Below are positions 1 to 64,000 of a DNA stretch of 64,000 nt, in pieces. A model generated the notes under the pieces. It ran no database searches. It was not told the origin of the DNA and saw nothing but the letters and a program-made list of their open reading frames with translations. The stretch comes from Micromonospora rhizosphaerae. Its GTDB lineage: Bacteria > Actinomycetota > Actinomycetes > Mycobacteriales > Micromonosporaceae. The translations under genes and the position numbers were made by a program. The DNA lies in the NCBI RefSeq assembly GCF_900091465.1, contig NZ_FMHV01000002.1, forward strand, positions 2,418,001 to 2,482,000, in the 5' to 3' direction. How positions within the stretch are numbered: the stretch's first letter is position 1; each line of letters opens with the position of its first letter.

Positions 1-655
1 TCCGCCCCTTCACGCGGGGCTGGTGGGCGGTGATCCGGGCGCCGGGCGCCAGCCGGGTGGCGTAGGTGGCGAAGGTGTCGGAAGCGAAGTCCTTGCGCAG
101 GTCGGCCCGCGCGTCCGGGGCGAACTGCCGGATGAGCCGCTCCGGGTCATTGCTGGTCATGAACGTGCGGTCCAACCGGGCCGTCACCAGCGCAGCCCGA
201 ACCTTCGACAACGCGGCCGTCACCTGCTTCTCAGTGAACGGGTTGGTCGGCTTCGCTGCGGGCACGGCGATCCCCGCCGCACCCTCGGGGAACGACTCGG
301 CGGGGGTGCCGTCGAACGGGCCGGCCGCCGACGGCGGTGACGCCGAGGTGGTGGCCTGCTCCCCGGGTGGCTGGCTGATGGTCGGGTACGCCGCCGGCGG
401 CTCGCCCCACTGCTGGAACGACCGGTAGCCGGCCGTGCCGACGAGCCCGAAGAAGGTGAGCAGCAACAGGGCCGCCGCGCCGCCGAGCAGCTTGGCGGAG
501 TGCTGGCCCAGCCAGATCCGCAGCCGGTCGGCGCGGTCCGGCTCGGCCTCCACCACGGGTTGGCGCAGCCACTCGGGGACCGTCCCCAGCCCGTCGGCGG
601 GCGGAAACGGCTGGTCGAGGCGGTGCGGATCGGGGAGCGGTTGCTGATCGGTCAT
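1..655 (-). CDS. Unknown single-pass membrane protein, 3' end outside the window
   Basis: This reading frame starts with ATG at 655 and stays open for 218 codons to the window edge, so the C-terminus is missing. The first 50 residues are polar and proline-rich. One hydrophobic segment lies at about residues 56-77, and a Pro/Ser/Thr/Ala-rich stretch (about 85-130) follows, as expected for a type II anchored protein with an extracytoplasmic domain. The part after residue 140 (TNPFTEKQVTAALSKVR and onward) looks like a folded domain. I do not recognise the family. It is divergent from truB with about 107 bases between the starts. Codon use is like that of its neighbours and no plus-strand frame here is convincing. 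It is a real gene with unknown function. Confidence 0.75.
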   Translation of the reverse strand, partial: MTDQQPLPDPHRLDQPFPPADGLGTVPEWLRQPVVEAEPDRADRLRIWLGQHSAKLLGGAAALLLLTFFGLVGTAGYRSFQQWGEPPAAYPTISQPPGEQATTSASPPSAAGPFDGTPAESFPEGAAGIAVPAAKPTNPFTEKQVTAALSKVRAALVTARLDRTFMTSNDPERLIRQFAPDARADLRKDFASDTFATYATRLAPGARITAHQPRVKGR

Positions 656-762
656 CGGGTTCCCGGGACTGGTGCGGCGACGTGCGCTGATCTTGGCACC
701 ACGGCCGATCACGGCGGTATCCCCCGTAAAGATCATTGTCCGGTCTGGCAGGCTTGGCGGTC

Positions 763-1647
763 GTGAGCAGAGACGGTCTGATCGTGGTCGACAAGCCCGG
801 CGGCATGACGTCGCACGACGTGGTGGCGCGGACCCGGCGGTTGGCGCGCACCCGGCGGGTGGGGCACGGGGGCACGCTCGACCCGATGGCCACCGGGGTG
901 CTGGTGATCGGCGTGGGCCGGGCGACCCGGCTGCTCACCTACGTGATCGGCGCCGGCAAGAGCTACACCGCGACGATCCGGCTCGGGCAGGCCACCATCA
1001 CCGACGACGCCGAGGGCGACGTGATCGCCAGCACGCCGGCCGGCGCGGTGACCGACGAGGCCATCCGCGCCGCGCTCGCCGCGCTCACCGGCGAGATCGA
1101 GCAGGTGCCGAGCGCGGTCAGCGCCATCAAGATCGACGGGCAGCGGGCGTACAAGCGGGTGCGCGAGGGGGAGATCGTCGAGCTGCCCGCCCGCCGGGTC
1201 ACCATCTCCCGGCTGGACGTCCTCGCGATCCGGCGGGACGTCCCCGACGTGGTGGACGTGGACGTGGACGTTACCTGCTCGTCGGGGACGTACGTCCGGG
1301 CCATCGCCCGGGACGCGGGCCGCGCGCTGGGGGTCGGCGGCCACCTGACCGCGCTGCGGCGGACCGCGGTGGGCAGCTTCACCCTCGCCGAGGCGGCCAC
1401 CCTCGACGAGCTGGAGCAGCACGCGCCCGAGGTGGTCAACCTGCCGCTCGACGTGGCCGCGGACCGGTTCTTCCCGCGCCGGGACGCCACCGGGGAGGAG
1501 GCGAAGGTCCTCTCCCACGGTGGGCCGCTGGACCCGGTCGGCATCGCCGGGCCGTACGCCGTCTTCGGTCCCGACGGCGGCCTGATCGCTATCGTCAGCG
1601 AGCGGGACGGGCGGGCCCGCGCGGAGATCGTGCTCGCCCCGGCCTGA
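763..1647 (+). CDS. truB: tRNA pseudouridine(55) synthase TruB
   Basis: The 294-residue product converts U55 in the T-loop of tRNAs to pseudouridine. The N-terminus IVVDKPGGMTSHDVV and the GGTLDPMATG motif (catalytic Asp about residue 40) are the TruB signature. The CSSGTYVRAIARD block at about residues 175-190 is the second conserved motif, and the C-terminal 70 residues correspond to the PUA-like actinobacterial extension. I chose GTG at 763 because family members begin just before the VVDKP motif. TTG at 736 would add nine residues that match no family feature. ribF follows 86 bases downstream on the same strand, so the two may be co-transcribed. The adjacent rpsO and pnp are typical truB neighbours. 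Confidence 0.93.
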   Translation: MSRDGLIVVDKPGGMTSHDVVARTRRLARTRRVGHGGTLDPMATGVLVIGVGRATRLLTYVIGAGKSYTATIRLGQATITDDAEGDVIASTPAGAVTDEAIRAALAALTGEIEQVPSAVSAIKIDGQRAYKRVREGEIVELPARRVTISRLDVLAIRRDVPDVVDVDVDVTCSSGTYVRAIARDAGRALGVGGHLTALRRTAVGSFTLAEAATLDELEQHAPEVVNLPLDVAADRFFPRRDATGEEAKVLSHGGPLDPVGIAGPYAVFGPDGGLIAIVSERDGRARAEIVLAPA

Positions 1648-1733
1648 CGGCGGGGCGAGGGCCCGCCGGCCGAGGGTCGGCCGGGGGTCGACCCGCCGAC
1701 CGGCGGGAGAGTTGGGGAGGAGCGGAGGACGGT

Positions 1734-2663
1734 ATGGAGCGGTGGCGGGGGTACGAGGCGGCGCCCGGTGGCTGGGGGCGCTCGGTCGTCACCATCGGCG
1801 TCTTCGACGGCGTGCACAAGGGGCACCAGGCGACCATCGGTCACGCCGTGGCCCGCGCCCGCGAGCTGGGCGTCAAGTCGGTGGTGGTGACCTTCGACCC
1901 GCACCCGGCGGAGGTGGTCCGCCCCGGCTCGCACCCCGCCGTGCTGACCGAACCGGCCCGCAAGGCGGAGCTGATCGAGGCGCTCGGCGTCGACGTGCTC
2001 TGCGTGATCCCGTTCACCCCGGAGTTCTCCCGGCTGCCGGCCGAGGCGTTCGTGCACGACGTCCTGGTCGAGCACCTGCACGCCGCGCTGGTCGTGGTCG
2101 GCGACAACTTCCGCTTCGGGCACCGGGCCGCCGGTGACGTGGCCCTGCTGGAGCGGCTCGGCCGAACCTTCGGCTTCGGGGTGGAGGCCGCCCCGTTGGT
2201 CGCCGAGTCCGGCACGGTCTTCTCCTCCACGTACATCCGCTCCTGCGTCGACGCGGGCGACGTGGCCGCGGCGGCCGCCGCGCTGGGCCGCCCGCACCGG
2301 GTGGAGGGGGTGGTGGTCCGGGGCGACCAGCGCGGGCGCGAGCTGGGCTACCCGACCGCCAACCTGCTCTGCCACCGGTACGCGGCGATCCCTGCAGACG
2401 GCGTGTACGCGGCCCGGCTGGTGCGCCGAGGGCAGCGGGAGGTGCTGGCCGCGGCGGTCTCGATCGGCACCAACCCGACCTTCTCCGGGCGGGAGCGCCG
2501 GGTGGAGGCGTACGCCCTGGACTTCACCGGCGACCTGTACGGCGAGCGGCTGGGCCTGGACTTCGTCGCCCACCTGCGCGAGCAGCGCCGGTACGACTCG
2601 ATCGAGCCGCTGGTCGCCCAGATCGCCGAGGACGTGGAGCGGACCCGCCGGGCGCTCGACTGA
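1734..2663 (+). CDS. ribF: Bifunctional riboflavin kinase / FMN adenylyltransferase
   Basis: This 309-residue enzyme makes FMN and then FAD from riboflavin and ATP in the cytoplasm. The N-terminal nucleotidyltransferase half carries GVFDGVHKGH at about residues 22-31 and HPAEVVRP further on. The C-terminal kinase half carries GRELGYPTANL at about residue 203 and GVYAARL. ATG at 1734 is preceded by GGAGGA-type ribosome-binding sequence (1717-1728). An apparently longer frame that opens at 672 runs through truB out of frame and is not real. The gene ends before an inverted repeat at 2685-2717 and precedes rpsO. Confidence 0.95.
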   Translation: MERWRGYEAAPGGWGRSVVTIGVFDGVHKGHQATIGHAVARARELGVKSVVVTFDPHPAEVVRPGSHPAVLTEPARKAELIEALGVDVLCVIPFTPEFSRLPAEAFVHDVLVEHLHAALVVVGDNFRFGHRAAGDVALLERLGRTFGFGVEAAPLVAESGTVFSSTYIRSCVDAGDVAAAAAALGRPHRVEGVVVRGDQRGRELGYPTANLLCHRYAAIPADGVYAARLVRRGQREVLAAAVSIGTNPTFSGRERRVEAYALDFTGDLYGERLGLDFVAHLREQRRYDSIEPLVAQIAEDVERTRRALD

Positions 2664-2684
2664 GCCCGCCCGACGACGCGCGGG

Positions 2685-2717
2685 GGAGCCGCCTCCGGCC
2701 CTTCACCGGGCGGCTCC
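2685..2717 (+). terminator. Inverted repeat after ribF, terminator-like
   Basis: GGAGCCGCC (2685-2693) pairs perfectly with GGCGGCTCC (2709-2717) across a 15-base loop. There is no T-tract, which is common in high-GC actinomycetes. It lies directly between ribF and the presumed rpsO promoter, so termination is a reasonable reading. Confidence 0.5.
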
Positions 2718-2729
2718 GCGGGGGACTGG

Positions 2730-2837
2730 TAGTCTGGCGGGGACGTCGGCTGACCGACGTGGGGCCTCGCGTGCCTGCACGACGCCGCGGGTGCGAGGTT
2801 CGTCCGTCTCCGGTCCCCCGGGACCTCGACGACGGAC
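2730..2837 (+). promoter_or_regulatory. rpsO promoter and structured mRNA leader (possible S15 autoregulation)
   Basis: A TAGTCT hexamer at 2730-2735 is the likely -10, placing the transcript start near 2742 and giving a leader of about 128 bases before rpsO. The leader can form three consecutive hairpins: ACGTCGG/CCGACGT (2743-2760), CCTCGC/GCGAGG (about 2764-2799), and GTCCGTC/GACGGAC with an inner GGTCC/GGACC helix (2802-2837). Actinobacterial rpsO leaders are known to bind S15 and repress their own translation. I infer that role here from position and structure only, not from a matched consensus. Confidence 0.5.
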
Positions 2838-2869
2838 ATCAGTGATCAACCCACCGAAACAGGGAGAAC

Positions 2870-3139
2870 ATGGCGCTCGACCAGGAAGCCAAGGCCAAGA
2901 TCCGCGCGGAGTACGCGACCGCCGAGGGTGACACGGGTTCGCCGGAGGTGCAGGTCGCGGTCCTCACCAAGCGGATCGCCGAGCTCACCGAGCACCTGAA
3001 GGTGCACAAGCACGACCACCACAGCCGCCGCGGGCTGCTGCTGCTGGTCGGCCGTCGCCGTCGGCTGCTCAACTACGTCCAGAAGAAGGACATCAACCGC
3101 TACCGGTCGCTCATCGAGCGGCTCGGTCTGCGCCGGTGA
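2870..3139 (+). CDS. rpsO: 30S ribosomal protein S15
   Basis: The 89-residue product is the primary 16S rRNA-binding protein that nucleates the platform of the small subunit. Its length is exactly that of the family. The motifs [26 protein letters not shown] and [12 protein letters not shown] are the S15 signature. ATG follows a clear AGGGAGAA ribosome-binding site at 2860-2867. It sits upstream of pnp, the conserved bacterial order, but a strong hairpin between them suggests at least partial transcriptional separation. Confidence 0.98.
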
Positions 3140-3143
3140 CGTG

Positions 3144-3175
3144 ACGGGGGAGTGGCCACTCGGCCGCTCCCCCGT
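3144..3175 (+). terminator. Strong hairpin between rpsO and pnp
   Basis: A 14-base arm (ACGGGGGAGTGGCC) pairs with GGCCGCTCCCCCGT across the tetraloop ACTC, with a single G-U wobble. It begins five bases after the rpsO stop codon. In other bacteria the rpsO-pnp intergenic hairpin is both an attenuating terminator and an RNase III entry site for pnp autoregulation. Confidence 0.75.
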
Positions 3176-3370
3176 TCCGGTCCCGCCACCTGAAAGAAGA
3201 ACAGGGCCGCGCGACCACCCGACAGGGAGCCGGTCAGCGTACCGGTCTCCGGTAGTGGCCCCCGGGAACTCCGGCACCCCGCCGACCACCCGGGCGCTTC
3301 GATCGAAGACCGGCCGTCTGAACAGCTCCTGAGCGTCGTGGGCCCCCGATGCGAAGGAGCAGTCCGCGCA

Positions 3371-5737
3371 ATGACCGAGAGCAGACTCGGCACCGAATCC
3401 ACCACCGCGGTGATCGACAACGGGTCCTTCGGCACCCGTCAGATCACCTTCTCCACCGGCCGGCTCGCCCGCCAGGCCGCCGGCTCGGTCACCGCCCAGC
3501 TCGGCGAGACGGTCGTCCTTTCCGCCACCACCGCCGGCAAGCAGCCGAAGGAGCAGTTCGACTTCTTCCCGCTGACCGTCGACGTTGAGGAGCGGATGTA
3601 CGCCGCGGGCCGGATCCCCGGCTCGTTCTTCCGCCGCGAGGGTCGCCCCAGCGAGGACGCGATCCTCACCTGCCGGCTGATCGACCGGCCGCTGCGCCCG
3701 TCGTTCGTCAAGGGCCTGCGCAACGAGGTCCAGGTCGTCGAGACCGTCCTCGCGCTCGACCCGCAGCACCCGTACGACGTGGTGGCGATCAACGCCGCCT
3801 CGATGTCCACCAAGCTCTCCGGCCTGCCGTTCTCCGGCCCGATCGGGGCCACCCGGATGGGCCACGTCGACGGTCAGTGGGTCGCCTTCCCGACCTACGA
3901 GGAGCTGGAGCGGGCCACCTTCGACATGGTGGTCGCCGGCCGGGTCCTGCCGGACGGCGACGTCGCGATCATGATGGTCGAGGCGGAGTCCACCGAGCAC
4001 ACCGTGAAGCTGATCGCCGGTGGGGCCACGGCCCCGACCGAGGAGGTCGTCGCCAGCGGCCTGGAGGCCGCCAAGCCGGCCATCCGCGAGCTGTGCCGGG
4101 CGCAGAGCGAGCTGGCCGAGGTGGCCGCCAAGCCGGTCGCCGAGTTCCCGGTCTTCCTCGACTACCAGGATGACGCGTACGAGGCCATGGCCGGGCTGGC
4201 CCGCGGCGAGGTCTCCGAGGCCCTGCGGATCGCCGGCAAGCATGACCGCGAGGAGGCCCTGGACCGGGTCAAGGCCCGCGTGCTGGAGGAGCTCGGCCCC
4301 CGCTTCGAGGGCCGGGAGAAGGAGCTCAGCGCCGCCTTCCGGTCGCTGACCAAGTCCGAGGTCCGCTCCCGGGTGCTGCGTGAGCAGGTCCGCATCGACG
4401 GCCGCGGCCCGCGCGACATCCGCCCGCTGACCGCCGAGGTCGGCGTGCTGCCGCGGGTGCACGGCTCGGCCCTGTTCGAGCGGGGCGAGACCCAGATCCT
4501 GGGCGTCACCACGCTGAACATGCTGCGCATGGAGCAGTCGCTGGACACCCTCTCCCCGGAGAAGTCCAAGCGCTACATGCACAACTACAACTTCCCGCCG
4601 TACTCCACCGGTGAGACCGGCCGGGTCGGCTCGCCGAAGCGGCGCGAGATCGGCCACGGCGCGCTGGCCGAGCGGGCGCTGATCCCGGTCCTGCCGTCGC
4701 GCGAGGAGTTCCCGTACGCCATCCGGCAGGTCTCCGAGGCGCTCGGCTCCAACGGCTCCACCTCGATGGGCTCGGTCTGCGCCTCCACGCTGGGCCTGCT
4801 CTCCGCGGGTGTGCCGCTGAAGGCGTCCGTCGCCGGCATCGCGATGGGCCTCATCTCCGACGAGGTCGACGGCAAGACCCAGTACGTGACGCTGACCGAC
4901 ATCCTCGGCGCCGAGGACGCGTTCGGTGACATGGACTTCAAGGTCGCCGGCACCCGGGACTTCGTCACCGCCCTGCAGCTCGATACCAAGCTCAACGGCA
5001 TCCCGTCGGACGTGCTCGCCGCCGCACTCAAGCAGGCGAACGAGGCTCGGCACATCGTCCTCGACGTGATGGAGCGGGCGATCGAGGCGCCGGCCGAGAT
5101 GTCCGACTACGCCCCGCGAGTCACCGTCGTCAAGATCCCGGTCGACAAGATCGGCATGGTGATCGGCCCGAAGGGCCAGACGATCAACGCGATCCAGGAC
5201 GAGACCGGCGCCGAGATCTCCATCGAGGACGACGGCACCATCTACGTCGGCGCGACCAACGGCCCGTCGGCCCAGGCCGCGGTCGAGCGGATCAACGCCA
5301 TCGCCAACCCGACTCTGCCGAAGGTCGGCGACCGGTTCCTCGGCACGGTGGTCAAGACCGCCGCGTTCGGCGCGTTCATCTCGCTGCTGCCGGGCCGCGA
5401 CGGCCTGCTGCACATCTCCAAGGTGGGCGACGGCAAGCGGGTCGAGAAGGTCGAGGACTACCTCAACGTCGGCGACAAGGTCGAGGTCGAGATCGCGGAC
5501 ATCGACGCGCGCGGCAAGATCTACCTGGACAAGGTCCGTCCGGAGGGCGCCGAGGCGCCGGCCGCCGGCGAGGCCGCCGGCGGCGAGCGTCCGGCCGGCC
5601 GGGACCGGGGCGACCGGGGCCCGCGTGACCGGGGCGAGCGCGGCGGCCGTGGCCCCGACCGTGGTGAGCGCGGCCAGGGCGGCGGCGAGGGTGGCGAGGG
5701 CGGCGAGCGTCCGCGTCGCCGGACCCGGCACACCTGA
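3371..5737 (+). CDS. pnp: Polyribonucleotide nucleotidyltransferase (PNPase)
   Basis: The 788-residue product degrades RNA 3'-to-5' phosphorolytically and can add heteropolymeric tails. In order it shows a first RNase PH domain ([20 protein letters not shown]), an all-helical linker, a second RNase PH domain with the catalytic [16 protein letters not shown] block, a KH domain ([20 protein letters not shown], about residue 595), an S1 domain (about 650-720), and a 65-residue Arg/Gly/Asp/Glu-rich tail typical of actinobacteria. I chose ATG at 3371 because GAAGGAG lies at 3354-3360. A GTG at 3338 lacks such a site. The long minus-strand frame over this gene is a shadow. Confidence 0.97.
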
Positions 5738-5829
5738 TCCTCGCCCGGGCCGGGTGGCGCCGTCGGCGCCACCCGGCCGGTCCGTGACACCGCACCACCC
5801 ACCCCTCGTCGAACTGAGAGCAGGTTTCC

Positions 5830-7239
5830 GTGAGTCGGGCCCGGCGTTCGTCTTTTCCTGCGGATCGACGGGGGGTGGTGTCGCCCGGCGCCGTCCCGCA
5901 CGGGCCGGAGCCCGGGCGGGCCGGCGGCGCCACCCGGGCGGTCACCCGCACGCTGAAGGACGATCCGCTGGGCGGCACGGTACGCCGTACCGTGCTGCCC
6001 AGCGGCCTGCGCGTGCTCACCGAGGCGATCCCGGCGATGCGCAGCGTCTCGTTCGGCATCTGGGTGGCCGTCGGCTCCCGGGACGAGACCGGGCCGCAGG
6101 CCGGTGCCGCGCACTTCCTGGAGCACCTGCTCTTCAAGGGCACCCGCAAGCGCGGCGCGTTGGAGATCTCCTCGGAGATCGAGGCGGTGGGCGGCGAGAC
6201 CAACGCCTTCACCACCAAGGAATACACCTGCTACTACGCGCGCGTGCTGGACGAGGACCTGCCGCTGGCCATCGACGTCATGTGCGACCTGGTGGCCGAC
6301 TCGATCCTCAAGCCGGCCGACGTGGAGACCGAGCGCGGCGTCATCCTCGAAGAGATCGCCATGCACGACGACGAGCCCGGCGACGAGGTGCACGACCTCT
6401 TCGCCCGCGCGCTCTACGGTGAGCACCCCCTCGGCCGGCTGATCTCCGGCACGGAGGAGACGGTGACCCCGATGAGCCGGCGGCAGATCCAGAGCTTCTA
6501 CCGGCGCCGCTACACGGCGCCGCAGATCGTCATCGCCGCGGCCGGCAACCTCGACCACGCCGCCGTGGTCAAGCTGGTCCGCCAGGCGCTGCGCGGCACC
6601 CCGCTGGACACCGACCCGGCAGCGCCGGCCCCGCGCCGCCCGGCCGCCCCGGCGGTACGCACCAGGCCGGCCACCACGCTGGTCGAGCCGAAGGAGACCG
6701 AGCAGGCGCACCTGATCCTCGGCTGCCCCGGCATCGACCGCACCGACGAGCGCCGCTTCGCCCTCGGGGTGCTCAACAACGTCCTCGGCGGCGGCATGTC
6801 GAGCCGGCTGTTCCAGGAGATCCGCGAGCGGCGCGGCCTGGCCTACTCGGTCTACTCCTACGCCGGTCAGTACGCCGACAGCGGCCTGTTCGCCGTCTAC
6901 GCCGGCTGCGCCCCGGGCAAGGTGGACGAGGTGCTGGAGCTGACCCGGGCCGAGCTGGCCCGGGTGGCCGTCGACGGGCTCACCGAGGCCGAGCTGGCCC
7001 GGGGCAAGGGGATGTCCAAGGGTTCGTTCGTGCTGGGCCTCGAGGACACCGGCTCCCGGATGAGCCGGCTGGCCAAGGGGGAGCTGCTCTACGGCGACCT
7101 GATGCCGGTGGACGAGCTGCTCGCCCGGGTCGACTCGGTCACCCTGGACGACGTCAACACCCTCGCCGCCGAGCTGCTCACCCGGCCGATGTCGCTGGCC
7201 GTCGTCGGCCCCTTCGACCAGTCCGCCTTCTCCGTCTGA
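5830..7239 (+). CDS. M16-family zinc metallopeptidase (processing-peptidase type)
   Basis: The 469-residue product has the inverted zinc motif HFLEH (H95, E98, H99) and the downstream RGVILEEIAMHDDEPGD helix that supplies the third ligand, so it should be an active M16B peptidase. The second half (about residues 240-469) is the inactive homologous lobe, with GGGMSSRLFQEIRERRGLAYSVYS. This gene follows pnp in almost all actinomycetes. Its substrate is not established. The first 40 residues are variable and GTG at 5830 could be replaced by a later start. It ends 145 bases before dapB. Confidence 0.9.
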   Translation: MSRARRSSFPADRRGVVSPGAVPHGPEPGRAGGATRAVTRTLKDDPLGGTVRRTVLPSGLRVLTEAIPAMRSVSFGIWVAVGSRDETGPQAGAAHFLEHLLFKGTRKRGALEISSEIEAVGGETNAFTTKEYTCYYARVLDEDLPLAIDVMCDLVADSILKPADVETERGVILEEIAMHDDEPGDEVHDLFARALYGEHPLGRLISGTEETVTPMSRRQIQSFYRRRYTAPQIVIAAAGNLDHAAVVKLVRQALRGTPLDTDPAAPAPRRPAAPAVRTRPATTLVEPKETEQAHLILGCPGIDRTDERRFALGVLNNVLGGGMSSRLFQEIRERRGLAYSVYSYAGQYADSGLFAVYAGCAPGKVDEVLELTRAELARVAVDGLTEAELARGKGMSKGSFVLGLEDTGSRMSRLAKGELLYGDLMPVDELLARVDSVTLDDVNTLAAELLTRPMSLAVVGPFDQSAFSV

Positions 7240-7349
7240 CCCGGCCATGTGCCCGGCGAGATGCGGCAGCTGGCGGTCTCCGCCGCCGAGAATGCCGCGA
7301 CTTGCCGCAATCGGAGTCGATCATCCGGGAACGGCGGCGCTGCCGACGG

Positions 7350-8157
<808 letters not shown>

Positions 8158-8311
8158 CGACCGGCCGGCCGAGCGGCGGGCCCGGACCTCGGCCCAGGCC
8201 CGGCCCCGGGCCCGTGGAGCCGGCGGACCGGTGCGATGGCGGACGACGAGGCCGTCGCCGAACTCTCCCCCGCCCGCGCCACCTGACCCCGTCCACCTCC
8301 ACCTCCGCCTT

Positions 8312-8386
8312 CCGTCGATCTTGGAGTTGTGACACCCGCCAAAAGCCACAAATGGCTCCGATCAGGCGCCACAACTCCATGATCGG
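8312..8386 (-). repeat. 75-base hairpin repeat, copy 1 (between convergent genes)
   Basis: On the minus strand this begins CCGATCATGGAGTTGTGGCG and ends with the near-complement of that arm (22-base arms, four mismatches). An inner AGCCA-CAAA-TGGCT hairpin fills the loop. The first 22 bases match copy 2 at 47433-47506 in 21 positions, and the loop is also alignable. It lies between the 3' ends of dapB and the debranching-enzyme gene, where it could act as a bidirectional terminator. No gene is seen in 8158-8415. Confidence 0.75.
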
Positions 8387-8415
8387 CCCAGAAGGGCGTC
8401 AGCGGGCGTCGAGGG

Positions 8416-10557
8416 TCAGCGGGACAAGGGGGACTCGGCGGTCGGGGTGCGGGGGGTCGGGACGGGGGCGGCGGCAAGTCGCTCGGCGGGCTCGACCGTC
8501 ACGGTCAGGGTGGCCGGAAGGCCGGTGATCGTGGGGTTTCCGGCTCGGTCGACGTGTACGTCGACCGAGGCGCCGGCGACGCGGAACCGGTCGACCGCGA
8601 GCGCGCCCAGCTCCGGGCCGGCCAGCGGGCGCAGGTGCACCCGACCCGCCGGCACGTCCGGGTAGAGGCCGGCTCCGGCCTGGAGCAGCAGGACCGCGGC
8701 CGCCGCCGACCAGGCCTGCGGCCGGCACGCCGCCGGATACGGCACCGGGCGGCCGATCACCGTCCGGTCGTCCCCGCCGTACAGCTCGGGCAGCCGGTAG
8801 TCGAACGCCTCGGCGGCACCGAGCAGCCCCTCGGCCATGGTCAGCGCGGCGTCGGTGAAGCCGGCCCGGGCCAGCCCGGCGAGCACGATCGCGGTGTCGT
8901 GCGTCCAGATCGACCCGCAGTGGTACGACAGCGGGCTGAAGCCGGCGTCGTCGGTGGACATGGTGCGCAGCCCGAAGCCGCCGGCCAGCGCGTCGGCGGT
9001 GAGCAGCGCGGCCACCTGCGCCGACTCGGCGTCCGACAGCAGCCCGGTGCCGAGCAGGTGACCGATGTTGCTGGTCAGCGAGTCGACCGGGCGCTTGTCC
9101 CGGTCCAGCGCCAGCGCCGGGTGCGGGCCGTGCCGGCCGTCCACCCAGAACGCGGCCCGGAACCGCTCCGCCAGCCGGTGGGCGTAGGCCCGCCAACGGT
9201 CGGAACCCGGCCGGTCGAAGGCGTCGAGCAGTGCGGCACCGTCCATCGCCGCCCGGTACGCGTACCCCTGGACCTCGGCCAGCACGATGGGCGGCGTCGC
9301 GAGCCGGCCGTCGCGGAACCGGACTGCGTCGCCGGAGTCCTTCCAGCCCTGGTTGGACAGGCCGTGGCCGGTGGTGTCGACGTACTCCACCAGCCCGTCG
9401 CCGTCGGCGTCGGCGTGCTCGCCGAGCCAGCCCAGCGCGGCCTCCAGGTGCGGCAGCAGCGGCTCGACCTGCTCGGCGGCCAGGCCCCAGCGCCAGGCGT
9501 CGTGCAGCAGGCTGATCCACAGCATCGTGGCGTCGACGGTGCCGTAGTAGGCCGGCGGCAGGCGCAGCCCCTCGCCGGCCAGGCTGAACTCGTGTCGGCG
9601 CAGCTCGTGCAGGATCTTGCCGGGCGCCTCGCCGGTGGTCGGGTCGACCCGGGCGCCCTGCCGGCGGGCCAGCACCCGCAGCGTGCCGGCCGCCAGTTCG
9701 GTGCCGAGCGGCAGCATCATCCGGGCGGCCCAGAGGCTGTCCCGCCCGAACAGGGTGAGGAACCACGGCACGCCGGCGCCGAGGAAGACGTCCTCCGGGG
9801 CGGCCGGGTCGGCCAGCCGCAGCCCGCGCAGGTCGGCCAGGGATCGGTCGAGCAGCCGGGCCAGGCGGCGGTCGTCGGCGCGTACCTCCGGGCGGGACCA
9901 GGCCGGCTCGCCAGAAGGGGCGATCACCACGGCCTTCGGGTCCTCGACCGTGAGCCGCCAGCGCAGCGTGGCGGTGCCGCCGGGGGCGAGGTCGACCGGC
10001 CAGCTCAGCCGGGGCGCGACCGCCCGCTCGCCGGCGGCGTCGGCCTCGGCCGCCTCCCCGGTGACTGTCACGGTGATCCCGTCCGCGGCCCAGGTCAGCT
10101 GGCCGGGTTGGCCCGCCTTCGCCTCCAGCGCGGTGGCTGCGCCGCCGGACTTGACCACCTCGATCGGCGCGAGGTCGCAGCCCAGGTCGACGCTGACCGT
10201 GGCGCGTACCGGCACCGAGGCGGTGGAGACGATGCGCAACTCCTCGCTGATGCCCTTGGGGTGGGCCCGGCGGATCCGGTCCAGGCGGACGGTGGGGTCC
10301 GCACCCGGGTCGCCGAGCCAGCGGGCCAGGGCGACGAAGCGGGTGGTGTGCGGGTCGACCGGCCCCCGGATCAGCCCCTCGGGCTCCCGCTCGTCGATGC
10401 GCAGCTCGGCCCGGGAGAGCACCCGGGCGTCGGCATGGAAGACGCCCTGGACGCCGGCCGGGCGGATCTGGCCCGACTCGTCACCCAGCGCGCTGGTCGG
10501 GGCGAACACCACCCCGACCAGGTCGTGCAGGAGGGGTTGCAGGTGACGTTCGATCAC
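8416..10557 (-). CDS. Glycogen-debranching-type glucosidase (amylo-alpha-1,6-glucosidase family)
   Basis: The 713-residue product has an N-terminal beta-rich domain (about 1-260; GVFHADARVLSRAELRID is typical of the GDE N-terminal domain) and a C-terminal (alpha/alpha)6 glucosidase domain. The latter contains VPWFLTLFGRDSLWAARM, VDATMLWISLLHDAW, NQGWKDSGDAVRF and SYHCGSIWTHDTAIV. It should hydrolyse alpha-1,6 or related linkages in glycogen or maltodextrins in the cytoplasm. No signal peptide is seen. I chose GTG at 10557, preceded by GGAG, because the 31 codons before it match no domain. A sigma-factor gene lies upstream on the same strand, 114 bases away, with no obvious functional link. 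Confidence 0.85.
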   Translation of the reverse strand: MIERHLQPLLHDLVGVVFAPTSALGDESGQIRPAGVQGVFHADARVLSRAELRIDEREPEGLIRGPVDPHTTRFVALARWLGDPGADPTVRLDRIRRAHPKGISEELRIVSTASVPVRATVSVDLGCDLAPIEVVKSGGAATALEAKAGQPGQLTWAADGITVTVTGEAAEADAAGERAVAPRLSWPVDLAPGGTATLRWRLTVEDPKAVVIAPSGEPAWSRPEVRADDRRLARLLDRSLADLRGLRLADPAAPEDVFLGAGVPWFLTLFGRDSLWAARMMLPLGTELAAGTLRVLARRQGARVDPTTGEAPGKILHELRRHEFSLAGEGLRLPPAYYGTVDATMLWISLLHDAWRWGLAAEQVEPLLPHLEAALGWLGEHADADGDGLVEYVDTTGHGLSNQGWKDSGDAVRFRDGRLATPPIVLAEVQGYAYRAAMDGAALLDAFDRPGSDRWRAYAHRLAERFRAAFWVDGRHGPHPALALDRDKRPVDSLTSNIGHLLGTGLLSDAESAQVAALLTADALAGGFGLRTMSTDDAGFSPLSYHCGSIWTHDTAIVLAGLARAGFTDAALTMAEGLLGAAEAFDYRLPELYGGDDRTVIGRPVPYPAACRPQAWSAAAAVLLLQAGAGLYPDVPAGRVHLRPLAGPELGALAVDRFRVAGASVDVHVDRAGNPTITGLPATLTVTVEPAERLAAAPVPTPRTPTAESPLSR

Positions 10558-10671
10558 GGGGGACTCCAAATGCTTCTCGGGTGGAACGGGGGTGCCGCGA
10601 CGGAATTGTCCCGCGCGGGTGGCAGGGGTGGACGACGCGGCCGGCCGCAACTCGTCGCCGCCGGAGGGAGA

Positions 10672-11637
10672 TCAGGGGTCGAGGTGGAGCGGCAGGCCGA
10701 AGAGCGGGAAGAGCCGCGGCTGGAGGAAGTGGGTGAGCCGGGCGATCCGACCGCCGGAGAACTCCAGCAGCTGGATCGAGAACGCCCGGTGACCGCCGGC
10801 CGGATCCGGCCGGTACTGGGCCAGCGCCGGGCCGCCGTTGGCCGCCACCCGCACCAGCCGGGAGCCGCGGCAGCCCGCGCCGGGCCCGACCAGCCACCGA
10901 CCGATGTCGGCCGCCCCCCGCAGCCACATCGGGTAGGGCGGCATGCTGTGCACGGCATCCTCGCGCAGCAGCGCGACCAGGGCCTCGATGTCGTACCGGG
11001 CGAAGGTGTCCACGTACCGGTCGAGCAGGTCACGGTGCTCGCCGGCCAGGTCGCCGCCGGCGGGGCGGCCCGTGTCGCGGAGGTCGGTCAGCGTCGCCCG
11101 GGCGCGCTGCAACGCGCTGTTGACCGCCGGCACGCTGGCGTCCAGCAGCTCGGCGACCTCGTCGGCGTGCCAGCGCAGCACGTCCCGCAGGATCAGCACC
11201 GCGCGCTGCCGTGGTGGCAGGTGCTGCACCGCGGCGATGAACGCCAACCGGACCGACTCGCGGGCCACCGCGAGCTCCGCGGGGTCGGCGGGCAGTACCG
11301 TCGCGTCCGGGACCGGCTCCAGCCAGTCGCCGGCCGGCCCGGGCGAGCCGAGCGACGCCGCCACCGGCGCGGATGGGGTGCCGAGGTCCACCGGCAGGGC
11401 GCGCCGCCCCCGCCCCCGGAGCTGATCAAGGCAGACGTTGGTGGCGATCCGGTAGAGCCAGGTGCGCAGGCTGGACCGGCCGTCGAAGCGGTCGAGCCCG
11501 CGCCAGGCCCGCAGCAGGGTCTCCTGCACCGCGTCCTCGGCGTCGAAGACCGAGCCGAGCATCCGGTAGGCGTAGCCCGTCAGCTCGACCCGGAACTCCT
11601 CCAGGTCGCTGGCTGTCGTCGCCGTCGCGGTGGTCAT
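10672..11637 (-). CDS. ECF-type RNA polymerase sigma factor with SnoaL-like C-terminal domain (SigX5/TIGR02960-like)
   Basis: The 321-residue protein has sigma region 2 (about 12-80; AYRMLGSVFDAEDAVQETLLRAWRGL), region 4 (about 135-190; LPPRQRAVLILRDVLRWHADEVAELL) and a C-terminal SnoaL/NTF2-like domain (about 205-321) ending in FLQPRLFPLFGLP. The fusion is characteristic of the SigG/SigX5 group of ECF factors, whose C-terminal domain takes the place of a separate anti-sigma factor. No anti-sigma gene is adjacent, consistent with that. The cognate signal and regulon cannot be read from the sequence. Confidence 0.88.
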   Translation of the reverse strand: MTTATATTASDLEEFRVELTGYAYRMLGSVFDAEDAVQETLLRAWRGLDRFDGRSSLRTWLYRIATNVCLDQLRGRGRRALPVDLGTPSAPVAASLGSPGPAGDWLEPVPDATVLPADPAELAVARESVRLAFIAAVQHLPPRQRAVLILRDVLRWHADEVAELLDASVPAVNSALQRARATLTDLRDTGRPAGGDLAGEHRDLLDRYVDTFARYDIEALVALLREDAVHSMPPYPMWLRGAADIGRWLVGPGAGCRGSRLVRVAANGGPALAQYRPDPAGGHRAFSIQLLEFSGGRIARLTHFLQPRLFPLFGLPLHLDP

Positions 11638-11698
11638 GTGGCCACCGTAGGCCGAGCCTCCGACATCGGCGCACCGGCGATGCGCGAATGCCGCGTAC

Positions 11699-12280
11699 TC
11701 AGGCCTCGGCGGCCGGCTCGGTGGGGACCGCGACGTGCAGGCGGAGCTGGGGGACCAGCATGTCGTCGACGTCCAGGGCCCGGGCCGCGCCGTCCGGCTC
11801 CCAGCCGGTGCTGGTCAGGAACTTCCGGGTCGCCGCGTCCCCGTCGAACGCCCAGGCCACCGCCCGGGTGAAGCCGTCTTCCCGCCACAGGTCCACGCTG
11901 GCGGCGAGCAGCCGGCTGCCGTGGCCGCGCCGCCCCCAGCGCGGCTCGACCAGCAGGTCGGTCACCGCGGCCACGCCGTCGCCGAGCGCCTCGGCCGGCT
12001 CGCCCGGGGCCAGCGCCTCCGCGTCGGCCGGACCGGACGCGGCGAAACCCACCAGATACGATCGCTCGGCCTGTTCGACGGCGACCAGCACCCGGTGCGC
12101 GCCGGAGGGCGGCTCCTGCACCGCCGCGCTCCACCGCCGGGCGAGGTACGCCTCGTCCAGGTTGTCGAGCACGTGCCGGGGCAGGATCCGGCGGTAGGCG
12201 ACCCGCCAGGTCGCGAGCTGGATGCGTGCGATCTCGCCGGCGTCCTCCGGACGCGCCGGGCGGACGTACCCGAGAGCCAT
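11699..12280 (-). CDS. GNAT-family N-acetyltransferase
   Basis: The 193-residue single-domain protein has the GNAT fold: N-terminal RPARPEDAGEIARIQLATW, the acetyl-CoA loop VEPRWGRRGHGSRLL at about residues 110-125, and the terminal FLTSTGWEPDG motif. The substrate is unknown. It ends 61 bases upstream of the sigma-factor start on the same strand, so the two could be co-transcribed. It is divergent from the GT87 gene, with 35 bases between start codons. ATG at 12280 is the only good start. Confidence 0.85.
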   Translation of the reverse strand: MALGYVRPARPEDAGEIARIQLATWRVAYRRILPRHVLDNLDEAYLARRWSAAVQEPPSGAHRVLVAVEQAERSYLVGFAASGPADAEALAPGEPAEALGDGVAAVTDLLVEPRWGRRGHGSRLLAASVDLWREDGFTRAVAWAFDGDAATRKFLTSTGWEPDGAARALDVDDMLVPQLRLHVAVPTEPAAEA

Positions 12281-12315
12281 GGCACGTGAGCCTACGCAGG
12301 GCGAGGGAGGCGACG

Positions 12316-13548
12316 GTGGCGCAGGGTACCCGGCGGACGTTCGGGCAGGTCGTCGGCGTGGTCCTGCTCGCCGTCGCGGTGGCCGCCTTCCTCTCCGTGG
12401 CGGCCGTCCGGCACGGCTTCTTCGACCTCCAGGTCTATTACGGCGCGCTGACCTGGTGGGTGCACGACGGCGGGGAGCTCTACGACTACCTGCGGCCGTT
12501 CACCCAGTACGGCTTCACCTACCCGCCCTTCGCCGCGCTGGTCATGCTGCCGATGGCGTACCTGCCCTGGCCGGCGGCCATCACGGTGAGCGTGGTCGCC
12601 AGCGTGGTGGGCAGCGCGGTGGTGATCTGGTGGCTGGTCGACCCGATCTCCCGCCGCGCCGGCTGGACCCGCTGGTTCGCCCTGGCCGTGGCGCTCTGCC
12701 TGGCCGCCGCGTACGAGCCGATGCGCGAGACGATCAACTTCGGCCAGGTCAACATGCTGCTGCTCGTCCTGGTCGCGGTGGACCTGCTGCGGCTGCTTCC
12801 GGCCGGCAATCGCTGGGCCGGGGTGGGCGTAGGGCTCGCCACCGCGATCAAGCTGACCCCGGGCGTCTTCATCGTCTACCTGCTGGTCACCGGTCGCTGG
12901 CGGGCCGCGTTCACCGCGATGGGCGCCGCGGCCGGGGCGACCCTGCTCGCCGCCGCGCTCTTCCCGGACGCCTCCCGGGAGTTCTGGACCGAGGCGCTGT
13001 GGAACACCGCCCGGGTCGGCGAGCTGGCGTTCGTCTCCAACCAGTCGCTGCGGGGGGTGGTGGCCCGGCTCAACCCGGAGCATCCCAGCACCCTGGCCTG
13101 GTTGGTGCTGGTGCTCGCCACCCTCGCCGGGTGGGTGTGGCGCTCCCGTGCCGCCGTGGCCGTCGGCGACGAGGCCACCGGGCTGGCGCTGACCGGCGCG
13201 ATGATGTGCCTGGTCAGCCCGGTCACCTGGGTGCACCACCTGGTCTGGCTGATCCCGGCGCTGATCCTGCTGGTGGACAACGCCATGGCGGCGCCCGCGG
13301 GCAGCCGCCGGCGCCGCCTGCTGCTGGCCGCCGCGGTCATCGGGTACGGCTTCCTGGTCAGCCGGATCGTCTGGGCCTGGGAAAAGGACTTCACCGGCGT
13401 GGACGGCTTCCTGGGCAGCAACACCTACGTATGGATCGGCCTGGCGCTGCTGTTCGGCCTGCCGATCCGCCGCTGGGCCGCGCCGGCCGGCGACGGGTCG
13501 CCCGGGGAGGCGGGCCGGCCGGGTCAGCCGTCGAGCCGGGCGGCGTAG
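12316..13548 (+). CDS. GT87-family membrane mannosyltransferase (DUF2029)
   Basis: The 410-residue polytopic protein has about ten hydrophobic segments. The periplasmic-loop motif DLQVYYGALTWWVHDGGELYDY, YTYPPFAAL-like FTYPPFAALVMLP and INFGQVNMLLLVLV are characteristic of polyprenyl-phosphate-mannose-dependent alpha-mannosyltransferases of the PimE/DUF2029 group. The first TM carries the catalytic-type Asp after the first loop. It probably adds mannose to a lipoglycan at the outer face of the membrane. I chose GTG at 12316 because GGGAGG lies 7-12 bases upstream. Its 3' end overlaps the convergent GNAT gene by 25 bases. Confidence 0.82.
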   Translation: MAQGTRRTFGQVVGVVLLAVAVAAFLSVAAVRHGFFDLQVYYGALTWWVHDGGELYDYLRPFTQYGFTYPPFAALVMLPMAYLPWPAAITVSVVASVVGSAVVIWWLVDPISRRAGWTRWFALAVALCLAAAYEPMRETINFGQVNMLLLVLVAVDLLRLLPAGNRWAGVGVGLATAIKLTPGVFIVYLLVTGRWRAAFTAMGAAAGATLLAAALFPDASREFWTEALWNTARVGELAFVSNQSLRGVVARLNPEHPSTLAWLVLVLATLAGWVWRSRAAVAVGDEATGLALTGAMMCLVSPVTWVHHLVWLIPALILLVDNAMAAPAGSRRRRLLLAAAVIGYGFLVSRIVWAWEKDFTGVDGFLGSNTYVWIGLALLFGLPIRRWAAPAGDGSPGEAGRPGQPSSRAA

Positions 13549-14075
13549 CGCAGCTCGAGCAGGTCGAGGGGCGGGCGCCCGCCGGAGAGCGGGACGGGGT
13601 AGGTGGACTCCGCGCCGTCCGGTGACAGCCCGGCCCGCTCGTAGAAGCGGCGGGCCCGGGCGTTCTCCGCCAGCACCCAGAGCCGGTACTCGGTCCAGCC
13701 CCGTCCGGCCAGGCCGGCGCGGGTCGCCGCCAGCAGCGCCCGGCCCGTCCCGGTGCCCCACCGCGCGGGCTCCACGTACATGGCCACGATCTCCCCGTAC
13801 GCCGGGTCAAGGTCGCGGCGGTCCTGGTTGTTCCGGTACGGACCGAAGGTGGTGAAGCCGGTGACGGTGCCGTCGACCTCGGCCAGCAGCGTGGTGAACG
13901 GGTGCTCCGGGTGGGCGGTGCCGAGGTCCCGCCGCCGCTGCGCCCAGGCCTGGACGTTGAGCCGGCGCAGCACCTCGTCCGGCATGATCCCGGCGTAGCC
14001 GGCCTGCCAGCTGCGGATGTGCACCCGGGCGATCGCCTCGGCGTCGTCCGGCTCCTCGCCGCGAAGGGTGAGCAT
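13524..14075 (-). CDS. GNAT-family N-acetyltransferase
   Basis: The 183-residue protein has the complete GNAT core: [23 protein letters not shown] at the N-terminus, the acetyl-CoA pyrophosphate loop [15 protein letters not shown] at about residues 100-114, and [17 protein letters not shown] near the C-terminus. The first helix resembles the RimI/MSMEG-type small-molecule acetyltransferases. The substrate is unknown. It converges with and overlaps the GT87 gene by 25 bases and is divergent from the YcaQ-like gene. Confidence 0.87.
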
Positions 14076-14154
14076 CCGTCCGTTCTATGCCTCGGCGGGC
14101 GATCGGTCCAGCGCCCGCTCCGGGCGTCGTACCACTGGATTAGGGTGCCCGACG

Positions 14155-15384
14155 ATGGCCGTACCGGAATCGCTCTCGCTCGCCCAGGCCCGGCGGATCG
14201 CGCTGGCCGCCCAGGGCTTCGCCGACCCGGCGCCCAGCGGTGTGCCCACCCGCCGGCACCTGCGTCGGGTGCTCGACCGGGTCGGGTTGATCCAGATGGA
14301 CTCGGTCAACGTGCTGCAACGCGCGCACTACCTGCCGCTCTACAGCCGGCTCGGCCCCTACCCGACCACGCTGCTCGACGCCGCCGCCTACCGCCGCCCC
14401 CGCGAGCTCTTCGAGTACTGGGGGCACGAGGCGTCGCTGGTGCCGGTCGGGCTGCACCCCGCGCTGCGCTGGCGGATGGCCAAGGCCCAGGAGGAGGCCT
14501 GGGGCGGGATGCGCCGGATCGCCCAGGAGCAGCCGGGGCTGGTCGCCTGGGTCCGCGACGAGGTGGCCGCCCGGGGGCCGCTGACCGCCGCCGAGATCGA
14601 GCACGACGCGCCCCGGGAGACCGGCAACTGGGGCTGGAACTGGTCGGCCGTCAAGCGGGCGCTGGAGTTCCTGTTCTGGTCCGGCGAGGTGACCGCCGCC
14701 GAGCGAACCACCTCCTTCGCCCGCCGCTACGACCTGCCGGAGCGGGTGCTGCCGGCCGCCGTACTCGACGCGCCCACCCCGAGCGACGCCGACGCCTACC
14801 GCGCCCTGGTCGCGATCGCCGCCCGGTCGCTCGGCGTGGCCGCCGAACCGGAGCTGCGTGACTACTTCCGGCTGCCGCTGGCCGGGGCGCGGCGGGCGGT
14901 TGCCGAGCTGGTCGAGGCGGGGGAGTTGCTGCCGGTCACGGTGCAGGGCTGGCGGCAGCCGGCGTACCTGCACGCGCAGGCCCGGCTGCCCCGCTGGGTC
15001 CGGGGCAACACCCTGGTCAGCCCCTTCGACCCGCTGGTCTGGGAGCGGGCCCGCACCGAGCGGCTCTTCGGCTTCAGCTACCGGATCGAGATCTACGTCC
15101 CCGCACCGCAGCGGGTGCACGGCTACTACGTGCTGCCGTTCCTGCAGGGCGAAGGGTTCACCGCCCGGGTCGATCTCAAGGCCGACCGGAAGGCCGGGGT
15201 GCTCCAGGTGCCGGCGGCCTGGGTCGAGCCGGGCGTCCATCCGGGGGAGACCGCCGTCGCCCTGGCGGCGGAGCTCTACCGGCTCGCCGGCTGGCTCGGC
15301 CTGGACTCGGTGGCCCCGCCGGCCGCCGGCGACCTCGCGGTCCCGCTGGCCGCCGCGCTGACCGGCGTGGCCGGTGTACGGTGA
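14155..15384 (+). CDS. YcaQ/AlkX-like winged-helix DNA glycosylase (HTH_42 superfamily)
   Basis: The 409-residue protein matches the HTH_42 superfamily, which includes the interstrand-crosslink glycosylase YcaQ (AlkX) and the azinomycin-resistance protein AlkZ. The catalytic-type QxD motif is present in [22 protein letters not shown] (Q47, D49). AlkZ-type self-resistance enzymes have QxQ instead, so this belongs with the general-repair YcaQ branch. ATG at 14155 follows a TAGGGT -10 at 14141-14146 with eight bases between, which suggests a leaderless or near-leaderless transcript. It probably removes bulky or crosslinked alkyl-purines. The DUF2752 gene follows and overlaps only in a longer alternative frame. 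Confidence 0.83.
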
Positions 15385-15388
15385 GCGC

Positions 15389-16024
15389 GTGACGACCGTT
15401 GACCGGCCGGCCGCGCAGCCCGGCCCGCAGGTGCACAGCGCCGACGCGCCGCAGGTCGGGACGACCGCCCCGGCGGCTCCCGGCGGCGGGCAGGCGGAGG
15501 GCCCGCCCGGGGGGTGGCCCGCGGGTGAGGTCCCGCCGGGCGCCTGGCCGCAGGGCCCGGTCTACCAGCCGGTCGAGCCGGACCGGTTCACCCGGTTCGT
15601 GATGCGGCTCTACGACCGGGCCCCGCGCTGGGCGGTCCCGCTGGCCGCGCTCGGCTGCGTCGGCATGGGCGTGGCGTACGCGCTGATCAGTGATCCGACC
15701 CAGAGCGCCCCGGACGCCCGGCCGACCTGCCTGCTCAAGCTCACCACCGGGCTGGACTGCCCGGGCTGCGGCGGCACCCGCGCCCTCTGGTACGTGCTGC
15801 ACGGCGACCTGCCGGCCGCCGCCCGGCACCACTTCCTCTTCGTCTTCGCGCTGCCCTTCCTGACCTACCTCTTCGTCGCCTGGGCCGGGAAGCAGGCGTT
15901 CGGCTGGCGACTGCCGGAGCTGCGGATCAGCTCCAAGGTGATCGGCGGCTTCCTCGCCGCCTGGCTCGCCTTCTCGGTGCTGCGCAACCTGCCCTGGGCC
16001 CCCTTCACCGCGCTCTACGTCTGA
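15389..16024 (+). CDS. DUF2752 membrane protein
   Basis: The 211-residue protein starts with a 65-residue Pro/Gly/Ala-rich cytoplasmic region. Hydrophobic segments follow at about 77-97, 145-165 and 178-200. The family signature CPGCGGTRALWYVLHGDLPAA (written CPxCGxTR) lies after the first TM. The function is unknown; the paired cysteines suggest metal or redox chemistry at the membrane. GTG at 15389 is my preferred start. GTG at 15374 would overlap the previous gene by 11 bases. Confidence 0.82.
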   Translation: MTTVDRPAAQPGPQVHSADAPQVGTTAPAAPGGGQAEGPPGGWPAGEVPPGAWPQGPVYQPVEPDRFTRFVMRLYDRAPRWAVPLAALGCVGMGVAYALISDPTQSAPDARPTCLLKLTTGLDCPGCGGTRALWYVLHGDLPAAARHHFLFVFALPFLTYLFVAWAGKQAFGWRLPELRISSKVIGGFLAAWLAFSVLRNLPWAPFTALYV

Positions 16025-16290
16025 TCCGGTCCAGCCTCCACCGGGGCCGGCCCGGCTCTTCGCGGCATCCGGCCGGTTGGCTGCCGTGCCGGCGGCTGCT
16101 TCGGGGTCGCTGTGGAGCTGCCCCGGCTGTGCGCCCGCCGGGCCGGTGTGGCTGGCACCGAATGGCGACCCCGAGGGGCCGCCGTAACCCGTTATGCGGC
16201 GCCTGCCCCGTCTGTGCGGGCAGCTCCAGAGGCCGTCCAGCGGGTTTCCGACCCGCCGGGGCCCAACTTTGCCGAGACCCCAGGGGCCAC

Positions 16291-16296
16291 TACAGT
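16291..16296 (+). promoter_or_regulatory. thyX -10 hexamer, leaderless arrangement
   Basis: TACAGT ends seven bases before the thyX ATG at 16304. The bases between do not form a spaced Shine-Dalgarno, so a leaderless transcript is likely. The rest of 16025-16290 holds no gene. Confidence 0.55.
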
Positions 16297-16303
16297 CCGA
16301 GGA

Positions 16304-17050
16304 ATGCCGGACATGGTGCAGCCCCAGGTCAAGCTCATTGCGTGGACCCAGTTCCAGGCCCCGGACGAGGTGCCGTGGTCGACCGACGCCGAGGGCGGCC
16401 AGGCGCTGGCCGAGTTCGCCGGCCGGGCCTGCTACCAGAGCTGGAAGAAGCCGAACCCGGCCACGGCGACCAACGCCGGCTACCTGGCCCACATCCTGGA
16501 CGTCGGCCACCTGTCCGTGCTGGAGCACGGCTCGGTCAGCTTCTACTTCACCGGGGTGTCCCGCTCGTTCACCCACGAGCTGATCCGGCACCGGCACTTC
16601 TCGTACTCGCAGCTCTCCCAGCGCTACGTGCCGGAGCGGGACGCGGCCATGGTGGAGCCGGCGGTGATCGCCGAGGACCCGGAGCTGCACAAGAAGTTCG
16701 TGGAGGCCGCCGAGGCGAGCGTCCGGGCCTACACCGAGCTGCTGGAGGGGCTGGAGCAGCGCTTCGCCGACGAGCCGAACCCGACCCTGCGGCGCAAGCA
16801 GGCCCGGCAGGCGGCCCGGGCGGTGCTGCCCAACGCCACCGAGACCCGGATCGTGGTCACCGGCAACTACCGGGCCTGGCGGCACTTCATCAAGATGCGG
16901 GCCACCGAGCACGCCGACGTGGAGATCCGCGAGCTGGCCGTGGAGTGCCTGCGGCAGCTCCAGGAGGTTGCGCCGAACGTCTTCGCCGACTTCGTGATCT
17001 CCACCCTGCCCGACGGGACCGAGGTGGCGGCCAGCCCGCACGCCGAGTGA
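16304..17050 (+). CDS. thyX: FAD-dependent thymidylate synthase ThyX
   Basis: The 248-residue flavoenzyme methylates dUMP to dTMP using methylene-tetrahydrofolate and NADPH. The hallmark RHRx7S motif is seen as [13 protein letters not shown] (R95-R107). The flanking [17 protein letters not shown] and [14 protein letters not shown] blocks are also typical. I chose ATG at 16304; the upstream open frame to 16112 is unrelated sequence. It heads the thyX-dapA-rnj arrangement that is conserved across actinomycetes, 53 bases upstream of dapA. Confidence 0.96.
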
Positions 17051-17090
17051 CTCCTGAGCACTTACCCGCCGGGGCTCCGGTGGTCGTCCG

Positions 17091-17099
17091 CTAGGTTGT
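17091..17099 (+). promoter_or_regulatory. dapA -10 region, nearly identical to that of dapB
   Basis: TAGGTTGTG occurs here as it does at dapB (7371-7379). The hexamer ends about seven bases before ATG 17104 and there is no Shine-Dalgarno, so dapA is probably leaderless. Confidence 0.55.
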
Positions 17100-17103
17100 G
17101 AAC

Positions 17104-18030
17104 ATGACGCACGACCACCCTGCCGTACCCGAGCGGAGCGCCTCGCGCCCGTTCGGACGACTGCTCACGGCCATGGTCACCCCGTTCACCCGGGACGGGT
17201 CCCTGGACCTCGAGGGCGCCGTACGGCTCGCGAATTACCTCGTCGACGAGCAGGGCAACGACTCGCTGGTGCTCAACGGCACCACCGGTGAGTCGCCGAC
17301 CACCACCGACGCGGAGAAGGAACGCCTGATCCGGGCCGTCGTGGAGGCGGTCGGCGACCGGGCCAGGATCGTGGCCGGGGTCGGCACCAACGACACCCGG
17401 CACACCATCGAGCTGGCGGCGTCGGCCGAGAAGGCCGGCGCGCACGGCCTGCTGGTGGTCACGCCGTACTACAACAAGCCGCCGCAGAGCGGGCTGCTGC
17501 GCCACTTCACCGCGGTCGCGGACGCCACCGGGCTGCCGATCATGCTCTACGACATCCCGCAGCGGGCCGGGACGGCGATCGCCACCGAGACGCTGGTGAA
17601 GCTGGCCGAGCACGGCCGGATCGTCGCGGTCAAGGACGCCAAGGGCGACCTGACCGCCACCTCATGGGTGCTCAGCCGCAGCGACCTGGCGTACTACAGC
17701 GGCGAGGACTCGCTGACCCTGCCGGCGCTGTCGGTCGGGGCGGTCGGCGTGGTGGGTACCTCGACGCACTTCACCGGCGCGCCGACCAAGCAGATGATCG
17801 AGGCGTACGACGCGGGCGACACCCTGACCGCGCGGACCCTGCACCGGCGGCTGCTGCCCCTGTTCACCGGCATCTTCCGTGCCCAGGGCGTGATCCTGGT
17901 CAAGGCGGGCCTGGCGGCCAAGGGCCTGCCGGCCGGCCCGGTACGCCCGCCGCTGGTGGACGCCACCGCCGACGAACTGGCCCAGCTGCGCGCCGACTGC
18001 GCGGCGGCGGGCCTGGAACTGCCCGAATGA
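17104..18030 (+). CDS. dapA: 4-hydroxy-tetrahydrodipicolinate synthase
   Basis: The 308-residue TIM-barrel enzyme condenses pyruvate with aspartate semialdehyde, the first step specific to lysine/DAP. It shows NGTTGESPT (about residues 58-67), TPYYNKPPQ (Tyr122/123 region) and the Schiff-base lysine K177 in VAVKDAKGDL. ATG at 17104 is chosen; GTG at 17098 in the same frame is also possible given the leaderless promoter. RNase J follows 52 bases downstream. Confidence 0.96.
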   Translation: MTHDHPAVPERSASRPFGRLLTAMVTPFTRDGSLDLEGAVRLANYLVDEQGNDSLVLNGTTGESPTTTDAEKERLIRAVVEAVGDRARIVAGVGTNDTRHTIELAASAEKAGAHGLLVVTPYYNKPPQSGLLRHFTAVADATGLPIMLYDIPQRAGTAIATETLVKLAEHGRIVAVKDAKGDLTATSWVLSRSDLAYYSGEDSLTLPALSVGAVGVVGTSTHFTGAPTKQMIEAYDAGDTLTARTLHRRLLPLFTGIFRAQGVILVKAGLAAKGLPAGPVRPPLVDATADELAQLRADCAAAGLELPE

Positions 18031-18082
18031 TCGAACGACACGACGGACGCCGGATGAGGGCGTCGCAGAATGAGGTGGACGC

Positions 18083-19771
18083 GTGACCGAGGCGCACATC
18101 GAGGGTGAACTGCCCCCGCCGCTGCCGGAGGGCGGCCTGCGGATCATCCCGCTCGGCGGACTCGGCGCCATCGGCCGGAACATGACCGTCTTCGAGTACG
18201 ACGGCAAGCTGCTGATCGTCGACTGCGGGGTGCTCTTCCCCGACGTCGAGCAGCCGGGCGTGGATCTGATCCTGCCCGATTTCGGCCCGATCCTGGACCG
18301 GCTGGACGACGTGCAGGCGATCGTGCTCACCCACGGCCACGAGGACCACATCGGCGCCGTGCCGTACCTGCTCGCCCACAAGCCGGACATCCCGCTGGTC
18401 GGCTCCCAGTTCACCCTCGCCCTGGTCGAGGCGAAGCTCGCCGAGCGGCGGATCCAGCCGTACACGCTGACCGTCAAGGAGGGCGGCCGGGAGCGGCTCG
18501 GCCCGTTCGAGTGCGAGTTCTTCGCGGTCAACCACTCCATTCCGGACGCGCTCGCGGTGGCCATCCGCACCCCGGCCGGGCTGGTGCTGCACACCGGCGA
18601 CTTCAAGATGGACCAGCTCCCGCTGGACGGCCGGATCACCGACCTGGCCGGCTTCGCCCGGCTCGGCGCCGAGGGTGTCGACCTGCTCCTGTCGGACTCC
18701 ACCAACGCGGAGATCCCCGGCTTCGTCACGCCGGAGCGGGAGATCGGCCCGGTCCTCGACTCGATCTTCCAGAAGGCGCGCGGCCGGATCATCGTCGCCT
18801 CGTTCGCCTCCCACGTGCACCGGGTGCAGCAGGTGATGGACTCGGCGGCCGAGCACGGCCGCAAGGTGGCGCTGATCGGCCGCTCGATGGTCCGCAACAT
18901 GGGCATCGCCCGCGACCTGGGGCTGCTGAACATCCCGCCGGGCCTGGTGGTCGGCCTGGAGGAGGCAACCGCGCTGCCACCGGAGCGGATCGTGCTGATG
19001 TCCACCGGCTCGCAGGGCGAGCCGATGAGCGCGCTGGGCCGGATGGCCAGCGGCGACCACCGGCACATCACCATCGCACCGGGCGACACCGTCGTGCTCG
19101 CCAGCTCGCTGGTGCCGGGCAACGAGACCTCGGTCTACCGGGTGATCAACCGGCTGGCCCGGGCCGGTGCGGTCGTCGTGCACAAGGACGTCGCCAAGGT
19201 GCACGTCTCCGGGCACGCCCCCGCCGGCGAGTTGCTCTACCTGCTCAACACCGTTCGGCCGAGCAACCTGATGCCGGTGCACGGCGAATGGCGGCACCTG
19301 CGTGCGCACGCCCGCCTCGGCGTCGAGTCCGGGGTCGCGCCGGACCGGGTGGTGCTCTGCGAGGACGGCGACGTGGTCGACCTGGTGGAGGGGCGGGCCA
19401 GCCTGGTCGGTCACGTGAAGAGCCGGTACGTCTACGTCGACGGCCTCGCCGTCGGCGACGTCAGCGAGTCGCTGCTCACCGAGCGGCGGATCCTCGGCGA
19501 CGGCGGGTTCATCGCGGCCACCGTGGTGGTCGACTCGGTCACCGGCAAGGTGGTCGGCGGCCCGACCGTCTCGGCGAAGGGCTTCTCCGAGGACCCGGAG
19601 GCGTTCAACCCGGTGGTCCCGCTGATCACCGAGGCGCTCAACCGGGCGGCCGCGGACGGCATCACCGACCCGCACCAGCTCCAGCAGATCGTCCGGCGCA
19701 CCGTCGGGCGCTGGGTCAACGACGCGTACCGCCGGCGACCGATGATCATCCCGACCGTCGTCGAGGTCTGA
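18083..19771 (+). CDS. rnj: Ribonuclease J
   Basis: The 562-residue metallo-beta-lactamase/beta-CASP nuclease combines endonuclease and 5'-to-3' exonuclease activity in mRNA turnover and rRNA maturation. The zinc motif THGHEDHIG lies at H84-H89, followed by the beta-CASP domain (SFASHVHRVQQ, STGSQGEPMSAL) and the returning VSGHAPAGELLYLLNTV block. The C-terminal dimerisation domain is present. GTG at 18083 has GAGGTGG at 18071-18077. Together with pnp and RNase Y, this window encodes three of the organism's main RNA-decay enzymes. Confidence 0.95.
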   Translation: MTEAHIEGELPPPLPEGGLRIIPLGGLGAIGRNMTVFEYDGKLLIVDCGVLFPDVEQPGVDLILPDFGPILDRLDDVQAIVLTHGHEDHIGAVPYLLAHKPDIPLVGSQFTLALVEAKLAERRIQPYTLTVKEGGRERLGPFECEFFAVNHSIPDALAVAIRTPAGLVLHTGDFKMDQLPLDGRITDLAGFARLGAEGVDLLLSDSTNAEIPGFVTPEREIGPVLDSIFQKARGRIIVASFASHVHRVQQVMDSAAEHGRKVALIGRSMVRNMGIARDLGLLNIPPGLVVGLEEATALPPERIVLMSTGSQGEPMSALGRMASGDHRHITIAPGDTVVLASSLVPGNETSVYRVINRLARAGAVVVHKDVAKVHVSGHAPAGELLYLLNTVRPSNLMPVHGEWRHLRAHARLGVESGVAPDRVVLCEDGDVVDLVEGRASLVGHVKSRYVYVDGLAVGDVSESLLTERRILGDGGFIAATVVVDSVTGKVVGGPTVSAKGFSEDPEAFNPVVPLITEALNRAAADGITDPHQLQQIVRRTVGRWVNDAYRRRPMIIPTVVEV

Positions 19772-19942
19772 CCGCACGCACCTTTCCGTCGATCGCTCAA
19801 CCGATCGTCGGTCGTCCACGTTTTCCGTGCCGGCGGGCGCTGGGGGGAGCGTGGCGGATGGACCGCAGACGGATGACAGCCATCGGCGTACCGGTGGCGG
19901 CGGCGGGGCGGTGCCGCGTCCGGCCTTCCGGTACGCGGCGGG

Positions 19943-21622
19943 TCAGGGGAGGGCGGCCACCGCCTCGGCGTACGCGACGCCGGTGGTGACGGTCGAGGTG
20001 AGCAGCACGACCAGCTGCGCGGGCGCCACCCCGTGCTCCAGGTCGGTGGTGACGTCGCCGGCCAGCACCAGCGCCCCGTCGCCCGGGTCGTGCACGTACG
20101 CCTTGGGCAGCAGCCGGTCGTGGTTCCAGGCGTTGCAGAAGGCGTACGCCTCGGCGAGCCGGTCGACCGGCAGCCGCCGGGTGGCGACCACCCGGGCGTG
20201 CAGGATCTCCCCGCGCTGGCCGAGCCGGCGGAACTGGATCATCGCCTCGCCCCACCGGCCCACCACCGTGCCGTCGGGCTCGACCGCGTACCCGTCGCCG
20301 CGCCGGTCGAGGGCGGCGGTGATCATCGGCAGGCTCAGCGGGGCCGGTTCCTCCTCGGCCGGCTCGGGGTCCTCCGCCGAGCCGTCCGGCCAGCCGTCGT
20401 CCGGCGCGTCGGCGGGCAGCGGCACCGGGGCGCCCAACGGTCGTTCCGCCAGCCAGGAGGCGATCCGGCCGGACTGGTGGCCGGTGCCGTTGCGGGCGTC
20501 GAAACTGCCGGCCAGCTCGGTGGCGAGCGCGAACAGGTCCGCGCCGAGGGTCGCCACGTCCACCTCGGACGCCGGGCGCGGACCGTGCCCGGGGCGGTGG
20601 ATTCGCCGCCCGCCCCGCCCGGCCTCGACCGCCAGCCCGCAGAGCAGCGCGCCGGCCGCGGCGAACTCCATCGCGGACAGGTCGTCGTACGGGTGGTCCA
20701 GCCGCGGCAGCTGCTCGGCGAGGATGTCCAGCCCCCGGTCCAGGTGCCCGCCCAGGGCGCAGAACCGCAGGTGCGCGGCGAGCTGCGGGAAGGCGGCCCG
20801 TTCCCGACGGTGCCGCCGGTACGCCCGTACGTGGGCTTGCCCGGCGCGCTCCGCCTCGCCCGTGCGCAGCCACGGCAGCATTGCCACCGCGAGGGCCCGC
20901 TCGGGCTGGTCGGTGCAGCCGACCTCCCCGTCGAGCACCGGTCGCAGCTCCGCCAGGGCCGCACCGTGCTCGCCCCACCCGGCCAGCAGCTCCGCCCGCC
21001 GGGCCGGAGCGCAGCCCGGGCAGCCGCCGACCGGATCCGGTGCGGCCGACTGTTCCCGGTTGCGGCGCGGCGTCAGACGCGCCGAGCCGGACTGGTCGTA
21101 CGACTGTTCCGGGTCGCGGCGCGGCGTCAGACGCGCCGAGCCGGAATGGTCGTAGCGCGAGCGGTCGTACTCCCGGCGGGCGGTCGGCTCGTCGCCGAGA
21201 TGGTCGGCGAGCCGGCAGCGCAGCTCGGCGACCACCTCGGCGTCCGGGCCCAGCCGCCCGGCGAGGTCGTCCAGGAGGGACCGGGCCTGGTCCAGACCGA
21301 TCCGTGGGGTGCCGAAGAACGCCTCCACCGCCTGCCGCTGATGGCGGCGCAGCGTCTGGGCGTCGGCGGGGTCCAGCAGGCCGGGCGTCCGGTCGACCGC
21401 CGCTAGGCAGCGCCGGACCGGTTCGAGCAGCCGCCACCGCTCCCCGTGGTGCAGGTACGCCTCGATCAGCGCGAACCGGGCGGCCAGGGCGGTACGTGGG
21501 TCACCCACCGCGTAGGCCTGGACGGCGATCCGTTCCAACTCGGCGAAGCGGGCCTCGCCGTCGGGCATGTCACGGGCGTCGGCGAGGGCGTCGGCCAGCC
21601 CCCGGTCACTTGAGGTGGTCAT
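19943..21622 (-). CDS. Large YbjN-domain protein with in-frame tandem palindromic repeat
   Basis: The 559-residue protein has a helical, TPR-like N-terminal region (about 1-150), then two tandem 18-residue repeats beginning YDHSGSARLTPRR and YDQSGSARLTPRR (about 157-192). A second helical region follows, and a C-terminal YbjN domain (about 425-559) contains the family-like block FCNAWNHDRLLPKAYVHDPGDG. Its YbjN domain is paralogous to the upstream gene. ATG at 21622 overlaps the upstream stop codon (ATGA), so translation is coupled. YbjN proteins resemble type III secretion chaperones but their role in actinomycetes is unknown. The repeats are encoded by a 53-base palindrome also found at 43646. 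Confidence 0.85.
   Translation of the reverse strand: MTTSSDRGLADALADARDMPDGEARFAELERIAVQAYAVGDPRTALAARFALIEAYLHHGERWRLLEPVRRCLAAVDRTPGLLDPADAQTLRRHQRQAVEAFFGTPRIGLDQARSLLDDLAGRLGPDAEVVAELRCRLADHLGDEPTARREYDRSRYDHSGSARLTPRRDPEQSYDQSGSARLTPRRNREQSAAPDPVGGCPGCAPARRAELLAGWGEHGAALAELRPVLDGEVGCTDQPERALAVAMLPWLRTGEAERAGQAHVRAYRRHRRERAAFPQLAAHLRFCALGGHLDRGLDILAEQLPRLDHPYDDLSAMEFAAAGALLCGLAVEAGRGGRRIHRPGHGPRPASEVDVATLGADLFALATELAGSFDARNGTGHQSGRIASWLAERPLGAPVPLPADAPDDGWPDGSAEDPEPAEEEPAPLSLPMITAALDRRGDGYAVEPDGTVVGRWGEAMIQFRRLGQRGEILHARVVATRRLPVDRLAEAYAFCNAWNHDRLLPKAYVHDPGDGALVLAGDVTTDLEHGVAPAQLVVLLTSTVTTGVAYAEAVAALP
21048..21100 (-). repeat. 53-base palindromic repeat, copy 1
   Basis: On the minus strand this copy starts TACGACCAGTCCGGCTCGG and ends CGGGAACAGTC. 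It is an imperfect palindrome: TACGAC/GTCGTA outer arms (completed by the flank), TCCGG/CCGG and an inner CGGCGCG/CGCGCCG helix. It lies in tandem with copy 2 at a 54-base period, so the reading frame is preserved. Confidence 0.85.
21102..21154 (-). repeat. 53-base palindromic repeat, copy 2
   Basis: On the minus strand this copy starts TACGACCATTCCGGCTCGG and ends GACCCGGAGCAGTC. It is nearly identical to copy 1 and to the distant copy 3 at 43646-43698, including the central GTCTGACGCCGCGCCG. Confidence 0.85.
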
Positions 21623-22098
21623 CGGGCCGGCCCGCCCGCCAGTCGGCCCACCTCGGCGGCGAGCTGGCACCCGGTCGAGATGCCACAGTCGAGCAGCTGG
21701 TCGAGCTGGTGCGGGGTGACCCCGCGTTCCAGGTCGGTGATCACCTCGCCGCTGACCTGGGCCCACCCGTCGTCCGAAACGTGCACGAACGCCTTGGGCC
21801 AGAGCCGGTCGTGGTTCCAGGAGTTGCAGAAGGCGTGGAGGATCGGGACCTGCTCCACGCCGAAGCGGGGCGCGGCGACGGTGCGGACCTGGAGCAGCTC
21901 GCCCGCCTCGCCCCGGCGGAAGAACCAGGTCAGGCTCTCCTCCCAGCGGCCGACCAGGTCGCCGTCGGCGTCTTCGGCGACTGCGTACCCCCGGTTGGCC
22001 AGCACCGCGGCGATCAGCTCGCCGGTCAGCGGCCGCAACGCTTGCGGGTGTCCGGCCAGGGGGCCGTCCGGACCGTCCTCGAAACCCGGCGACGCCAT
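21619..22098 (-). CDS. YbjN-domain protein
   Basis: The 159-residue protein is one YbjN (type III secretion chaperone-like) domain. GRWEESLTWFFRRGEAGELLQVR and FCNSWNHDRLWPKAFVHVSDDG align with the C-terminal domain of the downstream gene, and both end in an ITDLERGVTPHQLDQLL-type helix. I chose ATG at 22098 because GAAGGG sits six bases upstream; earlier in-frame starts lack a site. It heads a two-gene operon and is divergent from ftsK. Its function is not known. Confidence 0.85.
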   Translation of the reverse strand: MASPGFEDGPDGPLAGHPQALRPLTGELIAAVLANRGYAVAEDADGDLVGRWEESLTWFFRRGEAGELLQVRTVAAPRFGVEQVPILHAFCNSWNHDRLWPKAFVHVSDDGWAQVSGEVITDLERGVTPHQLDQLLDCGISTGCQLAAEVGRLAGGPAR

Positions 22099-22210
22099 TG
22101 GCATCCCTTCTGCGGCGAATAACACACCGACGGCGCAGGTCCCGGCTGCGACGCGCGGACACGACCCGGAAAAGCGGGGATCTGCCGGGTGACGCCGTTA
22201 CGGTGACTCT

Positions 22211-24658
22211 ATGGCGGGCCGTACCTCTCAGGCGAGCCGGCGGCGCGGCGCGTCGCCGCGCGGTACCACGAACAGCCGTGCCCGCCAGCCGGCGAAGAAG
22301 ACCACCCGGGCGAGGGCCCGGCGGCGAACGGCGGCCCGACCGGGCCCGGCCGTCTACATCGGTCGCGCGGTCGGCGCGCTGTGGATGGGGCTGGCGCACG
22401 GCGTGGGCTGGGCGGTCCGGGCCGCCGGGCGGCAGGCCGCCTCGGCCCGCGACCTCGACCCGGAGCACCGCCGCGACGGCGCCGGCCTGCTGCTGTTCGG
22501 CTTCGCCATCCTCACCGGGGTAGCCATCTGGTTCGGCGGCGCCGGCCCGGTCGGCGCGCGGTTGGCCGACACGGTCCGGCTCTTCCTCGGCGCGATCGCG
22601 ATCGTGGTGCCGGTGCTGCTGATGATCGGCGCCTGGCGGCTGATGCGGACCCCGGCCGACCCCGAGCACCGCGGCCGCGGCCTGGTCGGCTGGGGGTCGA
22701 TGCTGATCGCCACCGCCGCGCTGCTGCACATCGGACAGGACCCGGTCGACTCCATCCAGCGCGACTACGCGGGCGGCCTGATCGGCGCCGGCGTCGGCGA
22801 CCTGCTGGAGACGGCGATCACCGCCTGGGTGGCCGTGCCGCTGCTGATCCTGCTGCTGGTCTTCGGTCTGCTGGTGGTCACCGCGACCCCGATCAACAAG
22901 ATCCCCGAGCGGCTCGGGCTGCTCGCCGGCACGCTCGTCGCGCCGCCGGCCGCCGAGGGCGAGGGGGCCGGGAAGCCGGCCCGGAAGCGGCCGGCCAAGC
23001 GCCTGCCGCCACCGTTGGATCCGGGCGACCCCGATGACGGCTACGACGGCGTTGACCTTCAGGACACCGTGGCGCTGCCCCGCAAGCCGCCAACGAAGGT
23101 GCCGGCCACCCGCAAGCCGGTCGAGCCGCCGGAGCATTCGCCGGCGCCCACCCGGGCCGAGCAGCTCGCGCTCACCGGGCTGGCCGGCGACTACACGCTG
23201 CCGCCGGCCAACATGCTCAGCAGCGGTGCCGCGCCGAAGAAGCGGAGCAAGGCCAACGACGAAGTGATCGCCGCCCTCACCGGGGTGTTCGAGCAGTTCG
23301 ACGTGGACGCCGCGGTCACCGGCTTCACCCGGGGGCCGACCGTCACGCGCTACGAGGTGGAGCTGGGTCCGGGCGTCAAGGTCGAGCGGATCACCCAGCT
23401 CTCCCGCAACATCGCGTACGCGGTGAAGTCCCCGGACGTGCGGATCCTCAGCCCGATCCCGGGCAAGAGCGCGGTCGGCGTGGAGATCCCGAACACCGAC
23501 CCGGAGAACGTGGCGCTCGGCGACGTGCTCCGCTCGCGGGCGGCCACCAGCGACCACCACCCGATGGTGGTGGCGCTCGGCAAGGACATCGAGGGCGGCT
23601 ACGTGGTGGCCAACCTCGCGAAGATGCCTCACATCCTCATCGCGGGGGCTACGGGCGCCGGCAAGTCGAGTTGCCTGAATTCTCTGCTCATGTCCATTCT
23701 GGCCCGGGCCACGCCGGACGAGGTGCGGCTGCTGCTGATCGACCCGAAGCGGGTCGAGATGACCGGCTACGAGGGCATCCCGCACCTGGTCACCCCGATC
23801 GTGACCAACGCGAAGAAGGCGGCCGACTCGCTGGAGTGGGTCGTCCGCGAGATGGACATGCGCTACGACGACCTCGCCGCCAACGGGGTCCGGCACATCG
23901 ACGACTTCAACCGCAAGGTCCGCACCGGCGAGATCAAGGCCCCGCCCGGCAGCGAGCGGGAGCTGCGGCCCTACCCGTACCTGCTGGTGATCGTGGATGA
24001 GTTGGCCGACCTGATGATGGTCGCCCCCCGCGACGTGGAGGACTCCATCGTCCGGATCACCCAGCTCGCCCGGGCCGCCGGCATCCACCTGGTGCTCGCC
24101 ACCCAGCGCCCCTCGGTCGACGTGGTCACCGGCCTGATCAAGGCGAACGTCCCGTCCCGGCTGGCCTTCGCCACCTCCTCGCTGGCCGACTCGCGGGTCA
24201 TCCTCGACCAGCCGGGCGCGGAGAAGCTGCTCGGCCGCGGTGACGGCCTCTTCCTGCCGATGGGCGCGTCGAAGCCGGTCCGGATCCAGGGCGCCTGGGT
24301 CACGGAGCGTGAGATCGCCGACGTGGTGAAGTTCTGCAAGGGCCAGCGCGAGCCGGAGTTCCGCCCGGATGTGCTCGCCCCGGCCTCCGACGGCAAGAAG
24401 AAGATCGACGAGGACATCGGCGAGGACCTGGACCTGCTGCTCCAGGCGGTCGAACTGGTGGTGACCTCCCAGTTCGGGTCGACCTCGATGCTGCAGCGGA
24501 AGCTGCGGGTCGGCTTCGCCAAGGCGGGCCGGCTGATGGACCTGATGGAGACCCGGGGCGTGGTCGGGCCCTCCGAGGGTTCCAAGGCCCGGGACGTGCT
24601 GGTCAAGCCGGACGAGCTGGAAGACGTCCTGGTCGGCCTGCGCGGGGGCGAGGAGTAG
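22211..24658 (+). CDS. ftsK: DNA translocase FtsK/SpoIIIE
   Basis: The 815-residue protein pumps chromosomal DNA through the division or sporulation septum. A basic N-terminus (about 1-50) precedes four membrane segments (about 90-235). A proline/lysine-rich linker (about 240-340) leads to the RecA-like motor with Walker A GATGAGKSS (about 478-486) and Walker B LLVIVDELADLMM (about 590). The C-terminal winged-helix gamma domain (about 745-815) contains QFGSTSMLQRKLRVGFAKAGRLMD. ATG at 22211 follows a TACGGT hexamer by six bases. The linker is short compared with E. coli FtsK and resembles SpoIIIE. A terminator at 24674 follows. Confidence 0.96.
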   Translation: MAGRTSQASRRRGASPRGTTNSRARQPAKKTTRARARRRTAARPGPAVYIGRAVGALWMGLAHGVGWAVRAAGRQAASARDLDPEHRRDGAGLLLFGFAILTGVAIWFGGAGPVGARLADTVRLFLGAIAIVVPVLLMIGAWRLMRTPADPEHRGRGLVGWGSMLIATAALLHIGQDPVDSIQRDYAGGLIGAGVGDLLETAITAWVAVPLLILLLVFGLLVVTATPINKIPERLGLLAGTLVAPPAAEGEGAGKPARKRPAKRLPPPLDPGDPDDGYDGVDLQDTVALPRKPPTKVPATRKPVEPPEHSPAPTRAEQLALTGLAGDYTLPPANMLSSGAAPKKRSKANDEVIAALTGVFEQFDVDAAVTGFTRGPTVTRYEVELGPGVKVERITQLSRNIAYAVKSPDVRILSPIPGKSAVGVEIPNTDPENVALGDVLRSRAATSDHHPMVVALGKDIEGGYVVANLAKMPHILIAGATGAGKSSCLNSLLMSILARATPDEVRLLLIDPKRVEMTGYEGIPHLVTPIVTNAKKAADSLEWVVREMDMRYDDLAANGVRHIDDFNRKVRTGEIKAPPGSERELRPYPYLLVIVDELADLMMVAPRDVEDSIVRITQLARAAGIHLVLATQRPSVDVVTGLIKANVPSRLAFATSSLADSRVILDQPGAEKLLGRGDGLFLPMGASKPVRIQGAWVTEREIADVVKFCKGQREPEFRPDVLAPASDGKKKIDEDIGEDLDLLLQAVELVVTSQFGSTSMLQRKLRVGFAKAGRLMDLMETRGVVGPSEGSKARDVLVKPDELEDVLVGLRGGEE

Positions 24659-24673
24659 GTCGACCGCGACGAC

Positions 24674-24704
24674 AAAGGGCCCGCCGAGGTCCGGCGAGCC
24701 CTTT
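24674..24704. terminator. Bidirectional terminator between ftsK and a small membrane-protein gene
   Basis: AAAGGGCCCGCCG pairs with CGGCGAGCCCTTT around the loop AGGTC with one mismatch. The A and T runs at the two feet suit both convergent genes. Confidence 0.8.
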
Positions 24705-24719
24705 CCGTGACGGGTCCGG

Positions 24720-24959
24720 TCAGGAGTTCAGCAGCGCGGCGGCGATCACCATGCCGATGACGGCGCCGACGACGCTGGCGGCCGCGGCGTACCAGCCGAG
24801 CGGCTTGTCGCCGAGCACCGCGCCCACGATGCCGAGGATCAGCCCGACCAGGCCGAGGAACGGAAAGAAGAGGGCGATGACGGCGAAGACGAAACCGATG
24901 ATCGTGCAGATACGGGCGGCGTTGCCGCGCGGTCGGGTGGTGGCGGGCATGTCGGCCAT
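24720..24959 (-). CDS. Small two-to-three-TM membrane protein
   Basis: The 79-residue protein has a 15-residue basic start followed by hydrophobic segments at about 17-46 (GFVFAVIALFFPFLGLVGLILGIV, possibly two passes) and 54-77. The Gly/Pro pattern resembles DUF4190-type small membrane proteins. I chose ATG at 24959 because GGAGGACACC precedes it directly; an upstream ATG at 25010 in frame has no such site. The function is unknown. It converges on ftsK. Confidence 0.8.
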   Translation of the reverse strand: MADMPATTRPRGNAARICTIIGFVFAVIALFFPFLGLVGLILGIVGAVLGDKPLGWYAAAASVVGAVIGMVIAAALLNS

Positions 24960-25077
24960 GGTGTCCTCCGTGAAGTAGGCCCTTGGGTGGGTCGGCCGGT
25001 GTCTACCCATTTCGCGCTCGCGCTACGCATCGGGTCCGATACCGGGCAGCGGGGGGAACTCCCGGGGACCGGACGGC

Positions 25078-25392
25078 TCAGTGGAAGAGCTTCAGGCCGA
25101 CGACGCCGGCCACCACCAGCAGCAGGCAGACGATCCGGGGGAGGCTGGCGGGCTCGCCCAGCGCCACCATGCCGACGAGTGCCGTCCCCACCGCCCCGAT
25201 CCCGACCCAGACCGCGTAGCCGGTGCCGACCGGGATCTCGCGTAGCGCGTACGCCAGGCCGGCCATGCTCAGCACGAGGGAGACCGCGAAGACGGCGGAG
25301 GGGAGGGGGCGGCTGAAGCCGGCGCTGCGGTCGAGGGCGATCGCCCACGCCGTCTCGAGCAGTCCGGAGAGCACCAGCACGATCCAGGCCAT
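25078..25392 (-). CDS. gdx: SMR-family guanidinium exporter (Gdx, formerly SugE)
   Basis: The 104-residue four-TM protein is a small-multidrug-resistance exporter. The Gdx/SugE subfamily pattern is clear: MAWIVLVLSGLLETAWA with the essential E13, then LPVGTAYAVW-like IPVGTGYAVWVGIGAVG and the terminal VAGVVGLKL. Gdx proteins exchange guanidinium for protons. I chose ATG at 25392 with GAGGTGACT upstream. A guanidine-III riboswitch in its leader independently supports the substrate. It is a single-gene unit. Confidence 0.93.
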   Translation of the reverse strand: MAWIVLVLSGLLETAWAIALDRSAGFSRPLPSAVFAVSLVLSMAGLAYALREIPVGTGYAVWVGIGAVGTALVGMVALGEPASLPRIVCLLLVVAGVVGLKLFH

Positions 25393-25405
25393 CGGAGTCA
25401 CCTCT

Positions 25406-25493
25406 GCGATGCGGCCCGGCCACCGGGGCCGGGACGAGTCTGTGGTTACGCGGGGCGTCTTGGCCTGACCGGGTACGCCCACGACTCGTCCGG
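25406..25493 (-). promoter_or_regulatory. Guanidine-III (ykkC-III) riboswitch with expression platform
   Basis: The aptamer core is 25453-25493 on the minus strand. It begins CCGGACGAG, contains ACCCGGTCAGG and CAAGACG, and closes a GGGCGT/ACGCCC helix, the same order, spacing and 41-base length as the known Thermobifida guanidine-III aptamer. Downstream, GACTCGTCC (25432-25440) is perfectly complementary to aptamer bases GGACGAGTC (25483-25491). A strong CCCGGCC/GGCCGGG hairpin (25415-25433) follows just before the ribosome-binding site. The two pairings are mutually exclusive and form a plausible switch. Confidence 0.9.
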
Positions 25494-25594
25494 GATGACC
25501 GAGGTCCCGAGGGAACGTCGGCCACCGGGGCCGACGCTAGCACGTCGGGGGCGGGCCGCCGGGGCGGTGAGAAAGCCCACCCTCGGTGGATCTC

Positions 25595-25610
25595 AAGTTA
25601 ACTTCAAGTT
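25595..25610 (+). promoter_or_regulatory. AT-rich palindrome upstream of the ornithine-cyclodeaminase-like gene
   Basis: AAGTTAACTT (25595-25604) is a perfect palindrome within an unusually AT-rich stretch, and AAGTT is repeated at 25606. CTCAAGTTAACTT resembles MerR-family operators such as the SoxR box. No MerR gene is in the window. Confidence 0.35.
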
Positions 25611-25623
25611 GCACCATGGGCTC

Positions 25624-26547
25624 ATGACCCTGCTCCTCTCCGACGACGACGTCGCGGCCACGCTGGACGCCTCCGCCACGGTCGACGCGATGCGGGACGC
25701 CCTGCTGGCCGCGTACCAGGGTCGGCTGATCGCCCCGCCCCGGGCATCCGCCCCGCTCGGCGGCGGTCGGATGGTGCTCACCGCCGGCCACCTGACCGGC
25801 GAGTGGTACGGCTTCCGGTCGTACGACACCTTCGGGCACCCGGAGAGCGGGCAGCTGGTCGTGCTGCACGACGGGCGTACCGGGGCGGTGCGGGCGATCG
25901 CGGTCGGCGAGGAGCTGGGCTCCCGGCGCACCGGGGGACTGGGCGGGGTCGCGGTCGACGCGCTGGCCCGCCCCGACGCCGTCACGCTGGGCCTGGTCGG
26001 TTCCGGCCGGCAGGCCTGGACCCAGGTCTGGGCCGCCGCCGCGGTCCGTCCGCTGCGCGAGGTGACCGTGCACAGCCGCTCGGCGGCCAACCGGGAGGCG
26101 TTCGCCGCCCGGGTCCGCGCCGAGCTGGGCATCCCGGCGCGGGCGGTGCCCAGCGCCGCGGCGGCGGTGACCGGACGGGACATCGTGGTGCTCGCCACCA
26201 CCAGCCGGACCCCGGTGCTGGACGCCCGGGACCTCGCCCCCGGGACGCACGTCAACACCGTGGGCTTCAAGCAACGCAACCGCGCCGAGTTCGGCCCCGA
26301 CCTGCTGGACGCCGCGGATGTCCTGGTCACCGACTCGCCGGCCCAGGCGGCCGCGTACGACCCACCGATGCTCGCCGCCGCGCCCCCGTACGCCGACCGG
26401 CTGCGCGACCTGGGTGCGGTGCTGGCGGGCGCGGTCCCGGGGCGGACCGGCGCGGACCAGATCTCGGTCTTCTGCTCGACCGGTCTGGCCGGCACGGAGG
26501 TCTTCCTGCTCGACCGCCTGGCCCGGGTCGGCGCCGCCGCGCGTTGA
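25624..26547 (+). CDS. Ornithine cyclodeaminase / mu-crystallin family protein
   Basis: The 307-residue NAD(P)-binding protein has the family order: an N-terminal dimerisation part with LLSDDDVAATLD and GRLIAPPRAS, a nucleotide-binding part with LGLVGSGRQAW (about residues 120-130), then TTSRTPVLDARDLAPGTHVNTVGF. Family members include ornithine cyclodeaminase, alanine dehydrogenases and imine reductases, and the sequence does not decide between them. I chose ATG at 25624; the longer frame from 25495 would run across the riboswitch region of the divergent gene. It may be controlled by the palindrome at 25595. Confidence 0.85.
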   Translation: MTLLLSDDDVAATLDASATVDAMRDALLAAYQGRLIAPPRASAPLGGGRMVLTAGHLTGEWYGFRSYDTFGHPESGQLVVLHDGRTGAVRAIAVGEELGSRRTGGLGGVAVDALARPDAVTLGLVGSGRQAWTQVWAAAAVRPLREVTVHSRSAANREAFAARVRAELGIPARAVPSAAAAVTGRDIVVLATTSRTPVLDARDLAPGTHVNTVGFKQRNRAEFGPDLLDAADVLVTDSPAQAAAYDPPMLAAAPPYADRLRDLGAVLAGAVPGRTGADQISVFCSTGLAGTEVFLLDRLARVGAAAR

Positions 26548-26691
26548 CCCGCCCCGGCTCGACGACCAGCGCAAGAAGCCGGGGCCCCGGCGGGGCCCCG
26601 GCGGGGGAAACGAGGCGGCCCGGGTGTGCGGCGGCCGATGCCCGCGGCCAGCCGTCGCGGCGTTGCCCGGCCGGCCCGGTACCCTCGGATG

Positions 26692-28185
26692 GTGTCTGCC
26701 ACCTCCCCTTACGCTGCCGACGGCCGCCGAGTCGCCCTGCTGACCCTGGGCTGCGCCCGTAACGAGGTCGACTCGGAGGAGCTGGCCGCCCGGCTGCACG
26801 CCGACGGCTGGCAGGTGACCACCGACGGCGAGGGCGCCGACGTGGTGGTGGTCAACACCTGCGGCTTCGTGGAGAAGGCCAAGCAGGACTCCATCCAGAC
26901 GCTGCTCGCCGCCGCCGACACCGGCGCCAAGGTGGTCGCCGCCGGCTGCATGGCCGAGCGGTACGGCCGGGAGCTGGCCGAGAGCCTGCCCGAGGCGCAG
27001 GCGGTGCTGAGCTTCGACGACTACCCGGACATCTCGGCCCGGCTGAACGCCGTGGTCGCCGGTGAGGCGATCGACGCGCACACCCCGCGCGACCGCCGCG
27101 AGCTGCTGCCGCTCACCCCGGTGGCCCGCCGGAACAGCGCGGTGTCGCTGCCCGGGCACGGCAGCCCGGCCCGGGTCCCGGAGACCGACGAGCACACCCC
27201 GGCCCACCTGCGTCAGGTGCTGCGGCGCCGGCTCGACACCGGCCCGGTCGCCTCGCTCAAGCTGGCCAGCGGCTGCGACCGGCGCTGCGCGTTCTGCGCC
27301 ATCCCCGCCTTCCGCGGCGCCTTCGTCTCCCGTACCCCGGACGAGCTGCTCGCCGAGGCGGAGTGGCTGGCCAAGACGGGCGTCCGCGAGCTGGTGCTGG
27401 TCAGCGAGAACTCGACGTCGTACGGCAAGGACCTCGGCGACCCCCGGGCGCTGGAGAAGCTGCTGCCGCAGCTCGCCGCCGTCTCCGGCATCGTCCGGGT
27501 CCGGGTGAGCTACCTGCAGCCCGCCGAGACCCGGCCCGGCCTGGTCGAGGCGATCGCCACCACGCCCGGCGTGGCGCCCTACTTCGACCTGTCGTTCCAG
27601 CACTCCAGCGAGCCGGTGCTGCGCCGGATGCGCCGCTTCGGCTCCACCGACCGTTTCCTCGAGCTGCTGGCCGGTGCCCGGGCGCTGGCCCCGGAGGCGG
27701 GTGCGCGGAGCAACTTCATCGTCGGCTTCCCCGGCGAGACCCGGGCCGACGTGGCCGAGCTGGTCCGCTTCCTGACCGAGGCGCGGCTCGACGCGATCGG
27801 CATGTTCGACTACAGCGACGAGGACGGCACCGAGGCCGCGGGTCTGCCCGGCAAGGTCTCCGCGGCCACCATCAAGCGCCGGTACGACAAGCTCAGCGCG
27901 CTCGCCGACGAGCTCTGCTCGCAGCGGGCCGAGGAGCGGCTCGGCTCCACCGTCGAGGTGCTGGTCGACTCGGTCGACGACGGCGTGGTCGAGGGCCGAG
28001 CCGCCCACCAGGCCCCCGAGGTCGACGGCTCGACCACGCTCGTCGCGCCGGAGGGCGGCGGCGTCGACCTGGCCGCGCTGCGCCCCGGCGACCTGGTCCG
28101 GGCCACGGTCACCGCGACCGAGGGTGTCGACCTGGTCGCCGTACCGGATGAGATGATCTCGGCGGCGCCCGGCGCGGCACGGTGA
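26692..28185 (+). CDS. rimO: Ribosomal protein S12 methylthiotransferase RimO
   Basis: The 497-residue radical-SAM enzyme methylthiolates an Asp of ribosomal protein S12. The N-terminal UPF0004 domain carries the cluster cysteines in [20 protein letters not shown] and [10 protein letters not shown]. The radical-SAM motif CDRRCAFC is at C195, C199 and C202, and a C-terminal TRAM domain follows (about 425-490). The TACCCT hexamer at 26680-26685 would start transcription at the GTG (26692), so I prefer that to the ATG three bases earlier. A stretch of about 35 residues between the first two domains is Pro/His-rich and variable. pgsA follows. Confidence 0.93.
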
Positions 28186-28256
28186 CGCCGGGTCGTGACG
28201 GAGCGAGGGAGCCAGGTGGTGCGGTGCCAGGTACGCCACGGCGAACGGAGCGGGCG

Positions 28257-28844
28257 ATGACCGGGGCCGAGTCCACGGCGCCCGTGGTCGCCCGGGTGCC
28301 GGTGCTCAATGCCGCCAACGCGCTGACCGCGCTGCGGCTGGTGCTGGTGCCGGTCTTCGCGGTGACCGTGGTCGTCTCGGGGATGACCCACGCCGGCTGG
28401 CGGATCGCCGCCTGTCTGATCTTCGTCGTCGCCTCGGTGACGGACCTGGTGGACGGCTGGATCGCCCGCCGGTTCAAGTTGGTCACCTCGGTCGGCAAGG
28501 TGGCCGACCCGATCGCCGACAAGGCGCTGACCGGCGCCGCCCTGGTGCTGCTCTCCTGGTACGACCGGCTGCCCTGGTGGGTGACCGCGGTGATCCTGGC
28601 CCGCGAGCTGGGCATCACGGCGCTGCGCTTCTGGGTGATCCGGCTCGGCGTGATCGCGGCCAACCGGGGCGGCAAGATCAAGACGGTGCTCCAGATCCTG
28701 GCGATCACCTGGTACCTCTGGCCGATGCCCGCCGCCCTGACCCCGGTCGGCCCGTGGATCATGGGCGCCGCGGTCCTGGTCACGGTGGTGACCGGCTTCG
28801 ACTACATCGCCCAGGCCCTCCGCCTCCGCCGCCCCCACCCCTGA
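28257..28844 (+). CDS. pgsA: CDP-diacylglycerol-glycerol-3-phosphate 3-phosphatidyltransferase (PgsA-like)
   Basis: The 195-residue membrane protein has the CDP-alcohol phosphotransferase signature DGWIARRFKLVTSVGKVADP, continuing to a final Asp (pattern DGx2ARx8Gx3Dx3D) at about residues 66-88, and five to six hydrophobic segments. It probably makes phosphatidylglycerophosphate. Its position between ftsK/rimO and cinA-clgR matches mycobacterial pgsA3, so paralogues with other alcohols are possible. I chose ATG at 28257 with CGGAG upstream; an earlier frame start at 28182 overlaps rimO. Confidence 0.88.
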   Translation: MTGAESTAPVVARVPVLNAANALTALRLVLVPVFAVTVVVSGMTHAGWRIAACLIFVVASVTDLVDGWIARRFKLVTSVGKVADPIADKALTGAALVLLSWYDRLPWWVTAVILARELGITALRFWVIRLGVIAANRGGKIKTVLQILAITWYLWPMPAALTPVGPWIMGAAVLVTVVTGFDYIAQALRLRRPHP

Positions 28845-28883
28845 CCCCCACCCCGCCCCGGCCCACCCCCGCCGGGAACGGGT

Positions 28884-28938
28884 GATCATGAAGTTATTTC
28901 CCTCGATACCGGCGTGTCATGGCGATAACTTCATGATC
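28884..28938. repeat. Intergenic hairpin, 14-base perfect arms
   Basis: GATCATGAAGTTAT (28884-28897) pairs with ATAACTTCATGATC (28925-28938) around a 27-base loop. The arm shares the GATCATG(G/A)AGTT core with the 75-base repeats at 8312 and 47433. It lies between pgsA and cinA and could be a terminator. Confidence 0.65.
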
Positions 28939-28992
28939 GACGGGTCCCGGGAACGATGAGTAGGCGGAGCCGGGGAGGGAAGGGTTTGGGGC

Positions 28993-29670
28993 ATGGATGA
29001 GCGGGATGCGAATGGGGAGCGGCCGGCCGGCAGCCCGGCCGCGGCGGTCGTGCACAGCCTTTCGCAGCGGCACGAGACGCTGGCCACCATCGAGTCGCTG
29101 ACCGGGGGGCTGCTCTCCGCCTCGATCGTGGAGATCGCCGGGGTGAGCGGCACGTACCGCGGCGGCCTGGTGGTCTACGCCACCGAGCTGAAGTCGGAGC
29201 TGGCCGGCGTACCGGCGGACCTGCTCGCGGAGCGCGGGCCGGTCGACCCGGACGTCGCGGTCGCGCTGGCCGAGGGTGGGCGGCGGCGCTGCGGGGCCGA
29301 CTGGGGGCTGGCCACCACCGGGGTGGCCGGGCCGGAGCCCCAGGACGGCAAGCCGGTCGGCCTCGTGTACGTCGCGGTCGCCGGCCCGGGCGGCACAAGC
29401 GTGGAGCAGCTCGACCTGGAAGGTGGGCGGGACCACATCCGCTCGGCCGCGGTGATCGCGGCGCTGCGGCTGTTGACCGAGCGGATCCGCGCCGCGGACC
29501 AGGCTGACGAGTCGCGACCCGCCGACGCGACGCGGCACCCCGCCCACCAGGTGGACGAGGCACAGGACCCGGCCCTCCGCCGGCCGGCCGGTGACGCGGC
29601 TCACGGCACGGACATCGACACGCCCGACGACGCGGATGCCGCCGACCCTGCCGCGGCGGGGCGGCGGTGA
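28993..29670 (+). CDS. cinA: CinA C-terminal-domain protein (NMN deamidase, PncC type)
   Basis: The 225-residue protein is the CinA C-terminal domain alone: [31 protein letters not shown] N-terminal block, [23 protein letters not shown], and [10 protein letters not shown]. PncC enzymes convert nicotinamide mononucleotide to nicotinic acid mononucleotide. The last 60 residues are acidic, low in complexity and specific to this lineage. A GGGGAGGGAAGGG stretch precedes ATG 28993. The gene sits directly upstream of the clgR stress module, as in many actinomycetes. Confidence 0.88.
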
Positions 29671-29834
29671 CGGGATCGGCCGGATCGGAGGGGCGGGGCG
29701 GGATGTCGCGGCGGCGGGCACCGGGTACGGTTGCGGGAAGGCTCCGGCGGTCGACGCCGGCGCCGGGGGCGGCCGCCGCGTCCGGCGCGGCACGTCCGGC
29801 CGGAGAAGATGGTCCCGTCAAAGGGGGAGGTGCG

Positions 29835-30284
29835 ATGGTCCTGCTACGCCGAGTGATCGGTGACGCACTACGGGCGCGCCGGCAGGGGCAGCACCGCACC
29901 CTGCGCGAGGTCTCCTCCGCCGCCAACGTGAGTCTCGGTTACCTCTCGGAGATCGAGCGTGGCCAGAAGGAACCCTCCAGCGAGCTGCTGGCCGCGATCT
30001 GCGACGCGCTCGGCGCCCGTCTCTCCGAGCTGCTCCGCGAGGTCAGCGACACCGTAGCCCTGGCCGAGCAGATGCCTGGGGTGCTGGTCCCGGTCGCCAA
30101 CGAGCCGGTCGAGCCGACGCCGGTGGCTCCGGCCGCCGTCCGCAAGGCCACCAACCGGGGCGTCCGCCAGGTGACCTCGGACGGCGCGGTCTCCGTCCAG
30201 GTCCGGCAGGATTCGCCGCTCAAGGCGACCCTGCGCAGCACCCGGGTCCGCTCCGCGGACCGGGACGTGGTCTGCGCCGCCTGA
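29835..30284 (+). CDS. clgR: ClgR-like XRE-family transcriptional activator
   Basis: The 149-residue protein has an N-terminal helix-turn-helix (about 8-65) with [26 protein letters not shown], the ClgR signature, and a short C-terminal part ending RDVVCAA. ClgR activates clpP, clpC and lon-type proteolysis genes, and in mycobacteria also pspA. I chose ATG at 29835 because GGGGGAGG is directly upstream; the frame back to 29667 lacks homology. The C-terminal VCAA is notable: ClgR is itself a ClpP substrate recognised at an Ala-rich C-terminus. The order clgR-pspA-pspM matches Rv2745c-Rv2744c-Rv2743c. Confidence 0.92.
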
Positions 30285-30404
30285 TCCGCGCGGCGCGCAC
30301 CGTGGCCGGGCCGGCCCTCGACGCCTGATCTGCGGCGCCCCTGGCCGGGCCGGCCTCGACGCCTGATCCGCGCGGCGCGCGCCGTGGCCGGGCTGGCCCC
30401 CGCC
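30279..30404 (+). repeat. Three tandem repeats of 38-44 bases after clgR
   Basis: Copies lie at 30279-30322, 30323-30360 and 30361-30404. Each starts GCCTGATC and continues through GCGGCGC and TGGCCGGGC. The first copy includes the last sense codon and stop codon of clgR. Copies 1 and 3 differ at only a few positions and copy 2 has lost six bases. The rest of the clgR-pspA gap (30405-30563) holds no gene; a TAGAGT hexamer at about 30408 is a possible -10. Confidence 0.8.
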
Positions 30405-30563
30405 GCGTAGAGTCGATCAGGGTTGCGTGACTGCCCCCGCTCGTCGGTACGGAAGCCGGGCTGGCGTCCGACTGGGACGATGGGGGCATGCCCCGCGGCC
30501 CGCTGGTCGGCCCCGTCCGGCCCGGTCGAGGCGGAGCGACGCTACTGAGGGGACAACGCGGAG

Positions 30564-31436
30564 ATGGCGAACCCGTTCGTCAAGGGTTGGAAATACCTGA
30601 TGGCGCTCTTCGGTGCGAAGATCGACGAGCACGCCGACCCGAAGGTGCAGATCCAGCAGGCGATCGAGGAGGCCCAGCGGCAGCACCAGGCGCTGGTCCA
30701 GCAGGCGGCCGCGGTGATCGGCAACCAGCGGCAGTTGGAGATGAAGCTGTCCCGGCAGATGTCCGAGGTCGAGCAGCTCCAGGCCAACGCCCGGCAGGCC
30801 CTGGTCCTGGCCGACCAGGCGGGCGCCAGGGGTGACCAGGCCGAGGCCGGGCGGTACGAGCAGTCCGCTCAGCTCCTCGCCACCCAGCTGGTCTCCGCCG
30901 AGCAGGCCACCGAGGACCTGAAGACGCTGCACGACCAGGCCCTGGGCGCGGCCGCCCAGGCCCGCAAGGCGGTGGAGAACAACTCCATGATCCTCCAGCA
31001 GAAGCTGGCCGAGCGCACCAAGCTGCTCAGCCAGCTCGAGCAGGCCAAGATGCAGGAGAGCGTGGCCCGCTCGCTGGAGTCGATGTCGGCGCTGACCGCG
31101 CCCGGCACCACCCCCTCGCTGGACGAGGTGCGGGACCGGATCGAGCGCCGGTACGCCAATGCGATGGGCCGCGCCGAGCTGGCCGGCAACTCGGTCGAGG
31201 GCCGGATGCTGGAGATCAAGAAAGCGACGCTCGACTCGGCGGGTTCGGCCAGACTGGAGCAGATCCGGTCGAGCATGGCCGGCGAGCAGCTCACCGGCCG
31301 GCAGGAGCGGCCGGCGGTGCCGCAGGCCGGGCAGGCGGCGCCCGCGGTCGACCCGGCGGCCGCCGCCCGGCTCGACGAGATCCGGGCCAGCATGAGCCGG
31401 GAACACGGCACGGGGGACAGCACCGCCGCCGGCTGA
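30564..31436 (+). CDS. pspA: Phage shock protein A (PspA/IM30 family)
   Basis: The 290-residue protein is almost entirely helical, with the family start [37 protein letters not shown] and long coiled coil up to about residue 215. The C-terminal 75 residues contain two similar elements ([18 protein letters not shown] and [18 protein letters not shown]), a small internal duplication also seen in mycobacterial PspA relatives. PspA oligomerises at the inner face of the membrane and protects it from stress. ATG at 30564 follows GCGGAG. pspM follows 23 bases downstream. Confidence 0.95.
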
Positions 31437-31459
31437 GCGATCGGGGCGAGGAGACGGGG

Positions 31460-32245
31460 ATGGCAGACGAGCGAGCCCGATACTTCCGCCGGCTGCGTCG
31501 GCTGCGACGCTCCGCCCGGCGATGGAGCGTCCTGGCCGGTGGGCTCGGCGGCGCGGCCGCCGTGCTGACCCCGTACGCCGGGCTGGGACTGCCCGACGCG
31601 GGCTGGGCCGGCGCCGCCGGCAGCGCGATCGCGTTCGCCGCCTGGCGCTGGATCGACCTGCGCGCGCTGGCCGCCACGCCGGCGCCGCCGGCGCTCGACC
31701 CGGCCGAGGCCGCCGCCCGCTCCCGGGCCCGGCTTGTCGCCGCCGTCGAGCGACTGCCCGTCGGCCCGGGCGTGCTGGCCGAGGTACGCCGGGTCCGGTC
31801 CCGGCTGGCGCTGCGCGGCACCACGGCGGCCGAGGCGTGGGCGCGGCTGGACCACGCCGCGCTGACCCTGGCCGGGATGAGCGGCCGGCTGACCGGGCTG
31901 GCCGAGCCGGCGGTGCTCGAGGCGGCCGCCGCCGACCGCTCGCTGCGCGACCTGGCCGGCCGGGTGGCCAGCGTGGAACGCGCCCTCAAGCTCGCCCCGG
32001 CCGAGGCCCAGGCGTCGCTCGCCGACTCCCACCGCACCCTGGTCGACCAGTTGGAGAACGGCGTCTCGGCCTACGAGCGCCTGGTCGTCGCAGCGGCCAG
32101 CTACGTCGCCGAGGACGCCCGCCCGAGCACCGAACACCCGGCCGCCTCCCGGCTGGCGGAGGCGACCGACCTGCTGCACGGGGTGGCCTCGGCGCTGGCC
32201 GAGCTGCGCGCCGTCGGCGACCCGCTGCGCGCCCCCACCCGCTGA
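31460..32245 (+). CDS. pspM: PspM-like membrane partner of PspA
   Basis: The 261-residue protein has a basic N-terminus (RARYFRRLRRLRRSARRW) followed by two hydrophobic segments at about 27-45 and 50-66 and a long helical, Ala/Leu-rich cytoplasmic domain. It corresponds in position and topology to mycobacterial Rv2743c (PspM), which links ClgR and PspA to the membrane. Sequence identity cannot be measured here, so the assignment rests on synteny and layout. GGCGAGGAGACGGGG precedes ATG 31460. Confidence 0.75.
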   Translation: MADERARYFRRLRRLRRSARRWSVLAGGLGGAAAVLTPYAGLGLPDAGWAGAAGSAIAFAAWRWIDLRALAATPAPPALDPAEAAARSRARLVAAVERLPVGPGVLAEVRRVRSRLALRGTTAAEAWARLDHAALTLAGMSGRLTGLAEPAVLEAAAADRSLRDLAGRVASVERALKLAPAEAQASLADSHRTLVDQLENGVSAYERLVVAAASYVAEDARPSTEHPAASRLAEATDLLHGVASALAELRAVGDPLRAPTR

Positions 32246-32279
32246 CCCGACCCGCCCGCTCCCCGCGCTCCGCTCCCAC

Positions 32280-32331
32280 ATTCACGGAATGAGGGCTCAA
32301 TCGGCGCTCGATGAGTCCTCATTCCGTGAAT
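32280..32331. repeat. Intergenic hairpin at a convergent gene junction
   Basis: ATTCACGGAATGAGG (32280-32294) and CCTCATTCCGTGAAT (32317-32331) form a perfect 15-base stem. The loop of 22 bases contains a further CTCAATCG/CTCGATGAG imperfect match. It lies between the convergent pspM and multicopper-oxidase-like genes and is a candidate bidirectional terminator. Confidence 0.7.
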
Positions 32332-32382
32332 TTGTGCGGGGCGGTGGCCCGAGGCGTGCGGGACGGTGAGTCGGGGCGCGGG

Positions 32383-35300
32383 TCAGGAGGGGGTGGTGAC
32401 CGGGATGGGGCCGGTGAAGGTCGAGCTGCCGACCACGTTGTATGAGCGGATCCGGTAGTGATACGTGACGCCACGGGCGAGCCCGGTGTTGGTGAAGCCC
32501 CGCCCGGTGACCCGGAAGGTGGCCAGCTCCTGGCTGAACGCCGGGTCGGTGGCGCGCTGGACGACGAACCCGGAGCCCGGCCCGGTGGGGGTGCTGGCCG
32601 ACCAGCTCAGGATCACCGTCGCGGTGTCCGGTGCCGGCGCGGTGGCGGTGGCGCTCACCGCGGTCGGCACCCCGGGCCGGGGCGGGGTCGTCACGGTGGC
32701 CACGGTGGACCAGGGTGAGGCGGCGCCGAGGTAGGTGGTCCGCACCCGGTAGTAGTACGTGGTGTCCGGGGCGACGGCTGGGTCGACGTGGTTGTCGCCA
32801 ACCGCGATGGCCGTGGTGCCCGGCCCGCTGGTGAAGGTCGGATTGGTGGCCCGCTGCACGTCGATCCCGGTGGCGTACGAGCGGTTGAGCCAGCGCAGCG
32901 CGACGCGCAGCGGCGCGGCCGGCGGCACCGCCGCGGTCAGCTTGGCCGGCCCGATGAGCTGCACCGACGCGGGGACGCTGTTCGACCAGGCCGAGCAGCT
33001 CACCGCGTTCTCCGCCCGGATCCGGTAGTGGTAGGTCACCCCCGGGGTCACCGAGGCGTCGGTGTACCGGGTCGCGGTGGCCGCCACGGTGATCTCCGTC
33101 CGCCCCTCGGTGAAGGTGGCGTTGGTGGCCCGCTGCAGCAGGTGGCTGGTGGCCGGTGGACGCCGGCCGTTGCCGGTCCAGGCCAGCGCGATCGCCGGCA
33201 GCGCGGTGGCCGAGCCGGGGGCCGGGGTGGCGGTCAGCCCGGTCGGCGCCCTGGGGGAGACCCGCAGCACCAGCGGTCGGCTCATCCCCTGGTCAAGGTG
33301 GCCGGCGGACCGGCTGTGCCACCGGTACTCCCAGCCGAGGTTGACCAGCTGGTTCACCACGATGGCCGGCCGCCCGTCGATCGGGCTGACCGGGGTGGCG
33401 TCCAGCCGTACGCCGGCCGGCCGGGTCGGGTCGAGCAGTCGTACGCTGTCGCCGATCTTGAACGGCAGGGCGGGCGGGACGGGGCGCAGCGCCACGATCA
33501 CGTCCTCCCGGGGGTTGACCCGGACGGTCTCCTTCCAGCCCAGCTCGTTCGGGTCCGGCGGGCGGACCGTGCCGTCCCAGCCGACCCGGTTGACCAGCTG
33601 CACGTCACCACCGCCGACGTGCAGGGCCTGGGTCTGGGATGAATCGCCGACGATCCGCCAGAGCTGGGTGCCGTCGGCCGGCGCGCCCAGCGGCACCGTC
33701 GGATCGGTCACGAAGAGCACCTCGGTCGCCGGGTCGACCGGCCCGAGCGGCAGGGTCGCCGGGTCGAGCGGGCCGGCGTGCGGGTGCCCGACGCCGAGCC
33801 GCCCGACCGCGCGGCCGTGCCGCGACTCGAAGACCTGCCCGACCGCCTTCACCGCCAGCGGCAGGGTGACCGGGGCGGCGGCGCCGGTCGGCGTGAAGCT
33901 GACCGAGGTGGCGTGCACCGGCACCAGCGTCTCCAGCGGGGTCCGGGTGCCGAACGCACGGTCGTACGCCGGTTGCGGGACGATCGGCGGCCGCTGGCTG
34001 GCCGCGTACGCCCCGGGGAGGCGTTCGGCGAGCCGGGCCAGGTCGTACCGGTCGGCCGGGGTGCCGGCCACCCGGAACTGGAGCAGGGTACGGGTGTTCG
34101 GGCCGTACCCGGGACGGGTGGCGGGGAGCCCGCCGACCCCGGTGCGGTCCGGGGCGCCGGTGTGGTGGTCGTACCGGGGGTCGAAGCGGGGCAGTGGGGC
34201 CGGGCAGTCGTTGTAGAGGATCAGCGTGGCGCCCGGGGGCAGGGCGGAGAAGTCCACCACCACGTCGGCCCGCTCACCGGGGGCGAGCAGCAGGGTGTGC
34301 CCGTCCACGTTGAGCGCGGTCGGGTCCCGCCGGTCGTACCGGTAGCCGATCGGTCGGTTCGGCAGCACCACCGGGGCGGGCAGCAGGCCGCACTCGTTGC
34401 CGATCTGGATCATCTCCGGCCCGGCCGCCCGGGGGTCCGGCGCGCCGCCGTCGCGCCCGTCGGTGGGCCAGTACGGCGGCCGGTCCGCCGCCCGGACCGC
34501 CTCGACCATCGGGACCTCCCCGGCGTCCGGGTCGGCCGGTCCGCCATCGGTCGGCCACATCGGACCGTCCGAGCGGGCCCGGTAGAGCTGGAGGTTCAGG
34601 GCGCGGTCCGCGCACGCGTTGAGGATCCGGAACCGGTACGCCTTCGGCTCCACCGTCAGGTACGGGTAGGCGACGCCGTTGACCAACGGCGTGTCGCCGT
34701 ACGCCTCGGGCACGGCCGACGGGTGCGGCACGCCCGGCGCCAGCGGCGGCTCGTCCGGCGCGGCCACCGGGTCGTGGTGCGGGTTGGGCACCGGCGCCAC
34801 CCAGGGGCTGTCGGGGCCGTCGGGGTCGTGCGACCAGGGGCCGTAGTCCCAGCGGCCGGTCGGGTTCGTCCCGGCCGCCCGGTACGGGTTCTGCCGCGGC
34901 TGGTAGACGTGCGGGTGCCAGAGGTTGCCCTTGGCGCCCCAGCGGTCCCGGTCCCAGGTCGGGTCCTGCGCGGCGAGCTGGGCGTCGTCCGGCACGAAGG
35001 TCCGGTCCTGGATCACCAGCGGCAGCTGCTCGTCCGGGAGCACGCCGTCGGCGACGAGCCGCTCCTCCGCCGGGTCGGTGAGCAGGTAGAGCGCCGACTG
35101 CCCGGAGTAGACGGTGAGCCGGGACAGCGCGAGGGTGTTGTCGTGCAGCCACATCAGCCGGCCGCTCTGCTCGTTCGGGAAGTAGAGCGTGGTGGCGCCC
35201 GCCCCCGGAGGTGGCATGTCCGGCACCGGGGTCAGCCCCACCCCGATCGGGTACGGGGTGATCTCGCCCGCCGGGGTGACCCACTGCCACGGGTTGCCGG

Positions 35301-35991
35301 CGCTGATCCAGGCGGTCTGCGCCCCGTCCAGGTGGGGCACCGCCCGATTCTGCGGGTACGGCGCCGGCCCGTCCAGCGGCCCGACCCCCGCGCCGTCGAC
35401 GGTCTCGTCGACCGGCAGAAAGAGTTCGCCGGCCCGGCCGGTCGGAAGCTGGTTGATGAACTTGATCCGCACCGGCCGTCCCCGCCGAGCCATGATCAGG
35501 GGCCCGAGGTGCCAGGGTCGGTCCGGCGGGCTCACCGTGTTGTGCCCGGACGGGTCGGTGCCGAGGTTGAGCTGGCGGTAGCCGCGCAGCCGGGTGGCCG
35601 GCAGGTCCCGGTGCAGCCGCTGGGCGTACTCCTGCAACCCGATCTCGTAGTAGTCGCAGCCCGGCCAGGTGATGGTGTCCGGCACCGCCACCGGCAGGTG
35701 GGCGCCCAACCCGTTGCGACCGAGCGGCCCGGGCAGCGGCAGCGCGTCGACGAACTTGCGGATGCCGGTGCCGGGGACCACCCGCCCGGCGTGGTCGAGC
35801 GCCGGCAGCGGGCTGCCGGCGAAGTTCGGCACCGGCCCGAAGCAGCGGGGCACGGCGGCGGGGTCCAGGCTGGCCGGCGCCGGGTCGCTCTCCTCGCTGG
35901 TCCGGGCGGCGGGCACGGTCGGCGTGTGGTCCTCACCGGTGCGGACTGCGCGGTCCGCCCGGCTCGGCCGAAGTCTGCGGAACAGGGCCAT
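32383..35991 (-). CDS. Multicopper-oxidase-fold protein with degenerate copper sites and three FN3 repeats
   Basis: The 1202-residue protein follows a bacterial multicopper-oxidase layout from about residue 60 to 915, with GPLIMARRGRPVRIKFINQLP, YFPNEQSGRLMWLHDN, LVIQDRTF and MSRPLVLRV. The usual copper motifs are broken: HxH is H220-L-D222, the second HxH is H283-D-N285, HxxHxH keeps only H791, and HCHxxxH is H892-S-R-S-A-G-H898, so the T1 cysteine is absent. Three fibronectin type III domains follow (about 918-1202; each has a TYHYRIR or TYYYRVR strand). No signal peptide is visible. I chose ATG at 35991 with GGGGGAG upstream. It is probably not an oxidase. Confidence 0.82.
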   Translation of the reverse strand: MALFRRLRPSRADRAVRTGEDHTPTVPAARTSEESDPAPASLDPAAVPRCFGPVPNFAGSPLPALDHAGRVVPGTGIRKFVDALPLPGPLGRNGLGAHLPVAVPDTITWPGCDYYEIGLQEYAQRLHRDLPATRLRGYRQLNLGTDPSGHNTVSPPDRPWHLGPLIMARRGRPVRIKFINQLPTGRAGELFLPVDETVDGAGVGPLDGPAPYPQNRAVPHLDGAQTAWISAGNPWQWVTPAGEITPYPIGVGLTPVPDMPPPGAGATTLYFPNEQSGRLMWLHDNTLALSRLTVYSGQSALYLLTDPAEERLVADGVLPDEQLPLVIQDRTFVPDDAQLAAQDPTWDRDRWGAKGNLWHPHVYQPRQNPYRAAGTNPTGRWDYGPWSHDPDGPDSPWVAPVPNPHHDPVAAPDEPPLAPGVPHPSAVPEAYGDTPLVNGVAYPYLTVEPKAYRFRILNACADRALNLQLYRARSDGPMWPTDGGPADPDAGEVPMVEAVRAADRPPYWPTDGRDGGAPDPRAAGPEMIQIGNECGLLPAPVVLPNRPIGYRYDRRDPTALNVDGHTLLLAPGERADVVVDFSALPPGATLILYNDCPAPLPRFDPRYDHHTGAPDRTGVGGLPATRPGYGPNTRTLLQFRVAGTPADRYDLARLAERLPGAYAASQRPPIVPQPAYDRAFGTRTPLETLVPVHATSVSFTPTGAAAPVTLPLAVKAVGQVFESRHGRAVGRLGVGHPHAGPLDPATLPLGPVDPATEVLFVTDPTVPLGAPADGTQLWRIVGDSSQTQALHVGGGDVQLVNRVGWDGTVRPPDPNELGWKETVRVNPREDVIVALRPVPPALPFKIGDSVRLLDPTRPAGVRLDATPVSPIDGRPAIVVNQLVNLGWEYRWHSRSAGHLDQGMSRPLVLRVSPRAPTGLTATPAPGSATALPAIALAWTGNGRRPPATSHLLQRATNATFTEGRTEITVAATATRYTDASVTPGVTYHYRIRAENAVSCSAWSNSVPASVQLIGPAKLTAAVPPAAPLRVALRWLNRSYATGIDVQRATNPTFTSGPGTTAIAVGDNHVDPAVAPDTTYYYRVRTTYLGAASPWSTVATVTTPPRPGVPTAVSATATAPAPDTATVILSWSASTPTGPGSGFVVQRATDPAFSQELATFRVTGRGFTNTGLARGVTYHYRIRSYNVVGSSTFTGPIPVTTPS

Positions 35992-36153
35992 GGCTCCCCC
36001 GGGGATCGGGGCGCGACGGCCGTCACCCGGCGTGGCGGGCGGTCGCGCTGCTGACGATCGGTGAGCACTCAACCGCAGCATGCGACGCCAACGACCGGCA
36101 GGGAACTACCCATTCGTCCGTGTCTCGGGTGATCTTGCCCGATCGTGGAAGTT

Positions 36154-36981
36154 CTACGTGGTCGGGCCGGCGGGCCGGGACCGTTCCGGCTGGCAGACCG
36201 GGCACCAGTAGGTGACCCGCTCGCCCAACTCCTCCTTGCGGATCGCCGTGCCGCAGCGGCGGCACGGCTGCGCCCGGCGGCCGTACACGTAGCTGGTCTG
36301 CCCCCGGTGCAGCGAGCCCGTGGTGCTCTGCGTCCACCGGCCCCGGTTGGCGGACAGCAGCCGTTGCGCCAGGGTGACCGTGCCGGCCAGGTCGGGCACC
36401 GCGCCGACCGGCGTCCAGGGCGAAATGCCGCGCAGGAAGAGCACCTCGCACTTGTAGAGGTTGCCGACCCCGGCCAGATTGCGCTGGTCCAGCAGGGCCT
36501 CGCCGATGGTGGCGTCGGGGTGCACGGCGAGCCGGCGGACCGCCTCGGCCGGGTCCCAGTCCGGGCCGAGCAGGTCCGGCCCGAGGTGGCCGACCAGCGA
36601 CTCCTCCTCGGCCGTCGGGACGAGGGCCAGGTCGTGCAGGTGGTAGCCGACCGCCACCGCGCTGGCCGAGCGGAGCACCACCCGGATCAGGTGCGCCGGC
36701 CGGGCCGCCCACCGCTCACCGGGCGCGTACGCCCGCCAGGCACCGTCCATCCGCAGGTGGGAGTGGAGCGTCCAGTCTCGGGCGCCCTCACCGCGCTCCG
36801 GCGGGCTGGTCAACCGCAGCAGCAGGTGCTTGCCGCGGCTGGCCGACTCGCGGACGGTCCAGCCGGTCAGGTCGGTCCCGGCGAGCTGCGGCACCCGGAA
36901 GTCGGAGCCGGTGAGCCGGGCGCCGGCCAGCGCGCGCTGCAGGACGCGGGCCGTGTTCCAGACGGTGTCGCCTTCGGGCAC
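36154..36981 (-). CDS. nei: Fpg/Nei-family DNA glycosylase (Nei2-like endonuclease VIII)
   Basis: The 275-residue enzyme begins MPEGDTVWNTA, the Nei signature; Pro2 becomes the catalytic N-terminal amine and Glu3 the acid. The H2TH region (DQRNLAGVGNLYKCEVLFL, about 160-180) and the C-terminal zinc finger (CRRCGTAIRKEELGERVTYW followed by CPVC, about 240-263) are complete. It removes oxidised pyrimidines and nicks the abasic site. GTG at 36981 is fixed by the need for Pro at position 2. The 162 bases to the next gene hold no feature I can name. Confidence 0.93.
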   Translation of the reverse strand: MPEGDTVWNTARVLQRALAGARLTGSDFRVPQLAGTDLTGWTVRESASRGKHLLLRLTSPPERGEGARDWTLHSHLRMDGAWRAYAPGERWAARPAHLIRVVLRSASAVAVGYHLHDLALVPTAEEESLVGHLGPDLLGPDWDPAEAVRRLAVHPDATIGEALLDQRNLAGVGNLYKCEVLFLRGISPWTPVGAVPDLAGTVTLAQRLLSANRGRWTQSTTGSLHRGQTSYVYGRRAQPCRRCGTAIRKEELGERVTYWCPVCQPERSRPAGPTT

Positions 36982-37048
36982 CCGTCCATCCTGCCTCGCC
37001 GAGCGGGATTCGCATATGTCGCCATTTACGGCGAGGCGCGCGCCCGCC

Positions 37049-37831
37049 TCACGCGCCGGTCACCGGCACGACGTCCCCGGGGCGTACGCCGAGCAGGTCG
37101 ACCGCCCGGCCGGTGTTGACCGCCACCGCGACCAGGCCGGCCGAGTCGGCGTACACCACCGGCTCCCCGACGGCGGCGTCGCCGAACGTACGCCCGCGCG
37201 CCGCCTCCCGCCCGGCCACCCGGACCCGCACCGGGAGCCCGTCGAGGAGGTCTGCCGGGGCGGCGAGCTGGACGTTGCCGAAGTGGTCCACGGTCAACAC
37301 CTCGGCGGCGAACCCGTCGTCGGTGCGGCGGACCACCGGCGCCGGCAGCCGGACCAGCGTCGCCGGGTCCACCGCCGGACCGGCCTCGGCCAGCGGCGCG
37401 CCGAGCGCGAGCCGGGCGGCGACCGGGGCGAAGACGTCCCGGCCGTGGAAGGTGCGGGAGACCGCCGGCGCCAGCCACCCCGGGTTGGTCAGCTCGACCG
37501 CCGCGGTGACCCCACCGAGCGCCGCGGCGGCGTCGAGCAGCAGCCCGTTGTCCGGCCCGACCAGCAGCCCGCCCGGCGTGGCCAGCCCGATCCCCCGACG
37601 GCTGGTGCCGACGCCCGGGTCCACCACCGCCACGTGCACCCCGGCCGGCAGGTACGGCACGGTCTGGGCGAGCACCGCCGCACCCCGCCGCACGTCCGCC
37701 GGAGGCACCAGGTGGGTCACGTCGATCACCCGCGCCGCTGGTGCGAGCCGGGCGATCACGCCGTGGCACGCCGCCACGAACCCGTCGGCGAGCCCGTAGT
37801 CGGTGGTCAGCGAGATCCACGGGCCGGTCAC
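37049..37831 (-). CDS. SAM hydrolase / SAM hydroxide adenosyltransferase (DUF62 family)
   Basis: The 260-residue protein has ISLTTDYGLADGFVAACHGVI at the N-terminus, VAVVDPGVGTSRRGI (about 70-84), GPDNGLL and RTFHGRDVFAPVAARLA, the signature of the fluorinase-related DUF62 family. The bacterial members hydrolyse S-adenosylmethionine to adenosine and methionine. The 23-residue loop that marks true fluorinases is not seen. GTG at 37831 overlaps the GNAT stop codon (GTGA), so translation is coupled. The longer frame back to 38260 is out of frame with the GNAT gene and not real. Confidence 0.88.
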   Translation of the reverse strand: MTGPWISLTTDYGLADGFVAACHGVIARLAPAARVIDVTHLVPPADVRRGAAVLAQTVPYLPAGVHVAVVDPGVGTSRRGIGLATPGGLLVGPDNGLLLDAAAALGGVTAAVELTNPGWLAPAVSRTFHGRDVFAPVAARLALGAPLAEAGPAVDPATLVRLPAPVVRRTDDGFAAEVLTVDHFGNVQLAAPADLLDGLPVRVRVAGREAARGRTFGDAAVGEPVVYADSAGLVAVAVNTGRAVDLLGVRPGDVVPVTGA

Positions 37832-38331
37832 GGTCGTCGCCCCGCCGCCAGCCGGCGTTCCAGGACCAGCTCGTCGTGCAGCGGGATGTCGTCCTCCCCG
37901 AGGTACGGGATGGATGGCTTCACCTGCCGGGCCCGGTCGACCGCGCCCGCGTCGACCGCCACGATCCGCAGCCCGCGGCGCTGGTAGAAGCGGAGCGCCC
38001 CGAGGTTGTCGTTGGTGGTGACCAGCCAGAGCCGGTCCGCGCCGGCGGCGAGGGCGACCGCCTCGGCAGCGGCGAGCAGGGCACTGCCGGCACCCCGGGC
38101 CGCGGCGGTGGCGGCCAGGCTGACAACCTCCAGCCCGCCGTCGGCGAGCCGGTAGGCCAGCGCGCCGGCGAACCCGCCCGCGTCGTCCACCGCCACCAGC
38201 GTCGGCAGCGTACGCAGGTCGTAGCGGGTGTCGTGGACCACCACGTACGGGCCGCCCCACTCCCGCTGGTGCAGGGCCGCGACGTCATCGTGGTCGCGGG
38301 GCTCCGCGGGTCGTACGTCGATCGTGCCCAT
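37828..38331 (-). CDS. GNAT-family N-acetyltransferase
   Basis: The 167-residue protein has GNAT motifs IDVRPAEPRDHDDVAALHQREW, the acetyl-CoA loop ATAAARGAGSALLAAAE (about 77-92) and TTNDNLGALRFYQRRGLRIVAV. The C-terminus KPSIPYLGEDDIPLHDELVLER is shared with a subset of small-molecule acetyltransferases. I chose ATG at 38331; a frame start 12 codons earlier falls in the gap to Lhr. It is coupled to the SAM hydrolase gene downstream by a four-base overlap, so the two products may act in one process. Confidence 0.87.
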   Translation of the reverse strand: MGTIDVRPAEPRDHDDVAALHQREWGGPYVVVHDTRYDLRTLPTLVAVDDAGGFAGALAYRLADGGLEVVSLAATAAARGAGSALLAAAEAVALAAGADRLWLVTTNDNLGALRFYQRRGLRIVAVDAGAVDRARQVKPSIPYLGEDDIPLHDELVLERRLAAGRRP

Positions 38332-38394
38332 CACACCGTCTCCTTGGTCCCGCCGGGCCGGCGACACCCTATCCGGTGCCGCGGGCGCGTCGGG

Positions 38395-43119
<4,725 letters not shown>

Positions 43120-43207
43120 ACTGCCCCGTCGGTGTGACATTCAGCCGCCGCCGGACGCTGGTTCTGTCCGACTCTGGCTCTTACGCGACGGATGCGATTT
43201 TGAATGC

Positions 43208-43252
43208 GTTAAGTCTTACTTAACTGCTTGCTTGCGTCGAGCAACATAAAGT
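43208..43252 (+). promoter_or_regulatory. AT-rich regulatory region with two palindromes
   Basis: GTTAAGT-CTT-ACTTAAC (43208-43224) is a perfect inverted repeat. TTGCT-N7-AGCAA (43228-43244) follows immediately and overlaps a plausible TTGCTT -35, and TAAAGT at about 43247-43252 could be the -10. The low GC content stands out against the surroundings. It lies between lhr and the small gene at 43290 and could control either. Confidence 0.5.
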
Positions 43253-43289
43253 AACTTCACTCGCAACGCAGCGTTGGGGGAGGGCCTGG

Positions 43290-43673
43290 ATGATCGTCGA
43301 GGAGCGAGGCTCCGGGCCCGGGAGTGACGTGCTCATCCGCAAGGTCGACGGTCACCTCGCCGCGCTCCGCGCCGGCCTGCACGGCCCCGAGCTGGAGCTT
43401 GCCGAGCAGCTCGCCGGCTGCCTGCGGGAGCTGGTCATCGCCACCGCCCACTCCAGCGCCGCCGACCGGGGGCTGGTCCGGGCCGCGGTGCACTACTTCG
43501 TTCTCCGGCGGGAGAGCCGGGGCAAGCTGCTTCCGGTGCGGTCCCTCGCCGCCGCGCAGCGGGTGGTCAACAAGGCCGTGCTCCAGCTCGGCCGCCCCGA
43601 CCTGCTGGTGGAGACCCGTCGGGAGCGGCCGTCGCGCCAGCCGGCTACGACCATTCCGGCGCGACCCGTCTGA
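43290..43673 (+). CDS. Small protein of unknown function, 3' end inside a repeat element
   Basis: The 127-residue protein is mostly helical and I do not recognise it. The core (VDGHLAALRAGLHGPELELA to LAAAQRVVNKAVLQLGRPDLL, about residues 18-105) looks like a compact helical domain. The last 20 residues (PSRQPATTIPARPV) and the stop codon are encoded by a copy of the 53-base palindromic repeat, so the native C-terminus has probably been replaced. GGGGGAGGG precedes ATG 43290. No long partner frame follows. The AT-rich palindromic region upstream suggests tight regulation. Confidence 0.75.
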   Translation: MIVEERGSGPGSDVLIRKVDGHLAALRAGLHGPELELAEQLAGCLRELVIATAHSSAADRGLVRAAVHYFVLRRESRGKLLPVRSLAAAQRVVNKAVLQLGRPDLLVETRRERPSRQPATTIPARPV

Positions 43674-43698
43674 CGCCGCGCCGCGACCCGGAGCAGTC
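43646..43698 (+). repeat. 53-base palindromic repeat, copy 3
   Basis: It starts TACGACCATTCCGGCGCG and ends GACCCGGAGCAGTC, differing from copy 2 at only three or so positions. The TGA within GTCTGACGCC is the stop codon of the 43290 gene. Orientation is opposite to copies 1 and 2. The remaining 43699-43842 contains nothing I can name. Confidence 0.85.
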
Positions 43699-43842
43699 GG
43701 CTGCCCGCCGGCGACGTCGCGCTCCGCTGAGCCCCGCCGCCGGACGCCCGTCCGGTACGCCGCACCTGCTCTGCAGGGCTGGCCGGCAGAGATTAACAGG
43801 AGTCCCTTCCGCACACCTTCAGCGGACTTCCAGGCAGCGCCG

Positions 43843-43848
43843 ATAAAA
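43843..43848 (+). promoter_or_regulatory. -10 hexamer TAAAAT of the leader-ORF/CorC operon
   Basis: TAAAAT is a close match to TATAAT and ends seven bases before the ATG at 43856. This implies a transcript beginning at that ATG. The -35 is not clear. Confidence 0.6.
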
Positions 43849-43855
43849 TGGCAAC

Positions 43856-43957
43856 ATGATCGACTCCTCTGCCCAGGAGGGCAGCAGTAGCCAGCCGGGT
43901 CGTGCCCGGCAACCCCTCGCCCCGACGGCCCCGGGAGCCCTGAGCCTCCCGTGCTGA
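43856..43957 (+). CDS. Leader ORF, 33 codons, overlapping the start of the CorC-type gene
   Basis: ATG at 43856 opens a 33-codon frame ending TGC TGA, so the stop codon overlaps the GTG CTG start of the downstream membrane protein. The -10 directly upstream would make it leaderless and thus efficiently translated. The peptide is Ser/Pro-rich, with QPLAPTAPGALSLP near the end. The downstream GTG has no ribosome-binding site, so it probably depends on translation of this ORF. A regulatory leader peptide is more likely than a functional protein. Confidence 0.55.
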   Translation: MIDSSAQEGSSSQPGRARQPLAPTAPGALSLPC

Positions 43958-45306
43958 TCGTCGTCGGTCTCGTTCTCATCATCGTGCTCACCGCCGCCAC
44001 CGGTTACTTCGTGGTCCAGGAGTTCGGTTACGTCGCCGTGGACCGGGGCAAGCTCAAGCAGCTCGCCGACGGTGGCGACCAGGCCGCAGCCCGGGCCCTG
44101 GAGGTGACCGGGCGGCTCTCGTTCATGCTCTCCGGCGCCCAGCTCGGCATCACCGTGACCGCCCTGCTGGTCGGTTACGTCGCCGAGCCGTACCTGGGCG
44201 CCGGGCTGGCCCGGCTGCTCGGCGTCGCGGGGGTCTCCGCGGCGGTCAGCCTGCCGCTGTCGGTGCTGCTGGCCCTGATCATCGCCACCGTGGTGCAGAT
44301 GGTCCTCGGCGAGCTGGCCCCGAAGAACCTGGCCATCGCCCGCGCCGAACCGCTGGCCCGGACGCTGAGCCGATCCACCCTCATCTACCTGAAGCTCGCC
44401 GGTCCGGCGATCACGCTCTTCGACCGGGCCGCCGTCCGGCTGCTGCGCCGGGTCGGCATCGAGCCCATCGAGGAGTTGCCGACCGGCGCCACCCCGGCGG
44501 ACCTGGAGCAGATCATCGCCGAGTCCCGCGAGGAGGGGCGCCTGACCGCCGAGATGTCCACCCTGCTCGACCGGGGCCTCGACTTCCGGGAGCTGACCGC
44601 CGGGGAGGCCATGGTGCCCCGGGTCGACGTGCACACGGTACGGGCCGACGAGCCGGTCAGCCGGGTGGTCGAGCTGCTCGACACCGGCCACTCCCGCTTC
44701 CCCGTGCGGGGGGCCGAGGGCGTCGACGATCTCGTCGGCGTGATCGGCATCGCCGACGTGCTCGCGGTGCCGCCGGCCGAGCGGTCGACCACCCTGGTCG
44801 GCGCGGTGGCCCCAGCCCCGCTGCTGGTGCCGGAGACGCTGCCGCTGCCGACGGTGCTGGACCGGCTGCGGGTCGGGCACCGGCAGCTGGCCTGCGTGGT
44901 CGACGAGTACGGCGGCTTCGCCGGCGTGATCACGCTGGAGGACATCGCGGAGGAGTTGGTCGGGCCGATCCGCGACGAGGACGACCCGCCGGAGCGCGCC
45001 CCGGCCCGGCAGGACGACGGCTCCTGGGTGGTGCCGGCGCGCTGGCGGATCGACGAGGTGGCCGACAGCACCGGCATCGCGCTGCCCGAGGCGCCCGAGT
45101 ACGACACCCTCTCCGGGCTGGTCATGCGGGAGCTGGGCCGGGTGCCCGAGGTCGGCGACCGGCTGGAGATCAGCCTCGTCGTCGACGGCGAGGCGCCCGA
45201 CGCCGAGCAGCGCGCGCTGGTCGAGGTGCTGGCCGTGGACCGGCACGTCGCCGACTCCGTCCGGCTCCGGAAGACCGAGGTCGCGCGCGGGGAGGAGGCG
45301 GCATGA
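43951..45306 (+). CDS. CNNM/CorC (HlyC)-family membrane protein with CBS pair
   Basis: The 451-residue protein has a DUF21/CNNM transmembrane domain (about 1-180; QEFGYVAVDRGKLKQLADGG, GELAPKNLAIARAEPLARTL), a pair of CBS domains (about 205-325; VDEYGGFAGVITLEDIAEELVG) and a CorC/HlyC transporter-associated domain (about 345-435). Relatives export magnesium or cobalt (MpfA, CorC); the hemolysin name is historical. GTG at 43951 overlaps the leader ORF. It overlaps the next gene by four bases (ATGA), so the two are translated together and probably form a heterodimer. Confidence 0.9.
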   Translation: MLIVVGLVLIIVLTAATGYFVVQEFGYVAVDRGKLKQLADGGDQAAARALEVTGRLSFMLSGAQLGITVTALLVGYVAEPYLGAGLARLLGVAGVSAAVSLPLSVLLALIIATVVQMVLGELAPKNLAIARAEPLARTLSRSTLIYLKLAGPAITLFDRAAVRLLRRVGIEPIEELPTGATPADLEQIIAESREEGRLTAEMSTLLDRGLDFRELTAGEAMVPRVDVHTVRADEPVSRVVELLDTGHSRFPVRGAEGVDDLVGVIGIADVLAVPPAERSTTLVGAVAPAPLLVPETLPLPTVLDRLRVGHRQLACVVDEYGGFAGVITLEDIAEELVGPIRDEDDPPERAPARQDDGSWVVPARWRIDEVADSTGIALPEAPEYDTLSGLVMRELGRVPEVGDRLEISLVVDGEAPDAEQRALVEVLAVDRHVADSVRLRKTEVARGEEAA

Positions 45307-46367
45307 GCCCCGGCTTTGCGCTCTTCTTCTCCGCGGTGCTGCTGGCGCTGAACGGCTTCTTCGTCGCCGCCGAGTTCGCCCTGGTGGCGTCGAAGCGGTA
45401 CCGCCTGGAGCAGATGGCGGCCGGTGGCGGCCGGGCCGCGCGGGCGGCCCTGGACGGCGTACGGGAGCTGTCCCTGATGCTGGCCGGCGCGCAGCTCGGC
45501 ATCACCCTCTGCACGCTCGGCCTGGGTGCCCTGGCCGAGCCGGCGATCGAGCACCTGCTCAGCCCGCTGCTGCACGCCCTCGGGCTGCCGGACGCGGTCA
45601 GCCACCTGGTGGCGCTGCTCCTCGCCCTCGGCCTGGTGACCTTCCTGCACCTGGTGGTCGCCGAGATGGCGCCGAAGTCGTGGGCGATCATCGACGCGGA
45701 GCGCTCGGCGATGCTGCTGGCGCTGCCGTTCCGGGCCTTCGCTCGGGTCTCCCGGCCGGTGCTCTCCGCGCTGAACGGGCTGGCCAACGGCGTCCTGCGG
45801 CTGGTCGGGGTGCGGCAGCAGGATCAGCTGGCCCAGGTGCACGGCCCGGACGAGCTGCGCATCCTGCTGGAGCAGTCCCGCGAGCACGGGCTGCTCGGCG
45901 CGGAGCAGCACCTGCTGCTGACCAGCATGCTGGAGCTGCAGGGCACCACCGTGGCGCAGGTGATGGAGCCGTTCGACCGGATCGTCTCGGTCCGCCGGGA
46001 CGACACCGCCGACCGGATCGAGCAGGTCTCCCGGGACAGCGGCCGGTCCCGGCTGGCCGTGCTGGACCCGACCGGCGAGGTCTGCGGGCTGGTGCACGTC
46101 CGGGAGGCGGTTCGGGCGGTCACCACGGGTCGACCGGCGAGGGCCGGCGAGCTGATGTCCCCCGCCTTCACCCTGCCCGCGCAGGCCTCGGTCACCCAGG
46201 CGGTGGCGGCGATGCGGGGCCGGCAGGCCCAGCTGGCCCTGGTCCGCAACGGCGGCGGCCCGACCCGGCCGATCGGCTTCGTCGCGCTGGAGGACCTGCT
46301 GGAGGAGGTCATCGGCGAGTTCGACGACGAGACCGATCCGGTGCCGCGCGGGCGGCGCATGCGCTGA
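45303..46367 (+). CDS. CNNM/CorC-family membrane protein with CBS pair, short form
   Basis: The 354-residue paralogue of the preceding gene has the DUF21 domain (about 1-185; LNGFFVAAEFALVASKRYRLEQ, VAEMAPKSWAIIDAERSAML) and two CBS domains (about 205-335; MEPFDRIVSVRRDD, GFVALEDLLEEVIGEFDDE). The CorC/HlyC C-terminal domain is absent, as is usual for the second member of such pairs. It is likely to form a divalent-cation transport unit with its partner. A perfect 36-base palindrome lies 17 bases after the stop codon. Confidence 0.9.
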   Translation: MSPGFALFFSAVLLALNGFFVAAEFALVASKRYRLEQMAAGGGRAARAALDGVRELSLMLAGAQLGITLCTLGLGALAEPAIEHLLSPLLHALGLPDAVSHLVALLLALGLVTFLHLVVAEMAPKSWAIIDAERSAMLLALPFRAFARVSRPVLSALNGLANGVLRLVGVRQQDQLAQVHGPDELRILLEQSREHGLLGAEQHLLLTSMLELQGTTVAQVMEPFDRIVSVRRDDTADRIEQVSRDSGRSRLAVLDPTGEVCGLVHVREAVRAVTTGRPARAGELMSPAFTLPAQASVTQAVAAMRGRQAQLALVRNGGGPTRPIGFVALEDLLEEVIGEFDDETDPVPRGRRMR

Positions 46368-46383
46368 CCGACGGGCCGACACC

Positions 46384-46419
46384 ACCGGCCGTCGGGTCCC
46401 CGGGGACCCGACGGCCGGT
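46384..46419. terminator. Perfect 36-base palindrome after the CorC-type pair
   Basis: ACCGGCCGTCGGGTCCCC (46384-46401) is followed directly by its exact complement (46402-46419). As RNA this is an 18-base stem, by far the strongest hairpin in the window. There is no T-tract. It separates the CorC pair from the Spo0M-like gene. Confidence 0.75.
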
Positions 46420-46484
46420 CGCGTTCGTAACCCGCCCGGCCGGGAAACCCCTCGAAGTCGGTGTCGACGGGACGGGGGAGCGCG

Positions 46485-47417
46485 GTGCGCCTGACCGGGG
46501 TGTCGTCGGAGTCCGGTTGGACCGGGCTGTCGGTCACCACCACCCTGACCAATCCGAGCATCCGCCCCGGTCTGCGCCTGCCGGGGCGGGTGACGGTCAC
46601 CGCCGGGCCGGACGACGTGCCGGTCCGGCACATCCGGCTCGGCCTGGTCGCCCAGGTCGAACCGGAGGACCCGGGCTCGCCACGCCGCCTGGTGCAGTAC
46701 CACCAGGTCCCGGTCGCCGGCCGGTTCGCGGTGCCGGCCGGGCGGCGGCGGGCGGTGGACTTCGCGCTGCCGCTGCCCTGGGAGACCCCGGTGACGATCT
46801 TCGGCGGGGTGCCGCTGATGAGCCTGCGTACCGGTCTGCGTACCGAGGTCTCCCTTGATCCGTACCTCGACCAGGGCGCGATGGTGCCGGTCTTCGTCCA
46901 TCCGCTCCCCACCCAGCAGCACATCCTCGCCGCGCTGGACACCCTCGGCTTCGTGATGCGCCAGGCGGGCCTGCAGCAGGGCCGGCTGCCCGGGGTGGAG
47001 CAGACGCTGCCGTTCTACCAGCGGCTCGGCTACTGGGTGGCGCCGCTCTACGCCGGCCCGATCACCGAGCTGGAGCTGATCTTCGTGACCAACGCGGCGG
47101 GGCTGGAGGTGGTCCTCTGGATGGACCGCCGGCTCTCCCTGGCCGGGGTGACCCACCAGAGCATCAGCCGGTTCCGGGTCTGGCACGCCGGCGCCGATCG
47201 GCGGGACTGGGTCGCCACGGTGGACGGCTGGCTGCGGCACGCCATCAACCGGCACGCCGCGGCCGCCGCGCACTCCGACTGGTCGGCCCGGATCACCGAG
47301 TCGGCGCACGTCAGCCGCCCGCCGGATCAGCCGGTCGCGCCCGGTTACGGGCTGCACGGCACGGCCGGCGGTGGGGCCGGCATCGGCGGCGGTGGTGGCG
47401 GCAGCTCCGGCACCTGA
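46485..47417 (+). CDS. Spo0M-like (SpoOM family) protein
   Basis: The 310-residue protein has an arrestin-like N-terminal half (about 1-130; VTTTLTNPSIRPGLRLPGRVTVTAG, RHIRLGLVAQVE, FALPLPWETPVTIFGG) as in Spo0M of Bacillus, followed by a C-terminal helical and beta region and a Gly-rich tail ending GGGGGGSSGT. Spo0M affects sporulation and cytoskeleton in Bacillus; the actinobacterial role is unclear. I chose GTG at 46485 because GGGGGAG lies just upstream; GTG at 46461 is a possible alternative adding eight residues. Confidence 0.82.
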   Translation: MRLTGVSSESGWTGLSVTTTLTNPSIRPGLRLPGRVTVTAGPDDVPVRHIRLGLVAQVEPEDPGSPRRLVQYHQVPVAGRFAVPAGRRRAVDFALPLPWETPVTIFGGVPLMSLRTGLRTEVSLDPYLDQGAMVPVFVHPLPTQQHILAALDTLGFVMRQAGLQQGRLPGVEQTLPFYQRLGYWVAPLYAGPITELELIFVTNAAGLEVVLWMDRRLSLAGVTHQSISRFRVWHAGADRRDWVATVDGWLRHAINRHAAAAAHSDWSARITESAHVSRPPDQPVAPGYGLHGTAGGGAGIGGGGGGSSGT

Positions 47418-47432
47418 CGCCCGGGCTGTGCG

Positions 47433-47506
47433 CCGATCATGGAATTGTGGCGCCTGTTCTGCCGCGATCGGGCGCTTTTGCGCGTGCCGCACCTCCACGA
47501 TCGCCG
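47433..47506 (+). repeat. 75-base hairpin repeat, copy 2 (between convergent genes)
   Basis: It starts CCGATCATGGAATTGTGGCG and ends in the imperfect complement CCTCCACGATCG, with GCGCTTTTGCGC in the loop. The first 22 bases differ from copy 1 (8312-8386, opposite strand) at one position. It again lies between convergent 3' ends. Confidence 0.75.
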
Positions 47507-47525
47507 TCCGTCCGACCGGACGGCG

Positions 47526-48194
47526 TCAGACCGAGGCGGTGGCGAGCTTCAAGCTGAAGCCGAGGAAGAGCATGCCGACGCCGGTGGTGGCGCTCGCGGC
47601 GAGGCGGCGTCGCCGCTGGAACTGCGCCGCCAGGAAGGTGCCCGCGAAGATCAGCGCGCTCAGGTAGAGCGCGCTGGTCACCTGCGCGATCAGCCCGAGC
47701 AGCAGGAACGACAGCGCCGGCCAGGCGTACCCGGGGTCGACGAACTGGATGAAGAACGAGATGAAGAAGAGGATCGCCTTCGGGTTGAGCAGGCTGATCA
47801 CCAGCGCCCGCCGGAAGGGGCTGCGCAGCGCCGCCGGCTCCGCGGCGTCGATCAGCCGCGGGGTGGTGGGGTCGTTGCGGTCGCGCCAACGCCGCCACGC
47901 GCCGCGCAGCATCGTCAACCCCACATAACCCAGGTACGCCGCGCCGACGTACTTGATCACCAGGAAGAGCGGCGGGTACGCCTTGAGCAGCGACGCCACC
48001 CCGGCGGCGGAGAGGAACATCAGCACGCCGTCGCCGAGGAAGACCCCACCGGCAGCCCGGTAACCCGCCCGCACGCCGCGCTTCGCCGCGGTGGAGAGGA
48101 CGAAGAGCGAGTTCGGTCCGGGCAGCAGCACGATCGCCACGGTGCCCAGCACGTATGTCCAGATGTCGGTGATCCCCAGCACGCCCGACATCAT
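47526..48194 (-). CDS. LysE/RhtB-family amino-acid exporter
   Basis: The 222-residue protein has five to six hydrophobic segments and the family signature LPGPNSLFVLSTAAKRGVRAGY at about residues 22-43. RALVISLLNPKAILFFISFFIQF at about 125-147 matches the LeuE/RhtB second motif. The substrate is probably a neutral amino acid such as leucine or homoserine. ATG at 48194 overlaps the upstream stop codon by one base (TGATG), so it is coupled to the PNPox-GNAT fusion and probably under the same MocR control. Confidence 0.88.
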   Translation of the reverse strand: MMSGVLGITDIWTYVLGTVAIVLLPGPNSLFVLSTAAKRGVRAGYRAAGGVFLGDGVLMFLSAAGVASLLKAYPPLFLVIKYVGAAYLGYVGLTMLRGAWRRWRDRNDPTTPRLIDAAEPAALRSPFRRALVISLLNPKAILFFISFFIQFVDPGYAWPALSFLLLGLIAQVTSALYLSALIFAGTFLAAQFQRRRRLAASATTGVGMLFLGFSLKLATASV

Positions 48195-49438
48195 CACGCC
48201 ACGGCCGCCGGCCGGCGAAGCCTTTCCCGCAGGCTGACCTGTGCGTTTGGCCACTCATCGACCGTCATCACGTACTGCACGGTGTCCCGCCAGGAGCCGT
48301 CGGCGCGCTGCCGGTGCATCCGTAGCACCCCCTCCCGGGTCGCGCCGAGCCGTTCGATGGCACGCTGCGAGCGCTCGTTGCGGATGTCGGTGTGCCACAC
48401 CACCCGGACCGCGCCGAGCTCCTCGAACGCCCGGGTGAGCAGCAGCAGCTTTGCCTCGGTGTTGATCCCGCTCCGCCACCAGGGCCGGCCGAGCCAGGTG
48501 TAACCGATGGCGACGGACCGCCGGTCCGGGTCGACCTCGTAGAACGAGGTGGTGCCGACGACGGCCCCGGTGGCGGCGCAGCGCTGGACCCAGGGCACCC
48601 GCTCGCCCCGTTGGTGCGCGGCCAGGTAGGCGGCGATGACCTGGCCCATCTCGGCGGCGTCGACGGGCTGCGGGCCGCCAAGGTGCCGCCAGACCTCGGG
48701 ATCGGCGGTCGCCGTGAACAGCTCGTCGGCGTGGGACAGGTCGAGCGGCTCCAGCGCCACGTGCTCGCCGCGCATGACCACCGGCTCCAGCCAGGGCGAG
48801 CGGGTCGGTCGCAGGTACGCCGGCACCGGCGCGATCACCCCGGCGTCCGGCTCCGGCACCCCGGCGGTCAGCCGCAGCGGCACCACCCCGGCCCAGTACG
48901 GCAGGTCGAGGTCGGCGGGGTCGTCCTTCACCCCGCCGGTGCGGGCCCGGACCGACACCTCCCGCAGCGGCAGCGCCAGCATGGCCGTCTCGGCCAGCTC
49001 CCGGCGGCTCGGCGGCCGGCTGTCCGCGCTGCGCCCCGCACCGACCTTCTCCACCAGCGCGGTCAGCACCTCGGCCTTTTCCCGCTCGTCGGTGACCAGG
49101 TGGGCGGTCCCCTGCGCGACCACGGACCGGTAGTTGGCGCTGTGGTTGAACTGGGAACGGGCGTAGACCAGCCCGTCCAACAGGGTAACCGCGACGCAGA
49201 CCGGCAGCCCGGCGTCGCCCCGGGCGGCGAGCAGCGGCCGGCTGCCCGTGGAGCCGTGCAGGTAGAGGGTGTCGCCGACGCGGACGTGCAGGGTGGGCAG
49301 CACCCGGGGCTCACCGTCCACGATGAACCCGAGCGCGCAGTGGTACGTCTCGTCCAGGACGGCGTGCGCGGCGGCTTCGTCATAGCTCATCCGGTCCCGC
49401 ATGCGGGTGGCGGTGGTCCGTTCGGTCCGGGGGTACAT
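48194..49438 (-). CDS. Fusion of a PNPox-like split-barrel domain and a GNAT acetyltransferase
   Basis: The 414-residue protein has an N-terminal FMN-binding split-barrel domain (about 15-185) of the pyridoxamine-5'-phosphate-oxidase-like family: YDEAAAHAVLDETYHCALGFIVDG, YLHGSTGSRPL, ARSQFNHSANYRSVV. A RimJ/RimL-type GNAT domain follows (about 215-414; ALEPLDLSHADELFTA, IGYTWLGRPWWRSGINTEAK, IRNERSQRAIERLGATREG). Both halves look complete. I chose ATG at 49438 with AAAGGTGG upstream. It is divergent from the MocR gene with an operator-like palindrome between, and coupled to a LysE exporter. Modification and export of an amine is a reasonable guess. Confidence 0.87.
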   Translation of the reverse strand: MYPRTERTTATRMRDRMSYDEAAAHAVLDETYHCALGFIVDGEPRVLPTLHVRVGDTLYLHGSTGSRPLLAARGDAGLPVCVAVTLLDGLVYARSQFNHSANYRSVVAQGTAHLVTDEREKAEVLTALVEKVGAGRSADSRPPSRRELAETAMLALPLREVSVRARTGGVKDDPADLDLPYWAGVVPLRLTAGVPEPDAGVIAPVPAYLRPTRSPWLEPVVMRGEHVALEPLDLSHADELFTATADPEVWRHLGGPQPVDAAEMGQVIAAYLAAHQRGERVPWVQRCAATGAVVGTTSFYEVDPDRRSVAIGYTWLGRPWWRSGINTEAKLLLLTRAFEELGAVRVVWHTDIRNERSQRAIERLGATREGVLRMHRQRADGSWRDTVQYVMTVDEWPNAQVSLRERLRRPAAVA

Positions 49439-49452
49439 GTGACATCCACCTT

Positions 49453-49466
49453 TTGTTCTAGTACAA
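49453..49466. promoter_or_regulatory. Operator-like palindrome between the MocR gene and its divergent operon
   Basis: TTGTTCTAGTACAA is palindromic except for one central pair. It overlaps a TACAAT -10 (49462-49467) for the MocR gene and lies about 15 bases upstream of the divergent ATG, where it can control both directions. Confidence 0.6.
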
Positions 49467-49476
49467 TCTCCAGACT

Positions 49477-50817
49477 GTGGCAGCACATTATCAGATCAGC
49501 GGGTCGTCGTCGGCCGCCATTTCGGCCAGCGTGGAAACCGGCATCCGCGGCGGTGCCCTCCCGCCCGGCGCCGCCCTGCCGGCCGTCCGCGCCCTCGCCA
49601 CCGAGCTCGCGGTCAGCCCGGCCACGGTCGCGAAGGCGTACCAGGAGCTCCGCCAGCGCGGGCTGGTGGTCACCGCCGGGCGGCACGGCACCCGGGTCCG
49701 GCCCCGCCCGCCGGTCGCCACCCGCCGCGCCGGGCTGATGCCGCCGCCGCGGCCCGGCACCCGCAACCTCTCTGCCGGGCAGCCCGACAGCCGGCTGCTG
49801 CCACCGCTTGGTCCGCACCTGGCCGCGCTCGCCGCCGAGATCGGCCCGCCCACCGGGTACGCCACCGCCGCCGTCCTCCCCGGGCTGGCCGAGGCCGCCC
49901 AGGACCGGCTCGTCGCCGACGGCGTGTCGGCGGAGGAGATCACCGTGACCGGCGGCGCGCTGGACGGCATCGAGCGCCTGCTCGCGGCCCACCTGCGTCC
50001 CGGCGACGCGGTGGCGGTCGAGGACCCGGGCTGGGCCAACCTGCTGGACCTGGTCGCCGCCCTCGGGCTGCGGACGATCGGGGTGCCGGTCGACGACGAG
50101 GGGCCGACCGAGCCCGGCGTCCGGGCCGCCCTGGCGGCCGGGGCGCGCGCGCTGGTCGTCACCAGCCGCGCCCAGAATCCGACCGGCGCCGCCGTCTCCG
50201 CCGACCGCGCCGGAGCGCTGCGGGCCCTGCTCGCCGGCCGGTCCGACCTGCTGCTGATCGAGGACGACCACGCCGCCGAGCTGGCCCGCGTACCCCTGCA
50301 CCCGCTCGCCGGGGTGACCTCGGCGTGGGCCTTCGTCCGGTCGGTGAGCAAGCCCTACGGGCCTGACCTGCGGCTGGCGGTCCTCGCCGGGGACGAGGCG
50401 ACGGTGGCCCGGGTCGCCGGCCGGGCCCGGGTCGGCGCCGGCTGGGTCTCGACGGTGCTGCAGCGGCTCGTGCTGGCGCTCTGGCGCGACCCGGCCACCG
50501 CCGAGCTGGTCGACCGGGCGGGCGAGAGCTACGAGCGGCGCCGGGACGGGCTGCTGGCCGCCCTGGCCGCCCGCGGCGTGCCCGCCCAGGGCCGCACCGG
50601 GATCAACGTGTGGGTCCCCGTGCCGGACGAGACCGTCGTGGTCACCGCGCTGCGCGACGCCGGCTGGTCGGTCGCCCCCGGCGCGCTGAACCGGATCGCC
50701 GCCGGGCCGGGCGTGCGGATCACCGTCAGCGCGCTCGACGAGGCCGACATCGCGCCGCTGGCCGACGCGGTGGCCCGCGCGGTGCGCCCCACCGCGCCGG
50801 GCGGCTTCACCGCATGA
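49477..50817 (+). CDS. MocR-family (GntR-HTH plus aminotransferase-like) regulator
   Basis: The 446-residue protein has an N-terminal GntR winged helix (about 10-75; LPAVRALATELAVSPATVAKAYQELRQRGLV) and a C-terminal fold-type I aminotransferase domain (about 105-440; EDPGWANLLDL, SRAQNPTGAAVS, IEDDHAAEL). The PLP-binding lysine is K292 in SVSKPYGPDLRLA, so the cofactor pocket is intact. MocR proteins sense PLP or amine-PLP adducts. Its divergent target encodes a PNPox-like fusion, which suits vitamin B6 or amine sensing. The GTG start follows a -10 by nine bases. Confidence 0.9.
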   Translation: MAAHYQISGSSSAAISASVETGIRGGALPPGAALPAVRALATELAVSPATVAKAYQELRQRGLVVTAGRHGTRVRPRPPVATRRAGLMPPPRPGTRNLSAGQPDSRLLPPLGPHLAALAAEIGPPTGYATAAVLPGLAEAAQDRLVADGVSAEEITVTGGALDGIERLLAAHLRPGDAVAVEDPGWANLLDLVAALGLRTIGVPVDDEGPTEPGVRAALAAGARALVVTSRAQNPTGAAVSADRAGALRALLAGRSDLLLIEDDHAAELARVPLHPLAGVTSAWAFVRSVSKPYGPDLRLAVLAGDEATVARVAGRARVGAGWVSTVLQRLVLALWRDPATAELVDRAGESYERRRDGLLAALAARGVPAQGRTGINVWVPVPDETVVVTALRDAGWSVAPGALNRIAAGPGVRITVSALDEADIAPLADAVARAVRPTAPGGFTA

Positions 50818-50883
50818 CCGGGCCCGCCCCGGCGGGCATGGCCCTCTCGTCCTGGGGTAAACCCGGCCGGGAGGTGGACGACC

Positions 50884-51003
50884 ATGGCTGGACCCAGGTC
50901 GAGGACGGGTCTCTGGATCGCCATCGCGGTCGCGATCGTGCTGGTGATCGTGGTGATCGCGCTCGCTCGCGGCGGTGGCGGCGGTGGCGGAGGAGGATAC
51001 TGA
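50884..51003 (+). CDS. 39-residue membrane peptide with polyglycine C-terminus
   Basis: A strong ribosome-binding site (GGGAGGTGG) precedes ATG 50884. The product has a short basic start (MAGPRSRTGLW), one hydrophobic helix of about 18 residues (WIAIAVAIVLVIVVIALA), an Arg, nine Gly residues and a final Tyr. It is too short for most gene finders. Synonymous G/C-ending codons in the TM part and the good initiation site argue for a real gene. The function is unknown. It lies between the MocR gene and UdgX on the same strand. Confidence 0.65.
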   Translation: MAGPRSRTGLWIAIAVAIVLVIVVIALARGGGGGGGGGY

Positions 51004-51093
51004 CCCCATGCCGGGCGGCGGTCGCGGCGGTACCGGCCCATGCCGGGCGCCGGTACGGCGGGGCCGGATCCGGCGGCAGCGGTGAAACCGGTA

Positions 51094-51099
51094 TATAAC
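51094..51099 (+). promoter_or_regulatory. udgX -10 hexamer TATAAC, leaderless arrangement
   Basis: TATAAC ends seven bases before the ATG at 51107 in an AT-rich patch (GTATATAACAATC). There is no Shine-Dalgarno sequence, so the transcript is probably leaderless. Confidence 0.65.
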
Positions 51100-51106
51100 A
51101 ATCGAC

Positions 51107-51805
51107 ATGGCCGAAACCGAGAGCGCACCCGGTGCCCAGAAGTTCATCCCGCCGCAGGCCGACACGATCGACCAGCTGCGCGCGGCCGCGACCGGCTGCC
51201 GGGGCTGCGAGCTCTACCGGGACGCCTCGCAGACCGTCTTCGGTCGCGGCGACGAGACCGCCCGTCTGGTCTTCGTCGGCGAGCAGCCCGGCGACATGGA
51301 GGACCGGCAGGGGCTGCCCTTTGTCGGGCCCGCCGGCCGGCTGCTGCGCAAGGCGGTCGACGACGCGGGGATCGACCCGGGCCACATCTACCTGACCAAC
51401 GCCGTCAAGCACTTCCGCTTCGAGCTGCGCGGCAAGCGCCGCATCCACCAGTCCCCGGACCGGGTGCACATCACCGCCTGCCGACCCTGGCTGGTCGCGG
51501 AGTTCGCCCGGCTGAACCCCGACGTCGTGGTGGTGCTCGGCGCGACCGCCGCCAAGGCCCTGCTCGGCCCCGCCTTCCGGGTGACGAAGCAGCGCGGGGA
51601 GCTGCTGCCCTGGCCGGACGCCGCGCAGCGCCCGGAGGATTTCAAGCGGGTGCCGGTGGACAACACCGGAAAGGTGGCCGACGTCCCGGAGGGTCAACTG
51701 GTGGCCACCATCCACCCGTCCGCCGTGCTGCGCGCCGACGACCGGGACGTGGCGTACGACGGGTTGGTCAGCGACCTCAAGGTCGCGGCCACCGTGCTGC
51801 GCTGA
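51107..51805 (+). CDS. udgX: UdgX-type uracil-DNA glycosylase
   Basis: The 232-residue iron-sulfur protein belongs to the family 4-like uracil-DNA glycosylases. It has motif A GEQPGDMEDRQGLPFVGPAG, cluster cysteines in GCRGCELY and ITACRPWL, and motif B ATIHPSAVLR. The inserted KRRIH loop (K110-H114) is diagnostic of UdgX; in the Mycobacterium smegmatis enzyme the loop His forms a covalent bond to the abasic sugar after uracil release. The same chemistry is expected here through H114. Start at ATG 51107 fits the leaderless promoter. It is convergent with the ABC operon. Confidence 0.94.
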   Translation: MAETESAPGAQKFIPPQADTIDQLRAAATGCRGCELYRDASQTVFGRGDETARLVFVGEQPGDMEDRQGLPFVGPAGRLLRKAVDDAGIDPGHIYLTNAVKHFRFELRGKRRIHQSPDRVHITACRPWLVAEFARLNPDVVVVLGATAAKALLGPAFRVTKQRGELLPWPDAAQRPEDFKRVPVDNTGKVADVPEGQLVATIHPSAVLRADDRDVAYDGLVSDLKVAATVLR

Positions 51806-51821
51806 AGCCGGCCGGTCGCGG

Positions 51822-52634
51822 TCAGAGGCGGCCGCCGCTCGCCGTGTCCGAGAGCCGTTGGGCGAGGTAGATGGGCACCACCGAGGCGAGGATCAACACC
51901 GCGGCCACCACGTTGATGACCGGTGCCTGGTTCGGCCGGAACAGGTTGCTGAAGATCCAGATCGGCAGGGTCTGTACGCCCGGGCCGGCCGTGAACGTGG
52001 TGACGATGATCTCGTCGAAGGAGAGCCCGAACGCCAGCAGCCCGCCGGCGAGCAGCGCCGAGCGCAGCACCGGGAACGTGACGTAGCGGAAGGTCTGCAG
52101 CCCGTCGGCCCCCAGGTCGGCGGAGGCCTCCTGCAGGTTGCCCCCGAGCCGGCGCAGCCGGGCCAGCACGTTGTTGTAGACCACCACGACACAGAACGTC
52201 GCGTGCCCGACGATCACCGAGAAGAGGCCCTTGCCGATGCCCAGCGGCGCCATCACCGAGCGGAAGGCGGTGTCCAGGGCGATGCCGGTGACGATGCCGG
52301 GCAGCGCGATCGGGAGCACGACCAGCAGCGAGACCGTGCCCCGGCCGAAGAACCGGTAGCGCTGCACCGCGAACGCGACGAGCGAGCCGAGCACCAGCGC
52401 GATGGCGGTGGCACCCAGCCCCGCCTTGACCGACATCCACAGCGCGTCGCGCGCGCCCGCGTTGTCCCAGGCGCGAACCCACCAGTCCGTGGTCCAGCGG
52501 GGCGGCGGCCAGGTGAACGTGCGGTCGGCGTTGAAGGAGTTGATCAGTACGACCGCCAGCGGCAGGTAGATGAAGGCCAGGCCGAGCGCCATCGCGCCGC
52601 GCAGCAGCCAGCGCGCCGACCGGGACAGCGTCAC
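51822..52634 (-). CDS. potC: Polyamine-type ABC transporter permease (PotC-like)
   Basis: The 270-residue protein has six hydrophobic segments and the EAA loop NLQEASADLGADGLQTFRYVTFPVLRS at about residues 155-182, which docks to the ATPase. The MalG/PotC-type second-permease features are clear, including YLPLAVVLINSFN in TM1. GTG at 52634 overlaps the upstream permease stop codon (GTGA). It is the last gene of a four-gene operon. The longer frame to 53750 passes through the preceding gene out of frame. Spermidine/putrescine is the likely substrate class. Confidence 0.9.
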   Translation of the reverse strand: MTLSRSARWLLRGAMALGLAFIYLPLAVVLINSFNADRTFTWPPPRWTTDWWVRAWDNAGARDALWMSVKAGLGATAIALVLGSLVAFAVQRYRFFGRGTVSLLVVLPIALPGIVTGIALDTAFRSVMAPLGIGKGLFSVIVGHATFCVVVVYNNVLARLRRLGGNLQEASADLGADGLQTFRYVTFPVLRSALLAGGLLAFGLSFDEIIVTTFTAGPGVQTLPIWIFSNLFRPNQAPVINVVAAVLILASVVPIYLAQRLSDTASGGRL

Positions 52635-53545
52635 AACTCCTCCAGAGCCTTGGAGCGCCTGACGGCGACCAGGTAGATGACCATGATGAGGACCGGGATG
52701 GTGGCCAGCGCGGCCGCGAACGGCAGGTTGTTGGCGGCACCGATGTTGGCGTAGACCAGGTTGCCGATGAGCTGGGTCTTGCCGCCCACGATCTGCACGG
52801 TGATGTAGTCGCCCAGCGAGAGCGAGAACGTGAAGATCGACCCGGCGATCACGGACGGCACGATCACGGGCAGCACCACGGCCCGGAACGTCCGGCCCGC
52901 CCGGGCGCCCAGGTCCGCCGACGCCTCCAGCAACGAGTCGGGCAGGCGCTCCAGGCCCGCGTAGATGGGCAGAATCATGTACGGCAACCACAGGTACGCC
53001 AGCACCAGCACCGTCGCGGTCAACCCGTAGCCCGGGCCGCTGCCCGGTCCGCCGAGCAGCCAGTCCACCGGCCCGCCGTTGGCCAGCAGCACCCGCCAGG
53101 CGTACGCCTTGACCAGGTAGCTGGCCCAGAGCGGGGTGAGGATGGCGACCACCAGCCAGCGCCGGTGGCGGGGGCGGGCGACCTTCGCCATGTAGTAGGC
53201 CATCGGCAGGGCGATGAGCGCGTCGATCGCGGTCACCGCCGCGGCCGTGCCGAGGCTGCGCAGCGCGACCGCCCGGTACACCTCGTCGGTGACGATGGTG
53301 CGGAAGTTGGCCAGGGTCGGCTGCCGCACGACCTCCCCGGTGAAGCCGTTGACCGTCCACAGTGCCGAGACGAACAGCACGGCCAGCGAACCCAGGTAGG
53401 CGACCACCAGCCAGAGCAGCGGCGCGGTGAGCAGGGCCGCGAGCCGGACCCCGGCGTGGCGGTGCAGCCACGCCGAGAGGCGGCGGACCGGCCCGCGGGC
53501 GGCTTTCGCCGGGCCCGCGGGCCGGTCCAGGGTCGAGATGCTCAC
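52631..53545 (-). CDS. potB: Polyamine-type ABC transporter permease (PotB-like)
   Basis: The 304-residue protein has a 30-residue cytoplasmic start, six hydrophobic segments (first at about 32-58) and the EAA loop SLLEASADLGARAGRTFRAVVLPVIVPS at about residues 205-232. I chose GTG at 53545; it lies two bases after the lipoprotein-gene stop codon. The upstream in-frame ATG at 53626 would overlap that gene by about 80 bases. It pairs with PotC to form the membrane channel. Confidence 0.9.
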   Translation of the reverse strand: MSISTLDRPAGPAKAARGPVRRLSAWLHRHAGVRLAALLTAPLLWLVVAYLGSLAVLFVSALWTVNGFTGEVVRQPTLANFRTIVTDEVYRAVALRSLGTAAAVTAIDALIALPMAYYMAKVARPRHRRWLVVAILTPLWASYLVKAYAWRVLLANGGPVDWLLGGPGSGPGYGLTATVLVLAYLWLPYMILPIYAGLERLPDSLLEASADLGARAGRTFRAVVLPVIVPSVIAGSIFTFSLSLGDYITVQIVGGKTQLIGNLVYANIGAANNLPFAAALATIPVLIMVIYLVAVRRSKALEEL

Positions 53546-53547
53546 CC

Positions 53548-54747
53548 TCAGCCCTTGACGGTCGTCCAGGCCTGCGTCCAGGCCGCGTAGTCCTTGCACT
53601 TGACGTCCGTACGTCCGTCCAGGCACTGCGCCACCGGCGTGCTCCAGAACCAGACCTTCTCGAAGTACGCCTCGTCCTCGGCGTGGAAGGTCGCGCAGTG
53701 GTTCTTGTCGGCCGTCTGGGCGCAGGAGAGCCGGTTGGACGGCGCCTCACCGAACCACTCCGCCACCGCGGCGTTGGCCTTCGGGGAGATGATGTGGTCC
53801 ATCCACCGGTAGGCGCAGTTGGGGTGCTTCGCCTTCGACGAGATCATCCAGGTGTCCGACCAGCCCGTCGCCCCCTCCTCGGGCAGGATCGCCTCGACCG
53901 GGGCCTTGTCGGCCTGCGCCAGGTTGGTGATGACCTGCCAGGTGGTGCCCAGCACGGAGTTGCCGGTCTTGAAGGCCTGCACCTCCTTGGTGTAGTCCGA
54001 CCAGTACTCGCCGATCAGTTCGTTCTGCTTCTTCAGCAGGTCCACCGCGGCGGCGAACTGCTTGTCGTCCAGGGCGTACGGGTTCTTGATGCCGAGGTCC
54101 GGCTGGTGCTTCATCAGGTACAGCGCCGCGTCGGCGATGTAGATCGGCGAGTCGTACGCGGTGATCTTGCCCTTGTGCGGCGAGTTGGCGTCGAAGACCG
54201 CCCCCCACGAGGTCGGCGCCGGCTTCACGACGTCCGTGCGGTACATCAGCAGGTTGGCGCCGCGCCCGTGCGGCACGCCGTAGGCCACCCCGTCGACGGA
54301 GTTCCACTGCTTCAGCTTGAGCCCGTCGAAGACGTCCTTGTAGTTGGTGATCAGGTCGGTGTTGACCGGGGCGACGTCGCCGCCGTAGATCAGCCGGAGT
54401 GACGCGTCCCCGGAGGCGGAGACCAGGTCGTACTCGCCGGTCTTCATCAGGGTCACCATCTCGTCGGAGGTGCCGGCGACCTTGACGTTGACCTGACAGC
54501 CGGTCTGCTTCTCGAATTCCGTGACCCAGTCCACCTTCGGATCGGTGGAGCCGTCCTCGACGTACCCGGCCCAGGCGACGATGTTGACCTGCCCCTCGCC
54601 GGAGCCCAGTGACGCAAGCTTGTCGATCTTGGGCGGCTTGATGCCGCCGGGGCCGGAACCACCGGCGTCGGTGCCTCCGTCGCCGCAGCCGGCCACGGCG
54701 AGCAGGCCGACGGCGGCGAGCGCGGTCAGGGTTCTACCGGTACGCAT
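53548..54747 (-). CDS. potD: Polyamine-type substrate-binding lipoprotein (PotD-like)
   Basis: The 399-residue protein has a lipoprotein signal peptide with lipobox LAVAGC (C21) and a Gly-rich linker. The solute-binding fold includes [33 protein letters not shown] and [35 protein letters not shown], matching the spermidine/putrescine-binding family. The C-terminal 60 residues contain three Cys residues that may form disulfides outside the cell. Its start overlaps the 3' end of the ATPase gene by 14 bases. Confidence 0.92.
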
Positions 54748-55816
54748 GTGCGCTCTCCTTAGCGGAAGGGGTTGGCACGACGGGGGTGGGGACGGCCACG
54801 GCGTGCTCGGTGCGCCAGGCCAGGCGGACCGGGGTGCCGCGGAGCGCCGCCACGTCGGCCGAGGAGGTGGTCAGGTTCTGCTGCGTCACGACCAGCCGGG
54901 CGCCGGCGTCGAGGTCGACGACGAACCTGGTGGTCGCCCCGGCGTAGACGACCTCGGCCACCCGTCCGGTGGCCGCCGTCTCCTCGTCGGTGGCGGGCGG
55001 GCCGTCGAGCCGGATCTTCTCCGGCCGTACGGAAAAGACGCCGTCGCGGCCGAGCAGGGCCTGGGCCGCGGCGCCGGTGAGCAGGTTGGAGGTGCCGACG
55101 AAGCCGGCGACGAACGGCGTGGCCGGCCGCTCGTAGACCTCGGCGGGCGTCCCTACCTGGGCGATCCGTCCGTTGTCGAAGACGGCCACCCGGTCGCTCA
55201 TGGTGAGCGCCTCCTCCTGGTCGTGGGTGACGAAGACGAAGGTGATGCCGACCTCTCGCTGGAGGGCCTTCAACTCGACCTGCATCTGCTCGCGCAGCTT
55301 CAGGTCGAGCGCGCCGAGCGGCTCGTCGAGCAGCAGTACCTTCGGGCGGATGACCAGGGCGCGGGCGAGGGCCACCCGCTGGCGCTGCCCGCCGGAGAGC
55401 GCCGCCGGCCGCCGGTCGGCGAGGCCCTCGAGCCGTACGCTGCGCAGCGCCTCCGCCGCCCGCTCGCGCCGCTCGGCGCGGCCCAGCTTCCGCACCCGCA
55501 GGCCGTACTCGACGTTCTGCTGCACCGTCATGTGCGGGAAGAGCGCGTAGTCCTGGAAGACGGTGTTGACGTCCCGCTCGAACGGGGCGAGCCGGGTGAC
55601 GTCGCGCCCGCCGAGCAGAACCGTCCCGGCGGTCGGCGGCTCGAACCCGGCGATCATGCGCAGCACGGTCGTCTTTCCCGAGCCGGACGGCCCGAGCATG
55701 GAGAAGAACTCGCCGTCGGCGATCTCCAGATCCACGTCGGCCACCGCCTCCACCGGGCCGAACGATTTGCGCAGGCCACGAAGGGCGATGGCGGGGGTAG
55801 CCGGCCCAGCTGACAT
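54734..55816 (-). CDS. potA: Polyamine-type ABC transporter ATP-binding protein (PotA-like)
   Basis: The 360-residue ATPase has Walker A GPSGSGKT (about 42-49), [12 protein letters not shown], the signature [15 protein letters not shown], Walker [13 protein letters not shown] and the switch His in [16 protein letters not shown]-terminal TOBE regulatory domain (about 275-345) follows. It is the first gene of the operon potA-potD-potB-potC. The operon promoter should lie in 55817-55980, where GGTTAACGTTG (about 55839) is an AT-rich patch, but I cannot define it. That gap holds no gene. Confidence 0.93.
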
Positions 55817-55980
55817 GGGCGCTCCTCAGTCCTACGGTTAACGTTGCGCGGGCGGACCAAGGTCCACGGAAATCGTGCCGTGAGAATAAAGGCGGCACGG
55901 ATACCGTCGTCAAGACCTCACCGCTGCTTCCTTGGCATCGGCTCTTCCCGCCTCCGGCCCGGCAGGGCACACTCATCGCC

Positions 55981-57123
55981 ATGGAGCAGCACCTTTACCA
56001 GCCCGTGCACGAGGAGTTCCGGGCGCTCTGCCGCGAGTTCCTGGCCCGGGAGGCCGTCCCGCACCACGAGCGCTGGGAGGCCGAGGGCATCGTCGACCGC
56101 GAGGTGTGGCGCAAGGCCGGGGCCGCCGGGCTGCTCGGCATGGATGTCGACGAGGAGTACGGCGGCGGCGGGCAGCGGGACTTCCGGTTCAACGCGGTGC
56201 TCGACGAGGAGATCATCGCGGCGGGCTGCTCCGGCCTCGGTTTCGGGCTGCACAACGACGTGGTGGCGCCGTACCTGACCGAGCTGACCACCGACGACCA
56301 GCGCAAGCGGTGGCTGCCGGGCTTCTGCTCCGGCGAGCTGGTCACCGCGATCGCGATGAGCGAGCCGGGGGCCGGCTCCGACCTGGCGGGCGTCCGCACC
56401 AGCGCGGTCCGCGACGGCGACTCGTACGTCCTCAACGGGCAGAAGACGTTCATCACCAACGGCGAGATGGCCGACCTGGTGCTGGTGGTCGCCAAGACCG
56501 CCACCGACCAGGGCGCGCACGGGGTGAGCCTGATCGCGGTCGAGACCGGCGCCCCCGGGTTCAGCCGCGGTCGGCGGCTGGCGAAGGTCGGGCTGAAGGC
56601 CAACGACACCGCCGAGCTCTTCTTCGACGACTGCCGGGTGCCGGCGGAGAACCTGATCGGCACCGAGAACCACGGCTTCTACCACCTGATGGCCAACCTG
56701 CCCCGGGAGCGGCTCAGCATCGCGGTCGCCGCGGTGGCGGCGGCGGAGAAGCTGCTCGCGGTCACCCTCGACTACGCCCGCTCCCGAAAGGCGTTCGGCC
56801 GGCCGATCGGGAAGTTCCAGCACAACCGGTTCCTCCTGGCCGAGCTGGACACCGAGGTCACCATCGCCCGCACCTTCGTCAACCACTGCGTGGCGGAGTT
56901 CAACGCCGGCCGGCTGTCGGTCACCGACGCGGCGAAGGCCAAGTGGTGGACCACCGAACTGCAGAACAAGGTCGCCGACCGCTGCGTCCAGCTGCACGGC
57001 GGCTACGGCTTCATGCTCGAGTACCCGGTGGCGAAGGCCTGGCTGGACGGGCGGGTGCAGACCATCTACGGCGGCACCACCGAGATCATGAAGGAGATCA
57101 TCGGGCGAGGGTTGGGCTTGTAG
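55981..57123 (+). CDS. Acyl-CoA dehydrogenase, long-chain (LCAD) type
   Basis: The 380-residue flavoprotein has the three ACAD domains, with MSEPGAGSDLAGVRT, NGQKTFITNGEMADL, ARSRKAFGRPIGKFQ and QLHGGYGFMLEYPVAKAW. The C-terminal motif is IYGGTTEIMKEII rather than IYEGT, so the MCAD-type catalytic Glu is absent. LCAD and isovaleryl-type enzymes instead use a Glu in the helix PRERLSIA, here E243. It should catalyse alpha,beta-desaturation of a long or branched acyl-CoA. No other beta-oxidation gene is adjacent. Confidence 0.92.
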   Translation: MEQHLYQPVHEEFRALCREFLAREAVPHHERWEAEGIVDREVWRKAGAAGLLGMDVDEEYGGGGQRDFRFNAVLDEEIIAAGCSGLGFGLHNDVVAPYLTELTTDDQRKRWLPGFCSGELVTAIAMSEPGAGSDLAGVRTSAVRDGDSYVLNGQKTFITNGEMADLVLVVAKTATDQGAHGVSLIAVETGAPGFSRGRRLAKVGLKANDTAELFFDDCRVPAENLIGTENHGFYHLMANLPRERLSIAVAAVAAAEKLLAVTLDYARSRKAFGRPIGKFQHNRFLLAELDTEVTIARTFVNHCVAEFNAGRLSVTDAAKAKWWTTELQNKVADRCVQLHGGYGFMLEYPVAKAWLDGRVQTIYGGTTEIMKEIIGRGLGL

Positions 57124-57190
57124 GGAAACCGGGTGCCGGTGACCCGGTCGGGTGCGAGAGGATGGGTCACCCCTTACCGAGGAGCCCCCG

Positions 57191-58510
57191 ATGGCCACTG
57201 ACCTGACCGCCCCGGCCCACACCCGGCCGGACGTCGCGCCGATCCAGCGGCGGACGCTGCGGCTGCTCTTCGCCACCCAGATCATCGGCGGCATCGGCGT
57301 CACCATCGGCATCGCCGTGGGCGCGCTGCTCGCCGCCCGGATCGCCGGCACCGCGGTGGCCGGTCTGGCGCAGAGCGCCGCCGTGGTCGGCGGGGCGCTG
57401 CTGGCCGTCCCGGTCACCCGGATCATGACCGGTCACGGCCGCCGGCCGGGCCTGGCGATGGCGTATTTCGCCGGGGCGGCCGGGGGCGTGCTGGTGGTGC
57501 TCGCCGCGATCACCCGCTGGGTGCCGCTGCTCTTCCTCGGCATGCTGCTCTTCGGCGGTGGCACCGCGGCCAACCTCCAGGCCCGCTACACGGCCGTGGA
57601 CCTGGCCGAGCCGGCCCGCCGGGGTCGCCAGCTCTCCCTGATCGTCTGGGCCACCACCATCGGCGCGGTGGCGGCGCCGAACTTCGCCGCCCTCGCCGAT
57701 CACACCACCAGCGGCTGGGGCCTGCCGCCGCTGGCCGGCCCGTTCGCCTTCAGCGCGACCGCGTTCGTGCTGGCCGCGGTCGTACTGCTGGTCCTGCTGC
57801 GGCCCGACCCGCTGCTCACCGCGCGCCGGCTGGCGGCGGCCGACGCGCCGGTGGCCGAGCCGGTCGGCTCCGCGCCGGTCAAGGTCGCCGCCCGGCGCGG
57901 CGCCGGGATGCGCGCGGCCTGGCGGGTCGTACGTGAGCGGCCCGCCGCCCGCCTCGGCATCGCGGCGGTGGCGGTGGGCCACGTGGTGATGGTCGCGGTG
58001 ATGTCGATGACCCCGGTACGTCTCGGCGAGTTCCACGACGACGCCGACGTGCTGCGGGTGGTCGGCGTCGTGCTGAGCCTGCACATCGCCGGCATGTACG
58101 CCCTCTCGCCGGTGGTGGGCTGGCTGACCGACCGGCTCGGCCGGCGGCCGGTGATCCTCGGCGGGGTCGGGGTGCTGTTGGCCGCCTGCGCGGTCGCCGG
58201 CACGGCCGGACACCACACGCCGGGCCTCTCGGTCGGTCTGACGCTGCTCGGGCTGGGCTGGTCGGGCACCATGGTGGCCGGTTCCACGCTGCTGTCGGAG
58301 TCGGTGCCCACCGCCGTCCGGCCGGCCGTGCAGGGGCTCTCCGACCTGACCATGGGGTTGGCCGGGGCGGGTGCCGCGGCGCTGAGCGGGTTTGTCATGC
58401 GGGTGGCCGGTTATCCGACGCTCACCCTGCTCGCGGCCATCGCGACCGTGCCCCTGGTGGCGCTAGCGTTGCGTCCGGTACCCGCAGGGGCGCCCGACAA
58501 GGAGGACTGA
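57191..58510 (+). CDS. Major facilitator superfamily transporter
   Basis: The 439-residue protein has twelve hydrophobic segments in two halves of six, with a basic central loop at about 205-245. SPVVGWLTDRLGRRPVILGG at about residue 305 is the cytoplasmic loop motif between TM8 and TM9; the equivalent in the first half (TRIMTGHGRRPGLAMAYF) is also present. The substrate cannot be deduced. I chose ATG at 57191 with GAGGAG upstream. It lies four bases upstream of the DUF3046 gene and probably shares its transcript. Confidence 0.88.
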   Translation: MATDLTAPAHTRPDVAPIQRRTLRLLFATQIIGGIGVTIGIAVGALLAARIAGTAVAGLAQSAAVVGGALLAVPVTRIMTGHGRRPGLAMAYFAGAAGGVLVVLAAITRWVPLLFLGMLLFGGGTAANLQARYTAVDLAEPARRGRQLSLIVWATTIGAVAAPNFAALADHTTSGWGLPPLAGPFAFSATAFVLAAVVLLVLLRPDPLLTARRLAAADAPVAEPVGSAPVKVAARRGAGMRAAWRVVRERPAARLGIAAVAVGHVVMVAVMSMTPVRLGEFHDDADVLRVVGVVLSLHIAGMYALSPVVGWLTDRLGRRPVILGGVGVLLAACAVAGTAGHHTPGLSVGLTLLGLGWSGTMVAGSTLLSESVPTAVRPAVQGLSDLTMGLAGAGAAALSGFVMRVAGYPTLTLLAAIATVPLVALALRPVPAGAPDKED

Positions 58511-58514
58511 TCAC

Positions 58515-58715
58515 GTGCGGCTGACCGACTTCTGGGCCCGACTGGAAGAGGCGTTCGGGCCGGCGTACGCGGCCAGCATCGCCAGCGACCAGGTGCTGTC
58601 CCAGCTCGGCGGGCGGACCATCGAGCAGGCGCTCGCCGCGGGTGAGGAGACGCACGTGGTGTGGCGGGCCGTGGTCGCCGCCTACCCCGAACGGGTGCCC
58701 GCACGGCTACGCTGA
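58515..58715 (+). CDS. DUF3046 protein
   Basis: The 66-residue protein is a full-length DUF3046 member: MRLTDFWARLEEAFGPAYAAS, DQVLSQLGGRTIEQALAAGE and VWRAVVAAYPERVPARLR. The family is found directly upstream of recA across actinomycetes. Its function is unknown. GTG at 58515 follows the MFS stop by four bases; AAGGAGGA at 58499-58506 is its ribosome-binding site. Confidence 0.9.
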   Translation: MRLTDFWARLEEAFGPAYAASIASDQVLSQLGGRTIEQALAAGEETHVVWRAVVAAYPERVPARLR

Positions 58716-58753
58716 GCAGCCTTTTCGCCGCTTCGGCGTGTCGCTTGCCGAGT

Positions 58754-58767
58754 CGTACACCTGTTCG
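58754..58767 (+). promoter_or_regulatory. LexA (SOS) box upstream of recA
   Basis: CGTACACCTGTTCG matches the actinobacterial SOS box CGAACNNNNGTTCG with one substitution. It lies about 85 bases upstream of the likely transcript start of the other recA promoter, so it would control a second, LexA-dependent promoter. Confidence 0.7.
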
Positions 58768-58824
58768 GCTATTGTCCACAGCGGGGTGCTCGTCCACAGC
58801 TCGCGGCCTCCTCGGCTGGTTTTC

Positions 58825-58846
58825 TGTCGGACCCAGCGCCTAGCGT
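58825..58846 (+). promoter_or_regulatory. PafBC-type (RecA-NDp) promoter of recA
   Basis: TGTCGGAC (58825-58832), an eight-base spacer and TAGCGT (58841-58846) fit the LexA-independent recA promoter consensus TGTCRGTG-N8-TANNNT with two substitutions in the first block. The -10 ends six bases before GTG 58853. Confidence 0.75.
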
Positions 58847-58900
58847 GTCCGCGTGACGCGAAGCTCAGGAAAGACGCCGGCGAAGGCAGGGGTGGCGACG

Positions 58901-59947
<1,047 letters not shown>

Positions 59948-59955
59948 CCGGTCAC

Positions 59956-60648
59956 GTGGCAGGACGACGCGCCCGCACGGGGCGGGGCTGGGACGCCAGC
60001 CCGCCCCGGGCGGGTGACGCCAACGCCACGCCCCGCCCCCGCCGGGGCCGTCGCGGCCGCTCCGAGGCGACCGACCCGGAGGCGACACCGCCCCGCGACG
60101 AGGCCGAGGTGGCCCGGGAGATCTGTCTGCGGCAGCTCGCGGTCCGGCCGCGTACCCGGGCCGAGCTGGCCGGCGCGCTGGCGAAGCGGGGCATCTCCGC
60201 GGAGGTCTCGGCCGAGGTGCTCGACCGGTACGACGAGGTCGGCATCATCGACGACGCCGCCTTCGCCCGGGCGTGGGTCTCCAGCCGCCACGCCGGCCGG
60301 GGGCTGGCCCGCCGGGCGCTCGCCAACGAGCTGCGCCAGCGCGGCGTGGACGGCGACGTGGCCAGCGAGGCGCTGGGCGAGCTGGACGAGGAGACCGAGG
60401 CGGAGACGGCCCGCGCCCTGGTGGAGCGGAAGCTGCGCTCGGTCCGGGGCGAGCCGGACGCCGTGTTCCGGCGGCTGGTCGGCATGTTGGCCCGCAAGGG
60501 CTACCCGCCCGGCGTGGCGATCCGCGCGGTGAAGGACGCCCTCGCGGCGCAGAGCGCCGAGGCGGCCGAGTTCGCCGAGCAGATCGACGCCGACGCCCTC
60601 GCCGACGCCGAGGGCGACCTCGACCGGGAGACTCCCGCCCTCGACTGA
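59956..60648 (+). CDS. recX: RecA regulator RecX
   Basis: The 230-residue protein has a basic, Arg/Pro-rich N-terminal extension of about 50 residues, then three RecX helical repeats (ICLRQLAVRPRTRAELAGAL, YDEVGIIDDAAFARAWVSSR, RLVGMLARKGYPPGVAIRAV). RecX binds RecA filaments and limits their activity. The last 30 residues are acidic. GTG at 59956 is eight bases from the recA stop codon, so the two genes are transcribed together. Confidence 0.92.
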   Translation: MAGRRARTGRGWDASPPRAGDANATPRPRRGRRGRSEATDPEATPPRDEAEVAREICLRQLAVRPRTRAELAGALAKRGISAEVSAEVLDRYDEVGIIDDAAFARAWVSSRHAGRGLARRALANELRQRGVDGDVASEALGELDEETEAETARALVERKLRSVRGEPDAVFRRLVGMLARKGYPPGVAIRAVKDALAAQSAEAAEFAEQIDADALADAEGDLDRETPALD

Positions 60649-61405
60649 GCCGAACGATGCCGGCCGCGCGGTTCGTGAGCCGCCCGGTAGGTGAGCCGCC
60701 CGTCGGCGACCGCCGGTGGGTGACCCTCCCGACATTCGGCATGTCGCGGCCTTCCCCCGGCCGGCTACCGCTGATCTCCGCAAGCGGCGCGACACGCGAG
60801 GCGCCGGGGGCCTGAGCAGGACCGACGCGCCGGCATGGGCTGGCGGCTCGCCGCCTTTGTCCCCCGGTGTCCGGCATCTGATCGGCGCTCGGTGATGCCG
60901 TAACTTCTCTCCGTGCGGGTGGTTTGATCATGAGTTCTTGACCGAACCGGCCCCGGCGACCTAGCCTCGCCATACAGGCTCACTTCGCCCGACCAGCGCA
61001 GGCTAAGCGCACAACATAGATCCCGTAACAGAACAGCATCACTTTGGCCAGCTACACCGGCCTTTGACGGCAGCTCCGGACAGGTCCGGAGCCGTCCGAC
61101 AACTGCACCCGGCCGTCGGCGATGCCCCTTCGCAGGGCACCGTCGACGGAAAGCTAGCCACCGCCAGCCGCTCCGGTCGGGCGTCCAGAGCCGCAGGCGC
61201 GTGCCCACCCGGCACGGGCTCCTGCGGCGCGACGTTCAGGGGAGGCGGCCATGGCGGGACGGCAGAGGTTCACCGGCGGTCTTCCACGGGTTCGCGATGC
61301 GGATCAGGGTCCCCCTGCGGCCCGGTGTCAGTGCCGGACGAGGGGCATCGCGGGCGACCGTGAGGCGGGACGGATCGACGCCGCCACGACCTCCGGAGTG
61401 GCGGC
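60649..61405 (+). other. Gene-free 757-base region with a promoter and hairpins upstream of RNase Y
   Basis: I find no convincing gene on either strand. TTGACC (60938-60943) and TAGCCT (60962-60967), 18 bases apart, are the best -35/-10 pair in the window and point towards RNase Y. Downstream are the palindrome CTCCGGAC-AG-GTCCGGAG (61074-61091) and a hairpin CCGCAG...CTGCGG enclosing CGTGCC/GGCACG (about 61193-61231). A transcript from this promoter would have a structured leader of about 430 bases, or the region may encode a small RNA. A 52-codon frame at 60657-60815 has no features. Confidence 0.5.
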
Positions 61406-63172
61406 ATGAGCGGCTTCGACGTGGTCATCCTCGCGGTGGTCCTGATCCTGACGGTGGTGGTGGTCGGGGCCGTGCTGCTCGGCGTTCGGACGCTGCGCCG
61501 GCTCAGCCTCGGCCCGGCCCCGGAGGACCCGGCCTTCATCGCCGAGAAGGACCGGCAGGAGCAGTCCCTGGCCGCCCTGCGCACCGCCGCGGACGAGGCG
61601 CACAGCACCATCGACGTGGCCAAGTCGGCCGCCGCCGCGGCCCGGGCCGAGGCCGCCGCTGCCAAGGCCGAGGCGAAGGCGGGCCGGGCCGAGGCGCGGC
61701 GCGTCCTCGACGACGCCCGCGCCGAGGCCGACACCGTCCTGGAGCGGGCGCACAAGCAGGCCGAGGCCGACGCCGAGCAGCTTCGGGCCGCTGCCCGGCG
61801 CAGCGGTGAGCGGGAGGTCGCCGTGCTCGCGGCCACCACCCGGGAGCAGGCCGCCGAGGTGGAGCGCCGGGCCGCCCGGATGGACGAGCGGGAACGGCTG
61901 CACACCGAGGAGGTGGAGCGGCTCGCCGAGCGGGAGCGGCAGCTCACCGCCGCCAGCGCGGCGCTCGCCGCCCGGGAGAGCGCCCTCGTGGAGCGGGAGC
62001 AGGCGTCGGCCGAGGCGGAGGAGCAGCGCCGCCGCGAGCTGGAACGGGTGGCCGGGCTGACCGCCGAGGCCGCGCGCGCCGAGCTGATCGAGGCGATCGA
62101 GTCCCAGGCCAAGCGGGAGGCCGCCCTGCTGGTGCGGGACATCGAGTCCGAGGCCCGCGACACCGCCGAGCAGCGCGCCCGGCACCTCGTGGTGGACGCC
62201 ATCCAGCGGGTCGCCAGCGAGCAGACCGCGGAGAGCGTGGTCAGCGTCCTGCACCTGCCCGGCGACGAGATGAAGGGCCGGATCATCGGCCGGGAGGGGC
62301 GCAACATCCGCGCCTTCGAGTCGGTCACCGGGGTCAACCTGATCATCGACGACACCCCGGAGGCGGTGCTGCTCTCCTGCTTCGACCCGGTACGCCGGGA
62401 GGTCGGCCGGCTCACCCTGGAGAAGCTGGTCCTCGACGGGCGGATCCATCCGCACCGGATCGAGGAGGTCTACGAGCAGGCCCGGCACGAGGTGGAGGAG
62501 CTCTGCCACCGGGCCGCCGAGGACGCCCTGGTCGAGGTCGGCATCACCGAGATCCACCCGGAGCTGGTCACCCTGCTCGGCCGGCTGCGCTACCGGACGT
62601 CGTACGGGCAGAACGTGCTCAAGCACCTGGTGGAGACCGCGCACATCGCCGGGATCATGGCCGCCGAGCTGCGGCTGGACGCGCCCACCATCAAGCGCTG
62701 CGCGTTCCTGCACGACATCGGCAAGGCGCTCACCCACGAGGTGGAGGGGAGCCACGCCATCATCGGCGCGGACCTGGCCCGCAAGTACGGCGAGAGCGAG
62801 GACGTCGTCCACGCCATCGAGGCGCACCACAACGAGGTGCCGCCGCAGACCATCGAGGCCGTCCTCACCCAGGCCTCCGACGCCTGCTCCGGCGGGCGGC
62901 CGGGCGCGCGCCGGGAGAGCCTGGAGGCGTACGTCAAGCGGCTGGAGCGGATCGAGGAGATCGCGGCCGGCAAGCTCGGCGTGGAGAAGGTCTTCGCCAT
63001 GCAGGCCGGCCGGGAGATCCGGGTGATGGTCAAGCCGGAGGACGTGGACGACATCGGCGCGGCGGTGCTGGCCCGGGACGTGGCCAAGCAGATCGAGGAG
63101 GAGCTGACCTACCCGGGTCAGATCCGGGTGACCGTGGTCCGCGAGTCCCGGGTCACCGAGATCGCCCGCTGA
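61406..63172 (+). CDS. rny: Ribonuclease Y
   Basis: The 588-residue membrane-anchored endoribonuclease has one N-terminal TM (about 5-27), a long Ala/Glu/Arg coiled coil (about 50-225), a KH domain (about 275-335; GDEMKGRIIGREGRNIRAFE) and an HD domain with FLHDIGKA (H436, D437). The C-terminus EEELTYPGQIRVTVVRESR is typical. It initiates mRNA decay. RNase Y alongside RNase J and PNPase is unusual among well-studied actinomycetes such as Streptomyces and Mycobacterium, which rely on RNase E. The coiled coil is Ala-rich. Confidence 0.93.
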   Translation: MSGFDVVILAVVLILTVVVVGAVLLGVRTLRRLSLGPAPEDPAFIAEKDRQEQSLAALRTAADEAHSTIDVAKSAAAAARAEAAAAKAEAKAGRAEARRVLDDARAEADTVLERAHKQAEADAEQLRAAARRSGEREVAVLAATTREQAAEVERRAARMDERERLHTEEVERLAERERQLTAASAALAARESALVEREQASAEAEEQRRRELERVAGLTAEAARAELIEAIESQAKREAALLVRDIESEARDTAEQRARHLVVDAIQRVASEQTAESVVSVLHLPGDEMKGRIIGREGRNIRAFESVTGVNLIIDDTPEAVLLSCFDPVRREVGRLTLEKLVLDGRIHPHRIEEVYEQARHEVEELCHRAAEDALVEVGITEIHPELVTLLGRLRYRTSYGQNVLKHLVETAHIAGIMAAELRLDAPTIKRCAFLHDIGKALTHEVEGSHAIIGADLARKYGESEDVVHAIEAHHNEVPPQTIEAVLTQASDACSGGRPGARRESLEAYVKRLERIEEIAAGKLGVEKVFAMQAGREIRVMVKPEDVDDIGAAVLARDVAKQIEEELTYPGQIRVTVVRESRVTEIAR

Positions 63173-63191
63173 CCAGCCGTCATGTACAGCG

Positions 63192-63228
63192 GAAGGGCCG
63201 GCCCGGATCTTTCCGGACCGGCCCCTTT
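63192..63228. terminator. Bidirectional terminator between RNase Y and the ABC permease
   Basis: GAAGGGCCGGCCCGGA pairs with TCCGGACCGGCCCCTTTC, with one mismatch, around a short loop. It lies between two convergent genes and ends in short A/T runs on both strands. Confidence 0.8.
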
Positions 63229-63239
63229 CGTGGTGGATG

Positions 63240-64000
63240 TCAGGTGGCGGTGCCCGCCACGGCCTCCGTGCCCAGCTCGGTGTCGGGGGCGCCGGTCCGA
63301 GTGGCCGAGGAGCGCCGCCCGCGGGACAGCCGACGCTGGACGTACTGCGCGAGCTTCGACAGCGAGTAGTTCACGATGATGAACAGCAGGCCGATCACGA
63401 CGTACACCTGGATCGGGTTGTTCAGCACGCCGATGATCTGCTTGCCGATGTTGAGCGTCTCCTCGTAGCTGATGATGAAGCCCAGTGAGGTGTCCTTGAG
63501 CACCACGACCAGCTGGCTGATCAGCGCCGGCAGCATGATCCGGAACGCCTGCGGCAGCAGGATCATCCGGGTGGTCTGCAGCGGGGAGAGCCCGATCGCG
63601 GCGGCCGCCTCGGCCTGCCCGCCGGGCAGGCCCTCCATGCCGGAGCGGAGGATCTCGGCGATCACCACCGAGTTGTAGATGGTCAGGCCGATGACCAGGT
63701 ACCACAGCGTCTCGAAGGTGATGCCGAACTCGGGGAAGCCGCGGGCCACGAAGAAGATCGTGATGACCACCGGCAGGCCCCGGAACACCTCGACACACAC
63801 CCGGGTGAGCGCGGAGAGCACCCAGCTCAGCCCGCGCAGCAGGTACGCCACCGGCGTGGCCAGCCCGGTGAACCGGCGCCGGGCCAGGCTCTTGAGCTGG
63901 ATCCGCAGCACCGCCACCAGGGTGCCGACGACCAGTGAGGCGATGATCGCCAGGGCAGCGGCGATCAGCGTGTTCTTGAAGCCGAGACCGATCCGCTCCC
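63240..64000 (-). CDS. gluD: Glutamate/polar-amino-acid ABC transporter permease (GluD-like), 5' truncated by the window
   Basis: The frame is open from the window edge (about 253 codons). It shows FKNTLIAAALAIIASLVVGTL at the N-terminal end, VEVFRGLPVVITIFFVARG, the EAA loop QAEAAAAIGLSPLQTTRMILLPQAFRI and LVVVLKDTSLGFIISYEE, all typical of HisM/GluD permeases for polar amino acids. A GTG at 63917 is internal to the first TM region and is not the start. The rest of the operon (permease, binding protein, ATPase) should lie just beyond the right edge. The C-terminal 35 residues are polar and Thr/Ala-rich. Confidence 0.92.
   Translation of the reverse strand, partial: ERIGLGFKNTLIAAALAIIASLVVGTLVAVLRIQLKSLARRRFTGLATPVAYLLRGLSWVLSALTRVCVEVFRGLPVVITIFFVARGFPEFGITFETLWYLVIGLTIYNSVVIAEILRSGMEGLPGGQAEAAAAIGLSPLQTTRMILLPQAFRIMLPALISQLVVVLKDTSLGFIISYEETLNIGKQIIGVLNNPIQVYVVIGLLFIIVNYSLSKLAQYVQRRLSRGRRSSATRTGAPDTELGTEAVAGTAT

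Follow-up and report, generated by a model that had tools for sequence, protein, structure and literature searches.

Three copies of a palindromic element

The DNA analysed here, referred to as the window, is a stretch of 64,000 nucleotides from Micromonospora rhizosphaerae. It contains three copies of one short palindromic element, two of them in tandem inside a gene and the third at the end of an unrelated open reading frame (ORF):

19943..21622, minus strand: gene that contains copies A and B, encoding a 559-aa protein with a helical N-terminal part and a C-terminal YbjN domain (PF10722, residues 433-555)
21101..21154, minus strand: copy A of the 54-bp palindromic element, encoding YDHSGSARLTPRRDPEQS, host-protein residues 157-174 (profile R1, 83.7 bits)
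21047..21100, minus strand: copy B, a direct tandem of copy A with a period of 54 bp, encoding YDQSGSARLTPRRNREQS, residues 175-192 (73.6 bits)
43290..43673, plus strand: ORF of 127 aa; copy C supplies its TGA and its nine C-terminal residues (ATTIPARPV)
43646..43699, plus strand: copy C, in the TGA-containing frame, terminating the upstream ORF; inner stem damaged (70.6 bits)

All three copies of the original prediction were recovered, with 0, 3 and 0 mismatches for A, B and C to a 54-base pattern in which four positions were left free; the pattern had no match in 100 dinucleotide-preserving shuffles of the window. Their length, given at first as 53 bases, had to be revised. Since the conserved stretch begins at T1 (71%) and extends to G54 (190 copies), and since tandem copies are spaced 54 bp apart, the unit is 54 bp, or 18 codons, of the form T-N-CGAC...GTCG. 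The element also occurs in a 111-bp form, with a second palindrome nested in the loop, and in decayed forms. The copy set consists of 257 of 375 profile hits (score of at least 30, 120 bp of flanking sequence to either side, distinct flanks) and is a non-random sample, as loci were picked by score, exact core or flank matches; copies from the window's own genome are less selected.

The tandem had been described as an in-frame insertion in a YbjN-domain gene. The frame is indeed kept and two 18-residue units are encoded, at a site in the N-terminal part of the protein (residues 157-192) and outside the YbjN domain itself. A structure model of the protein has a mean pLDDT of 86.1, with residues 164-191 below 50 and flanked by helices 145-163 and 202-215; judging from this model, the 36-residue insert is probably a flexible loop between helices. 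The element is absent at this site in 23 of 29 aligned loci, locus L100 being not alignable on both sides. Among the best 120 of 449 YbjN homologues, query included, the linker could be parsed in all but four, and it is 18-19 aa long in 89/116 and 33-103 aa in 24/116. Within the same 120, the inserted peptide decays in orthologues, fragments such as RDPEQS still being readable in some.

At the other site, the claim that the element supplies the last residues and stop codon of an unrelated ORF was borne out, as the TGA of 43290-43673 lies within copy C; for the first residue of ATTIPARPV, copy C contributes only the last base of the codon. The ORF has no NCBIfam and no Pfam matches. The genomes G032 and G044 lack the element here; G010 carries one in the same position.

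A hairpin conserved by compensatory changes

One unit forms a single hairpin of 17 pairs with an 8-base loop. Its stem is built from CGAC/GTCG, CTCCAG/CTGGAG (or TTCCGG/CCGGAA) and CGGCGCG/CGCGCCG, and its ends are paired (C3-G54, G4-C53, A5-T52, C6-G51). The proposed fold-back is therefore real and CGGCGCG/CGCGCCG belongs to the stem, while TACGAC/GTCGTA, the other proposed pairing, is in part created by the junction between tandem copies. Fold z-scores are -1.85 and -2.63 for copies A and B on the coding strand; those of copy C are -0.05 on the plus and -1.58 on the minus strand.

Covariation was evident at both scales. The 19 copies of the own genome have 12 double-changed cells, a number reached by 0 of 500 shuffles, and 173 distinct units have 123 such cells in 9 of the 17 stem pairs, against a shuffle mean of 26 and a maximum of 44. 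These compensatory changes show that the fold-back is conserved rather than the peptide.

Location in genes and reading frames

Mapping of copies relative to genes agrees with the proposed insertion into genes. With CDS predictions from a home-made codon-score caller, 133 independent sites divide into 70 within CDS, 57 intergenic and 6 at gene ends; the 19 copies of the own genome divide into 12, 6 and 1. The CDS copies lie in sense frames f0 (21) and f2 (14) and antisense frames f1 (21), f2 (13) and f0 (1), with 0 in the stop frame. Inside predicted genes a copy typically adds 18 amino acids while the gene stays open, and the stop-containing frame is unused there.

Fourteen interrupted genes were scanned for protein families. 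In seven, family matches flank the insert or span it: glnD, nadB, a UvrD/HRDC helicase, an anthranilate-synthase-like fusion, RlaP, DUF58 and a histidine kinase, in the last of which the insert-spanning match is below the family cut-off. The remaining seven have a family match on one side only. At L019 the insert occupies codons 6-23, and a wrong start call would place it upstream of the gene.

Could the repeat be a protein-level one, an 18-residue motif duplicated in frame and selected for its peptide? An 18-codon tandem period, seen in 19 of the 36 neighbour pairs, would fit, as would the pieces of peptide kept in the YbjN linkers of some homologues. However, four frames on both strands are used and a fifth once, copies also lie between genes, and it is the hairpin that covaries while the peptide decays in orthologues. 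Nor are open frames telling: with 95 of 173 units having five open frames and 49 having six, the figures are little above the average of 4.6 for shuffled units, and an adaptive value of five open frames was rejected on this ground. Frames and covariation rule out such a repeat for practical purposes. What had been proposed from the window, that the DNA and not the protein is conserved, is upheld by the covarying hairpin, the several reading frames and the decay of the peptide in orthologues.

Distribution among genomes

The element is dispersed well beyond the three copies of the window. A profile search found 19 full copies in its genome, and five relatives have 22 to 48 at E<=1e-7 (G048 47, G057 48, G022 28, G009 22, G033 28). 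At E<=1e-6 it is present in 59 of 73 genomes of the same genus, and a sample of the family has it in 27 of its 150 genomes and 8 of its 44 genera. An exact 22-mer scan placed all 80 named loci (of 112 stretches) in four genera of Micromonosporaceae. Plasmids and phages (blastn) and viral contigs (exact 21-mer) gave no match to the element.

Such a conserved hairpin might be useful to the host, as a binding site, an mRNA hairpin or a boundary signal that selection has spread and kept. The share of intergenic sites (57/133) against about 12% non-coding DNA at the loci speaks for this, and so does the position of intergenic copies, which lie somewhat nearer to the 3' ends of genes (31 of 84 distances below 30 bp) than to their 5' ends (21 of 126). 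Against it stand the patchy distribution and the 13 of 26 loci in G022 that are without counterpart among the copies fetched from two sister genomes. An Rfam scan of four loci to E 1 returned two weak matches, both off the element, and no family on it. Moreover, the orientation of neighbouring genes (58 unidirectional, 34 divergent and 13 convergent among 105 placed, 108 in all) tracks how much intergenic DNA there is of each type. A host function as the cause of spread is thus very unlikely. A terminator at gene ends was rejected on the same orientation data, and the slight nearness to 3' ends may reflect a minor role of this kind.

Empty sites and the pattern of insertion

Orthologues without the element exist, which is consistent with mobile insertion. 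Counted from alignments, clean empty orthologues are available for 9 of 17 trio sites (L274 has no clean empty locus, L275 and L276 are occupied by altered copies in relatives, and the rest are partial or messy) and for 13 of 15 own-genome sites (all except L004 and L015). The alignments show that insertion adds about 54 bp, with a target loss of mostly 0 or 3 bp and no target-site duplication.

Net sizes were taken as the most frequent value per locus at 44 occupied loci, which include mutual orthologues and so are not 44 independent events. At CDS loci, 36 of 36 are multiples of three (54 at fifteen, 51 at twelve, 48 at three, 24 at two, and 60, 57, 42 and 39 at one each), as are the minority values; several of the intragenic sizes 48, 42, 39 and 24 come from comparison with partial copies or decayed sites. 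Intergenic loci gave 53, 51, 46, 36, 54, 57 and 56, and one gene-end locus 51. Target bases show weak biases only (133 sites: -2 C 0.55, -1 A 0.03, +2 C 0.58, +4 G 0.55, +7 A 0.32).

A point against the mobile reading is that G022 and M. yasonensis carry a copy at the identical nucleotide, although two genomes closer to G022 have an empty site there; recurrent insertion, loss or recombination is required. Further sites that are common to several species or half-deleted between them count against it too. Comparison across species suggests that the element has moved.

An element of this kind could be a MITE, mobilised by an insertion-sequence transposase that acts on its ends: it is non-autonomous, has defined ends and varies in presence between species. 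Yet the target-site duplication is absent from the empty-site alignments, and the whole unit is one hairpin with its 8-base loop. We regard this origin as unlikely.

Comparison with known palindromic elements

Mycobacterial interspersed repetitive units (MIRUs) share with the element an actinobacterial host, a length of about 50-100 bp and head-to-tail tandems. MIRUs lie mostly between genes.

The original prediction had favoured a REP/BIME-type element moved by a REP-associated tyrosine transposase (RAYT). As in GTAG REP/BIME systems, the palindromes are short, dispersed and sometimes clustered, and Y1 transposase matches were found in 20 of the 81 genus genomes searched, the copy-rich G048, G057 and G009 among them. 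There is nevertheless no PF01797 match in three copy-rich genomes, G000 (the window's own), G022 and G053; a control search matched in 5 of 14 genomes. The element itself also differs. It is 54 bp long, and in all 36 distinct pairs of neighbours no more than 400 bp apart the copies are in direct, not inverted, orientation; among REPs, head-to-tail dimers are rare (PMC3733652). Its first three positions are T-N-C (TCC at 33, TGC at 25 and TAC at 22 of 133 sites), and because position 2 is free there is no GTAG/CTAC tag, one or the other tetranucleotide being present in 4 of the 173 distinct units. Predicted genes contain more than half of the sites. Transposition by a RAYT is accordingly highly improbable.

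CGTC-tagged REPs come closer in some respects. According to Di Nocera et al. (2013, PMC3733652), these palindromes have no dedicated transposase and in some species lie within genes, and they include RPE-4 and RPE-6. Their CGTC tag is unpaired, their stems measure 8-9 bp and their loops 4-5 bases, there is a CCA tail, and dimers are mostly inverted (HH). The 54-bp element is likewise palindromic and found inside genes; unlike them, it has 17 pairs and an 8-base loop, its ends are paired, and its neighbouring copies are all direct. The letters CGTC do occur at positions 50-53 in 94 of 173 units, with three of those four bases paired, so the unpaired tag is lacking here as well. The words actinobacteria, Micromonospora and Salinispora are absent from the main text of that paper.

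The nearest likeness in behaviour is to the Rickettsia palindromic elements (RPEs) and Wolbachia palindromic elements, described as selfish palindromes that sit in frame in unrelated genes, which stay open (PMC10969869; PMC4224334; PMC3733652). The 54-bp element works like RPEs in that both enter unrelated genes in frame and leave them open. They are set apart by description: RPEs, as far as described, are about 150 bp long and come from Rickettsia (PMC10969869), in contrast to the GC-rich units of 54 bp (or 111 bp) in Actinobacteria. Searches of the literature, mostly open-access, turned up no account of this palindrome family.

A probable non-autonomous mobile palindrome

The evidence as a whole is best explained by a mobile palindrome of Micromonosporaceae that is non-autonomous and spreads as a unit of DNA or RNA able to form a hairpin, a reading to which we give a probability of roughly 0.8. 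A trans-acting activity other than a RAYT would recognise the hairpin and join it at a weakly preferred site. Purifying selection would then remove out-of-frame insertions and leave in-frame 18-codon cassettes. More tentatively, and with considerable doubt, the hairpin may have neither its own nor a RAYT-type transposase and be captured at DNA ends by a host activity, with small target loss and no duplication, the 54- and 111-bp forms both being whole codons.

In-frame selfish palindromes are best known from Rickettsia and Wolbachia, which are intracellular and hard to manipulate. The same behaviour is now seen in actinomycetes that have large genomes and can be cultured, and many of the sites vary from one related species to another. 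The family makes it possible to test how a palindrome moves with no known transposase and to what extent new loops arise in working enzymes. If the hairpin is indeed captured by the host, it would be the actinobacterial counterpart of palindromes that code for protein, and would repeatedly give rise to new protein loops in Micromonosporaceae.

The Unit and Its Fold

As originally predicted, one palindrome is present three times in the window, twice in tandem on the minus strand and once on the plus strand:

21047-21100, minus strand: element copy, in direct tandem with 21101-21154
21101-21154, minus strand: element copy, in direct tandem with 21047-21100
43646-43699, plus strand: element copy, single

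A 54-base pattern picks out these three copies and no further stretch of the window, and it has no match in shuffled windows. The unit was first taken to be 53 bases long, but the conservation profile of 190 copies gives 54 bp, from position 1 (T in 71%) to position 54, with position 2 unconstrained and the flanks close to background.

The element falls into two subfamilies, whose outer stems (CTCCAG/CTGGAG vs. TTCCGG/CCGGAA) are set apart by compensatory changes. Among the 19 full copies that a covariance model finds in the organism's own genome, both sides are changed in 6 of 17 stem pairs, and their covariation score was reached by none of 500 shuffles. The 173 distinct units from all loci contain 123 double-changed cells, in nine pairs, where shuffles average 26 and reach at most 44; the size of this excess is indicative, as the shuffles leave the relatedness of the units in place. 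Pair 9-48 is CG in 127 units, GC in 21, and TA in five. Taken with the occurrence of copies between genes as well as in various reading frames, this covariation shows that the fold-back is conserved and not the peptide, as had been proposed.

Distribution Among Genomes

The element is indeed a dispersed repeat. In addition to its full copies, the genome has half or compound ones. In a search of 121 genomes, with up to 47 candidates scored in each, at least 68 of 73 Micromonospora genomes match at E<=1e-3 and at least 59 of 73 at E<=1e-6; two of the 48 genomes from outside the genus match weakly (3e-5 and 5e-5). At least 27 of 150 genomes sampled across the family, with up to 38 candidates scored in each, match at E<=1e-6, spread over 8 of 44 genera, and G148, from a genus other than Micromonospora, reached all 38 and thus has at least that many. 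The exact 22-base core occurs in 112 stretches of a species-genome collection, of which the 80 listed by name are all Micromonosporaceae (46 Micromonospora, 31 Rugosimonospora africana, 2 Planosporangium, and 1 Dactylosporangium). No match to the element was found in the plasmids, phages, and viral contigs searched.

Insertion Into Genes

With CDS drawn by a home-made codon-score gene caller, 257 distinct copies reduce to 133 independent sites: 70 in CDS, 57 intergenic, and 6 at gene ends (for the 19 own copies: 12, 6, and 1, respectively). Because 57 of 133 sites are intergenic at a coding density of 0.876 in these loci, intergenic space is favoured, yet more than half of the sites lie within predicted genes, bearing out the proposal that the palindrome tolerates insertion there. 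Host genes read the element in sense frames f0 (21 sites) and f2 (14), never in the stop-containing sense frame, and in antisense frames f1 (21) and f2 (13). Antisense f0 is open in the consensus, yet it is used at just one of the 70 sites. This rarity suggests selection on the peptide, perhaps on account of its basic character.

A family scan covered fourteen interrupted genes (L numbers denote fetched loci). For seven of them, family matches either flank the insert at both ends or span it: glnD (L002), an anthranilate-synthase-like fusion (L004), RlaP (L006), a UvrD helicase with HRDC (L010), DUF58 (L012), a histidine kinase (L016, where the spanning match is below its cut-off), and nadB, encoding L-aspartate oxidase, in the related species G022 (L069). 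In seven, the match is on a single side: the YbjN protein, whose homologues span both sides; biotin carboxylase (L014, insert near the C-terminus); a sulfotransferase (L263); an HTH protein (L008); a helicase (L019, insert at codons 6-23); a SpoIIE protein (L079); and a methyltransferase (L269, insert at its end).

Empty and Occupied Sites

The empty orthologous sites expected of a mobile repeat are present. In alignments read by eye, clean empty orthologues were found at 13 of 15 own-genome sites and at 9 of 17 seemingly species-unique sites in the related species G022, G009, and G033 (94-95% identity at the YbjN locus). Most insertions add a net 54 bp, or 51 bp where three target bases are replaced, and no target duplication was seen in these empty-versus-occupied alignments. 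Entry into L-aspartate oxidase (L069) is a clean 54 bp, while in the sulfotransferase RILT-D-PPA becomes RILT-[18 residues]-PPA. An automated count of 44 occupied loci, some of them mutual orthologues, gave a net size that is a multiple of three at 36 of 36 CDS loci; seven intergenic loci gave 53, 51, 46, 36, 54, 57, and 56. The site of the plus-strand window copy is empty in genomes G032 and G044 and occupied in G010. The nadB site is awkward. The same nucleotide is filled in G022 and in M. yasonensis (L173), with flanks 92-94% identical, and empty in G009 and G033 (L330, L332), which are 96-97% identical to G022 there. To explain this pattern, recurrent insertion into a favoured site, loss, or interspecies recombination has to be invoked.

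At the YbjN locus, the flanks were matched in all 81 genus genomes searched, and the site is empty in 23 of 29 aligned loci. In the own genome and in five of its close relatives it is filled, by full, truncated, or decayed copies or, in one of these five (G053, another Micromonospora), by other filler. Among the best 120 of 449 protein homologues (query included; 116 parsed), the linker at this site measures 18-19 residues for 89 proteins and 33-103 for 24. Almost all long linkers in this set come from the closest relatives; many show decaying units, some unrelated filler. In a predicted model of the protein (60 sequences; mean pLDDT 86.1), residues 164-191 fall below 50 and are flanked by helices 145-163 and 202-215, so that the inserted residues are probably a flexible loop within a helical scaffold. 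Of the adjacent minus-strand ORFs at 19943-21622 and 21619-22125, Pfam assigns a YbjN domain to the first, and the second appears YbjN-like by eye.

Clusters, Remnants, and a Nested Palindrome

Neighbours within 400 bp are direct in all 36 distinct pairs, with a spacing of exactly 54 bp in 19, one of which is no true unit pair (41% identity). Truncated copies retaining the 3' end occur in L091, L423, L002, and L012. Extra 12-18 bp copies of this end lie beside full copies or alone (to the right of the element in L002 and L012; also L423 and L091), and our impression, made without a count, is that 5'-truncated remnants are the commoner kind.

Several copies carry in their loop, at one fixed point, a second palindrome (57-59 bp), giving a 111-bp form (e.g., L445, L446, L448, L449, L451, L454, and L460). 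This second palindrome is found in the loop in the own genome (L017/L447, L018/L451, L020/L454, and L460) and in G022 (L370:615-673), three times in tandem in L017/L447, and also alone (L450, L453, and L457).

Relation to Known Elements and Mechanism

The original prediction of a REP/BIME-type mobile palindrome holds for a mobile, dispersed palindrome; identity with GTAG REPs is ruled out by tag, stem, and orientation. CGTC REPs are excluded on the same three features. The proposed association with a REP-associated tyrosine transposase (RAYT) was not borne out in three copy-rich genomes: PF01797, the Y1 transposase family that marks it, has no match in the own genome, G022, or G053, although it is matched in 20 of 81 genomes of the genus. 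A RAYT is therefore not needed for the element. CGTC REPs, with RPE-4 and RPE-6 among them, are reported to lack a dedicated transposase (PMC3733652), whereas for the present element the search covered the Y1 family. No description of a 54-bp Micromonosporaceae palindrome family was found in the literature searched, which included few subscription papers. In the way it works, the element resembles the palindromic elements of Rickettsia (PMC10969869, PMC3733652) and Wolbachia (PMC4224334).

The element is best read as a non-autonomous mobile hairpin that would be moved in trans by some activity. Capture at DNA ends is a guess that would fit the small target loss without duplication. Selection may then let the in-frame insertions survive.
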